Assembly (NCBI GenBank): GCA_945910005.1
Contig: OX246738.1
Span: forward strand, 23,073,686-23,137,685
Length of the DNA stretch: 64,000 nt
Source: Isoperla grammatica
Taxonomy: Eukaryota; Arthropoda; Insecta; Plecoptera; Perlodidae
Direction of reading: 5' to 3'
Each line of letters begins with the position of its first letter. The stretch's first letter is position 1. Below are positions 1 through 64,000 of the stretch, piece by piece. The notes under the pieces were generated by a model. It was not told where the DNA came from, searched no databases, and saw nothing but the letters and a program-made list of their open reading frames with translations. The position numbers were made by a program, and so were the translations under genes.

Positions 1-728
1 GCATTGAGAAACATAAAAATGAGTAGACAAACAAGTAAAAACGTTTAAAACGTCTAAAACGTTTGGCCAACCAGTGGTCTTGATTTTGCAGCGTGAGTTG
101 AGAGACTTATTCACGCTGAGTGATCAAAACCACTAGTTAGCAAAACATATGGAACTATCTGAATTGTGTTCTTCAGAAAGGGCGTTATAGTCACACTTCG
201 AAACAAAATGAGTTATTTTTTGTTTATCTATATGCACACGCTCATTTTGGTACAGAAAGAATGCAAGTTCAGCTCTTTACTATGGTTAGTCTGATGAGAA
301 TGTTCCAGTGCATTGCAGGAAAGGTATATTATATAATATTGGGACATGTTTTGCATTTGCCCTGAAACTATGCTCAGTGTAATTATGCCCCCTCTGAAAT
401 ACCTGATTCATGTATTTGTTTGCCCACTCATGTTTATGTTTCTCAATGCGGCCTATCTACTTCTTCAGGCTGTCGTTCTTCTATACCTTTTCCCTCACTG
501 GAACAAGTTTATATTCTTGTTCCTATTTACAATTATCTCAGCAACTTTACACTCGATTCACGAATCCACTACATGTTCACATGTTTTTGTTACCTTTTTG
601 TTGGGACAGAAATGATATGTTAGGTAGCAGTCACATGTTTGTAGAGTATGTCTCTGAATAAGTGTATTATTTACTGTCAGTACTAAATGAGTTAGTCAGT
701 AACACTATGTTGACCTTGTTTTTTTCAG
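1..728. other. non-coding sequence upstream of ZF1 (probable intron end)
   Basis: No open reading frame here looks like a protein. The stretch is AT-rich and ends in a polypyrimidine tract and AG at 727-728, so it most likely is the 3' part of an intron. A short imperfect hairpin lies around 71-135, with agtggtcttgat-like and atcaaaaccact-like arms. Nothing identifies an upstream gene or promoter. Confidence 0.6.
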
Positions 729-2286
729 ATGTGAAGAAAAAAAAATGTATTCTCTTCCTTTGCTTAACTTACCATGGAAGAGAAAAGTTAAAGTGTCACA
801 AGGAGAACAAAATGTGGAAGGAAGTGGTGACACCATATGTGTTTTATGCAATAAAGATTGTGGGGATATGCCAAGTCTAAATGAGCATATTGTTACACAT
901 ATTGGTGGCATATCAACTATGGCTGCTAATTTCCCTGATAATGTGGATGATAAGAAGATTGAGTTACCTCTAGCCAATATTGCAAGCAAAACTATTGACC
1001 ACGATTATTCGATTAAAGATGCCGAGGAAGATGCAAGGGTTTCAAATACAAATGTAAAAGTGCGGCACATCAAGTGTTGGATAGATGATCCGAAAGTAAG
1101 TGAGAAATATTATTACTCGTGTACGCTGTGCGGTACCAAAAAGTTTACATTCAACAATTTATCTACACACATTAAACAAAAGTGCTTGCTCGCCGGATTT
1201 CTGGCAAACGAAAGTGACAACGGACAGGTTCCGAACAAGAAGCCTCGAAACGAAATCGTCCGGCTGTACGTGAGGACTCCCAAAGAGAAGAAAAGTGCCG
1301 AATTGAAGTGTGGGATGTGTGACAAAACATTCCTCTATCTAAGTACTCTAAACCTGCACATGAAAACTCACATGCCAAGACCCAGATTCCTGTGCATCAC
1401 GTGCGGCCGCTCGTACTATAACCGGTCGAATCTGTTGGAACACACGAAGACTCACACAGACGAGCCGGCCAGCTGCACGATCTGTGGCGTGACTTACCGT
1501 AACGCCATCATGCTGAAGACGCACATGATGTCACACACGGGGACACACCCTTACCAGTGTGATAGATGTGAAGAGGGGTTTCTATTTGAGACGGACCTCA
1601 AGAAGCATCTGAAGCACGAACACGACTACGTCCGCCGGGACTTCCAGTGTCCCACCTGCAAGAAGATGTTTACCTCAATGGTGCGGCTGTCACTGCACCG
1701 GAGTGCCTACTGTAAGGAACGCGGTAAGAGTCTCCCACCAGTGGTTCGAGCCCCGGCCAAGGCCACACGCACCACTTGGCTCTGTTCCGTTTGCGGTAAA
1801 TCGTTTGGATCTAGACCTTCTATGGTGGTCCACGAAAGGTCCGTCCATGCTGGGGAGGTGAAACAGCAGACGTGCACGATCTGCAATAAGGTGTTTCCTT
1901 ACCGTGATCAGTTCAGGCGTCACCTGAAATGGCACCAAGGAACAGAGAAGCTCACTTGTCACGTGTGTGGCTGGCTCTGTGCTCCTGGCGCTTCGATGCG
2001 GGGACACATGATGAGTCATTCCGATCACCGACCGTTCGTGTGCCAGTGTGGGTCGTCTTTCAAACGCTCGAGTCATCTTCGAGTTCATAAGAAGTCTGTA
2101 CATAATATGAAGATGCCGGCACAGTGTGATAGACCAAGACATTTTTCATGTTACATTTGTGGTGAGACCTTTGAAGGAAGGAAAGAGCAAAAGAACCACA
2201 CAGATCTTCACCATCCATCAGAGGAACTTACTTCTACGGAGCAAAGCTTGGAATCTAATGAGCTGAAACAGTTAGAAGAAAACTGA
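729..2286 (+). CDS. ZF1: C2H2 zinc-finger protein, terminal coding exon
   Basis: This exon encodes the C-terminal 518 residues of a probable nuclear DNA-binding protein. It follows a T-rich tract and CAG at 726-728. One base (729) completes a split codon, then TGT opens the frame, so the intron is phase 2. An in-frame ATG at 745 is possible but need not be the start. Domains in order from that ATG: a C2H2 finger near residue 32, an HIK-preceded C2HC motif (Cys near 126, with Cys as last ligand), then about ten further fingers to near residue 490. These include the MLKTHMM finger shared with the other exons. One finger ends in Cys (HRSAYC) and one has a shortened CQC knuckle after RPFV. The terminal CGRAFxQSGDRNKH finger found in most paralogues is missing, and the tail is Glu-rich. 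The middle of the exon looks richer in G+C than its neighbours. Family membership is clear; target genes are unknown. Confidence 0.9.
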
Positions 2287-2824
2287 GCATTTTCTCTTCA
2301 ACCAGAAGTTTACATGAGCTATTTCAATTTCGTTTCAAATACATTATTCCTGCAGCAGTAAAACATATAATGTCTGTCTTCTAAGTTCTCGATTTTCTCT
2401 AGTTTTGTAGTTAAACTCGTCATTTTGAGAATAGTCCACATAATCTGGCTACTGCTTTTTAACAAAGGGCTCGGTTGAATAGGCAGACCCTGTGACTGTG
2501 TTTGTCTGCAAGCCATTCGATAATTTTGTTCTTCTCTCTTTTTTTTATCAAGAATCAGATCACCTGCATATTTAAAAAAATGTTGTTCTAGACATGTTTG
2601 TATTTATGTTAATATTTAATAGTAATATCAATACATATTTCATTTGAATGTTGTGGGGGAAAAATGAATTTGTAAGTAATTTAGGTCACTACCCACATAT
2701 GTTTGTTGATTTAACTGTAACAAAGTGGCACCCTAATTTTAATGTAGAATGTCAAACTCTTCTCATGAATATATAACTTAAGTTTCTTATTTCTAATTGA
2801 TCATGTTTAAAAAATATATCCCTG

Positions 2825-2830
2825 AATAAA
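2825..2830 (+). terminator. candidate poly(A) signal of ZF1
   Basis: AATAAA about 540 bases after the ZF1 stop, in AT-rich sequence. It is the first canonical hexamer I see after the stop. Only cDNA ends would prove use. Confidence 0.45.
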
Positions 2831-3945
2831 AAAATCTGCTCATTGTCGATAATCCAGAAATAAGTTTGTTCGGCGGATTTCATTATTACTTTAAAATGAG
2901 TGAATTAGTGAATCTCTTAATTAATGAATTGCAACTCAATGTAAATCAAGCCTAAACCTCCTCTTGCTCATTTAACTCTCAATCATGAGCAAACTGAATT
3001 CAAACTAACCCCATGTCAACAACTCATCCATTTATCTCTTACCCATGAGTAAATATAACTCAGTGGCTGACCCACATTGACCCCTCAGCCACAATTAAAT
3101 CCAAATGTAGCCCAATCATCAAGTCAAATATTTTACAACTGCCCAGGTCAATAAAATATACTGAATTAATTTTTTTATTTTGTAAGCAAGTACCATATTA
3201 GATGAACTGGAAACCCTTACTTGCAGAAAAAAATGTCCTTTACTAAAGCAAAAGGTACTTCCCTTCATTTTAGATTTAGATTTCTTACTGTAGTATAAAA
3301 ACTCACCTTCTGAAACATGCTTAGTTCAAATTTATTGTTTACTAACTTTCTTTTTGTGTAGAATGTATATTGGTGTAGTTCCCATATGTATACGGTGCAA
3401 AGACAGGGCATGTTTTCAAATTGGTGATAAATACATCAAAAGTATGTTACTGAGTATATCCATGGTAAAACTTGTTACTGGAATTGGTGCCAACTAAGAA
3501 TACTTTTAGAGCTAGGGCCTAATACAAATATAGCAATGTGGCTGAACTCAGGCAGATTTCTTTAAAAAACAAACACATAAACATTACTTCAAAGAAAGTA
3601 GATAACATTGACATTTGATAGTTTTAAATAGTAACAATAATAGTAGTAGTAATTGAGAAGTTAAGCTATGCACATGGAAATAACATTATGTTCAGATAAT
3701 ATGTAAACACCAGTTATGACCAAGTTTTGTATACAGTATCATACAACTAATAAAATAAAGTAGTAGTATAAAGTGTTTCTGAGTTTACTTTATTTCAACT
3801 TGCATGGAACAATATATTTTTATTAAATTCTGTAGAGCTTCATTGGCTAATATATAATTATTAATATATAACTAATTAATTATTGCTATTACTTTGCTGT
3901 CACTGTGCTGCCAAGTAGATGGTATATTAAATAGGAAACAGAACT

Positions 3946-4013
3946 GTTATTAAAAACAAGTAGTTGAACAACAGAACAGCGCACTGTCCAACTACTGAGT
4001 TGTTTTTAATAAC
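3946..4013. repeat. inverted repeat / hairpin
   Basis: GTTATTAAAAACAAGTAGTTG pairs with its complement ending at 4013, interrupted by a four-base bulge (ctga side). The loop is about 17 bases. It could be a MITE remnant or a chance foldback; nothing shows it is expressed. Confidence 0.5.
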
Positions 4014-4800
4014 AAGTATATACTATAGTGTATTTGTACTATGTAGTACAGAACTAGAGTCTTCCCTAATGTTACTCTGCAGCCACACTCACTTCAATAT
4101 GTATATTGCAAAATGAAAAATAGCATGACTTTTACTTGTTTAGTTTTTGTAACATTTTTACTTATTGAATTACATTTCATTTGGCGTGGCAATACCAGAC
4201 ATCCAAATTGAATTTATGATTATATACATACTTGCTACTGATACTTAAGCACCTGTGGAATTCTTGGTAGATTTTGCAGTGGTTTCTTTACAAAGAAAAC
4301 AATTAACCATTTGAAAACAACATGTTTCTCATAGTGTATGTATGGTACTACATATTTAATTGTAGGGAATTCATTTTGTTTAGTTGAAATATTTTTAAAG
4401 TATTTTTAAGTTACAGTATATTATTTTATAAACACACAAGCTATTAGATTGTCAGGCACTTCTGGAATGTCTCACGACGACATTTTAAAACTTGTATACT
4501 GTATAACATTTTTAGTAAGTGGCAGGCAATAATGCAAATAGTCATGGTTAACAATTGGGCATTTCTTGCAGTGAGGATGATTATTCTGAATTGGAAGTTT
4601 AACACAAAAAAACTTCATAATATATTTAAACAGTCCAGAAGGAAGTCTCTCAAATAAGATCAATAATAAATTATAACATACTTTTGACATATAACATATT
4701 ATATGAAAGAGTTAATTTAATGAATGAATGAATTTAATATTTATTCAAATACCACTGAAAAAAAATTTTCAATTCTTATTGGAATTGTCTTTAATTTTAT

Positions 4801-4941
4801 GCATGCCCCACATACTATACTACTGAACTACTCATCATACAAGTCAATTGCACACAATACTATATGATTGTGTGCATGCCCCACATGCTATACTACTGAA
4901 CTACTCATCATACAATTGCACACAATAATATATGATTGTGT
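4801..4941. repeat. 73-bp tandem duplication, two copies
   Basis: Copy one (4801-4873) starts gcatgccccacatactata. Copy two (4874-4941) is the same with one substitution near the start and a five-base deletion (agtca region). Each copy ends in an ATATGATTGTGTG block that also pairs with the internal CACACAAT, so each unit contains a small foldback. Confidence 0.8.
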
Positions 4942-5230
4942 GCATTCTTTTTATTTTTTATCATATTGTAATTCATTTAGGGTACCTACTGTATAATTAT
5001 ACTCATTCAAGATTTAGCCTGTCTGCCCTCTAGTGAGTCAACCTTTCAGTAAACATCTTCAGTCTACGTCTTCATTCTTCCTTAAGATAGAGGTAAGCAT
5101 TAGCAAAGTCAGTGGACAAATGAGATCTAGGTAATGTTTTCATACTCATGTTTCTGTACCTTGTGCTAGGTAAAATGCTGTTTGTTTACCCGGGCAAGGC
5201 CAAAGCAATAACCTTTCATGTTAGGCTATA

Positions 5231-5251
5231 GTAAGTAAGTAAGTAAGTAAG
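5231..5251. repeat. (GTAA)n microsatellite
   Basis: Five GTAA units in a row followed by a degenerate one. Simple repeat without other signal. Confidence 0.85.
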
Positions 5252-6207
5252 TTAGTTATTAACTTATTGCTCAGTCAATGAACGAAGTCACTCGGGGTAG
5301 TTACAACCCTTATTAGTGGCTGGGACGTACTAGCAAACATAGTTTGGGTTTCTCTGGCTATCATAATTCACTACGTATTACCCTTATACTGTACCATTCA
5401 TTATCTGAACATCATATTCCTACATATGTAAATAGAAACTTGCCCCAACACCCAACAGAAAACAACCTTGAGGGGCTTCCTAATGTGCATAAAGAGGCAC
5501 TACAGCACTCGTAAGCAGCAAATCTTCCAAAAGTACACATTTTACAATTTAGAAATTGACATAATCAGTTACACGTCTAGAGTAAATTTATACAGACAAT
5601 CTTGATAATATATAGCCTATAGGCTTTATATTTGTGTGTTATATGCCAGTACCTATTTAAGTGATTTCTTCTGAAATTTGGTTGAGTAGTCTTCAAGGGA
5701 AAAAATGTTAAAAATATTCCAGTCATTAATCATTTATATAATTTATATGTACTTTATGTCATCAGTTATTATGTAATTATGTAATTACATCTATGAATTG
5801 TAGAATTTCACTACCTATAGTCACAATACCTCTGGCCTCTGGTGTCCTCTTGTGCCATACATACATGAGGTTGCTGACTCATCCTGTTACAGTGGAAGTG
5901 GAAATTGAAATACAGTACTAATATCGCAAATAAAAAATAAATTCACATTTAGAGTCTACCCACTCAGTAACTAAACTGATTTGCAGTGGGGGACTTAAAT
6001 TTAAAGTGACTAAACCAACCCTGTAGGCTTGTGTGCTTCACATCATTCGTCTTCCAATGACTGAGAGAGAAATAATATGCCCCTAGTATGTAACTGATGT
6101 ATGTATGCATGTTGGACGTTAACTTCACCATGTTGTTAGAGAGTACTGCATGAACTTCCTTTCATAGCACGTTGAGATCCTAACCTTTTCTATGGGTTTC
6201 TTTACAG

Positions 6208-8524
6208 GTGCAAAGAAGACCTTTCCCAGATGTTTGAGCAAATTTATGGAAGAGAGTCAAACAGCAGTACTGTAGGTGACCACCCCATTTTGCCACCCAA
6301 AGAAGCTAATTCAATTGAGCAGGCTCCATTACCTGTAGAGACTAATGTTCCACCGTGGATGGAACTTCATGAAACAGATAACAGGCAAAATAAGTTTTGC
6401 ATGCTGTGTTCTGCAGCAAATATGACTTTGTCAGAGCTTAAGGATCACCTCAATTCACATGTAACTGAAGACCCTCTTACTGATTGCAACAATTCCTCAG
6501 AAAACATTATTTATCCAAAGTTCAGTACGTTCAAGCACATTACATGGCGTCAAAAGGCAATAGGAAGTTCTGCCAAAGTTTATTCGTGTGCCATGTGTGG
6601 TCAGTACACCATATATCTAAGTGATGTAGCCTGGCATGTAAACAAAGAATGTTGCCAAGCAACAAACTCTACTGATGTAGTTAATAAACATCCTACGGAT
6701 TATATTAAATGCGACGAGTGCCACAAAAAATACTCTGATCACAGCGAGTATGTCAGACATTTGCGGATGCACGCTTCCAAAAGAAAGAAAAACATCCAGC
6801 TCTCTGATCTCGATTCTGGATGTGACGGAGACATCAAACTTACTTGCAAGATTTGTTTTAAGACAAACAACGATCCTAAGGTTTATGAAAAACACATGAA
6901 GACCCATGAAAAACTGTTGGATTACAAATTCATCTGCGTGACTTGTGGCAAAACCTACTTGATGCTGTCTTCTTTAAAAACACACATGGTGTGCCATGCC
7001 GTGGAGCCGGTAGTGTGCAACTGTTGTGACAAAGTTTTCAAAAATGAAGTGATGCTTAAAACACATATGATGCTTCACACAAAGGAACATCCTTTTCCAT
7101 GTCACATATGTGGCAATAGATTTGTTCTTGGAACAACACTTGCAGAGCACATAAGGCAGGTACACAAGGGGAAAGAAACAAACTTCCCATGCAAGTACTG
7201 TGGCAAAGTTCTGACTTCCAATCTGAGGCTGAAAATCCACCTAGATGGGCATGTCAACAAAGCTCCTCGACAACCAGCCACCCATCTCTGTTCCACGTGT
7301 GGGAAGTGCTTTAGTTGGAAGTCTAATCTAACAACCCATGAGAAACTGGTTCATCGCAAGGATTCGAGAGTCCACGTGTGTTCGGTTTGTGGTAAGATTT
7401 TTAAGACTGCGACTGCACACCGTTATCATACGGCAAACCACGAAGGAGTTGAAAAGTACATCTGCGACGTGTGTGGCTTCGGCTTCTGCACTCCAAGAAA
7501 TTTAAGAGTTCACAAGTTTTGCCATTCGGATTCACGGCCATTTGCATGCAAGTTTTGCAGTTCAACTTTTAAGCATCATAGAAACTTGCAACACCATCGC
7601 AAGACAGTCCATGGTATTAACCCTAAGGGAGAAAATGCTAAGACAAGGTACCCATGCAGTATATGCAATAAAAAGTTTGCTTCTCTAGAATTCCAAATGG
7701 ACCATATGCGCATTCATAACAACGAGCAACCTTTCCAGTGCAAAGTGTGTGGTAAGAAATTTACTCACTACCAAGGTCTTTTCAAGCACTTGCGTACCGG
7801 TCACATGCCAGTGCCCACAGATCAAGAGGAAGCAATCGATCTCGGAAAGCTGTTTCAGTGTCCCGTGTGTGGGGAATGTTTGGAAAGTAAATCTATTCTT
7901 GGGGAGCATAAAAGAACGGTACATGGTCAGAGTGAAGATGACACAACTCTTCAATCCAGGCAGGTACGGGAACCTATCGAATGTAAACATTGTGGCAAAA
8001 AATTTGCGAGTAGCAAAAGCTTCCTTGAGCATGTTAAAACGGTTCATAGTATTACGGGAGAGTACGTTTTTGCTTGCAAACATCCTGGATGCAGCAAGAG
8101 TTACAAGAACCTCGTTGGTTTACGGCAACACGAATATAAACAACACAGTGGCATGGAACGAAAAATGTATCCTTGCCAAATATGCCAAAAAAAGTTCACC
8201 ACGAAGATTGGCCGAGATTTTCACATTGACATCCACACCGGGAGAAGAGCTTTCACATGTGAGCTCTGCGGCAAGTCTTTTCGTCTGAAGTCGAGCCTCG
8301 TGGAGCACGCTCTGACTCACACAAACTTGATGCCTGTGACTTGTGACGTGTGCAACAAACACTTCCGCAAACGCTCACATCTTATTACACACATGCGCAC
8401 CCATACCGGTGAAAAACCGTATGCGTGTGATGTGTGTGGGCGTGCGTTTGCACAAGCTGGTGACCGTAACAAACACAGAATTAATATGCACAAATATTTG
8501 CAAGAAGCAAGTGGCAGTGTTTAG
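6208..8524 (+). CDS. ZF2: 21-finger C2H2 zinc-finger protein, terminal exon
   Basis: The exon starts after tttacag (AG at 6206-6207) with one base completing a split codon, then TGC AAA GAA, so the intron is phase 2. In-frame ATG codons follow at 6230, but the frame is open from the acceptor, giving 771 residues. Counting from that ATG: a C2H2 finger at residue 57, the C2HC block with the HIT motif upstream (Cys 120 and on), then a continuous array of about 19 fingers to residue ~750. One finger has a wide C-x4-C knuckle (CKHPGC). The array contains the MLKTHMM finger, the VHGINPKG finger and a last CGRAFAQAGDRNKH finger. The only canonical TGEKPY linker joins the last two fingers; most other linkers are non-canonical. 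Probably a nuclear DNA-binding regulator. It is followed by an unusual repeat-rich 3' UTR. Confidence 0.93.
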
Positions 8525-8674
8525 CCATACTGTACATTAATGTGTTGTGATAAGTTTGAGATGTTGATTTTGTTTTTCTTTGTTGTTTTTCCAATGGAAT
8601 GTTTTGCTCTAGCATGTCATTGTAGTTTGTTCTGTTTGGATAATGGTTACTTGGGAAAAATTTTCGGTCTCATG

Positions 8675-9090
8675 GCAATTATGTGTCACGGATACCTCTG
8701 TCAAAATAATTATATGTCACGGCCCATACTGCTTTTATGTGTCACGGCATTTATGTGTCACGGCTATTATGTGTCAAGACCCATACTGTAAGGGTCTTGA
8801 GACAGAATTTGAAAAGTTATGTGTCACGACCAATACAATATGGGTCGTGACACAAAAATTTCCGGTCTCATGGCAATTATGTGTCACGGATACCTCTGTC
8901 AAAATAATATATGTCACGGCACATACTGCTTTTATGTGTCACGGCTATTATGTGTCAAGACCCGTACTGTTTGAGAACTTTAACAAATTTATTTTTATGT
9001 GTCACGACCCATCCGGAAACACTTATAAAATTGTTGGCACGATTTTATGTGTCACGGCTATTATGTTTCACGGCATTTATGTGTCAAGGC
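8675..9090. repeat. array of TTATGTGTCACGG-type words in the ZF2 3' UTR
   Basis: About 15 direct and at least one inverted occurrence of tATGTGTCACGG or close variants (CAAGACC, CACGACC) lie within 416 bases. A longer unit starting at the shared cggtctcatggcaatta words is duplicated (about 8665-8790 and 8867-8970). Two segments fold on themselves: aagaccc...gggtctt near 8772-8800, and GTGTCACGACC...GGGTCGTGACAC at 8821-8853. Spurious reading frames cross it but are repeat artefacts. It lies before the likely poly(A) signal, so it is probably transcribed. Confidence 0.8.
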
Positions 9091-9257
9091 CCCGACTCTG
9101 ATATTATTTGCTGTAAATGCATTCAACCTGATTTTGGAAAACATTCCTTTTCTTCTGAGAATTCATATGATTGTATGTCTATTCTCTTAATTTCCTTACA
9201 TGATCAGTGTTCATTAGTTGTGTTATTTATTAGATGAATAATGGATGTATGTAAATG

Positions 9258-9263
9258 AATAAA
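9258..9263 (+). terminator. candidate poly(A) signal of ZF2
   Basis: AATAAA about 735 bases after the stop, just beyond the GTGTCACGG array. Confidence 0.45.
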
Positions 9264-9701
9264 ACAATATTAATACTTGATTTATAGTCTGGTCTGGTAC
9301 TGTTCCAATCGTGTTCCATGTTTACATTTAGTGTACATAATTGTTGGTTGATATTAGTTGAGGCTCTTTTTTGCAGGCACATAATCTGGCAATGCCACAT
9401 AGTGGAACATCATTCTGGGTATTTATTTCTTATACAGCACTGGGTCTCCGTATTTAATTTATGCATTTAAGTTTAATTAATTTAAAGTCTTCTAAAACAA
9501 GTGTAGACCATTAGTGGCTTATTCGTGTAGGTGCACTTTAATCAGTTTTATAATGACTAGTGTTACAATATGATAAAATAATGGATCCTGATACGAAATA
9601 GACAACGGAGGTGGCTCATTGCTACTGCATATGATTATAGGTACAGCATTTAATTCTCACTTCAATGGAAATCAGTTTTCTGTTTGATGAGCAAAGTTCA
9701 A

Positions 9702-9760
9702 TGTACAGCCGTTGAGTGAGAAATATTTCTCACTCTATATTTCTCACTCAACGGTACAGC
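9702..9760. mobile_element. palindromic micro-insertion (43 bp) with near-perfect 8-bp duplication
   Basis: The core 9710-9752 starts CGTTGAGTGAGAAATAT and ends with ATATTTCTCACTCAAC, its complement. It is flanked by TGTACAGC on the left and GGTACAGC on the right (7 of 8 identical). A sister insertion with the same ends lies at 20839-20870. It may be an internally deleted hAT-type element. Confidence 0.6.
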
Positions 9761-9790
9761 TCACTGGTTTTCACTTACGTGCACACACAC

Positions 9791-9897
9791 TCATTGCTAT
9801 GGTAGTTACGATACTTAGAAGAGCGGGATATAGAGAAAGTTCATTGCTATGGTAGCTTCTATACTTAGAAGGGGGGGGGTATGGATATAGAGAAAGT
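9791..9897. repeat. imperfect tandem duplication, 50 and 57 bp
   Basis: Both copies run tcattgctatggtag ... atacttagaag ... gatatagagaaagt. The second has an expanded run of G and a short insertion (tatg). Confidence 0.8.
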
Positions 9898-10232
9898 ACA
9901 TCTACTGCCAACAATTAACCCTAGCTCTGAACTATATCAAAGATGACAGCTACTTGAATGCATGCTATCAGTTGAAACCATACACTAACATGTGACGGAT
10001 CATGAATTAATATTTATTAGCATCCTTATGACTTTTGTTCGTTTTGACCCCGAGGTACAGAAATCCCAGGGTAGTTTTACGTGTCGTAACAGGTATCATT
10101 AAGCATCATATATCATAGCCATCATGTATCATAGCAATCATTAAGTTCAAGTGTCTGTTGTTATTGAAAACCTTGCACAGGAGGTTTGTAATCGACACAA
10201 AGGTACAGAACAAACCACAACAATGATGACAC

Positions 10233-10385
10233 TAAGGTCCTGTCTTACAATGTCCCAATAACTACTTATTTGTCGAGTAGCATGTTTTCTCCATGGCAAC
10301 CACCAATCAAAACTCTTGAAATCCTCCAAATAGCTTAATTGCTACAAATAACTTTCTTATTAGGAGATTGTAAGACCGGCCCTAA
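10233..10385. mobile_element. PIF/Harbinger-like MITE with TAA duplication
   Basis: The 147-bp element 10236-10382 has imperfect terminal inverted repeats: GGTCCTGTCTTACAATGTCC at the left, and GGGCCGGTCTTACAATCTCC as the complement of the right end. TAA lies on both sides (10233-10235 and 10383-10385). A 3-bp TWA duplication and GG-starting termini are typical of PIF/Harbinger MITEs. No transposase is encoded. Confidence 0.65.
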
Positions 10386-11310
10386 AATACGTAACAAACA
10401 TTTTGTATTTGTTCTACTTTGCAACATTCGAAAGTTTCTTTATTTCTGGATTTAATCCTATTACAGGTGTTTTGCATTTTTTATTTTTGTTGTTTGTTTC
10501 TGTTGCACAGTGATCAGCAATATTTCTTGTACATTTTTCAATCAGTCCTATCACTGAATTAGAACATGGTATTACTAAATAAGAAAACCTTGATGTTTTA
10601 TAGTAATGCAAGAGACTTTTTTTTTGCTGCCACCCACATGATTTGGGATATTTTTCTAAGCAAATGTCACATTTTTAGGCTACTCTCACTACATAAATGT
10701 AAAGTTTGAATTATTTTTATTACATTTTAACATGGTAATTACATAATGAACTTTGACTTGAAAAAATTTGGTTGCCTCCTCAGAGGCAATTTCCACCGTG
10801 TTGTTTTATATTAGAGATTGTAATGTTTATCTTTTATTTGTTGGGTTACCAATTTCAAACTGTTGCTGTAGAGCTGTATTTGTATTTGAGTAGAGTAAGG
10901 TTTTATTTCCATTTGTAGACAGTAGTACATTTCATTACATAGCTGTAACAATATTGACCCATTGAATCATTGAATCATAGAGATTTTTGTGATAAGGGTA
11001 TTTGGAAATTTGGCTCCCATGTCAGTAAGACATGTTGTTAGTACAATGTAGCTTACGACTAAGAATAGGACAATATAAATATAACATAAAAGTATATCAT
11101 TCCCAGGTAAGTTAGACTCGATGATAGTCAATACAGGGCTTATAGTAACTAATAATTAAATGAATTTGAATTATATGAATTTACATAATATTGTCAGAAC
11201 ATACATGTTCAGAACAGAACATACAAAAGTAAGTTACATATTATTAATTACACATAGAATTAAATTAATTTACTTTACTGTACAATACTGGTTGTCACCA
11301 AGGGCTAGAA

Positions 11311-12537
11311 TTACAAGATGATATTGTCCTCAATGTATTCCTTTACTGAGTAATAAGCTTTGGATAATAGAAACTTTTTTATGGAGTACTTAAAATTAGC
11401 TAATGAGTGCATTTCTTTTATCTTAGCCGGCAGTTTGTTAAATAGTTTTATATGTGTAAAATTTGAGTTTGTTTGTGTTGATAATTTAGAAAAGTAATTT
11501 ATATGAATGTTATTATTTACTCGTGTGTTATAGTTGTGTAAATCCTTGTTTTTCTGCAATGTATTAAAATTTTTCTTTACTTTTAAGATTACCTGCAAAA
11601 TGAAAAGGCTGTAGAGTGTTAATATATTTAATTTCCTGAATAGAGGTTTACAATGGGTCCTTTGGGACTTGTTTAGCATTGACCTTATAACTTTCTTTTG
11701 AATTGTAAATATTTTTTTGCAACTGGAAGAATTGCCCCAAAATTCGATCCCGTATCGGATGTGTGCCTCAAAGTTGGCAAAATAAACAATTTTAGCTGTT
11801 GCATTGTTTGCTATGGACTTAATTGACTTAATTGCGAAGTAACCTGAATTTAGTTTTTTAGTTAACCGGTTTATGTGATCATGCCATTTAAGTTTTGCAT
11901 CTATTAGTAGCCCCAAAAAATTTGCTGAAGGTTCTTTTTTTATGGAGGTGTTGTTGGTTTTGTTTAATAGGGTTTTTAACTCCTCTTGTGGGTCTTTCAG
12001 AAATTCAACTAGCGCAGACTTGGCTTCGTTTAATATGAGCTCATTGTCGTTGAACCAATTGGTAGCTTTTGCAATTTTAAGCTCGCCTTCTTGTTTTAAA
12101 GTTAAGTTGCCGTTGGCTTTAGCTATCAAGTTTGCATCATCGGCAAATAGTTCAGAGTCCAGTATGTTAAGAGGAAAGTCGTTGATAAATATTAAAAAGA
12201 ATAGTGGTCCTAGGATTGAACTTTGAGGGACCCCTACCGAGATACGCTCATTATCGGAAAGAAACTTTAGTTCAGTTCCATTATCATTGGTGTGAATTAT
12301 CTCAACTTTTTGTTGCCTGTCTGCAAGGTAGGACTTAAGTAGAGCTAGTGGAGTACCTCGGATTCCATAGTAACTACATTTGTCTAGTAAGATTCTGTGG
12401 TTCATGCAGTCGAAAGCTTTACTGAGATCGCAGAAAATTCCGGCTACCGGAGTTCCTGTTTCAATACAATTAACTATAGTTTTAAGAACTATAGTTTTAA
12501 GTTTTTTGTATGGGTATAAATTAACATTCGTATAACA
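11311..12537 (-). mobile_element. LINE reverse-transcriptase fragment (5'-truncated)
   Basis: The minus strand encodes the C-terminal half of a non-LTR retrotransposon ORF2 with no internal stop. Visible motifs are the catalytic A box FCDLSKAFD (about 12407-12440), the B-region GVPQSSILGP with FFLIFINDF, the FADD active site (about 12130) and a LINE C-terminal region. It resembles jockey/CR1-type elements of arthropods by eye. The frame stays open upstream of the first Met to 12537, where a 15-bp duplication (aactatagttttaag, 12472-12501) suggests the truncation or rearrangement point. No endonuclease or ORF1 is present, so it is dead. The 3' UTR probably extends to lower coordinates, toward about 11100. 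Confidence 0.9.
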
Positions 12538-12712
12538 CTAATGTTCAATGCTGTTCAGAGGTTCACAATACATATACAGACCATCATACCTACCCCATGG
12601 TGATGGACATGTCTTCAATGTACAGTACCATGTTAAACTGTGATTAACTTTATCCTGATGGTAGTTAGGCTGGAATTTTATTTATTTATTTATTTCATAG
12701 CTGTTCCCTTCA

Positions 12713-12937
12713 CCTAGGGGTGCCCATTGTTATCAATGTAACAGTTGTTTTGCATGTTATTTCCCATATAAAAACAAGTCCATAGCAACAATGGGTGCCC
12801 CTACACCTAGAGATGGCCATTGTTATCTAGGTAACAGTTGTTTTGCATGTTATTTCCCATTAAGAAAACAAATCCATAGCAACAATGGGTGCCCCTACAC
12901 CTAGAGGCACCCATTGTTGCTATGGGTTTGTTTTCTA
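12713..12937. repeat. palindromic repeat block, two direct units plus an inverted part
   Basis: Two ~97-bp direct copies share gtaacagttgttttgcatg and end with caacaatgggtgcccctac. A third piece inverts that end (gcacccattgttg). Each unit starts and ends with complementary GCCATTGTT / AACAATGG words, so it can fold back. It is probably a MITE that duplicated in tandem. Confidence 0.65.
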
Positions 12938-13124
12938 CTGCCCACTATTTCTGGAGTTATAATATGGTTGTTTGTACACAACCTTTGTGCTCGTTCAAAA
13001 CAAAGTAGAATGCACTAATTTTTTAACCCCGGACCCCGCACACTGTGTTTTTGAGGTACCCACTTGGTTGTTGGTTTAGTATGTTAGTGTTCAACATTTA
13101 CATACATGTCTAATTTTCTTTCAG

Positions 13125-14883
13125 GTTGAATGAAGAAAGTGAATTCAACCTGGACTTAGATTATCGTGCACGGTTGTTAGACATCAGCCATTGCCACAGT
13201 GACTTCAGTGATATCCCGGATTCTGAGACCACTCTCGGTTACAATGATGACCTAATAACAATTGTTAAAGACGAAAACAATCTGTTGACATGTCCCATTG
13301 CAGGAGATCTACCTATTGAGTCATGTGTGGCTCCGATTTCTTGTTTGGATGAAAATAACATGCCCGTGTTTATTGAAAGTGTTCCTTTACCCACTGAAGA
13401 TTTATTGCCAGTGTGTGAGTATAGTTTCCCTGCTGAAGACATGTTACAGATACCTGAAGACAGTTTGCCTGAAAATGAGACACAAGCAATAACTGATGAA
13501 GTATTCTTCCCTAAGTTTAGTATGGTAAAGCATATAAAATGTTACAACAAAGTTAAGGGTGGTCACGAAAAAGTGTATTCATGCAGTTCTTGTAGCCAGA
13601 AAATGATACCTTTAACTGAAGTTTACAGGCATGTAGGTAAGGAATGTTCTGGTTCTCAGACATCAACAAGTAGCATAGGAAAGAGCAACTTTAATCTAAA
13701 AGGTGAACAAGGGGCAAGAACACACAATATACACAACGAAAAGTCTAGTTTACTAGCGTTAGCATTGACAAGTGAAGTAAAAGCAAGCAAATCTAATGCA
13801 ACTAAAAATGTGAACCAGGACAGTTGCAGTAAACTCGTATCTGATATTGAAGTGAGCAAAGTTGTGAAGAAAGTTAATGAGTCTTCCAAGACTGAGAAAA
13901 AGTCGTCACCAGCCATTAGTCTGGCAGGGGTCAGATCTACGACAGTCAAGGGCACCCAGAAACCATGGCCTTGTTCTAAGTGCAACAAAATGTTTGCACA
14001 CAAAACATCACTTCAAGCCCACATGGTGCATCATTCTTTTGGAGGGGCCAATTGTAATTACTGCGGAGTAATGGTCAAGAATAGCATGTTACTTGCACAC
14101 ATGAAGCTCCATTCCAGGGCTCATCCCTTTCAATGTTTGCAATGTGATAAAGGCTTCATTTTTGACACATCTCTAAAGCTGCATATAGAAAAGGAACATG
14201 CTTTGCCAAATGGACCTTTCAAGTGTGATTATTGTGATAAGTCTTTTCTTACACAGTCATCACTGACCATACACCAGTCGAGAGCTCACGCGGTCAAAGT
14301 GAAGGAAGAGCCTTCTCTATGCCCCATATGCGGCAAGTGTTTTAAGAGCAAGTCAAGTTTGGACACTCACGAGACGACGGTTCACAAAAACATACACAAA
14401 TACATCGTTTGTCCAATTTGTAATAAACGTTTCACTGTTCGCAAATCCTTTGAATATCACATGTCCGTTCATGATGACAAGGACACCTGCGTTTGTAAAG
14501 TGTGTGGACAGAGTTTTAGAAATGAAAACACTCTTCTTGGTCACATGCTATGCCACTCGACTGCAAGACCCTTTGCTTGCAGGCTGTGTGAATCGACGTT
14601 CAAACGCAAAAGGAACCTTCACGCACACATGCAAAATACGCACGGGGCTGTTTCTCGCAACGAGGACGTATTTTCCTGCAAAATCTGTTGTAAAACCTTT
14701 TTTTCTGAAGCTTTCCGTAAAGAACACATGCGTACGCATAACGACGAGCGCCCGTACCACTGTCGACTGTGTGGTGTGAAGTTCTGTCATTACCAGGGAC
14801 TCTACCATCACAAAAAGAAAATGCACGTTCAAGCTCCTGTAAAAAAACGAATGGAAGGAGGAAAAAACAGTACAACTAAGTGA
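13125..14883 (+). CDS. ZF3: C2H2 zinc-finger protein, terminal exon with acidic N-terminal part
   Basis: The exon follows tttctttcag (AG at 13123-13124); one base then TTG AAT GAA gives phase 2. There is no in-frame ATG for nearly 80 codons, so the start must lie in an upstream exon. The exon part is 585 residues. Residues 1-125 are Asp/Glu/Pro-rich and could be an activation or interaction region. The VKHIKC-C2HC block sits near 138-174, then a Ser/Lys-rich linker. About ten C2H2 fingers follow from ~284 to ~570, including an MLLAHMK variant of the shared finger whose spacing is short. The array stops at the HYQGLYHH finger, so the downstream fingers and terminal CGRAF finger seen in ZF2 are absent. 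The tail is Lys-rich. Likely nuclear DNA-binding. Confidence 0.92.
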
Positions 14884-15135
14884 GAAGGAATATTACTCCT
14901 CAACTTATGTATGTTAATATAAACTCTCAATTTATATGGTTAACTCGTTATTTGTAAAACAATTTTTAATCAGCTAATTGATGTTTCTAATTTAGTGCTT
15001 TTTCTTTTACTTGTTTAAACGACAATTATATTAAGTTTATTATTATGAATCGGAAGAAAATAAGATTTTGTAAAAAGTTATTAAACATTTGCCCAGTCTT
15101 GCTTCAAACTATTAATATGCTGAGTTGCTGACAAA

Positions 15136-15141
15136 AATAAA
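15136..15141 (+). terminator. candidate poly(A) signal of ZF3
   Basis: AATAAA about 250 bases after the stop. Confidence 0.45.
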
Positions 15142-15814
15142 TATTGTTTTCACTTTATTAATTATTAATTGTGTTTTTGATAATTGATAACTTTTCTGCT
15201 TCAATGTAAGCAAAAAAAACTATCATGGAAGTGACTTTTTGTTTTCAACTATATGCATTCAAGGGTACATGTGTGCTCTATCCTGTATTGGATGTATCAG
15301 TGCTGACTGGAGAAGCAATGGCACTGTTGTGTCCAATGTCAGTTGCACTAGTGCGGCATGTGAAAATTTGTTCTTATTTTCAATGAAAACATGCAACTTG
15401 TAGGTACATATCTGTAGGACATTTACGCATTGTTCATTACAAAAATTCTTCTGTCAAACCAATGTAAATGAAATTCAATCTGTTCACATATTTCTGTATT
15501 TCACCTAAGTAGTAATGTTCCTTGTCTTCCTCAAGTGTAAGTAGCTTACCCATTTATATGTTTCGTAACTACATTGTAAACCAAAAAGCAAGACACAAAA
15601 AAAATAAGAAAAACTTCTGTAATGTATATCTTTGTGGTAAAGTTGGTTCTAGTAAAGTTCATCTATTATTTTTCATTGCCATGTAGTACCTTTGATACAA
15701 CTGTAAAAAACTGTTTGAGAAATCTCTTTGTCCACTAAATATGTACCGGTAATTTAATTGATAACTAATAAATATATTAACATAGTGTTTTACTATTGAT
15801 TTATAACAAAAGTC

Positions 15815-15882
<68 letters not shown>
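15815..15882. repeat. (ATA)n microsatellite
   Basis: Uninterrupted run of about 22 ATA units. Confidence 0.95.
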
Positions 15883-15883
<1 letters not shown>

Positions 15884-16741
15884 TCCGTATTAGTTTGTGG
15901 CAAGGAAGAACAAAATAGACGTCATCTTTTCGGTTGTGAATGAACTAAAGTTGAACTCGACGCGATGCCAGATGGCATGACATACATAGTTACAGAAGGA
16001 GTCATGTCTCTATTGGATAACACAACGCATTATGGCCAAATAGGCCAATTGCGAGCATATGAGGAGAAGAAGAAGAAAAGTTCAATTTAGGTTTCAAATT
16101 TGCATTTACAGTACATATGTAATCATTATTTAAAGTTGTCAAATCTTGATATAATATAGTCAAGCATATTCTATGTATAATATACAGGTAATAAACCATT
16201 TACAGTACATAGAACTCCAAAGAGAAAACAACATCAGTTACCAGATTACATAAAATACTGTACAGGCCTACCTTGTCTATTTTCCAATTCATTTTAAATT
16301 TAACTTTCACTTCAACTGTTGCCTCCACCTTAATAAAAGTGATCACAATTGAATCTAGTGGACAACATGCTTTAAATTCCATAACTTTGAAGTGTGGCAC
16401 TTGTGTACTCCTCTGGTTTGTATATCATTGTAGTCAGCCATTTATGTATGTCCATCTTTTTACCACTTTTTCCATTTAAATGGGAGGAAAAATTATGTAG
16501 GACTTACTAAAGTAAATACTTTTCATTTTATGACCAAAATTACTAGTAAACATGGCAACAGTCAAGGTAGGGATGCTCTTCAAAATTTGTGGTGAAAGTT
16601 TGTTTAAGATTTATGCACATGTATCCTAAATCCTAATGCATACATAACACATACTCTAAATTGCTGGATGTGTTTTGGTGTTGGCAACCAGATGACGATG
16701 CAGAATTGTATCTCAAATGTTGCACTATAACCACCTATAAC

Positions 16742-17426
16742 TAGAGGTGTTTGTAAATGGTGTTATGTTTTCTTAAATTTCGTTTATAGATTTAATAATT
16801 TCGATGTTATGGCGGTGTTATGCTTTTTGGGAGATTTTCTACTGTAAATTTCGCCACAAACATGTTTAAATTAAAAAGGAATTTTAAAGTAATTTAATGT
16901 ATTTGAATTGTACGTACAAACTAGTACTAGTTAATACGAAGTGTATTAACATTACCATTACCTGTGTTTGTCTAGTGTGTCTTTACGGTCGAATTAAAGG
17001 CGGCAGTCACAACACATAAGAATCTTCTTGTCCGTCACGTAAAATCCCTCAGAATTGTACTCGTTTGCTCTGCTTGACGCCGAATTTCAGCAAAAATAAA
17101 TCGTTGATCTTCTTAACGAAATCATCAGTATAATGAAGAAATATTAGGTCCCCACGATTGTGTTGTAATGACGTTTGACTGTAATAATAAATTTAAATTT
17201 TTTAAAATTGTTTATAATAAATTAAAAACAATCGAGATTTCGTGTTATTTTGCTCTTTAATACAAATTTCGATGTTATGACTGGAAATTGACGGATTTCG
17301 CGAATTTTCGCGGTGAAATTTTGATGTTTTTAAGGTGCCTATCAACAGATATACACTTTGCTTATCTCCCCCTTCTTTATCAACACTTTTCGCGATTTCG
17401 CGGTCCGGGAAAAACAAACACCTCTA
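16742..17426. mobile_element. hAT-type non-autonomous element, TAGAGGTGTTTG family, copy 1
   Basis: Starts TAGAGGTGTTTGT and ends ACAAACACCTCTA. It is flanked on both sides by the identical 8-mer CCTATAAC (16734-16741 and 17427-17434). The 8-bp duplication and the TAG...CTA ends point to hAT. The interior is rich in TTTCG, GATGTTATG and GCGATTTCGCG words. No transposase frame is visible. Confidence 0.8.
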
Positions 17427-18876
17427 CCTATAACCTTTGCTTGCAGTATGCTCATGTGTTTCTCTATACGATCACTGTATAGAATGTGGCAATATGGCCC
17501 CCTTCAACAGTGTGGTTTGACATCGCACAAATATAAAAATATAATTTAATATCTGTCTGTAACCAAAAATGCGTTGGTAATAGACCCAACATACTCCTAC
17601 ACACCTAGTACAGTATTCCTAAAATGTGTGAAATGACTTGTCTTTCCATTACAAGACTAGAACTAGAACGGTGCCAGCCAATAGCCTTCTATTTATTTAT
17701 TTAATTTTTTTCAGACGATCAGTTTAGTTTTACATTGCAAAGTGCAGTAAACTTTGGTTCCTATAGTCACTATTTTCTAACCCATACTTCAAGAAGTTGT
17801 TTTTAAAAGTAACTTTTAAAAGATTCTTTGTTTAGTAATTGAAGAAGGTGTTTAAAAAAGTAACTCTTAAAAAAATTTTTGTTTAGTAACTTGAAAAGTA
17901 ATGTTCTAAATTTTCCGTTTTTTTAAAAGGTCGTTTTCATATTTTTAAAGATAAAACATGCAGTTAAAAATCATTTGTTGATTTTGTTTCCATATTGTGA
18001 GTCGAAATGACATGCTTGTTTACTTTCGATGGGCATTCACTGTTGAAATATATTATATGATGTTTGGTTGAAGTTACTGCCGTTTCCTATATTTGTACTG
18101 AAAAGAACGTAATGAAACTCTTGTCTACTCTTTTTTGGGATTATAACGGCACAAATAATCATTTTCGTAAACTTTGTTGGAAGATATAGCCGATATACGT
18201 GTTAAAACTCACATATTTTGTAGTAGGCAATCATATTCCTTTTCTATTGACAGCTAAAATATCATCAGACATTTTGCACTCCATGTCATGTGAATACTCC
18301 CGATAACAGAAGTACTTACACATGATGGATAAACAGAGAAAAAGAACATCATGATTAATTAATTTACTGAATAATTTAATGTTTGTTTTTTACGACATAC
18401 TAGACAGGTAGGTCATACATTGGTGTTTTAGTTGTCTCTTACGACAGGCATAGCTACTCTGGACCAATTATATACTCTAGGCTTAGATGGGGACATAATT
18501 CATGAGACTGAAGAGTGAAGCTGAATTGAAAAATAAACTTCTGTCACAAAAGAAAGGTTTTAAAACCTTTTTTGAAAATGTGTACTTTCTCAATTAAAAG
18601 TTGCTTTTATCAAAGAAGGTTCACTACACTTCAAAAGGTCTAGACAAACGAAACACGTTCTTTTAAAAAGTGTCTTTCCTCGTACGTCCTAACCGCATCG
18701 CAAGTATAAGAGGTGATGGACCATATGGTTGGGAGACACCAAGCTCCTACATTAACAACATGCCAAATTCTTAGTTCTTAGTGAATTCAACTAGTCGACA
18801 ATTGTGTATAGGCGCTGCTCATGGTCTCACTTCATTTCAGATAATAACAACTAACAAGCAATACTTTTATTTTCAG

Positions 18877-20434
18877 ATATCAAGCAAGACTTCACAAAAT
18901 GGCACCCATGAAAGATACAAAAGAATCATGTGTGGGTCCATCAAAGTTGCTTTCTTTAAAGCCCAATGCTACTGTTGGGAATACAAGACTATGCCATATT
19001 CAAAACAATCGTGTAGTTAGGAAGAGAAAAGTGCTACATAATGGTACAGATTCCCCCAAACCTGCAACTGTTTCCAATATGAAAAAAAAGAATAGCAAAG
19101 TTGAGGATGAATGCAAAGAAGACCCTCGTCGGCCAAAACAAACAAAGTTCTCCTGTAGCACGTGCGGCAGGGTTTACAGGCGGCAGATGTACTTAATACA
19201 ACATCAGAAAACCCACATTACAGCACGAGAAACCTGTGGTCTGTGTTCAAAACAGTTCAACAAGAAGAGTGTCTTGCAATACCATATGATGCTGCACACT
19301 GGTGTTCGCCCACACAAATGCTCTCTCTGTGATAAAGCTTACATATTCAAATCCTCTCTCAATAACCACACCTTAAGAAAACATCAATCCCAGTCCACCA
19401 AGGAAGAGTTTGAATGTGATATTTGTCGTAAATTATTAACCTCTAGGAAACGACTAGAGATTCACCTCAACACCACTCACAGTGGAGAAGGTTTGGCTAA
19501 CAAGGTCGCTGCACCCAAAGTCCTGTGTCCTACGTGCGGTAAGGCCTTTTCCTCGCCGGCTGTCTTGAGGAGCCACGAACGACTGAAACACGAGGTTCGA
19601 CCAAAGCAACATATATGCGAAGTGTGTGGCCTGGATTTCCATATTCTATCAAAGCTGACTGAGCACATGGAAAAACACTTAGGGATCAAGAAATTTTCTT
19701 GTCATATTTGTAATGCATCTTTCCACAAGAATGGTCAACTGAAAGCTCATCAAATCACCCACAGCGAATTCCGTCCATTCCCATGCAAACTTTGCAGTTT
19801 GGCATTCAAAGAAAACCGTGGTCTGAAACGACACGAAGAGTGTGTCCACGGTATAATCCCCGACGGAAAGATGAGACGAGAGAGGGCAATGCCATGTATA
19901 GTGTGTGGAAAGAAGTTTGCACGCCCAAAGAGATTGGAGGACCACATGCGTATGCATAGTGGAGAACGCCCGTTTGCGTGTGACCAGTGTTCGAAATGTT
20001 TCTACAGCACCAAATGCTTGAGGTCACACCTTAGAAGTGTGCATTGGAAGATGCCAAAGTATCACAAGAAGGCTGATGGCAGTGAGCAAGAGGTCTGTAA
20101 CAAATGCAATAAATCTTTCAAAAATCACGGAAGTTTACAGAACCATCTCCGAAGGATCCATCAGGGAAAGAAGGAGGCCAAGTTGACGTGTGAAGTGTGC
20201 AACAAGGTTATGCATGGAAATGCTGCTTACCGTGTTCACATGTTGATACATAATGACGAGTTCCCATTTGGCTGTGACAAGTGTGATAAGCGAGTCCGGA
20301 CAAAGTATCAACTTCAATGTCACATGTTGAACCATGCTGGGGCTAAGTCTTTCTCCTGTGATATTTGCAATCGAGCATTTGTACAAAAATCTTCCAAGTA
20401 TAAGCACATGAAAAAGTATCACACCTCAACCTAA
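18877..20434 (+). CDS. ZF4: 14-finger C2H2 zinc-finger protein, terminal exon
   Basis: The acceptor is tattttcag (AG at 18875-18876). One base then TAT CAA GCA gives phase 2, with ATG at 18899 seven codons later. The exon part is 518 residues. The segment before the fingers is short and basic (RKRK near residue 41, KKK near 62 of the ATG-initiated form). It lacks both the N-terminal finger and the HIK-C2HC block of the other members. Fourteen C2H2 fingers run from residue ~86 to the end, including a VLQYHMMLH version of the shared finger, the VHGIIPDGK finger, and a last finger CNRAFVQKSSKYKH. That last finger is a diverged form of the CGRAF finger. Linkers are mostly non-canonical. It is the most diverged of the eight. 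Likely nuclear DNA-binding. Confidence 0.92.
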
Positions 20435-20830
20435 ACCTACTTGCAGTGACCCTGTTAACTAACGGTTCTTCATCCCCTTGCCTACAATTTACATTGATCT
20501 TGATAAACCAGCATTTACACATTGACGTCTCTACGATAGAATATGCGGTAATAGATAACTGATGTGATGTGCACACTGATATAACTTTGCATTCGTTATT
20601 TATTTTATTTTGTACATTTGTTTACCTATATCCGTTGATTCTATATTTTTGTGCTTTATTTTTTTATTTGTGTAACCCAACCCAAGAGCTAAAATGCAGT
20701 ACTGGTTGGTATTAGGATAGAGAGAGAGGGTGGGAGGACAGGAAAAAGTGAAGAAAGTTGGTGGAACGGCAAGAGAAAGTCATTCACGAAGAGAATGAAG
20801 TTTTAGAAAATTATGTGTCGAGCTTGGCAT

Positions 20831-20878
20831 GCTGATACCGTTGAGTGAGAAATATAGGTTCTCACTCAACGCTGATAC
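20831..20878. mobile_element. palindromic micro-insertion (32 bp) with perfect 8-bp duplication
   Basis: The core 20839-20870 starts CGTTGAGTGAGAAATAT and ends TTCTCACTCAAC. Both flanks are GCTGATAC (20831-20838 and 20871-20878). Its ends match those of the insertion at 9710-9752, so both come from one family. Confidence 0.7.
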
Positions 20879-20940
20879 TGATTCCTGGGATGTACAAGAT
20901 CAATGGGGAAACACCCCTTTACCCTTCTAAATAATGTTGG

Positions 20941-20946
20941 AATAAA
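20941..20946 (+). terminator. candidate poly(A) signal of ZF4
   Basis: AATAAA about 510 bases after the stop, just past the palindromic micro-insertion. Confidence 0.35.
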
Positions 20947-21046
20947 GAGTAGCGATACATGTATCATGCAAGGCATTCTAAACACAAGAGAATGGGAGTA
21001 CATTGTCATGCAAATAATAAGACTGACCACTTACAAAGTAATAATA

Positions 21047-21735
21047 ATTCTTTAATAATAATTCTTTATTTCACCTTGATCTTGTACATGGTACAGATGT
21101 GCACTGCTCCAAAGAGAGTGTGAAATAGTCATGCTGATACATAATTATAATTTATAATAGTGATAAACAATACAGTATAATGTTATAAATAATAAAAATT
21201 AAAAATTAATGCAAATAAAAATATAAATAAAAATGTAAATAAAAATCAACCATCATATAATTATATTACAGAAAATTTTTAAGGCAGTTAACATTTAAAG
21301 TGCAAGAAAATCCATTAAGTTGAAATAAGAGTCAAAACATTATTTTGCATGCCTGTATGAGCATGGTGTATTGACAGTATTGGCAAGTCTACAGAAAGTC
21401 CATATATTATTTAATCCTGCTCATATACAAATTCATCTATAGAATAAAAGCACTTGTCAAGCAGGAATGATTTTACTCTAGCTTTAAAAATTACGTGCTT
21501 GCTTGTCTTTATTTCTTTAATGGCTGATGGTAATTTATTGAAAAGGGCAGAGCATAGAGCCCATGGTCCCTTGGTAAACTGAGATTTATTGAAAGAGTCT
21601 ATGTGAATGTTGTTTGGGAGCGAGTTCCATAGGAAAGCATAGAGCCCATGGTCCCTTGGTAAACTGAGATTTATTGAAAGAGTCTATGTGAATGTTGTTT
21701 GGGAGCGAGTTCCATAGGAATGAATATGTGAATTG
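21047..21735 (-). mobile_element. LINE 3' fragment with internal 85-bp duplication
   Basis: On the minus strand, 21425-21720 encodes the end of a LINE ORF2. It contains NNIHIDSFNK, then ALFNKLPSAIKEIK and SFLLDKCFYSIDEF before a stop. This matches by eye the C-terminus of the 11.3-12.5 kb LINE (NNIHINYFSK, LFNKLPAKIKEM, KKFLLSKAYYSVKEYI). The downstream 3' UTR runs to a duplicated aataataattcttta tail at 21042-21070, typical of LINE microsatellite-like tails. An exact 85-bp tandem duplication (21551-21635 and 21636-21720) sits at the 5' edge. Confidence 0.8.
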
Positions 21736-22722
21736 AGGGGAAAAGTACCTAAACTGAACAGCAGCATAATTAAATTATGTACAGTTTACAACATCACAGT
21801 CCCCCATCTTGATTATACTAATACCCATGTTTATGCAAATCGTAGTACTTTGATAAATATCATGCATTACAAAATTTTGACCACATGTACAATTTGTACT
21901 CTAGTTGGCTTTTGACATAAGCCTTCTACATTTCCACTCATATACACATCTCAAGGATGTGTGAGTATTTGAAGTTGTCATGTTTGTTATACATAGCCCA
22001 CAATTACATATTACATGATATTATAAAACATGTGTAAAACATATGTAATTAAGCGAGCGAAGTGAGCGTCTCCACTTGACTCTTATGGCACAATTCATTC
22101 TGTTTTTTTTTTTTTTTTTTTTTTATGTCTGTCGATAGCGGTCGAACGGAAAGTCCGATCAACTTGAAATTTGGACCATCCACAAGCCTCGATGTGGATT
22201 GAAGGTGTATAGTTTTGAGGCAAAATCGTTTGAAAAGTTACAAAGTTACACCATAGTTACTGCAAAATATTTTTCTGAAACAAAATGGCGGCAAAATGTG
22301 AGATAGACATATTTTTTAAACTTTTTTCTGGTCACGAATATGTTCATTTTATGGCGATCTGATAAATATTGTCAAAGTTACACAAAAGTTACTCGAAAAT
22401 ATTTTTCTGAAACACAGTAACAGAAAAATGTGAGGTGGCTATCTTATAGTAAATTTTTGTCCGGTCACGAATATACTAATTTAAACGCGACTGGATACGT
22501 ATTCGAGGTAGAAATTACATTTCTATTGCAGTCAATAACTGTTAGTAACGGTGGCGGACCGCGGCGAAAACAAGACACCGAAAATTCTTAGCAACGCACA
22601 CTGCAGGACGTCCAACAATGTCGGAAAGCATAATAGCTATGGAAATTAGAAACATTTTTGCAATGCGCATCCTTGAATTGTTGTTAATTGTTGTTTTTAT
22701 TATCTTTGAGATCTTTTCGCCA

Positions 22723-22911
22723 GGGCCCTTATTCTGTAACTATCCCGCTTTGGATGCGGGCCGATATGGAAACAATTGAGAAATAATAACACTAGTATTG
22801 GAAATTATTGAGACATTTATATTGTTGTGAAACCGCAATTGTTTCCATATCGCCCTCTTTCGACCCAAAGCGGCCCGCTTTCATAGCGGGATAATTACAG
22901 AATAAGGGTCC
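22723..22911. mobile_element. palindromic MITE, GGGCCCTTATTCTGTAA ends
   Basis: Left arm GGGCCCTTATTCTGTAACTA and right arm (complement of the end) GGACCCTTATTCTGTAATTA continue through ATCCCGCT and an inner GATATGGAAACAATTG pair. The arms are about 60 bp with a small loop. No clear target duplication. Confidence 0.7.
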
Positions 22912-23531
22912 AGAACATTCGTAGATATGGACGCGCTTATCAACACGTCAAACAGAGCGTTTTCCTAGTATTGACATAGTTCCATATATACTTATTGATA
23001 TAGTTTCATGAGATGACGAGTAGCCCTTTTAGAGTTTTGGAAATCGAGGAGATCAACAATATGTGTTTGATTGTTCATTACTCTGGTTTACACTCAGGAA
23101 GCTTGAGAGTTAAAATTTGAGAGTAAATAAAAAGAGTAAAATAATCATGTAAAGATGAACTAGGTGCAGTTGATAATAAAACCTCCTCACTATTTAAATT
23201 GAACTCTCTACCACCATTCACTGATTTGTAATTATTTATGACAACACATATTTGTGCAAGTTAGTAAGTGAATGGCAAATAAAGAATAAGTATAGGAATA
23301 TTCATATTGCATCATGTAACCTCTTCATTTGTTGTTTGCTTGAAATTGACTTAAAAGTTAAAACTGAACTTACATTAATTAGTTATTGTGTACAATGGTT
23401 TTCTGTCAAGTTAGTGTATGATTTAGGGTAGATAGTTGTGCATTTTACCTCTCTCTAAAAAACTTGTAGATAATATGAAGCACTACCAAAATGTATATAG
23501 ATTAGTTTGTAAGACATATATATGTAATTTG

Positions 23532-24099
23532 TAGAGGCATTTTAAAATGGGTAAATTTTTAAACAAATTTCGTTTAAAAAAAAACATAATGTGGTGTTAT
23601 ATGTTTTTATTTATTTTGTCATTTTCCAGCAATTACCAACAAGTAAAATTGCAGTGAAAACACAAAAAGACAAAAATTATTATTTTGCCAATTGTACTGA
23701 ATGAAAACAAAGTTTCAATTCAATACACTTAACGAGCCCTCAAGAAAAATTGTATTATATTGTACGCACAGTGCATAGACCGAATATTATATTAATTTAA
23801 ACAACTTTTGGTTGGTCGACGTGTATTTTGTACGTTTTGACTGTGGAGAATCGGAAATGTAATTAGATTATCAGTTTTTGGCATTAATATTGTTAATTTG
23901 TGCGTTTTTCGTGGTTTTTATCGCTATTAAAGCCACTTTTCGCGTTGTTTGTTGTTTTAGCGAAAAATCGCGTTTTGTCGTTATTTAAAAACAGCTTGAG
24001 CTGAACTATCATGTCAAGAAAGCTTCAAATTTCAACAATCTAACTTAAAGTGTAGACTTTCGTGTTATCGCGACGTGCGAAAAACAAATGTCTCTACTA
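23532..24099. mobile_element. hAT-type element, TAGAGGTGTTTG family, copy 2
   Basis: Starts TAGAGGCATTTT and ends AAATGTCTCTACTA, flanked by GTAATTTG at 23524-23531 and 24100-24107. The interior shares AAATTTCGTTTA and TGGTGTTATATG words with copy 1. The right terminus carries an extra CTA. Confidence 0.7.
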
Positions 24100-25440
24100 G
24101 TAATTTGTAATTATTAACGAATTAGAATATATACATATATGTGGGCCATATAATTTATTTGCTTTTTTTAAATTGGTTGCCTAATATGGACTATTTTGGA
24201 GTTCCCAATATTGGTGCGAGCATCTAAAGTAGATAGGCATTCACCTACAGACACCTGCAACATTCGTTTTTGTTTTGTTTTTTTTATCTCAAAAGTTCAT
24301 AGTTTGACATTTCTAACTTAACTCAACTTGACATTCCTTTCTTTCTTGTGTTTTTATTGTGAAGCCATTTGTGGTGTCAGATTTGAGTCAACTTCTTTGT
24401 TTATGAACTAATTTGCTTCTCATTGCCGTGATCACTTGTATACAATGTAAATACATAATACCGGTTACATTTGTTTTGGTCAATCTCTTTAATTCATTGA
24501 TTTTGATCACATTATTTACAGAAACTCTAATACTATTGAAAAGTAATAACAGGGTTGTCCCATTTTAACGGAGCCCTTTTCCCTATTATTTATGTTTGAT
24601 AGCTAGCATTAATAAAATTTAAAAAAAATACAAAAACTTGTTTTATTTTATTTTTATATAATATACCCTAGGATATGTTTCCCCACATTTCCCTACTTTT
24701 CTAAAATGTAGGGGCCAACTTCATGTCAATAACAACTGCTCCATGTACCATGAACGCATTGATTTTTACTTTTTAGTTATTGCTATTTTCAAGCTATGAC
24801 TTCATACTTTGATTTAAAGATACCTTTTCAGGAGAACTACTAAATTGATATAGGCCTACTTCAAATTTTAGGAGTATTTCATTTCATTTTATTTTTATTC
24901 ATGTCATTTACAATTTACAATGTATGTAACATGAACAAATATATAACTAACAGAGTAACAATATGTGGAAAATTGATTAACTTTTGTATCAGTTTATGGA
25001 AATTATTTGAACTAAAAAATGAGAAACAAATTGCATTTAAAAAATTAATTACATTGAAAACATATATCATTCACTTTAAATAAACACTATAGGCACCGAG
25101 ATTGGCCACTGATGGCGCTAGTGAAAACGAATGAAGCGCTCAAAGTGGCAAAGTCGCACAACAACCTGCTGAAGCAGCGTCGTTCTTCCTACGTCGATAA
25201 TGGCAAATTGGGAAAATTGTTTAATTAAATACGTCTTTTAAAATTTTTGGGCAGATTATGAATCCCATCAGTAAATCTTTAAAAGGCAAGCCACCATTTT
25301 AATCAGCACACGCTAAAGACTTACAACTTACATCTATTATGGTTTTGCGCTGGCAACATCGTGTTAAGTGCACTTCGATGCTTGCAGTAAGAGTCGCGTA
25401 GTGGAAGCTCGCACATGGCTTGGCCCAGCGCGCTCCCGCT

Positions 25441-25690
25441 CGCCTAGATTTTTATATTATTGTATTAATATTATCTTTTTCTTATAATTATAATTTAAAT
25501 TTTTTTTTGTATAGCCTATTTATAACTAACTTTGTTTTTGTATTTTTCTTAATTTAATGTAGTTTAGCTGTTTAGTGTAGTTTAGTTTAGTTAAGTTTAC
25601 TATATTTTTATATTATTGCATTAATGTGAATGTAAAGAGCGAAAGCTCAATTCACCCCAATAAAGAATAAAGAATCTATCTACAATTCAA
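25441..25690 (+). repeat. possible retroelement 3' tail
   Basis: Very AT-rich sequence ending aataaagaataaagaatct, which resembles arthropod LINE 3' tails on the + strand. A ttcaattcaattcaaaagc start of a minus-strand tail follows directly. No coding remnant confirms it. Confidence 0.3.
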
Positions 25691-25982
25691 TTCAATTCAA
25701 AAGCATTTTATTCTCAGTTTGTAAGTAGGCCTACATTATTGGAATAACAGTATATTATGTTTATTAGTAGTTTATTAGTGGTCTCGATTAGTCATATTTA
25801 CACAAATATGAGACGTTAAACCGCGTAAAACGATATTTGTACTATCAAATACCTTAATAGGTATTTGTGTTAGGGTTGTGTTTATAAGTGTAATCTTTGG
25901 TAATAGCTTCGTATTTGTTACTATGTTCGCGCCCAGATTTACCGTGAGTTTTCTCGAGTTGGCAGCAATGAAGAACTATTTG

Positions 25983-26483
25983 GGGTACGGTCCGAAACCT
26001 GCTGAGAATGCTTTGAAGAATGAAGGTAGCGTTAGGAAAGCACTCTCGAGCATATCGAGCACGACTGGTTTCGGACCACCTCCAGCACAAAATGCGCGCG
26101 AAATTGATAGCTTTTAGGTTAAGGTCGGATTCATATTTTGTATGCGAATGGTTATAAGATAATAAATTACACTGACCATTGTTAATCCTGGTTGCCTGTT
26201 CTTGTGGCACTCTCACAACAATATTTTCCCCGGTAGTCGGATCAAACAGAGTTATAACTTCGGTGTTGTCTTCAGCTAAACTTCAAATGACGCCATTCTG
26301 TTTCAAAACGCCGCCCTTTAAATCCAAATGCTGAAGATGCTCGCACGAAAACCTCGGGCATCTGGAGCGTGCTTGAAACGCTCAAGATTCGAGTTTCGGA
26401 CCGCAAGGCATATCATTTTCAACAGGTAACGGACCAGCCCAAGCACGCTAAAAGTGTTTTCAACAGGTTTCGGACCGTACCCT
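25983..26483. mobile_element. non-autonomous TIR element, GGGTACGGTCCGAAACCTG ends
   Basis: The left end GGGTACGGTCCGAAACCTG and its complement at the right end (to 26483) are about 25 bp with few mismatches. Internal copies of the tttcggacc word occur near 26070 and 26395. TTG lies on both sides. No transposase frame. Confidence 0.6.
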
Positions 26484-26750
26484 TGCATTTGCTATTTGGT
26501 TGGTTTGGTTGGCACTTGGCATGGCATGTCAGATTCTAGCCAGAGCATGTCATAGGCCTTTTGTTTACTTTGTGCTTGTGTTTTGTGGTTAATTTCGTAA
26601 AGTGGTGACTTTGGATGTGAAAGGCCTATTTTGTTTCTCAATGGCGAAAGGTAGGAATCTGCAATCAACCAAAGAAGCTCCAGCGACAATAACCAAAGGC
26701 CTCTTCCGAAGTTTTCAAGCAATCTTTGAACGAGAATGGTGTCCGCATAC

Positions 26751-27225
26751 TAGGCCTAGGCCTAGGCCTACTTCAGTTTGGCCTGAGCACGACGTGTTCA
26801 TTTGAAGGACGGTATGGATATGGGTTTGGGCCTACATTAAAAACAATACAAAACCATATCAGTTCGAAGATAACCAGAGTTAAAACGAGACCAAAGGGTG
26901 ATCGATTAGATGTGGGTGGTAAGCCACAGACCTAATTATGAATAGGCCTAGGCCCATGCCTAGGGCCTAGGCCTACGCAAAAACAGCATAAGAACGCTCG
27001 TGAATGTTGTAAAATGTCCCAAATATATGCATAGGCCTAGGCATGCCTTTTTATTTCATTTTCAAACTTGTATTGCAATAGATTTCCAGACCCCATTTCG
27101 GTAAAACTTGCGCACATCTGATCCGGTGTTCTAGGCCTAGGCCTACTCACTTTTCACCACTTTTCTTCGTTCAAAACCACCAAAGTTGCGTTATAAAGCT
27201 GCTTCGCTGTGTAGGCCTAGGCCTA
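26751..27225. repeat. cluster of (TAGGCC)n short runs
   Basis: Five runs of the self-complementary word AGGCCTAGGCCT lie at about 26751-26771, 26944-26977, 27031-27042, 27131-27146 and 27211-27227. Single taggcctac words occur throughout the window. Confidence 0.7.
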
Positions 27226-28239
27226 CCTCATTTCCTTTTATTTTGGTTCAAGATCAACATTCCCCCTAACCCTTTGAACGTCTCTGTGCTCTCGCTCATA
27301 CGCCATATTGCCATATTTAACGTGATTCACATGTCATAACAATGTATTTTAAAAATGGAAATTAACTATCAAAAAACGTACTATTTGTAAAAAAGAAAAA
27401 AGTGGAAGTTAGGCCTACAGATAAATAATCAGATAATGAGTCTGTACTAGGCTACGTACGTAATCTATCTCACAAAGGAATACACAAAAAAAGTGAGTAG
27501 AAACCGGATCAGTTCTGAATGAAACTGTTCATATTATTCCCTCACACACGTCTAGTCGAAAACGGACCTCATCAGACAAACTCAGACCAAATCCTAGATC
27601 TCCACATTCACTTGCGTGACGTTGACGTCGCAATTCAAATTTTTAAGGGCACAAAAAAACTTCAGTCATGTGAGGGGCAATTAGGCCTATAGAAAAAGAA
27701 CTGTAAACCTCTTAAAATGATAAACAGTATCTACTGAAGTTATTTGATGTCAATTAGGCTTAACAATTGTTCATATCAAATTCAAAATTCCCCTTTTATA
27801 ACAACCATTTAATAAAATATGATTAAAAATCAAAGGATGGAACAGGTTTGTGGTTATATATTACAGTATTTGTATTAAAAGTTAGCTTCTTCTTTAGCAG
27901 TTAGTTACAACTAGCCTACCTATACCCATAAAATGAAATAACCAAACATTGAATAGGCCTAAGTTCATCTACGTGTGTCTTACTTCTATTCATTTTCGCT
28001 CAAATAATTATATACTAATGCCAAGTAGTAAAGAACTTCCTATTATGCTGGTACCTACTAATGTGAACGTGTATGAACTTATTTTGTTACCGGTACTTTG
28101 TTGGCTAACTTGTTTGCCGTTTTGAGGTTAGGAACTCAGCAGATGCCGAGTGTGTGTGGTTATTTTTTTACATTTGAATATTGTGCTATTTCATTATTTG
28201 TGGTGTAAGAACTTTTTTTTTGACAGATGTCGGCATGTT

Positions 28240-28639
28240 GGCCATGAAGGATAAGGAATCAAATCGCGAAATAACACCATATTATTGTAATAACGCGAAT
28301 TGAGTGTTGAAATAGCGAAATAACACCATTTTCAGCATTTTTAACTATTTACAGCATTTTACGTAATAATTACTACTTTTGACCCTAAGTCGGTAAAACA
28401 GTTTAGTCTCAAACTGTTTACCAACTACATTTTGGCCGATGGAAAAGTGGTTTGCAGCGTTGCTGGTTGATAGCGTTGTACAAAATAAAGCGGTGTGAAG
28501 CAAGTGAAAATTTCCGTTGCTTTGAAACTTCCTGATTTCTCCATTTCCATTATAAAAATAACACCGAAATAACACCACATTTTGGTTTAGAATAAAACGA
28601 TTTTTTTTTTAAAAATAAAACCATTTTCAAACACCTCTA
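28240..28639. mobile_element. TAGAGGTGTTTG-family copy 3, 5' end not resolved
   Basis: The right end CAAACACCTCTA (to 28639) matches copies 1 and 2. The interior contains repeated GCGAAATAACACCA words, the complement of TGGTGTTAT in the other copies. I cannot find the matching left terminus, so it is probably truncated. Confidence 0.5.
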
Positions 28640-29190
28640 GCTATAGGCCCTACTGGTTGGCCTAGTGTACAAATAAGTAGGCCCTACTGTGTTTTAATTC
28701 ACTTACAAAATTCTTTGGTTTCCAGAACTTTTGATGAAAATTTGGCATTCAGAGCACCGAAAAACAATGGTGATTTCATCTTGACTCTGTTGCCAAATCA
28801 CTGGTGTTTCCGCCATTTCTTGGTATCAGCTAAGCTTTTAATGGCTAGGTGCCCACGATCGAGAAGCATGCCCGATATTCGTGATGATAATAATTATATT
28901 TGGGGTTTACGTATTTTTGCAACTATGGCTAGTTGTGGGCCCCGGCATGAGTTTAATAGCATTACCGAGCTGTACATCATTGCATTTTAGAGCTATGATC
29001 ATTCAAGCGTACAATTTTCATCGATATCGAATGTTATCCAACAAAGTTACATGATTGCAGTGCAGTATTGATTTGTTTGTGTGTGGTACAGCACTTTACA
29101 TTGTGGGTATTTATGAAAACCTGATGCAGATTACTCAGATTGCAATCTGTAGTGATCTGGATCAGGCTTGCATAAAGTGCCTTTTATAAA

Positions 29191-29637
29191 CAGTGAAACT
29201 TCTTCAAATAACGTACCGTACTCTTGAAGGCCAGGGCCTGGATTCACAAAGATGCCTAACTCGTAAGTTGTCCTAAGTTAGGCAAATCCTAGATAGATAA
29301 ATCAAGATAAATCATCCTTGGGTATTACTGCACATTCACAAATACAATTTAATTAGTTAAATTGTTGTTATATAACTATATTGTATCTTTAGGACATTGC
29401 AGAGCGATATATGCATGATTAATTTCACTAAGATTTGCCTAAACTAGGACGTCTTAGCACTAGGCACTTTTGTGAATCTGGGCCCAGATTATTATTTTTT
29501 ACAGTAGGGCCTATAAAGAACATTTCTTTATAAATATGGTACCTTTACGTGTGTAAGAACCTTTTGGGACCTCAAAAACAGTTTGTTATATAGATCATTT
29601 TGTTATAAAGGCGTTTGGTATAAAGAAGTTTCACTCT
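29191..29637. mobile_element. pogo-like MITE interrupted by a nested TIR element
   Basis: The outer element starts CAGTGAAACTTCTT and ends AAGAAGTTTCACT. Its interior matches the element at 63639-63812 (aaccttttggga, tcaaaaacagtttgttata, tagatcattttgttataaa). A second element at about 29238-29483 interrupts it. The insert's ends are GGATTCACAAAGATGCCT and its near complement aggcacttttgtgaatctg. The 63.7-kb copy shows the uninterrupted junction gggccagattattatt. Confidence 0.7.
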
Positions 29638-30024
29638 AGTTCTATTTATTGTCCTTCTTTGTAAATCAATTTTTGTAACTGTATAGAATAGACATTAAAT
29701 AAATAAATAAGTAGTTTTGAAAAAAACAAACCGGTTCATTCTCTTGTCAATGTGTTCCGAATTTCTTTGTGTTAAATAGCTTTCCATGTATGGCTAGACT
29801 AATTAGCTACAGTTCCATTTGATAATTTTTGAAGGAGTTCTATTAAGTTCTGTTAACTTAAGTAACTTAAGTGTGTATTTACTTTCAATTGTGTATGTAC
29901 TCTTCATGTGCTTAATAAAAATATGATTTAAAAATATATTTTTTTATTAGGCCTACTTGTTACATAATATTATGATATTTGTATTGTAAAATTAATGACA
30001 GTAGTAATTCTTGCTAATAAAGTG

Positions 30025-30052
30025 GTACTACTTCTACTACTACTACTACTCT

Positions 30053-30118
<66 letters not shown>

Positions 30119-30171
30119 CGGTACGTACTACTACTACCACTACCACTACTAATACTACTACTTCTACTATT
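30025..30171. repeat. (TAC)n microsatellite, interrupted
   Basis: About 45 TAC/CTA units with a gtacg interruption near 30118-30124. Poly-Leu and poly-Ser frames on the two strands are artefacts. Confidence 0.95.
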
Positions 30172-30922
30172 ATGAAGCACTCTGGATACAACCAAGGCAA
30201 TGAGTAATATTAATGCTTGAGTTACAGTCTAGTGTTGCAGACGAAGAAAAGACACATCTTCCAATCAGTGGGCGTGTTTCGCATGTGCTTGGTTGAACCT
30301 ACTCGCAATGCCGTTGTGTAGATAAAAACCAAATAAGAAAGGTGTTGGATTGGAATGGATATTGAAAAGGATATTATTTGATGGGGAATAGGGAAGGTGG
30401 TACGGGTTTTGGGGTGGAATAGTCTATACATGAGCTGTAACCTTTCTTGGTTAATTTATTCATGACAATAATAGGTAGTGAAAGTGATATGCAACACGTT
30501 GTTTTAACCATATTTCATCTGATATCAAACTACTGTTTAATGTTACTTCTAATAGTGCTTCTGTATGACCAGTAGACCTACATACAGTATTATGTGTCAC
30601 TCCTAATTTTACTGTGCCAGTACAATAAAATCTGTTTGTATACCCACAATTGACATCTCATGTCATCATGTATTTTCTGGTCAGCCAATAAAGATGGGAC
30701 TCCTGTCCCCTCCGATCCATGCCATCCTGCATTTTTCCCTTTCATCTTTTAGATATGTAAAATATACAATACTACAATGTTACAATACAATCTTATATGT
30801 TAATGTACATTATATATTACACTTGTTTACTAGTAATTTTTAAATAGTCAATAATTATCACACTCGTTCAACATGTTCACTTGTAAACTTGTCTTTTACT
30901 AATGATAGTATCTTTTTTTCAG

Positions 30923-33900
30923 ATCTCAAGACAACCAATTCGAATGTTCTCACACTTATATCAGTTGTAAAACAATTGATCCTTATCTGGGAATGGCTAA
31001 GAAAGACACATCTGCTGGAGAACATAGCAAGTCAAGTGTAATAGGGCAAGATAAGTTTTCTGTGTTTGCAATAGTGGATGGGGACAATGAGAGTGCATTG
31101 GAAGTGGAATCAGAAGATTTATCACTGGAAGTGACTGAAGAATACCGTTGCACTATGTGCCACAAAGACTACATGGATGCCGATGAATTAAAGGCGCATG
31201 CCATATGTCATGTGGAACTCAACCTTCTGAAACAAGAGACTAACGGTGTTGAAGTGGTCTTGGCCAACAAAGATGGTGTTGATCATCACACAGAATCAAT
31301 TGGTGTTACCAAAGACATTAGCACATTCACCAAGGCCGCGTCGGATCCATGGTTGGGTATTTTTGACAGATGCAGGGTACCAAGGAGATTTTTCAAACTA
31401 GCAAAACCTAAAAGAACGTATGGCAAACCAAAATCAAAAGAGGAGGCATTTAAGAAGCTCCCAATACATGTAACGTGTTCACATGACACAAACACATTAG
31501 CTGAGTGTATAGACGAGCCGAGTGGACAACCAGGGGCCGAGTTATATAACCAACTGATAGACCTTCCTCCGCCATCTACTAATCACAGTGATGATGTAAC
31601 ATATAAACCACTGATAGACCTTTCTCTGCCATCTACTAATCACAGTGATGATGTAACATATAAACCACTGGTAGACCTTTCTCTGCCATCTACTAATCAC
31701 AGTGATGATGTAACATATAAACCACTGGTAGACCTTTCTCTGCCATCTACTAATCACAGTGATGATGTAACATATAAACCACTGATAGACCTTTCTCTGC
31801 CATCTACTAATCACAGTGATGATGTAACATATAAACCACTGATAGACCTTCCTCCGCCATCTACCAATCTTAATAATGATGTTACATATGAACCACTGAT
31901 AACATCCACTTCAAGTCTGGAGCAGCCATTTGCCAAAGCTAGTGTGTTTTTAGTAAATAGCATTGACGGTGAATATATCAAGAGCAATGATCTAACATTG
32001 AATCCTCTTGTATCAGAAATCGAAGCATTAACACCAAGGCTGTTGCCACCAACTAGAAGTGCACTTTGTCGCATTAAAGTAACTTTGTCAAAGCAACCAT
32101 CAGCTATGAAAACTGTGACTTCACATAACGACGTATTAAACCAGCGACTTGTGACGGGAGATAAATCACATCGTGCTGAGACATCATCAACCAGTAGTCC
32201 TCTGACAACAGGAGAAAACCCTCAGTTGGAAGCATCATTAACAAAGCCACTCCCTGCAATCGGAAGTAAGTCACAGTCATGTGCCCGGGACATGGTTCTG
32301 CTATCGGCACTCTCGCTTTCAGAACAGATGGTTTTGAAGGATACGCAAGAATCGAAATCTCCTGAAGTACAAGGAAACGAATCAAACGAAACTGAATCGG
32401 AATCAGAGAGCATTCTTGAAGCTGAACTTGGAGTAGTTGGTGAGTGTAACTCCAGTACATTAAAATATAAAAGAAAGCATAATGCAAACAAAATATCTTT
32501 TGTGTGTGATATTTGTGATAAGGCATATGCTTCAAAACGCACTTTGAAGTGCCACACCGATAATACACATACACCATTGGATCCAGTGATATGCAGTGTT
32601 TGTAACAAGACGTGTCGTAACGAGATGATGCTCAAAACACATATGATGTGTCACACTCGGGATTACCGTTATAAATGTTTGACGTGTGACCAAGGATTTC
32701 CTTTCTTCTCCGCTCTCAAAAGACACCGACTTCAAGAGCACAATATAGTGCAAAGACCACTTAAGTGTAATCTCTGCGGCAATATATATAGAACCAATCA
32801 GTGTTTAAAGACTCACATAAAGACACACATAAAGACACACATTGTACAACATTCGGGTGAAAAAAGGAAATATCTTTGTCCCAAATGTGGCAAAGTGTTT
32901 TTAAAGTCAACGGGCCTTGCATCACATATGATCTGCCATAAGCCTAAGAAGCATCTATGTCATATTTGTGGTGCAAAGTACCATTATTCTGCTGAGCTTG
33001 GGAACCACATGTTGTGCAAGCATGGTGAGAAAAATATACCATGCGAATCTTGTGGTGCGTTGTTTTATTCTCCACTTCAACTCAAGAGTCATATACTTGG
33101 GTACCACACTGAAAATTTGCCACAAAAATGTTCTAATTGTGACAAAACATTCAAACACCCCAAACAACTTCGCTGCCATGAGATATTGATTCATGGTATC
33201 AATAAAGATGGCACAAAAGTTTACCACTGTGAAATTTGCAACCAATCTTTTATAGACTTCAAAAAAATGACTGATCATACAAATCTTCACACAGGAAATC
33301 GACCATATCCCTGTAGAGAATGTGGCGTCATGTTCAGAAACCGCCACACTCTGATGCAGCATAAGCGAATACATTTAGGTGTCCCGAAAATGTCCGGTAA
33401 CGTGAGTTGTACCTTGTGCAATAACAAATTTAAAACTCTGCTGACACTACACAATCATATGAAACGTTGTCATGAAAGTGGAAAGGAAAGGCCCAAATAT
33501 GTCTGCAATATTTGTGACAAAGTCTATTTTACTCGTTCTACTTTCAATCAACACAATATATCGGTCCATCTAGAAGAGGAAGAAGCAAATTCCAAATCCC
33601 AAAACACCAGAGTCCAAACTTACCGGGCCGGTTTCAAGCAGTCCAAACAAAAGAAGTCTCTAGTGTGTGGAGTGGAACGTCCCTTCAGTTGCAATCGCTG
33701 CGACAAAGCATATTCTACGAATGGTGGTCTGTACCAACATGTAAAAAATTTTCATGAGAAGGCAAATAAAAAGACTTACTCGTGTCCAGATTGTAGCGCG
33801 CTTCTCAGTAGTACCACAACGTTGAAATATCACCGTACGGTAATGCACACCACTAGTACAGAAAAACACCCATGTGAAACGTGTGGCAAGTGTTTTAAAT

Positions 33901-34121
33901 ACAAACCCCATCTAGCTGCACATAAGTTAACACACCTTGATAAGAAAGACAGAAAATTGTTCAAGTGTGAGTTGTGTGGCAAAGTGATGATGTCTCTTTG
34001 GGCAAAGCATGTGCACATTAAGATTCATAAAGGAATTAAGGCGCACAAGTGCGGAGTTTGTGGACGTGCTTTTACCCAGAGTGGTGACCGAAACAAGCAC
34101 CAAAAAAAATGTAAAAAATAA
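30923..34121 (+). CDS. ZF5: 18-finger C2H2 zinc-finger protein, terminal exon with tandem-repeat linker
   Basis: The exon follows tctttttttcag (AG at 30921-30922). One base then TCT CAA GAC gives phase 2. The frame is open for 23 codons before the first ATG (30993), so translation probably enters from upstream; the exon part is 1065 residues. Counting from that ATG: an N-terminal C2H2 finger (Cys near 53, ending ELKAHAICH), a long low-complexity linker to ~500 with six copies of a 19-residue repeat (about 187-300), then 17 fingers from ~503 to the end. One finger carries a tripled IKTH. The last finger, CGRAFTQSGDRNKHQKKC, ends in Cys instead of His. The HIK-C2HC block is missing here. Fingers 9-11 (CEICNQSF ... 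HTGNRPY) and the penultimate LWAKHVH finger pair it with ZF6 and ZF7. Likely nuclear DNA-binding. Confidence 0.93.
31551..31892 (+). repeat. in-frame tandem repeat, 6 x 57 bp, in ZF5
   Basis: Six consecutive 19-residue units of the form PLIDLSLPSTNHSDDVTYK. Units 2-5 are almost identical in DNA (the Ile/Val change alternates). Units 1 and 6 have PPP in place of SLP, and unit 6 is the most diverged (NLNN, TYE). 342 bp is an exact multiple, so the frame is kept. Confidence 0.97.
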
Positions 34122-34216
34122 TACTATTTGGTTGAAGGCCTATACTGATTTCTTTCACCTATGTCTCGGAAGTTCCTGCTTTTCTATCGTCATTATGTTG
34201 CACAAATAATACATCA

Positions 34217-34222
34217 AATAAA
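34217..34222 (+). terminator. candidate poly(A) signal of ZF5
   Basis: AATAAA only about 95 bases after the stop, followed by a T-run and a GT-containing stretch. Confidence 0.6.
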
Positions 34223-35263
34223 TGCATCATTTTTTTTCAGCAGAAAGTAATGTGGAACATTGATCACAGTGCCAACATTTTTTGCATTGAATATTCTATA
34301 ACAACAACTAGAAATTTAAAACACTTTGTAGTTCTTGAATCTATTTCTTTCTTGTTAAGGGTAAAGGGGAGTCTAAGGCCTCCAATCTTACAACGGGCTG
34401 CTAAATATTGTATTTAGCTCTGGTCTAGATAGTTTAGTCCCGGGCTAAAGTTGAAAATGAGTTGCGACAGCCAGCTAGCGATTGGCGGCAGTCTAACTTT
34501 ACTCTCTGCCTACATTTTCTGGCGGCTCGTCGATAGCTCCACTAAATTTTAGTCCTGGATTAACTTGTTGACATCTTCTTAAAATATAGTGTTGTTGGTC
34601 AGCGATTTAAATCCGATGACAAATGGTTGATCAGCAGGTCAGCATGAGACTATAGTTACTTTGGAACAACTATAACACAAGAGGAAAGCATATGGCTCGA
34701 ACCACAATTTTCAGTATCGTGATTGCAATCGTAGAAATATGAACATAAATTCCCATTACAATCCAGATTGCTTTACTGCATTACGACCTTACGATTTAGT
34801 TGTGAACAGTGCAATAAGAACCAAATAAGTTAGGCGGAGGCCTAACTCTTTCATGATTTCCAGATTACAAATACTATCACGATACTGACAGTTGAAGTTA
34901 GTGCTTCATTGGGACTATGATTCTTAAAGACTACAAATATCTAAACGGGGACCATACGTAAGTGTTTGCTTTGCAACTTTATAATAACCTTCCTAAAAAT
35001 ATAAAAGAAAAACGAGTAAATAAAAAAAAAATTATCCTTGAAAATGTCTACGTGATAAATAGTTCTACATAGTGCTAGACTGTAAGCATTATACATTTGA
35101 TCAATTTGTGGCTAGACTTAATTATTTAATGACATTATCTATTGTATTGTATTTCTTACGTATCATAGATAAGTCTTCTATTTTATTCATACTTTTAGTT
35201 TAGTTATATTAGTTCTACATTTGAAAAATCTGGCGTTCTTTGTTTAATACTTTATATATCTGG

Positions 35264-36544
35264 GGCCAGATTCATAAAAAAATTTAACTTTAATTGGCAT
35301 AGGCCTATTGTGGGCCTATCTTTAATACCAATAAATTGTGGCCTCTCATTGGCTATTACTGAGTAACCTATGCAATGTTATTTACATGAAAATAACAAAC
35401 ATATTTTAATGCCAACATGTATACCAAACAAAAATCTTAGCAATATTATAGCTTTACTATAAATATAATTGACTGTCACCAATTGACATGTCAAGGGTTG
35501 GCGACAGTGCTTTTAGCAGCGTGATGTGAAACTAAGACTGAATTCAAAAAAGGCTGCCGCTTTGCTTTTACATTGTAGCAGAGTTGATAAAGAAGTTTCC
35601 TCTAGCGCTCTATGTCAACTATATTTGTTGGTTTTCATTTCTGAGTGTGTCACAGCTCTGACACACCTCTGTCACTATGTGAAACTATTGTTGTTAAGGT
35701 GTTTGTTTATACCCAAAGTGCTTTGGTTTTATCTTGGATAAAGATGGTGGATGTGTGTCTGACCTTGTAATGTGCAAATAACTAAGTTTAAACATTTACA
35801 TAAACGTGTGTTCATTAATTAATAATTAATACTGCTGTCAATTGGCAACATCCCCTGTAATGGTGGGTTTCCAACATGAACGTCTTAGAGTGTCGAACGT
35901 ACATCGAGCAACCATTACCATTCTGTGCTACCGAATGCAGCTTCATTATGTCGGTTCGTAGGTGTGCGTTTGACTTTCTACGCCCTTGAACGTCCAAGTT
36001 GGGAATCTACCATGGTACAAATTTGTCTTCTTTTTAAACAATAAGAAGTACTAAACAAAATGCAAAGCTTCAAAATACCATGATGTGTTTAGCTTACACT
36101 GCCCAAGAAATAAGCTGTCAATCAGACAGTGTCGAGTATTGTTGTCGGAGCTTAAAAATCTGGCTGTCAGTGGGTAGTCTTGTGCCTGTTAATAATCTGA
36201 TCCGTCGGGTACTGGTTTGACTTGTATTCGTCTTAAATTATTTTGCTGACGTACGGCTACCGTCGGACAGTTTTCCACATGTCAGCACTATGTGCCAGAT
36301 ACATTTAATACAGCTCAAGTTTCTTTCGAGTCGAGTCTCATGCCCCTCCCTCTACCCACTTCTCATTGTTAGTGCACACCACAATTCATATCTGTACTGT
36401 TAAATTTGTTCAAAAATCTAAAAAATTTCTAAATAAATAAAATGAGGGTACCCAACTGTAAGATTGACGGGTACCTGAGGAGTCATTTTTACAGCCCTAC
36501 ATAAAACCATCTATGTAAAGACAACTTTTTTTGTGAATCTGGCC
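35264..36544. mobile_element. 1.28-kb non-autonomous TIR element
   Basis: Left end GGCCAGATTCATAAAAAAAT and right end whose complement is GGCCAGATTCACAAAAAAAG. The ends resemble those of the nested element at 29.2 kb (GG-CC-AGATTCACAAA). The interior has no recognisable transposase, and no clear target duplication is visible. Confidence 0.55.
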
Positions 36545-37128
36545 TCGGTATTAAATTGACATTCACATGTACTATTTAGTGTTATGTATAAGAATTTTAC
36601 AAAATACAATACGTCAATACCACTATAGGCCTACTATACTACATGTATGTTAATTACGTTTATAGGGCTAGTCAGTGCTTTTTTTCTCCGGAGTGAACCG
36701 GAACTGAGCTCAGGCAGCTGTTTATAAAAGTAGGTACATTTTTCAAGTTTTCTCATAACTCGGTCGACTGATGAAAGTACAGAATACTTGATTGGCCACC
36801 CCTGTTCCCTTTACCAACCCGTCTACTCAAGGTTGTCAGAATCGCTTCTGTTCACCGTGCAAAGCATTCTCTAGGCGTGAGCCGTTGACCTCAGCCGATT
36901 GGTGACAGACTGTCATTCTAACTTACTGTACATCTGACAACCCTGCGCCCGTGGCCTTCTCATAACAGTCCACTGACCAGTCCAGTCAGAACTGTTATAT
37001 ATTGGACGCGTCGGTGTGTCATGTGTAATTACGTCCTTTGTTCTGTGAAATTGTGTAGATATGTTAAACTTATAAAAAGTGTATGTAATTTTTAAATCTA
37101 AAGGCCTACTTTTCTACAGCATGAATAA

Positions 37129-37539
37129 TAGGGCTGCCCAACGATAAAAAAAATCATATCGATATCGAAGTTTTCAAGTAACGTATCAATATCGGCGATA
37201 TCGCCACATCGAAACTTTTTTCGTCTGTTTTTAGGATTTACAGGCCAGCTAGAGGTCATTCTTTAAACAGTATTACGTAAAGAAATATTTTAGCTTTGAA
37301 ATGTCTTACTATGTGTGTCAATTTGTTTGTTGTACTATTCAAATAATGTAAATGTCCACACAAAACAGCATTGGTGTGGTTGGCGTGACGTGATACTTAA
37401 TCGGTTTTTTGTATCAATTAGCTTATTAGGCACAAGTTCGATATCGCGATATGTACGATATATTAATTCTATATCGATATCGAATTTTTTATCTATTATC
37501 GATATTGTATCGAATTATCGATATCGTTGGGCAGCCCTA
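37129..37539. mobile_element. hAT-type MITE, TAGGGCTGCCCAACGAT family, copy 1
   Basis: Ends TAGGGCTGCCCAACGAT and its complement, flanked by identical 8-mers ATGAATAA (37121-37128 and 37540-37547). The interior is packed with ATCGATATCG palindromic words. A second copy in opposite orientation lies at 57920-58363. Confidence 0.88.
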
Positions 37540-38653
37540 ATGAATAACAGACTTTTTTTTAAACACTTTTTCTACCTGCAATAAAAATCTTAAACTAAGC
37601 GAGGAAGTGGTTAAAACAAAAGTAGCCTATCGTAATGTTATGTGTTCTCATCCACTTCCAAAGCAACCAAAACCCACTAAAACACCTGCAAAAACGAAGG
37701 GGGAAACAAATTCCCTGTGGAGCTGTTTATTGGGGGGCCCTGGCCTCCAAACCCCCCATGGTTCGACATGGACGGTAAAGAAAGAGCTCCGGTACATAAA
37801 GAGCTTCGGTCATACTCTTTTAGAAAAAAAGCACTGGTGCTAGTAATAGTATTTATAAATATAAAAGTTAAGATGAATTTGTTTATATCATTTCATTTAT
37901 GTATTTAATGAACTAGTTGCTACACACTGTGTTAATAAGCTAACAGTATCCAGGGGAGGCAGTACCTTGTATCGTACCTTGCTACCATTAACACAAAACT
38001 ACACAGTGAACTATCGCTTCCTGTCAGTGGCTCCAAAATTGTGTAACGCCTGTTCGAATAAAATTCACTTTTACCATTAGTTAATGTGATTCTAAAATAG
38101 ATAAATATAACAATTCCAAAGTAGAATAATAGCTTTTGACAAGGCAGCAATGGCAGTTGGTAGCGGTCAAGCAAGAAATTTAAAAATATGATACTAACTA
38201 GGCCCCTAACTTAGAAGATTTGCATTTTTTCTTACTATAGTTTCCATTAAAAACTTTTTTTCCCAAAACTTGTAGTTTCCATCATGAGGCGTCAGTACTA
38301 TCACCCAATCTTGCCAAATATACTAAATCTGAAGGTTGGCAAGTGGCCACTGCTGCTATCTGTCTGTTACTGCAAGCTTCTGCTTACGTGACACAGTCTA
38401 TGAACAACTTTGTCAATGAATATCATTTTAGTTTGCAGTAACTATTGTAGATTTAGAGATTTAAGTCCTCAGTTATTAAATATGTTATAAATTGAAGCCA
38501 TCTGATGTAGCTGGTTGGTATAGATCTGTAACAGAATACTACATATGGTAGTATTTATGACTAATAAAGTATTATGAAAATTTGAGTAAGCATTTATGAT
38601 TTGAAATGTGTAGATAAACCATACTAATGTTTGTCATGGACACAGTAGAAGTT

Positions 38654-38674
38654 GGAGAGAGAGAGAGAGAAGAG

Positions 38675-38756
<82 letters not shown>
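38654..38756. repeat. (GA)n microsatellite
   Basis: About 50 GA units with one agagggg interruption near 38670. Confidence 0.95.
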
Positions 38757-38837
38757 TACCAACTACCAAGGCACAAGTCAATGCATAGAACATACCAAGA
38801 ACATGTTCAACAGTATAAGCCAGCATCATGGCTGGCC

Positions 38838-38950
38838 GGTTCTCATGCCCTTACGTCGGACGTTGGCCAATCATAGCCATTTATTTCAATGCTGGCTCTG
38901 ACGTAAATGGCTAGGATTCTCCAACTACTCACGTAAAGAGCATGAGAACC
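38838..38950. repeat. inverted repeat with GGTTCTCATGC ends
   Basis: GGTTCTCATGCCCTTACGT at the left pairs with the right end acgtaaagagcatgagaacc. An inner pair, acgt...atggct/agccat, extends the foldback. It is probably a small MITE; no target duplication is evident. Confidence 0.55.
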
Positions 38951-40305
38951 CACCATTGTAGCCTTAAAAAAGCACAATCGTCGTACAGACGTACATGGCG
39001 TGTGGTTGTTCTGTTAAATAGTGCCAAAAATACAATTTGTAACCACTTCACCCTGACCTCTAAAAGTGACTACTATAACAGTAGTAGTTAATCAACAAAA
39101 ACCAAACTTCAGTTCATAGTTCAATAGTATCCCACGATTGCAACCCTGCAGTCCTTCAAGCATCACTCGCCACAAGTACAATTCTGTGTAAATCCTAATA
39201 CTGTATTGTTTCTTAAGTTTCTTATAGAGGTTACAAATTAAATTGGGTTCATTTTTAATGTACTCATGTACGTGTATTTTGATAGTCCATGGAATGTGGT
39301 TGGGCAGGACCCCATCAGATTACGTGCTCACATTGTTCTCATTGCACACACAAATCTCTTCCGTTTTCACTTTGGCTTCAAACTGTCTCTATGGAAGAGG
39401 TTTGTGCTACTGTAGTACTTTGTTACACCTAACGTAATAGTATTTCCCTTGCAGCTAGTTTTGTTTTTATTGGTTAGAAATGCATGCTCTTGAATGCATT
39501 CTGTTACTGATGCTTTTTTAAAGAGTTCTTTAAAAAAAGTGGATTTTTTGTGTTTTTGCATGAGTTTGATTTTGGTCTCCCTGGCATATAAACATAATGA
39601 ATATTTAATATTTATGTATAAAAAGAGATTGATTTGCATTTCATTTTAACACATTTGCCTCATTTTAAAGTGAAGTGGAATTATTATTTGATTGTTTTGT
39701 CTAGTCACTGATTTCAATATCTTCACTGCTGCATCCTATGACTAGGAGTGATAATCACATGCATGTGAGACACTCTAAATAACAACATATTCCTCACTTC
39801 AGCAATGTCAAATAGTAACGGTTGTTCCATTCAGAATCATTTCAATATGCTCACCTTGTCATAACTGTCACCATCGGTCTTCCTTTCCTACCCTGATACC
39901 TACATACATACCTAGTGGTTGACTCCAGTCTACACTAGACATGAAGGGACAGATAGCAAGTAAGGAAACATATCTTAAGTGTATTAACTAGACAAAATGC
40001 CCATCGTCATGGAATCAGAAAGATTATAATGAGTCTTGTCTTCATAGTTAACTAGGAATTACGTATGTTGTGAGTTACATGAGATGAGAGTGAGATGATT
40101 AGGAGATTTCAACAATGTTTTACATTAGTTTATTTTAGTAGTAATAATAATAATTTATTGTAAATATGATATCCATAATCAAGTTAAATGTTTCATTATG
40201 TTCACAGAGATTTCAACATTAATCATATTAAATAGTAAGAAATACATTTTATTGAATAAAACACATAAAATATAATTGATTATACCTTCTTGTTTTTCTT
40301 TCCAG

Positions 40306-43300
40306 AACAAGACCGCCGTGTTCAATTCCAAACAAGTTCGTCAATTGTGAAGTTCTCCATACCAAACTTAACCCAGGTACTGAAGATTGTCTCAAGAACT
40401 GGATCAACTTGGAAGCCGATTTGGTTCAGTCGCAGCTTCGTCAAGTGCCAGACCACATTGGTCCTCGTTCCATCGTCTCTAAACCTTACTCACATGCTAA
40501 TACAAACCAGGACATAGCCATCAATCTAGACATTTCATGTTGTGCTGGTCTGTTAGAAGAAAGTGCTATATCTGGTGCAAACATGCATACAACATCTAAA
40601 TCTGTTGCTAATGCCGCACAGGAAAAAGCTGTCAAGCTTGGCACTTTGTGTGCTGATGGTCTGTTAGAAGAAAGTGCTATATCTGGTGCAAACATGCATA
40701 CTACATCTAAATCTGTTGCTAATGCCGCGCAGAAAAAAGCTGTCAAGCTTGGCACTTCGTGTGCTGATGGTCTGTTAGAAGAAAGTGCTATATCTGGTGC
40801 AAACATGCATACAACATCTAAATCTGTTGCTAATGCCGCACAGGAAAAAGCTGTCAAGCTTGGCACTTTGTGTGCTGATGGTCTGTTAAAAGAAAGTGCT
40901 ATATCTGGTGCAAACATGCATACTACATCTAAATCTGTTGCTAATGCCGCACAGGAAAAAGCTGTCAAGCTTGGGACTTTGTGTGCTGATGGTCTGTTAG
41001 AAGAAAGTGCTATATCTGGTGCAAACATGCATACTACATCTAAATCTGTTGCTAATGCCGCGCAGAAAAAAGCTGTCAAGCTTGGCACTTTGTGTGCTGA
41101 TGGTCTATTAGAAGAAAGTGCTATATCTGGTGCAAACGTGCATACAACATCTAAATCTGTTGCTAATGCAGAGCAGGAGAAAGCCGTCAAGGTTGGCATT
41201 TCGTGTCCTGACAGACTTGCTGAAGAATGTGTTCGTTCCCTTAAAAACACTTGTAAATCTAACTTGCTTGCTGTTACAAACGAGAACAAAGCTTTAAGTC
41301 GTATGCCAGGAGGTAATTTTGCAATTCGCTGTGTGAAATCAAGTGCTTTAATAAGTGCAGATAAATCTGTCGAACATGCTCCAATCTCTTTTGTAAACCA
41401 CCCTACATCAAAGAGCACAATTTTAAATCCCGAGAATCTAAAATCGTACTCCAAGCCCTCAGCCAAGGTTGTGAAAGTAAGCCATATTAAATGGCATCCT
41501 TTAAAGAATTCCAGTGGTGCAGTGTATTCTTGCTCTTGTTGTGGTCAGAAGAATATTGATGTCATTTCGGTTATAAATCATGTACAGAAGGAATGTATCA
41601 GTTTACCGCAAATTGATGAGCATAAGACTTTTGAACCACATACGTTATCATCAGACGTTCTTCCGACTGAGATAGAAGCAAGAAAAGTCACACTTGATCA
41701 CACTTTTGGGTTCAAAAGTGTTGATGCAGGGGTGGTCAATGGTAAAGACATTGATATCGATGTAATGGGGGCTTCAAATACTGAATCTACATTGGCCGTA
41801 GGTCTTGATAACACAAGCCAGGGTGAAGCATCCCCCTTTGATCCTGTGATAGTAAGTGTATCCTCATTATTGAAGCCCGCTGTAGTAGACAGTCCAAAGA
41901 GGATATTCAAATATATCATACGAAACTCAAGTTTGATATCGTCATCAGCAGCAGCAGCAGCAGCAGTACCAGCTAAAAAGCTAAAAGCTAATGTTTATAA
42001 ATGCAAAAATTGTAAAAAAGTTTTCAAATCTATGAACAACTTATCAAAACATGAAAACTTGTGTAAGTATGGTAAGTTTTTGTGTCTCATCTGCGGTAGA
42101 TCGTTTAGCAAAAAAGGACGGCTGACGAGACACATTGAAACACACGGATATAGCCCCGCAACTTGTACCGTCTGTGGAGAAACTTTCCGCAACGACATGA
42201 TGTTGAAAACACACTCCATGTTGCATACTGGCGAACATCCTCACAAGTGTTCCGTTTGTGGCGAGGGATTCATTTTCACTACATCTCTTCAGAAGCATCT
42301 GCACAAAGAACATGATATAGTCGAAAGAAATTTCAAGTGCAACCAATGTGATAAACGTTTCACAAAGGAAGGATTTCTCACTCAACACCAAAACAAAGAT
42401 CACTCTGGTACAAAACCGTTGCATCTTTGTCCTACGTGTGGAAAGACGTACAAACATAAATCTAACCTTACGTCGCATATGGCAATACATGGCCCTAGAA
42501 AGCATGCGTGCAAATTATGTGGGTACAAAGCATACTCGAATCAACTTCTAAGTGCACACATTTTGAGACACAAAAATGAAAGAAACCACACGTGCGACAA
42601 ATGTGGGGCTTCCTTTTATAACATGAATGAGTTAAAGAGACACATCTTCAATCACCACACGGACGAGTTTCCCGAGCAATGCACGCTTTGCAATAAAGCA
42701 TTTAAGTTTCCAACCAGGCTTAAACACCACATGATTTTTGTGCATAGGATTATCCCTGAAGGGAAATCTCTGCTCAGTTGTGAGATATGCTCACAGCCAT
42801 TTCTAGATGAGTACAGGTTGAAAGATCATATGAATATACATACGGGAGATCGACCTTACGTTTGCGAGGAGTGTGGTCGGACATTTAGAAACTTAAAAAC
42901 TTACACGAGCCACAAGAAAATCCATTTCAAGTCCAAGGAATTAAAAAATACTTTTTCTTGTGATACTTGTAATAAGACCTTTAAAACCAATCGTACACTG
43001 TATCTCCACCAACAAAACGTTCACATAAGAGGTGTTCCAAGTTCGTCATTGGTGTCGTGCGATCTCTGTGAACGAACTTTTCCGAGCATTTGGGTGTTAA
43101 ATAGACACAGGCTCGGAGCTCATTCAGTCATTGGGCCATTAGGAGAGGGGCATGCGGTGAAGCCGCACTACGAATGCAACTTGTGTAAAAGTGTGTTTGA
43201 AAGTTCACCTGATTTGTTGGAACATACTAAAACCACACATGCCAATACTGAAGAAGAAACCCAATCAAATGACGAAACGTTGGACAAACCTAGTGAGTGC

Positions 43301-43849
43301 AGAAAACGATCGATAGTGAATCGTGATAGTACCCGACCATATGGTTGTGACGAATGTGACAAAAACTATGCTTCAAGATTAGGTTTATACCAACATCGAA
43401 GATTAGTACACAGATGTAAGGCCAAGCCTGTAGCACAAACCAGGAAGCAATATGAATGCAATTATTGCTTCAAGATGTATTCTAGCTATGCCAGTTTATA
43501 TCAACATCGACGTTATAGCCACTCCCCGAATATCAAGCCAGTTGCTTGTGTGACTTGTGGTAAAACTTTTAAACTTAAAACCACATTAAAAACACACATG
43601 CAAACACACTTGGATGATTCTGAGAGAGAAACTTTCCATTGCAATATTTGTGACAGGTATCTGAAAACAAAGTGGGCACTTCAAGTACACACGCAACAAC
43701 ACATGGGGATTAAACGTTACTCGTGCGACGTCTGTGGCCGTGCATTTGCGCGGAAGCATGAACGTGACAATCATCTGCAAAAGATTCATGGCAGGACACT
43801 ATTACTGCCACCTGATGTTGTTGAAGAGTTTTCTGGTATGCAATATTGA
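40306..43849 (+). CDS. ZF6: ~20-finger C2H2 zinc-finger protein, terminal exon with 37-residue repeats
   Basis: The exon follows gtttttctttccag (AG at 40304-40305). One base then ACA AGA CCG gives phase 2. It is open for 1180 codons, and no ATG occurs before the repeat region, so the start lies upstream. Residues ~71-292 are six copies of a 37-residue repeat. The VSHIKW-C2HC block begins near 390 (first Cys ~407). A CAG-encoded poly-Ala run sits near 548. About 19 fingers run from ~563 to ~1150, the first ending in Cys. They include RNDMMLKTHSM, VHRIIPEGK, SCEICSQPF and the terminal CGRAFARKHERDNH finger. The N-terminal AICH-type finger of ZF5 and ZF7 is absent. Close relation to ZF7 is seen in the shared RIIPEGK, RLKDHMN and TKW segments. 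Likely nuclear DNA-binding. Confidence 0.93.
40517..41182 (+). repeat. in-frame tandem repeat, 6 x 111 bp, in ZF6
   Basis: Six 37-residue units containing LLEESAISGANMHTTSKSVA, near-identical in DNA. A decayed seventh start (AVKVGISC) follows from 41183. Units differ mainly at QEK/QKK and LGTL/LGTS. The high identity also keeps a long antisense frame open (40486-41466), which is not a gene. Confidence 0.97.
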
Positions 43850-44397
43850 TGTTGATGATGACCTGATACTGGACTTTCGCTATCGCAATATATTGTATTT
43901 AATAATTGTTTTTGAAGTCCACCATTGGAATGTAAAAAATGTTTACAAAACTCAATATACTGAGGGTTATATAACCTGTAGATTCCAACATTTTAACGTT
44001 ATTGAACATTCTTTTATTCTACGTGTTTAGTCTACGTGTTCTATGTTTGTTCTCTACGAACCAATCACAGATTACGTATGTACAAAATTTAGATACATAT
44101 TATGTTTGCGTTTGCGTTTTTTGTTCTACAGCCTGCCGACCCTCCGGAGTTTTGCTAGTAATGTGTACTGCACAACAGAAATATGTGAACTTTTCAAACA
44201 TTTAAAAGTTAACAAAAATAATGAACGTTTTAATTTTTCAAGTATAAGTTCATTCTTGCCAGAAATTAGTGCGTTCGTTCAAAAGTTAGTCATAATTCGA
44301 TGGTTCACGTTTAAAAGTTCCTTCTCCAAGTATGCATACAAGTTAGCTACTTAATCATGTTTATGCTGAAATTAATAGCAATGTAACTCTCCCAAGG

Positions 44398-44403
44398 AAT
44401 AAA
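44398..44403 (+). terminator. candidate poly(A) signal of ZF6
   Basis: AATAAA about 550 bases after the stop; a second lies near 44512. Confidence 0.4.
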
Positions 44404-44590
44404 AGCAATTCAAATTAGGGTTGCCATATGTAATCAAATTGTCAATCTATAAATTGGTATGTCGTATGAATAGTATATGATAATTGATTCAAGTATGATG
44501 TGATTATGGAATAAATAATAACATTGATGCTTTTCAAAATTTAAATTTAAATCTTGTGAAAAAATTCCGCGCTGCTGTGTAAACCGTGAT

Positions 44591-45095
44591 TGTGTCTCAC
44601 TGCTAGTAGCTCATAGTGCACTCTGGAGGTCACGAGGAAGTGTGTCTCTCTGCTAGTAGCTCATAGTGCACTCTGGAGGTCACGAGGAAGTGTGTCTCAC
44701 TGCTAGTAGCTCATAGTGCACTCTGGAGGTCACGAGGAAGTGTGTCTCACTGCTAGTAGCTCATAGTGCACTCTGGAGGTCACGAGGAAGTGTGTCTCAC
44801 TGCTAGTAGCTCATAGTGCACTCTGGAGGTCACGAGGAAGTGTGTCTCACTGCTAGTAGCGCATAGTGTACTCTGGAGGGGAGGTCACGAGGAAGTGTGT
44901 CTCACTGCTAGTAGCTCATAGTGCACTCTGGAGGTCACGAGGAAGTGTGTCTCACTGCTAGTAGCTCATAGTGCACTCTGGAGGTCACGAGGAAGTGTGT
45001 CTCACTGCTAGTAGCTCATAGTGCACTCTGGAGGTCACGAGGAAGTGTGTCTCACTGCTAGTAGCTCATAGTGCACTCTGGAGGTCACGAGGAAG
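44591..45095. repeat. 50-bp tandem array, 10 copies
   Basis: Ten head-to-tail copies starting tgtgtctcactgctagtagc and ending ggaggtcacgaggaag. All are 50 bp except copy 6 (55 bp, extra GGGGA and two substitutions). The near identity implies recent expansion or homogenisation. Confidence 0.97.
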
Positions 45096-46053
45096 TATCA
45101 TGTCTAGGCCTAACAATATCGCAACACATCTGTGTCCACAGGAATTGCTTTATTTAAATTAAAGTTCCACTCTGCCTTGTAAATCGTAATTGATAGTAGA
45201 AGTAGTGTAGTAGTAGTATTTAGCAATCAACATGATAATCGATTTGAGTATAATGAAGATACTACTACTATTACTGGAGTCTATAAAATCAATACATTTA
45301 TATGTATTTTGATGTGATGATTGATTCCACACTGTTCATTACCAATCTCCATTTTCATATCGAACAACAACCCTGATTAAAACACCACACAGTTTTTTAT
45401 TTCTATGCTGTCAAATCAAATAAGTTAAAAATCTCGTTTCATAACATTGTTGTATGTTTTGAGAGGTGCAACGTTGCAATTTTTGTTATCTTATAGCCAT
45501 GCAGATATATTTTGTTAATCAGGTCACAATTGATTGTTCGACTTACCAACTCCAAAACATAAATTACGATACCCATACCTACTTAACTCGTAGGCAATAA
45601 TTCTGATTATGTGTTATTTCCCTTGTAATTGTGAAACAAATTAGTGTGCACATTGCCACATTACTGTATTGATATTTTGGGTATTTGACACTGGACATCA
45701 GAATAAAATAATGTAGTCTTGTATAGCTTTGAATAAAGTCTAGTTTCATTTAAAATATGATTTGTGTTATTTACCAAATACTGTTTAATATGTACCTTAC
45801 CTAAACATCAAATGTAACCGTTAAATGTACTACTGTATGTATTTTCAAATCAAAGACTCTAATATCATTTGCCATGTCTTCTGAGGAACAAGTACGTACT
45901 CTATGAGATATGGTGCAGAGTTTAGTGGCATTCCAGAAGTAGCTGAGTCTGCTGGGCAAGTGATGTGTTCCGCTATCAAGCAACTTTGTTTGCTGGTAAT
46001 AAGTCATGTGTGTCATTACTCATTATTCAGTATTTGAAAGCTGAGTAGGCCTA

Positions 46054-46229
46054 AGGGTTAAATGCATAGTCATTCCCATGTGCTCCTCAACTCAGCCTTT
46101 CCTCAGACTTGCCCAACCACCAATCACAGAGCAGTCCACATTGCAATGCTGCTCTGTGATAGGTGGTTGGGTTTGTCTGAGGAAAGGCTGTGCTGAGGAG
46201 TTTGTGAGGAACAACTATGCATTTGACTC
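46054..46229. repeat. long near-perfect palindrome (arms ~80 bp)
   Basis: The left arm from GGGTTAAATGCATAGT runs through CTCAGCCTTTCCTCAGAC and CCCAACCACCAATCACAGAG. It pairs with the right arm through CTCTGTGATAGGTGGTTGGG to ACTATGCATTTGACTC. The loop is about 14 bases and itself contains cattgcaatg. It is a MITE or a hairpin RNA source. Confidence 0.85.
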
Positions 46230-46461
46230 TACTTGAAACCATTTTAACTAAATGCCACTGACTTCAATTTGTTAGCTAAATAACAAACATAGTGAATACC
46301 AAACATGATACTTCTATTTTTGGCATTTCCTTCTTTTAGTATTTAATACTTCAGTCCTTACACTTAAATAGAAAAATGTACCCATTTTTGTATCGCAGTC
46401 TTTTGACAAAGAAGAATTCGAAATTGGTCCAATTGTATTTCTACGACATACCATGTGAAGC

Positions 46462-46858
46462 GTGGTTCACGATTGAAATAAGAGTTGGTTTAGTGAAATA
46501 GCAATAAGGTTTAAGCAAATTGGAACATACAATAACAATGCTGTGGTTCACATCCGTCACAGTGGATTGAAATAGTCATAAGAAATGAATCAATTCCATT
46601 TCTTATTTCAACTTCCCATGATGCACCTTATGACGAACCAATCAGAACGCAGAAGAGCTATGCTAGAAGGGCAACTACGGAAAGCGAAACAAAAACAGTG
46701 GCACGGGATATTTTGCTGTTGTAGTCATTGATAGTAAGTACACAATTAAGGCGCTGCTTTGACTACTGAAATAAGCAACTAGTCGTCGGTTGTAAACCAT
46801 TTGCTTGTTATTTCACTGTTTCTTATTGCAACTCTTATTTCATTTGTGAATCGGCCTT
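46462..46858. mobile_element. degraded TIR element, GATTGAAATAAGAGTTG ends
   Basis: The left end gtggttcacgattgaaataa and the complement of the right end ggccgattcacaaatgaaat share the NGATTCAC / GAAATAAGAGTTG words. No duplication is visible. The ends belong to the same broad 'gattcaca' style as the elements at 29.2, 35.3, 52.5 and 56.5 kb. Confidence 0.5.
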
Positions 46859-47106
46859 TAGAAATCAAAAGCAAACAAGTGCTTTTTTCCAATATATGAA
46901 TCCAGTGCATCAAACATGTAATTTTACGTTTAGCTCGCACGCGACCTTTCTTCTGGACATTCAAACGACTACACTTTCTCTCACCAGTCACCATTAGCCT
47001 AGATATCCTACAAATCCATAAACTCTGCAAATTATAATCATAATATGTACATAGCAATGTAACAGTTTTCACATTCTCTTTAGGGTTAGGCACATGCAGA
47101 GAGACA

Positions 47107-47270
47107 ATAGCACAAGACTCAATTCTAAAAATAGCCGTGTTGCCGTGTTTTGTTTCAGACAAACACTGAACATGCACCAATCAAAGAAAGATACGACAGT
47201 GGAGTTGCCTAGCAACACATTGTTTGTCTGCCTGTGATGTCACAACACCATCAATTGAGTCTTGTGCTAT
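47107..47270. repeat. 18-bp inverted-repeat pair
   Basis: ATAGCACAAGACTCAATT at 47107-47124 is exactly complemented at 47253-47270, bounding a 164-bp segment. It is probably a short MITE. Confidence 0.6.
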
Positions 47271-47864
47271 AGAAGTGTCTTCTTTATGGGAATAAAATAA
47301 TTATTTTGTAATCTGACAAATGAATAAAATGTTTTAGTGAGCCGAGTAGAAAGATTTGGGAAATAAGACTGCAGCTGATCTGTATGAGGGATCTGTGGCA
47401 ATCAGTATAACACAATGGACAGTCCCCCTTTAATTAAAATTTTAAGGGACCCTAAAAAATGCTAATTTGAATTACAAATATTTTAATTTAAAGAACTTTT
47501 AACACTAACACTAACACCATACCCAAATCTTTTGCTGGGACTCTATCAATACGTGTAGTTTGAATTACAAATCATGAATTGACGAGGGACTACTGTACTA
47601 TGATTGACTACGACTGCTATGATCTAGTTAGTACACAGATTGTAGGCCCACATTGTTACATCATGTCTTAATAGTCAATAACTAATTATATTTTATGGAT
47701 CTAACTTAGTATCTGTAATAGCTATAAAGCGTAATTAAAAGTATTGTAAATGATTGCCCAACCAATATATATCTATTGTATGTGTTGTTAGAACACAGAT
47801 GCTATCATTGCATCTCTAATCTACACAATAGTCACCAGGACTCTCACCGCATCTGCAGATAAAA

Positions 47865-49106
47865 CACTGTCTAATCCTGGACCAGGCTAGTCCCCTCGGC
47901 TGGGTGTAGTGTAAGATGTAGCATAGTGCTGGTTGGGCGCCATGGCTCTATGCCTAGGTTCCCATGTCACTGGCAGACTACGCTGTACCTCTAGTCCCAG
48001 GGCACAGTCTAGTCCCGGACCAGGCTAGTCCCCTCGGCTGGGTGTAGCGTAAGATGTAGCATAGTGCTGGTTGGGCGCTGTGGCTGTATGCCTTGGTTCC
48101 CACGTCACTGGCAGACTACGCTGTACCTCTAGTCCCAGGGCACAGTCTAGTCCCGGACCAGGCTAGTCCCCTCGGCTGGGTGTAGCGTAAGATGTAGCAT
48201 AGTGCTGGTTGGGCGCCATGGCTCTATGCCTAGGTTCCCATGTCACTGGCAGACTACGCTGTACCTCTAGTCCCAGGGCACAGTCTAATCCTGGACCAGG
48301 CTAGTCCCCTCGGCTGGGTGTAGCGTAAGATGTAGCATAGTGCTGGTTGGGCGCCATGGCTCTATGACTAGGTTCCCATGTCACTGGCAGACTACGCTGT
48401 ACCTCTAGTCCCAGGGCACAGTCTAGTCCCGGACCAGGCTAGTCCCCTCGGCTGGGTGTAGCGTAAGATGTAGCATAGTGCTGGTTGGGCGCCATGGCTC
48501 TATGCCTAGGTTCCCATGTCACTGGCAGACTACGCTGTACCTCTAGTCCCAGGGCACAGTCTAGTCCCGGACCAGGCTAGTCCCCTCGGCTGGGTGTAGT
48601 GTAAGATGTAGCATAGTGCTGGTTGGGCGCCATGGCTCTATGCCTAGGTTCCCATGTCACTGGCAGACTACGCTGTACCTCTAGTCCCAGGGCACAGTCT
48701 AGTCCTGGACCAGGCTAGTCCCCTCGGCTGGGTGTAGCGTAAGATGTAGCATAGTGCTGGTTGGGCGCCATGGCTCTATGCCTAGGTTCCCATGTCACTG
48801 GCAGACTACGCTGTACCTCTAGTCCCAGGGCACAGTCTAGTCCCGGACCAGGCTAGTCCCCTCGGCTGGGTGTAGCGTAAGATGTAGCATAGTGCTGGTT
48901 GGGCGCCATGGCTCTATGCCTAGGTTCCCATGTCACTGGCAGACTACGCTGTACCTCTAGTCCCAGGGCACAGTCTAGTCCCGGACCAGGCTAGTCCCCT
49001 CGGCTGGGTGTAGTGTAAGATGTAGCATAGTGCTGGTTGGGCGCCATGGCTCTATGCCTAGGTTCCCACGTCACTGGCAGACTACGCTGTACCTCTAGTC
49101 CCAGGG
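47865..49106. repeat. 138-bp satellite, exactly 9 copies
   Basis: Monomers begin at 47865, 48003, 48141, 48279, 48417, 48555, 48693, 48831 and 48969, all spaced 138 bp, and differ by only a few substitutions. The monomer is G+C-rich compared with its surroundings and contains CTAGTCCC three times. It lacks a plausible tRNA or coding frame. Confidence 0.97.
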
Positions 49107-49148
49107 TTTTGTTTTAACTCCTGATACGGTAAGCGTCCAGGTTGCTAA

Positions 49149-49538
49149 TAGGGATGACATCGGGTACCCGACTCCTACCCGACTCCTCTTGCACCCGACT
49201 CCATTTTCTAGGAGTTAACTCCTTCAAACATCGGTTGCTGTGTGTAAGTGTATCATGTATTGGCGGTCTGTTACCCTTTCTGTTTCCCTTTCCCTCCAAT
49301 ATTCACCTAATATTACAAATCAGTAATAAAAAAACAATAAAGAATTGTACTTTACTGCCAAATCACCTTTTTTTGCTCCCGCCTGGAACACACGCAGCCC
49401 GCCGAGGGTGTTGCATTGCAACATTGGTTAAAATTAATCGCTTTTACTTTATCTTTTTGTCGTTCAAGGAGTCGACTCCTACCCGACTCCTAAGGCTCAG
49501 GAGCCAACTCCAATATTTACTACCTGATGTCATCACTA
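49149..49538. mobile_element. hAT-type MITE, TAGGGATGACATC ends
   Basis: Ends TAGGGATGACATCGGGTA and the complement of tacctgatgtcatcacta, flanked by identical 8-mers GTTGCTAA (49141-49148 and 49539-49546). The interior near both ends has repeated CCGACTCCTA words. It lies between the 138-bp satellite and the ZF7 acceptor. Confidence 0.85.
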
Positions 49539-49677
49539 GTTGCTAATATATCAATAGGTGCATTCAATTATACATACATGAGTTGGTGGTCATTGACATG
49601 GTCGAGTGTGATGGTACTGCATTTCAAATAACCTACTTTTTTACAAGTTTGATGATTTTCATTTTCTCTTTTTTTAG

Positions 49678-52201
49678 GCATATTTTACAGCAGCCAACAC
49701 CACCAAGTACAATGAAGATATCTGCAGATAAACATGTGACGAGATATGACATGAATGATGATTGGTTTCTGGAATCGGATATTCAAACAGTCAACGAAGA
49801 AGTAGTTGGCCATTCTTGCCAAAAATGTCCCAAAAATGGAATGGATGATGAAGAATTTAAGGCTCATGCTATATGCCACGTAGAAGAGGGTGGTATTGAG
49901 AGTGAACCCGAAAACTTCACTGACAACACAAACGCTGTTAAATCCAGAGCTAAAAGAAAACGAATTAAAGTTGGACATATTAAATGTACCTTTTCCCAAC
50001 AGGAAGATTCTGAACATTTAGTATATACCTGTACTTTATGTGGAAATGAAAATATTCATTTTAGTGTAGTTTCAGCCCACATTAAAAAACAATGTGTCAG
50101 TGCTCATATATTATCGGAGCTTATTTCAAGAAATGATGACACTCGTAATTTCAGAGCTCTTTCAACCAAGGATGAAGCTAGCAGTATTTTCAAAGTAAAT
50201 TATGGCAACACTAATATACTTGAGGAAATTGTTACTTTGTTCAACCCATTGATATCAGATAGTGGGGTCTCGACCTGTGACGTATCCGCATTGGAAGCCG
50301 AACAAAAGACAGTAAGCAAGCAGTCCTTAGTGTCTTGTATAGCAACTGCCAGTGATAGTTCTACATTACAGTCAGCCCTTGTGTATGAATCCATTGGAAT
50401 GGATGACAATCCCTTCAGTAATTTAATGAAATATTCAGTAGCAGAAGAATCAAATTCATTCAAATGTACTTACTGTAGAGAGTCTTTTTTACTAGAAGTT
50501 GAGCTATCAAAACACCAAGAAACGTGTCATGCCGATTGCCAAAACAATCTGTTGTGTCTCATTTGTGGCAGGTCGTTCTCAAGGAGGAATGACCTCAAAC
50601 GTCACGTTGAGACTCATGAAGTGGATCCGTCTCAGTGTGGTGTGTGCAACAAAACGTTTCACAATAAGATAATGCTGGAGACTCACACAATGATGCATAC
50701 AGGTAAACATCCTTTTAAGTGCTCCATGTGTGACAAGGGCTTCATCTTTTCATCTTCTCTCAAAAAACACATGTTAAAAGAACATAAGGTTTTAATGAAA
50801 GATTATCAATGCAACAATTGCACCTGTGCATTTAAAACTAAACGAGGGTTAAAGAAACACAAAGAACGTGAACATGAAGGGGGTGAAAATCGATTCCTCT
50901 GTCCGACGTGTGGAAAAACATTTTCTACCAGTTCGACGCTGGCTTATCACATGTTCACGCACGGCCCACGAAAACACGTTTGCGAAGTCTGTGGTTTCGG
51001 ATTTTACTCGAGTTATATGTTGAGAAAACACATGGTTCGCCATGGAATTAATAAGAACTGCATGTGCGAGACTTGTGGGGAGATGTTTCACCTGCCAGTC
51101 GAGTTGAAACATCACGTTTTCAACCAACATACAGATGACCTACCCTCAAAATGCACTCACTGTGATAAAGCATTCAAATATAACCACCGGCTCCAAAGAC
51201 ACATGATTTTTGCTCACAGAATCATCCCAGAAGGAAAACAAGTATTAAGCTGTGAAATCTGTAATCAACTTTTCCTTAATAAGTCAAGGTTGAAAGACCA
51301 TATGAATCTCCACACGGGCGCACGGCCATATTCGTGCAGCGAGTGCAGCCACAAGTGTAGAAATCTCCATACTCTAGCGCAGCACAAAAAGGTGCACGCA
51401 GCAGTTCGGAAACCAAAGAACTCGTTTCCGTGTTCCGTCTGTAGCAAGAAGTTCAAGAACGAACGAACTTGGCGCCTGCACAACCAAAGTGTTCACCTTA
51501 TGGATGCGGAGAAAGCAGTGTCGTTTCCGTGCACCGACTGCGAGAAGAGTTTCGCCGTGATGTGGATGCTGAACAGACACAAGATTCTGGCTCATTCCGA
51601 GACTGCAACGACGGGTAGCCGGCGCTACTGCTGCGATCTCTGCGAGGAAAGTTTCCCCAGCTATACGAGGTTAATAAATCACAAGAGAGAGACACATTCA
51701 GTGGAAATAGCAGAGAAAGAATGCCCTTTGTTTCAATGCACGCAATGTGATAAAAGCTACCGCACAATGAGTAGCCTATACCAACACAAACAAAAGAAAC
51801 ATTCAATAACTGCTAACAGAACTTACCCATGCAAATTGTGTGGCAAGATATTGAAGAGTTCTACTGCCTTGTTTCTGCACGGAAGATGTATTCACGGACT
51901 CAACCCAAGAGATTACAAGTGTAACACTTGTGGCAAGAACTTCAAACTCAAAGGCGGTCTAAATAGCCATCTGCTTACACACGTTGACATAAAAGATCGA
52001 AAAGTGTATACGTGTGGGATTTGTTTCAAGGATCTCACCACTAAATGGTCATACGAAGTGCACATGCGTGTCCACAAAGGAATTAAACCTCACGTTTGTG
52101 ACATATGTGGTCGCGCCTTTACTCAGAGCGGTGATCGCAATAAGCACAGACTTAATACACACAGGGAGATCCTTCAAGCAAATGAAAGCAAAGATCATTG
52201 A
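49678..52201 (+). CDS. ZF7: 21-finger C2H2 zinc-finger protein, terminal exon
   Basis: The acceptor is ctttttttag (AG at 49676-49677). One base then CAT ATT TTA gives phase 2; the first ATG is at 49712. The exon part is 840 residues. An N-terminal finger starts near residue 46 and ends EFKAHAICHVEE, almost the same as in ZF5. The VGHIKC-C2HC block follows (Cys near 117). After an acidic linker, about 19 fingers run from ~262 to the end. Shared features with ZF6 include the NKIMLETHTM finger, AHRIIPEGK, SCEICNQLF and RLKDHMN, the ...DIKDRK linker and the TKWSYEVH finger. The last finger is CGRAFTQSGDRNKH. The reading frame upstream of the acceptor is open by chance into the intron and should not be counted. 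Likely nuclear DNA-binding. Confidence 0.93.
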
Positions 52202-52375
52202 GCTGTATAGGGCAAATCTTCTCAAACCAGGCAAGTAGATAATGTGAAGGGAACCGATAGTTGTTGAATTATCCATCCCATTTATTTGGTTCTACCTTTT
52301 GACACGGTTGTACTCGGAAAACCACGATAGCTTATCCATCACTTTTGGTTAATTAAAAGTCTGTTTTTGGAATCA

Positions 52376-52381
52376 ATAAAA
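52376..52381 (+). terminator. candidate poly(A) signal of ZF7
   Basis: AATAAA about 175 bases after the stop, followed by an A-run. Confidence 0.5.
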
Positions 52382-52462
52382 AAATTATGTTTGACTCGTA
52401 CCAACATTGGTTGCAATGGCACTTGGGATAAGTAGTAAGAAAGTATTTTTATGTTAAGCATC

Positions 52463-52846
52463 ATTCACAATCAGTTTTAAAGCGTAAGGTCCAAGTCGTA
52501 AGGCGTAGGAAAAGCCAACCGTTCACAATAGAATGATTTTGGAAACGCCCCGTTGTTCTACGAATGACGATGCACAGCCTTTTGTATGTTCGGCCACGGT
52601 GTTGGACACATGAATGCATGGCAGTGTATCAGCTGTGTATGGTAGGAGTGGGAGATACCTTGTTGTCATTGGTTTGTCGTAAAAGTCTCTTCGTAAGAAT
52701 TGAATTTTGGGCAATTCACTACGACTTGCACCTTACGCCTTATAACATACGACGCGTTGTGAACAGTAACATTTAAACATACGCTTGGCAATATTAAACC
52801 ATACGCCTTAAGCCTTAGACCTTACGCCTTAAAACTGATTGTGAAT
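52463..52846. mobile_element. TIR element, ATTCACAATCAGTTTTAA ends
   Basis: Left ATTCACAATCAGTTTTAAAG and the complement of the right end, ATTCACAATCAGTTTTAAGG, continue into GCGTAAGGTC words on both arms. An inner cgttcacaa/ttgtgaac pair is present. No transposase and no clear duplication. Confidence 0.65.
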
Positions 52847-54537
52847 CAGCCTTTCCAAGACGTCCTGTCAAATTGTCTGCTACTTAGTAATAAATGCAAA
52901 ATTTTAAGGTTATGCAAAAGAACAGCCAACTGCAATTATGTAAACATTTCTTGGTGGTGGAAGGATCCAAAGTAAACAAATGTGTTGTATTTAGTGGTCA
53001 ATGGCAAAGGGTATAGTCTCGCTATAAAAACTATACCAAATTTACAGTTTGTAGTAATATCCTGAGACGGCTGCACAGTATTAAAAAGTAATAAATGTAC
53101 AAATTGTGGTTTCGTAAGAAGTAAAAACTAGTGTGAAAAAATAACGAATATTTTATTTTTAACTATTATGGTAATTTGACAATTTATTACTAATTACCTA
53201 GTAACAAAACAAATATTTGGAACTTTTAGAATTCAGTTTTTTAGTCCTGACAAAACCACAATTTGCACATTTATCCAGGTTTTTTAATATCATTTAGCGT
53301 TCTCAAGATATTACTAGAAAAACATTAATTTCATACGTTTTCTAGAGTGACTCACATTCATTATCTCTAGGAAGAAAACATCTTGATCCCAACCAACAGC
53401 CAAGTCAAGGCTATCTGTGCTCAATCAGCTATGCAAGGTTAAATTGTAGGTGGCTTGTTGGGCCAATGCAAAGATCCACAGTTCAATATCTCTGACTTGA
53501 ATCTATCAACACTAGCATACACAAAAATGGGGACTTAGGAGCCATCATATACCAAAGAGACACTGATAAGTGGTATAATATCCCCCACTGAAAAGTAAAA
53601 ATACATTCCTGTAACTTAGTAGAAATACGGATTTATTTCCTGAATCTCTCACAAAAACTTCCCACTTTTAGCCTTGTATCACAACAATTTGCAATCACCA
53701 TTTTTTTTTTTTAGAACTTTCAGCAATGCTAATACATCACAAACTCTCTTTTTACTCTGATTTTATACATGTATATAACACATGCAGAAACCACCACACA
53801 TGAATATCAGTACCAATGTCAATAATACTGGTGAATTTTTGGAATAACCTTCCTATTCCTTCCTCAGACTGAGAATGTCGTTAATAATATATAAAATACG
53901 GTACATTATTTTGAAGGGGATGGGAGGGGTTAATGTAATTTTTAGTTTAATTCTCAGAACTTTGTGGCATATTCAAGTAAATTGGTACATAGGAAAAAAA
54001 AATCAGAGTTATTTTAAATCCACATACCATAATTAGAAAAATATTTGTCATTGTTGCTACTAAGTTCACAAAAATGCACTTTTTAAATATTGATGATAAA
54101 TTATTAATTGACAAATAAGTATGATCAACTTTCGAGAGCCAAGCCCAAAAGTGTTTGTTGACTTACAGTTGGGTTTGTTCCCCTTCTTGGACTCACCTCT
54201 CGTTTTTTACAACACAAATTATATTTGCTGTGTATTAGAAATATGGTGCCTGTGTTGCTTTAAATGCCCCATCAATACTTTTTCCTTACCAAAAGTCCTA
54301 GTGGCACGTATGTAGGCATACTACGGTGACGTCCTTGCATTAAAGGTAATGGCATTGGCCATTTTGACATACTGTTTGATTCCCCCTACTCTCTTACCTT
54401 CCAAGAACTCTCATGCCCAGAAGTCGTACTTATAAGTAATAATATCCATATGTCTGACAATAACCTCACCCTTTTCAACTCGACTGTAATCTACAAGCAG
54501 CTAGGATGCCATCCCAGCTACAAAGAATGAACAATTT

Positions 54538-54727
54538 AAGGCTGGTCCACACAGATTTTTAAGACATACGATTTAAGGTTTAACGCGTAGTCGTGAAGTT
54601 GGATCATAGGAAACACGTACTGGCGTTCACGCAAAGTTTTAGTTTTAAGACGTTGTTTTCATTGTTGTTTTTAAAACGTCTTAAAACCTTATGCATTATG
54701 TCTTCAAAATCTGTGTGGACCAGCCTT
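54538..54727. mobile_element. 190-bp MITE, AAGGCTGGTCCACACAG ends
   Basis: Left AAGGCTGGTCCACACAGATT and the complement of the right end are identical for about 20 bases and continue with one mismatch into AAGACATA. The interior has a second aagacg/cgtctt foldback. The flanks do not show a clear duplication. Confidence 0.75.
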
Positions 54728-56516
54728 TCAATCTTCATTAAAAAAATTTGTTTTTGCTGCTGCATTCACTACCTTGAAAAATGTATCTCTTTTCATAACT
54801 GTAGATGTTTTTCATATGAACCATATGGTTATACCTACTATCATCCTAGTGTAAGTTAAATTGTTTACTTTAGTTATTGTTATTGCATATTATTGTTAGT
54901 TCAAATTAATTTTTTATGCATAAGTCCTTATTACTTGAATTGAAAGAACGTTGACACCCAAACATTCTGCACAAGCTTCTCTGCTAGTTTGAGTTGTTAA
55001 TACCACAGATAAGGGAAGTGTGTAATTAGTTATCTGTGGTACTTACGTTTGAAATAAAAGAGTTTAAATTAAAGAGGGATAACTGTATTAGTATTATTCA
55101 TGGTGTTTTATTTTGTAACAATAGGCTACCTTATTCCAATAATGATGTAATCAAGTGACAAATAAACAATACCATACAGTACACTATACAAATCATACAA
55201 TATGAGAAATTTCACAAAAACCCTCCAAAATACCAAAACAACCACAATATTATAAACTATGAATCATTCATAACTTATATATTTTTGTGTTGGTTTGGCC
55301 ACTATAAATTTAATTTCTAGATGAAAAGAAAAATTAAAAAATTGTGTGAGAAAATTGAAGTTAATATTTCAAATTTAAATAGAATTATTCATTTCTTTTT
55401 CCTACTTACTTCTAAAACATATGCCATAAATGCTAAAATAGCTCTGTTATTTTGAGATGAAAGTGCTAGAAACTATTTGACTTTGCATACATTTTGAGGA
55501 AGTGAGTGAGCAATTTTCAGTACCCTAACAAAATACACAATAGTCATATCAAAATGTTTGCTTTGTTACAATGAATGTTTTGTATACATTTCTGCATTGT
55601 TTAATTGTATGATATAATACAACCAAGTATTGGGTTGAAGTTAATGTATATTTATTATTTTTATATTAAACTATACGATCGTATCTTACTATGCATGTAT
55701 TGAATTATGTAATGCAGTTCTGAGGTATGGGTAATATAGTAATAAAGAAAAGATCGCACATGTAGAATGTGTAATTATTTCTGAACCTTTTTTTATATAT
55801 TTTGCTAGTTAACACAAACTAGCCACTTCTGTTGGACAGACAAAATTTGTTAGTAAATAACTATTTTTGGAAAATGTATTCAAATTAAAATAGTCTCAAA
55901 TTTCTGAAAATTGTATCTGTTAGCAAACACAATACAACCTAATCTTGTATTTATAAACTATAAGAATAATTATTACCTTAATTAAAACATGTTATTTATA
56001 CTTGCCATATTATCCTTCTACAAGAAAGGGCAGAGGGCTGAATGCCTTTTACCATCTCATTATAGTTTTATTGAAATTGATAAGTGGAGCCACGAAATTA
56101 TTAGCAAAGTTAATTGAGTGTCTGGTTTACACAACATACAGTTGGATAAAGCAAGTTAGACCTCAAATGATTTCTGGTTTCTTTCATTCAAGTAAGTTGG
56201 TCCAATTTCTAGGAATACAAAGATGTTTTGTTCTAGTACAGGTCTTCATTATTTATCAAATTGAGTCATGGACATTTAGCACCAGCTATACAAAGATGTA
56301 ACAGGTTCATGTTGATTATCTCACTTACAACATCACAGTTGAAATCAATTTTGCTTGTAAAACATTCAGTAATTAATTTTAAACCATAGCATCAGCTAAA
56401 GATAGATATTATGTCACATATTTTACATATATCCACATACTTGCAAAGCCTTGTTGTAACTACAAGAAATGCACAGCAATATCTTACATCACTCTATGTG
56501 ATGTTAAGTCCGATTC

Positions 56517-57175
56517 ACACAAAGTTATAAGAATGTCATGAGGTATAGGTATAGTCACAAGCCTATAGGGATTACGTACAAGGGTTCACACAAATGTATC
56601 ATTGCAATAGCAATAGCAATTGGTATAAGACTGGTATAAGAGAGTTCAGATATTTCAACCTTCTTATGACGGACCAATCATGCATTGAAACCTCACTTAT
56701 AACACGCCAATGGGATGCTAGCAACTTGAATCAATGTAACAGATGCTTTCATTGTAAATTATTAGTCAAAACAAAAACTCACCGTATACATCCGGTTCAC
56801 ATAAAATAGATCTCGCATCCGGTGACTATGTGCAAAATATCTTCTCCCATCGGCATCATTAATGATTTAACAACACAACAATAATGAATAATAATAATTA
56901 TTGTTTTTCTTATTTTTAACTATTGTATTCAATTATTGTCAATAGATTCGATGCCGGTTTAAAACGTGAATAACAGCTGCGGGAAGTCAGCTGATTGACA
57001 GCCAGCTGTAGTTACTCAAACTGCCGCCAGAGCAAGTCAAAGAAGTCTACACAAAAATGTAATATCTTTTCAGGAAAGTCTTTGGCGTTCTAAGCTTATA
57101 CCTTATAGGTACCAGTTTCTTATACCCTATTCTTATTGCTATTGCAATACCTTATAACTTTGTGTGAATCGGACT
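56517..57175. mobile_element. 659-bp TIR element with TTA duplication
   Basis: Left AGTCCGATTCACACAAAGTT and the complement of the right end are identical over ~24 bases. TTA lies at 56514-56516 and 57176-57178, fitting a PIF/Harbinger-like 3-bp duplication. The arms continue with atagcaatagcaat/attgctattgcaat words. Confidence 0.7.
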
Positions 57176-57919
57176 TTACTGGCTAAGTTTAGTTACCAAC
57201 TTGACTAAATTCAAAATTGTGACTGATTTCTTTCATAATTTGTTAGTACAGTATACTGTACTTACTTCTGAATGTGTATGTGAGATTTGTTACATGTGTT
57301 GCAAATACGTAATGCCACTTTAAAGTACTAGATAAATGTTCGTCATTAAATCCTGTCTAAAACCTAACCACAACATTGTTTCTCAACCATTTTTCCTCCT
57401 TCACTTGAATACCGGCCTTCCCCCTGCACCCATCTTGCATTATCCTTCCCTGTCCCTCTCATTTCTAACTGCCAAGTGTTTGTGTTGGTTTTTTGTACTG
57501 CTTATGACAACATAGTATACACTAGTCCCTGAATCCTATCTCTAATACAGTAGTATCAGTACTTATAGTTTTATTTCCTTAAAAATAAGTAAAAGTCATG
57601 TGTTATTTGCACATAAAATTTAAATATTACATATGAGAGAACCATGAAAGGAAACAAATAAATATATTTGTCACATATGAATATTCAAGCTATGGCTTAA
57701 TCACGTCCAGGTTTTAGATAACAGCTGAGTGCAATGGTTAGCTATTAGGATCTTATCGCTGTTTCATATCATATTAATTAAACTATCAAGTATCTGTAAC
57801 TAATAAATCCCAAACCTCAAACTATTTGTGATATGATTTTCAAAATATGTTCTCATATTATTCATGCTCTCAGGTGTAATCAGTTATCATTGGGGCCTCA
57901 AGTTACTATTAATTACAAG

Positions 57920-58363
57920 TAGGGCTGCCCAACGATATCGATAATTCGATACAATATCGATAATAGATAGATAATTCGATATCGATATAGAATTAATATA
58001 TCGTACATACCACGATATCGAACTTGTGCCTAATAAGCTAATTGATACAAAAAACCGATTACGTATCACGTCACGCCAACCACACCATCGCTGTTTTGTG
58101 TGGATATTTTACAATTTGAATAGTACAACAAACAAATTGACACACATAGTAAGACATTTCAAAGCTAAAATATTTCTTTACGTAATATTGTTTAAAGAAT
58201 GACCTCTAGCTGGCCTGTAAATCCTAAAAACAGTCGAGAAAAGTTTCGATGTGGCGATATCGCCGATATCGATACGTCACTTGAAAACTTCGATATCGCG
58301 ACGCAATATCGATATTTCTTCCCTCGATATCGATATGATTTTTTTTATCGTTGGGCAGCCCTA
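57920..58363. mobile_element. hAT-type MITE, TAGGGCTGCCCAACGAT family, copy 2
   Basis: Ends TAGGGCTGCCCAACGAT and complement, flanked by identical 8-mers ATTACAAG (57912-57919 and 58364-58371). Internal sequence matches copy 1 in reverse orientation: both contain a conserved ~45-codon open stretch, on + in copy 1 and on - here. Confidence 0.88.
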
Positions 58364-58611
58364 ATTACAAGCCTACGTATTGAATAATAAATTATTATAT
58401 AATAATTATATTTTATTAAGTACAGTTAGTATTCGCAGAATATCGAACCCTTATAATATGCTTTGTGCATATTACATGTACATGCTTGGATAATATTCTG
58501 TAATAATAACAGGCGTGTACCATTAACTATCCATTAATCGTATGATTTCGTTTTGCTGTTGCTGGAGGGAGAATTTTGTGGAGAGCAGGGAGCTAGTCTA
58601 ACAATGGTCTC

Positions 58612-59402
58612 ATGTCGTCTTTGCGTTTTCTTCCTCGCACTCGTTGTGCTGGCCGCATGCATGCTATATTACTCATCCCCACGCAGTGTTGAATTCAGCT
58701 ATGATCCCGGGGGGGCGAAGCCCCCTCGGGAATTGTCATTTGTCATTCGGAATTATCATTCGGGAATGAATTGGCTACAAGCTCTATATATTTCTTAATT
58801 TTGACATGGCGCGGAAATATTGCTTTGAAGGTTTAATAAGTAAATACATTTTTCTGTGTGTCACAAAAGTATGTGACAAGAGAGCTGAAACAAGCAGAAA
58901 AAAGCAGAGAAGGGCCAGGATTATCTAATATCCGTCTCAAATTCAACTGTGCATCAAGTGGTTTGTTGAACATATATTTTGTTTAAATAGTGTTTTAAGT
59001 AGTGTGTTTGTATCAGAACACATGGACAGTTTATTAGTAAAAGTGATGTGGAAGCAGCAGTGGTTTTGAAAATTTGCCCCCCCCCCCCCCCCGCTCATTC
59101 GCTGTCTACACCCCCGGGATTTGAAATAGCCCCCCCGGGGACAAAACTCTGAATTCAACACTGTCCCCACGTACAGCCTCCCGACTATTGCTTGCTACAT
59201 TACCCATGACGACATGTTCCTGAGAATAGTATTTCTCCTCCCCAATGTACTTAGAAAATTACTTATGGACCACGATACAGAATGTCACCTGAATTGCTTT
59301 GACTTCGCTTTCATTCATGATAATATTCCAGTAACCCCAGAGGATGTCCTGAATATTTTGCCAGAATCCAAGGAGGCTCAATATTCAACTGTAATGGGCT
59401 AA
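58612..59402 (+). pseudogene. small reading frame interrupted by a hAT-type MITE
   Basis: If the MITE at 58684-59163 and one copy of its 8-bp duplication are ignored, a frame of about 100 codons runs from ATG 58612 through the site to TAA at 59402. The downstream part (from ~59185) has protein-like composition with FLLPNVLRKLL and an acidic tail, but I recognise no family. The upstream part is also open in another frame with a signal-anchor-like stretch (LCVFFLALVVLAAC from ATG 58604), so even the original frame is uncertain. It may be a gene relic or chance. Confidence 0.25.
58684..59163. mobile_element. hAT-type MITE, CAGTGTTGAATTCAG ends
   Basis: Both ends carry CAGTGTTGAATTCAG (15 bp perfect) followed by a similar CCCCGGGGGG stretch. 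The flanks are identical 8-mers TCCCCACG (58676-58683 and 59164-59171). CAGTG...CACTG termini and 8-bp duplications are typical of hAT. It contains a run of 16 C near 59077-59092. Confidence 0.88.
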
Positions 59403-59753
59403 GCATAGCATGGTGTATGGCATTGGCATAGTTTACTTTGCTATAATATTTTTAAATTACCTTAATTAATAAATTTTGATAGTTAGTTTTTTTTTTTTGT
59501 AAACCCCTCCCCAAGACCAAATTCTGTGTGCACCATTGAATAATTGATTGTAAATAGGCATGGTACACAGCCTCAACTGTACATGCACCAATTGACTATT
59601 TAATGGCAAGTATTTTGTAACATACAGAGATTAATATTACACAAATAAGTTTGTCCGAATGTTAAATAAAATATAAGAACAGTGTTTTTTAATTTAGAGT
59701 GAAATATGTTTCACTAATCCAACCACTAATTCAAATTGCTCTTTTTTTTACAG

Positions 59754-62037
59754 GTATGACAATGCATCTAACGTTTCCACCGTTCAGCAAAATTGCGTGT
59801 TTCTTGAAAAAATCAAAGAGGAGAGTTGTGAGGATGAACCTCAAGAGATGGTGTCAAAGCCAGGAGAAGAAGACCAAGATCCTTTTAAAGAGACCCCATT
59901 GAATAATTGTCCGCCTTTCACTAGCAACCACAGGGTACACTTACAAGATAAACAAAAGTATTTGGAAAGCATTGTTGTTGAGAATATGACAACCACAGAC
60001 ACTAAAGGTCATAAAAGAAACGCAGTCACAGTTAACGTTGACTCATTGCTGAAGACAAAGTTTGTACCAAATTATATTAACTATAGCTCTAATAGCTCTA
60101 ATGCAGGTGACACTTACTCACTTTATTCATGTACCACTTGTGAAAACACCTATGCTACTTTTGCTGACTTGTTGATCCACACTAAATTTGAGTGCTCGCA
60201 ACCACATGGCGTCTTGCCGCAAGAACAGCCAGACGACGTTATATCACTGGCAAATGTAAAAGAAAGTGACATATTACAACATATTCAAAAAATATGCACT
60301 GACAATTTGGGTACTATGTACTCGTGTTCCGTCTGTGACTTAGCAAACCTAAGTTTCTCACAAGTGCGTTCTCATGTTAATTGTTTTCTGAGGAACGGAC
60401 CGAGCTCTCATGATGTAAACTGTGGAAACGAGGTTAAGACCCTATTGGATTCCCATAGAAAGCAACTACAAGAGGCTATAGAATTCAAAAAGTATTCTTG
60501 TCATATTTGTCCAAAGTTTTACTCGACAAACAAATCACTAAAGGAACACATCAAAAAAATTCATCAAAACTCAACAAAGTGCAAGATTTGTAAGAAACTA
60601 TTTACAAATAAGATACTTCTTAAAACCCATGTAATCCAGCATCATAGGAATCACCGCTATGTTTGTCATATTTGCAATAAGGGTTTTATCCTCCGATCTT
60701 CTCAAATAAAACATATTTTGGTTATACACAATGCTCAACCTAAATATTTCAGATGTAAGATATGTTACACACGTTTCTATACAAAGTTCAGCTTGGACAA
60801 GCATCTAGATAAAAACCACAAACCAGGGAACATGAAGTTCTCCCATTTGTGTTCTATCTGTGGCAAATCTCTATCTTCAGCTGGATGTCTCTGGGTTCAC
60901 GAGAAAAGTGTTCACGGAACAGAGCCGAAGCAACACACGTGTGAGAAATGTGGGAAAAGGTTTCGTTTTGCAACAGTTCTAAAGAAGCATATGAGCAGGC
61001 ACATGGGAATCAAACGCTTTGCTTGTCCATTGTGTGGTAAAAAGTATTTTGACAAGGCCTGCATGTTAAAACATCAAGTATGTCATTCTGAGGCTCGGCC
61101 TCACGCGTGTAAGATTTGCGACATGACATTCAAGCGACCAAACAACCTTAGAAATCATGAGATTCGCGTGCATTGCATCATGCCTCCAGGCAAGACAGTT
61201 TACCCTTGTTCTGTTTGTGGCAAAGAGTTCATTTCTAAAAAGAGAGAGTTAGAACACATGAATATTCATACTGGTAACTGCCCTTTTTCTTGCAATCTTT
61301 GTGAAAAGAGCTTTAGAAGCTCTGCAAGCCTATATACACACAACTGGAAGATTCATTTAAAAAAGAAGAAGAACTACCCAAACAGTAGCCATCAATTTTT
61401 GTGCGACAAATGTGATAAAAGTTACCGAAACATGGCAACATTGAAACAGCATCAAAAAAAGGCACACGGTCTTAATGACAGTGAGGAAACTAGCGCCACT
61501 TCAACGTGTAATAAATGTGAGAAAAGTTTTAGTAATAAGCAGAGTTTGCGACGTCACATTGATAATATTCACCAGAAAGCAACAACCTCTGGTGAGCAAC
61601 AATCATTTTCTTGCGATGCCTGCGACAAGACGTACAACAATAGACATAGTTTGTACCAGCACAAAAGGAATATTCATATGAAGAACAAAAGTGAGAAGCA
61701 TACCTGCAGTACTTGTGGAAAGACATTTAACAACAAAGGTAGTCTGTATTCTCACAGTCGTATTCACGTTAAAGCTCATACTTGCGAAGTATGTAACAAG
61801 TCCTTTTCATGGAAGTCAAAGTATTTGACCCACTTGACAACTCATTCCGAAGACAAGCCGTTTGCTTGCCCGACGTGTGATAAAACGTTTCGTCGAAAGT
61901 ACGAACTGGAGGTTCACACTCGATCGCACACGGGGGAGAAACCCTATCCGTGCGATGTTTGTGGTCGTGGGTTCTCCCAGAGTAGCGACAGAAATAAACA
62001 TCAGACCAAAGTCCACGCAAGGAAGCAACGGAAATAA
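59754..62037 (+). CDS. ZF8: ~19-finger C2H2 zinc-finger protein, terminal exon
   Basis: The acceptor is ctttttttttacag (AG at 59752-59753). One base then TAT GAC AAT gives phase 2. It is open for 760 codons with no ATG among the first ~30, so it probably continues from an upstream exon. A C2HC motif (YSC...FEC) lies near residue 124. A second, degenerate HIQ-preceded copy lies near 189, with Cys where the first His-side ligand is expected and no last ligand. Seventeen C2H2 fingers follow from ~248 to the end. They include KILLKTHVIQ with HNKGFIL-type follow-on, VHCIMPPGK, four CDKSY/CEKSF fingers, and the terminal CGRGFSQSSDRNKH finger preceded by a canonical TGEKPY linker, as in ZF2. The tail is basic (RKQRK). 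Likely nuclear DNA-binding. Confidence 0.93.
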
Positions 62038-62177
62038 ATGCTCGTCTTTCCAGGTTTAGTTTAGGCACGGATACTAAGGCATGTGAAGATACAGTTTATT
62101 GCAGTGCCCAGGCCTGTTGATCCCAGCTTGACCATTGGTCAGTTTTATTAACATTTGTCACGGTCATGATGTTCATG

Positions 62178-62183
62178 AATAAA
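62178..62183 (+). terminator. candidate poly(A) signal of ZF8
   Basis: AATAAA about 140 bases after the stop. Confidence 0.5.
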
Positions 62184-63638
62184 TGCTCACAATGTGTTAG
62201 CAAACTTAGCCAAGATTACTGGCTTTAAACATATGCATATCAACATGTTGCTTTGATAAGTTATAGTAAAAAAGAGGTGTACCAACCTAATTTTATTTTT
62301 CCTTCTTCACCAAATCACATTGAGTTTCAATTAATTACAATTGTATTATGCTATGTATTGCCTTATCCGTCTTGGAAGAAAATGGGACCGTCAAAAAAGA
62401 AAAGTCTTCTTTGGCACTTTGAAATCTTCAAACCTGCTTTGACAACTCATTTATGTTGCCAGCATATTTGTCGATTTGAGAAGTCTGTATGTCTTTTCAT
62501 AACCTGGCACGTGTAATAGGGAATGTGCATGAATTTTCTACAGCTCTGAAAGTACGTGGAATATATTGTTATTCATCTGAAGACATCACAAACCTAATTT
62601 AAAAGTTTTAAAATTAACTCATTATACTTCTATACATGTTCAAAGATTTTGATTATCTGTTTCCCGCACTATTATTTTTAAACGGTATGTGACGTCACAT
62701 GCCATGAAAATCACTGCTTATATGAATGACTTTGCATATAACCTCCTTGGACTTTGCCACCGCCTCCTAGACGAAACAATCACATTTTCAAGGTCATCAA
62801 GCTAACCTTGTCAACATTTTTACGCAAGCCGTTGTCAAGTCTGCTTTATATGAATAACAACACCCAATATTTACTGATATTCTATGAAAATAGGTTTGGT
62901 ATTATTGTTTTTATAGTAATTGGGCTTCAAAATTAATTACTACGCGTACTAGACATTAATTCGATTTTATATGATTTTGGATATGATAATTTCCAAACAA
63001 GCGTTATGTTATTTATCTTTTTTTGATTGGTTGATTGCTGATACATGGCAAGTGACGTATGTCCCGTTTTTCCCGCCATAAATATGTGTGAAACTTTCAG
63101 CTCGTTTTTATAAATGAAACTTTATTCTATGTCATCGAAATAAAATATTTTTGTATTCAGGACGTTAATCTTAATCTAGTAAAATGCTAAAAAAAAATTA
63201 TGCATATTCCCCATTAGTCAAGTTGGCACTTTTCAATCGACTTCTTGTAAATGTCCGGCACACTCGTTTGTGTGCATAATCATGCTGTAGTGGTGACTCC
63301 CTCTTCACATGAAATAAAATTCCAAATTGTTTCTCTCGATTGCCAGAAACACTTCAGAACATTGTGACAAGAAAGCTAATGAACTTGGTAGCGGGGTTAC
63401 TAAAGGTGTCTCCATAGTCCATATTGTAGTTATATGGGGGGCTGAGAGATGGGTCTGCAAAGTGTGGCCACGTGTTAGATAAACATATCTATTATAGTAT
63501 TCTTATGCACACAGGTTGATTAATCCAAACTATGTGCTCTTTATCTTTCCTTGATGTTTCAATGTATACAGTATTAAGCTGGCCTTAGATGGGCTACATA
63601 CATAGCATTTAAAATGATATACATCATACTGATCTATA

Positions 63639-63812
63639 CAGTAAACTTCTTTATAACAAAGTCCAGGGCCAGATTATTATTTTGTTAAAATAATATTTCT
63701 TTATAAAGATGGTACTTTTACATGAATAAGAAGAACCTTTTGGGATCTCAAAAACAGTTTGTTATATAGATCATTTTGTTATAAAGACGTTTGTTATAAA
63801 GAAGTTTCACTG
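63639..63812. mobile_element. pogo-like MITE with TA duplication (uninterrupted copy)
   Basis: Starts CAGTAAACTTCTTTATAAC and ends TTATAAAGAAGTTTCACTG, with TA on both sides. CAGT-type ends and TA duplication suggest the pogo/Tigger branch of Tc1/mariner. It is the intact relative of the interrupted element at 29.2 kb. Confidence 0.75.
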
Positions 63813-64000
63813 TATCTAAGTTGTTAAACAGAAGAATGGAAAAATAATGTATTGGCTTGTAAATCATTAGAAATGCTAATCCTACACAAGCCGCAGCATA
63901 AAAGTAGGCAATAAAAGCTAGAAACAAGTTATACACATTTCGTTAATAGCAGTTGGTGGTTTCTTTCTTTACTCCCATGTGCATTCGTTATGATTTTGTT

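Follow-up and report, generated by a model that had tools for sequence, protein, structure and literature searches.

One ZAD front end and thirty zinc-finger exons: a predicted alternative 3'-exon locus in Isoperla grammatica

The window analyzed here, the whole stretch of 64,000 nucleotides (C5:23073686-23137685 in a genome of 874 Mb, a C5 position being 23073685 plus the window number), contains eight zinc-finger exons in a row, and the question it raises is whether these are the ends of eight genes or the alternative ends of one. In Drosophila, the textbook regulators that combine a shared front with many ends are BTB genes, and the common exons of mod(mdg4) encode a BTB. The earlier note had suggested a lola-like locus whose shared N-terminal exon, "BTB or other", would lie upstream of base 1. 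We examined 284 kb, made up of the window, 200 kb on its upstream side, and 20 kb on its downstream side. As predicted from this sequence, the arrangement is probably one locus, in which a single ZAD-linker front end closes with a phase-2 donor and is spliced to one of 30 finger exons per transcript, which would yield at least 30 transcription factors that have the ZAD in common and differ in their finger arrays.

Finger exons and their acceptors

Thirty C2H2 finger exons lie across the 284 kb, all on the same strand and eight of them inside the window; their order, strand, open frames, and phases can be read directly from the DNA. With the common exons described below, they make up a predicted locus of 34 exons and 201 kb (about -121550 to 79606 in window numbering), of which the window is the middle-to-distal part. 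Finger exons E01-E20 occupy -86327 to -3895 (+ strand, 7-18 fingers each). The terminal exons of the window, also on the + strand, are E21 (ZF1, 729..2286, starting A/TGT, with the leftover base before the slash), E22 (ZF2, 6208..8524), E23 (ZF3, 13125..14883), E24 (ZF4, 18877..20434), E25 (ZF5, 30923..34121, with a 57-base coding repeat), E26 (ZF6, 40306..43849, with a 111-base coding repeat), E27 (ZF7, 49678..52201), and E28 (ZF8, 59754..62037). They are followed by E29 (68439..70545) and E30 (77275..79606), both on the + strand with 15 fingers. Over E01-E30 there are 7-21 fingers per exon, and the frame is open in all 30, at 245-1183 aa in E01-E28 and about 700-780 aa in E29-E30. Pfam finds the C-terminal C2H2 array in all eight window ORFs.

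The window ORFs were recovered on the + strand where the earlier note had placed them, and so were their acceptors, whose AG ends at 728, 6207, 13124, 18876, 30922, 40305, 49677, and 59753 and leaves a single base ahead of the first complete codon in 8/8; this phase-2 AG is also the best-scoring AG ahead of the first finger in every case. The finger number given before, 11-21 per exon, has to be amended to 10-21 (12, 21, 10, 14, 18, 20, 21, and 18 for ZF1 to ZF8 by pattern count). The late first methionine reported for several exons is real, lying in frame at position 78 in ZF3, 23 in ZF5, 92 in ZF6, and 31 in ZF8 (counted from 0). The AATAAA after each exon, offered as a supporting sign, is uninformative, since the window has an AATAAA or ATTAAA every 448 bases.

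The suggestion that phase is shared beyond chance gains strength once the flanking DNA is included, with a phase-2 acceptor candidate in all 30 ORFs. This AG scores highest in 26 of them and second in three (E07, E10, E30); for E01 it is a weak AG that was picked by family resemblance. As a control, eight other finger loci in the genome, taken at about 3 kb each so that some ORFs are cut, gave seven ORFs, one of which has its top AG in phase 2.

The ZAD front end and the Arg junction

Four common exons, all on the + strand and encoding a split ZAD and two linkers, lie 116-122 kb upstream of base 1. Exon A (-121550..-121324) carries the first half of the ZAD and has a phase-0 donor, and exon B (-118657..-118499, phase 0 to 0) carries the second half. 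Exon C (-116650..-116528, phase 0 to 0) encodes an acidic linker and has a donor score of only 1.9, and exon D (-116433..-116300) encodes a basic linker, has a weak acceptor (-1.7), and ends GAA AG/GTAAGC, with the exon boundary at the slash. This phase-2 donor is the one anticipated earlier, ending a codon after two bases. A linker-exon scan at a strict threshold misses exons C and D. Direct splicing of exon B to the finger exons was rejected, as the donor of exon B is in phase 0 and exon D provides phase 2. The real start codon may be further upstream than exon A, where a search for a first exon gave no convincing candidate.

When joined, the ZAD halves match PF07776 over positions 1-74 of 75 (E=1.3e-13, 51.5 bits against a Pfam cut-off of 28); the match to the structure 1pzw is marginal (E=0.12). 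Each half matches once in the 284 kb (E=5e-22 and 3e-27, next best 1.3 and 0.58), and the same models recover the control ZAD on C1. The split ZAD is absent from the output of a genome-wide Pfam ZAD search, which is therefore blind to genes of this kind. A BTB was rejected as the shared domain for want of a good match at the locus: a lola BTB query reached E=4.1 at best in 264 kb, and none of 125 genome-wide BTB matches, a set that could miss split BTBs, falls on C5 near 22.87-23.16 Mb. The lola-like proposal is supported as to a shared front end upstream of base 1, present once for 30 finger exons, with the correction that the domain is a ZAD and not a BTB.

The base left before the first codon is A or G in 30/30 finger exons, so that the AG at the end of exon D would complete an Arg codon in all 30 predicted products. 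Shared phase can be explained by duplication, a caveat already raised in the earlier note and with which we agree; phase by itself does not settle the matter, which is decided by how often the ZAD occurs, by the codon at the junction, and by the isoforms seen in relatives. A Dscam-like docking pairing between the common intron and the acceptor flanks did not rise above random sites.

Gene models of other insects

Public gene models of relatives, which carry automatic-looking names, depict one gene with many isoforms split at Arg, and joins of common to alternative exons are present in them. The search for relatives gave 49 proteins, headed by 18 Periplaneta models whose numbers run up to X28 (57% over 97% of the query). 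In the cockroach Periplaneta, the termite Cryptotermes, the stick insect Bacillus, and the katydid Anabrus, numbered isoforms have an identical front end and diverge directly after Arg: the exact common prefix runs to ...SASER in 17 of the 18 Periplaneta models compared and in six Cryptotermes models, to ...LSTER in five from Bacillus, and to ...AAAER in three from Anabrus. Two Menopon models likewise share an exact prefix to ...DDKER and then diverge; the Arg junction is found in two of three Macrosteles models and was not seen in two from Bemisia. A finger domain is missing from 2/17 Periplaneta models, one of them dehydrogenase-like, which implies that some models may be chimeras.

Several finger exons have counterparts in other insect orders. 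E10 matches ZAD isoforms from Periplaneta, Bacillus, and Anabrus at 61-70%, E02 has its counterpart in an Apis cerana ZAD isoform (73% over 207 aa), and E29, of the distal class, is the best match of the ZAD isoforms Periplaneta P0018, Cryptotermes P0020, and Bacillus P0029. For E21-E28, no clear one-to-one partner emerged among 39 isoform tails (best 27-35% identity, 7/8 to the same Bacillus model). The top match of E22 is a Timema model that has no ZAD in its Pfam list and is closer to E29, and a protein search with E22 returned mostly generic finger proteins among the best 120 of 396.

The same design and phases recur at a second locus, on C1, which has Gly as its junction residue and multi-isoform relatives in the termite Cryptotermes and in Hymenoptera. 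The annotated multi-isoform ZAD genes (Periplaneta, Cryptotermes, Bacillus, and Anabrus, with Cryptotermes and Hymenoptera for the C1 type) are of the same gene type and have the same junction residue, although they are known here from public gene models alone. A literature search found, among the titles and abstract openings listed, no published account of such a locus or of these genes.

Choice of the last exon and its meaning

The lola-like reading, with a ZAD in place of the BTB, is supported because the ZAD front end has the predicted donor phase and occurs once per 30 finger exons, and because the isoforms of relatives share their N-terminus. As described in PMC1947980, lola also combines common N-terminal exons with alternative C-terminal exons in at least 20 isoforms, the majority of which contain zinc fingers, but it has a BTB and one or more fingers in most isoforms, whereas here there is a ZAD with 7-21 fingers per exon. 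The order of N-terminal ZAD, linker, and C-terminal C2H2 array is that of the ZAD-ZNF family, whose clusters in flies are described as made up of ZAD-ZNF genes in tandem, in contrast to one ZAD for 30 arrays (PMC7655104, PMC9810180). Alternative 3' ends also occur in a ZAD-ZNF gene of culicine mosquitoes, cucoid, but its three ends, as reported, trim the finger array and do not exchange whole arrays (PMC9810180, PMC6783274).

It is less likely that the finger exons are instead expressed from promoters within the gaps and joined by trans-splicing to a separate ZAD pre-mRNA. Such splicing is described for mod(mdg4) and partly for lola (PMC12692577, PMC1947980), exon D is separated from the finger-exon acceptors by 30-194 kb, and the window gaps of 4-10 kb could house promoters. 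Yet mod(mdg4), which resembles this locus in its constitutive exons and alternative 3' exons (more than 30 isoforms), is described as exclusively trans-spliced from exons on both strands (PMC12692577), whereas 30/30 exons here have the same orientation as the ZAD; two of the gaps, only 637 and 801 bases long, give little space, and the locus shows no positive sign of trans-splicing.

The gaps also bear on another reading, in which independent zinc-finger genes form a tandem cluster, every one of them has a promoter and a 5' exon to itself, and the upstream ZAD is part of only the nearest. The earlier note had looked to distinct 5' exons in the gaps as the mark of separate genes; in a scan that covers 5' parts of a single ATG exon with a donor score of at least 3 (the donor of exon C, at 1.9, lies below this), 22/29 gaps, including all seven within the window, have no exon that runs from an ATG to a phase-2 donor, and the other seven have one or two short ATG-to-donor candidates each. 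Few peptides are shared between gaps on the + strand (5/406 gap pairs, the first-listed match being at most 27 residues in each), and those common to window gaps are repeat or transposon-like only. Such clusters hold 37/91 fly ZAD-ZNF genes (PMC7655104), and duplication would keep phase, but with 30 arrays to one ZAD and one N-terminus common to the models of relatives, we consider a cluster highly improbable. Hardly credible at all is a set of mostly decayed exon duplicates with few in use, which the distal exons without clear partners might suggest, given that all 30 frames are open and several exons are conserved between insect orders.

In the single locus that we favor, the phase-2 donor of exon D would be joined to only one finger-exon acceptor per transcript, and the choice would probably be made in cis among alternative last exons, each followed by a separate poly(A) site, a choice with which the single strand of all exons is compatible. 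The products would be DNA-binding regulators, and their common ZAD, judging from the literature on other ZAD proteins, should pair them and aid their nuclear entry. Dimerization is known for other ZADs (PMC5081699), and isoforms expressed together could pair into mixed dimers that combine their DNA specificities.

More tentatively, insects may possess two or more ZAD cassette-bank loci of ancient origin, with one ZAD spliced to dozens of interchangeable whole finger arrays, such that the shared ZAD could create hundreds of paired DNA specificities under one promoter; the scattered ZAD-ZNF genes of flies would then be the broken-up remains. The counting of ZNF repertoires would change, with one gene in place of 30, and the locus would offer a natural collection of DNA-binding domains that have one promoter and one pairing domain in common. 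The origin of the ZAD-ZNF expansion would become directly testable through comparison of the locus across insects.

Thirty finger exons in one phase

We analysed the window (C5:23073686-23137685, in an 874-Mb assembly of 603 contigs) together with 200 kb upstream and 20 kb downstream, 284 kb in total; positions below count from window base 1, negative ones lying upstream. An ORF and Pfam scan of the window identified eight C2H2-array ORFs of 527 to 1189 codons on the + strand, and the 284 kb, in which the array was counted up to about 81.5 kb because the sequence reads N beyond, holds 30 ORFs with at least two fingers each (E01-E30; E21-E28 are ZF1-ZF8 of the window); every one is on the + strand, and the opposite strand has none. 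The polypyrimidine-AG that leaves a single base ahead of the first complete codon, described in the earlier note, was recovered in all eight window ORFs, where it is also the best-scoring AG before the first finger. Scored with a simple home-made matrix, this phase-2 AG ranks top in 26 of the 30 ORFs and second in E07, E10 and E30; the E01 acceptor is weak and was picked by resemblance to the other exons. In a control set of eight finger loci elsewhere in the genome, seven ORFs were obtained, some of them cut by locus ends, and one has its top AG in this phase.

The first exon base is A in 8 exons, G in 22 and C or T in none. Since a donor AG followed by A or G always encodes Arg, the predicted junction residue is identical for all 30 exons; C or T would give Ser instead. 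In an all-against-all comparison, each of E02-E17 (7-12 fingers) has its best partner inside that set and each of E18-E30 (10-21 fingers) inside the other, with E01 apart from both classes.

Two window exons carry in-frame coding minisatellites upstream of their fingers, with units of 57 bases (19 aa) in ZF5 (E25; 31487-31942) and 111 bases (37 aa) in ZF6 (E26; 40384-41349). The ZF6-ZF7 gap contains tandem repeats of 50 bases (44475-45196) and 138 bases (47727-49130), the latter near the window's most GC-rich 2-kb step, and short imperfect repeats (12706-12918) lie directly upstream of the ZF3 acceptor. An inverted pair 20 kb apart (37160-37539 and 57920-58298; ~380 bases, 96-97% complementary) probably represents one young repeat family. 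A 408-aa minus-strand ORF (11311-12537) is reverse-transcriptase-like by eye (FADD box), with no Pfam match at E<=0.01, and a related piece lies at 21414-21683.

A single ZAD front end

The earlier note proposed a lola-like locus with a shared upstream exon, BTB or other, joined to alternative finger exons. A candidate shared N-terminal front end was indeed found, but its domain is a ZAD; BTB was rejected as the shared domain at the level of unsplit BTBs, a lola BTB giving nothing better than E=4.1 in 264 kb and none of 125 genome-wide BTB matches lying near the locus. A coding scan detected the beginning of the ZAD ~121.5 kb upstream of base 1, and a phase-0 intron divides the domain between exon A, which ends at -121324, and exon B, spanning -118657 to -118499; the joined halves match PF07776 over positions 1-74 of 75 (51.5 bits, E=1.3e-13). 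Exon C (-116650 to -116528; weak donor, 1.9) and exon D (-116433 to -116300; weak acceptor, -1.7) were chosen from a scored list with loose thresholds and are supported by homology to the corresponding Periplaneta stretch. Exon D ends GAA AG/GTAAGC (slash, junction) in phase 2, and after its junction codon the unspliced frame hits a stop at once.

Because this split ZAD was absent from the 44 matches of a genome-wide Pfam ZAD search, we searched 12,220 open fragments from the 284 kb, those with long N runs left aside, using one HMM per ZAD half, built from 15 and 16 different insect sequences. Each gave one match (E=5e-22 and 3e-27, against 1.3 and 0.58 for the runners-up), and both also detect the more distant ZAD of C1, another contig of the assembly (6e-8 and 0.0018). 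At the level of single exons, 22 of the 29 gaps, including all seven between window exons, hold no ATG exon of at least 10 codons with a phase-2 donor scoring at least 3. Peptides common to window gaps are only repeat or transposon-like ones; across the whole array, 406 gap pairs were compared and 5 have a + strand peptide in common, with no first-listed match longer than 27 residues. The shortest gaps measure 637 bases (before E17) and 801 bases (before E04).

Isoform models in relatives and a second locus

The common part matched 49 proteins, the top 18 being Periplaneta models with isoform numbers up to X28, followed by termites, stick insects, a katydid, lice, true bugs and kin, and two Hymenoptera. 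In 17 of the 18 Periplaneta models (P0011, with a different start, was left out), residues 1-232 are identical, ending ...SASER, and each is distinct afterwards; Pfam lists finger domains in 15, none in one and a dehydrogenase-like domain in one. Models diverge directly after ...ER in Cryptotermes (n=6), Bacillus (n=5), Anabrus (n=3) and Menopon (n=2), and Arg comes next in two of three Macrosteles models; the two Bemisia models do not fit the pattern. The ZAD isoform models P0008, P0001 and P0030, which terminate in a dehydrogenase or in a tail where Pfam lists no finger domain, are either chimeric models or finger-less isoforms; three lola isoforms are reported as finger-less in excerpts of PMC1947980.

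A second ZAD and linker lie on the minus strand of C1 (~556-559 kb; exon phases 0, 0, then 2), with the phase-2 donor GG/GTGAGT and thus Gly at the junction, versus Arg on C5. We read two 10-kb pieces of that strand (C1:425000-434999 and C1:549001-559000). In the 10 kb of downstream finger array, all four ORFs have phase-2 acceptors with first base G, and no ZAD was found (best E 0.16); at least 18 finger sites, spaced by more than 1 kb, lie between the ZAD matches at 557 and 338 kb. The C1 front end matches 491 proteins, the best 120 including many numbered isoforms in Cryptotermes and Hymenoptera. In five species chosen from these 120, with all listed rows of each, models diverge right after ...SG (Cryptotermes, n=6; Athalia, 14; Venturia, 16; Cephus, 8; Colletes latitarsis, 8), the Gly being the residue predicted by the C1 donor.

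Proposed choice of the last exon, and counterparts of single exons

Given that the finger exons lie on one strand with intact acceptors and tight gaps, we favour a choice in cis, whereby one ZAD promoter would serve alternative last exons. Joining of the same shared-ZAD design by trans-splicing, as in mod(mdg4), seems unlikely to us. Docking-type base pairing at the locus was not above random. In other proteins, excerpts of PMC5081699 describe the ZAD as dimerising and needed for nuclear entry, and by analogy we infer the same for the C5 ZAD, which matches structure 1pzw weakly (E=0.12).

As described in excerpts of PMC1947980 and PMC12692577, lola and mod(mdg4) represent the known kind to which the C5 locus would belong. 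Fly ZAD-ZNF clusters are described as tandem genes in excerpts of PMC7655104 and PMC9810180; in cucoid, according to parts of PMC9810180 and PMC6783274, alternative 3' ends shorten one array, whereas the C5 arrays would be exchangeable. In a literature search covering mainly open-access journals, no listed title or opening of an abstract reported a ZAD locus whose arrays can be exchanged; the relatives' gene models of ZAD loci are already public.

By sequence similarity, some exons look orthologous across insects: E10 with P0015, P0031 and P0034; E17 with P0007; E02 with P0017, P0033 and P0046; E12 with P0014; and E01 with Timema P0026 (48% over 370 aa). Within the long-array class, the best match of several ZAD isoforms is E29. 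The partners of E21-E28 in relatives are distant only (27-35% identity), and the window part of the array may therefore be lineage-specific.
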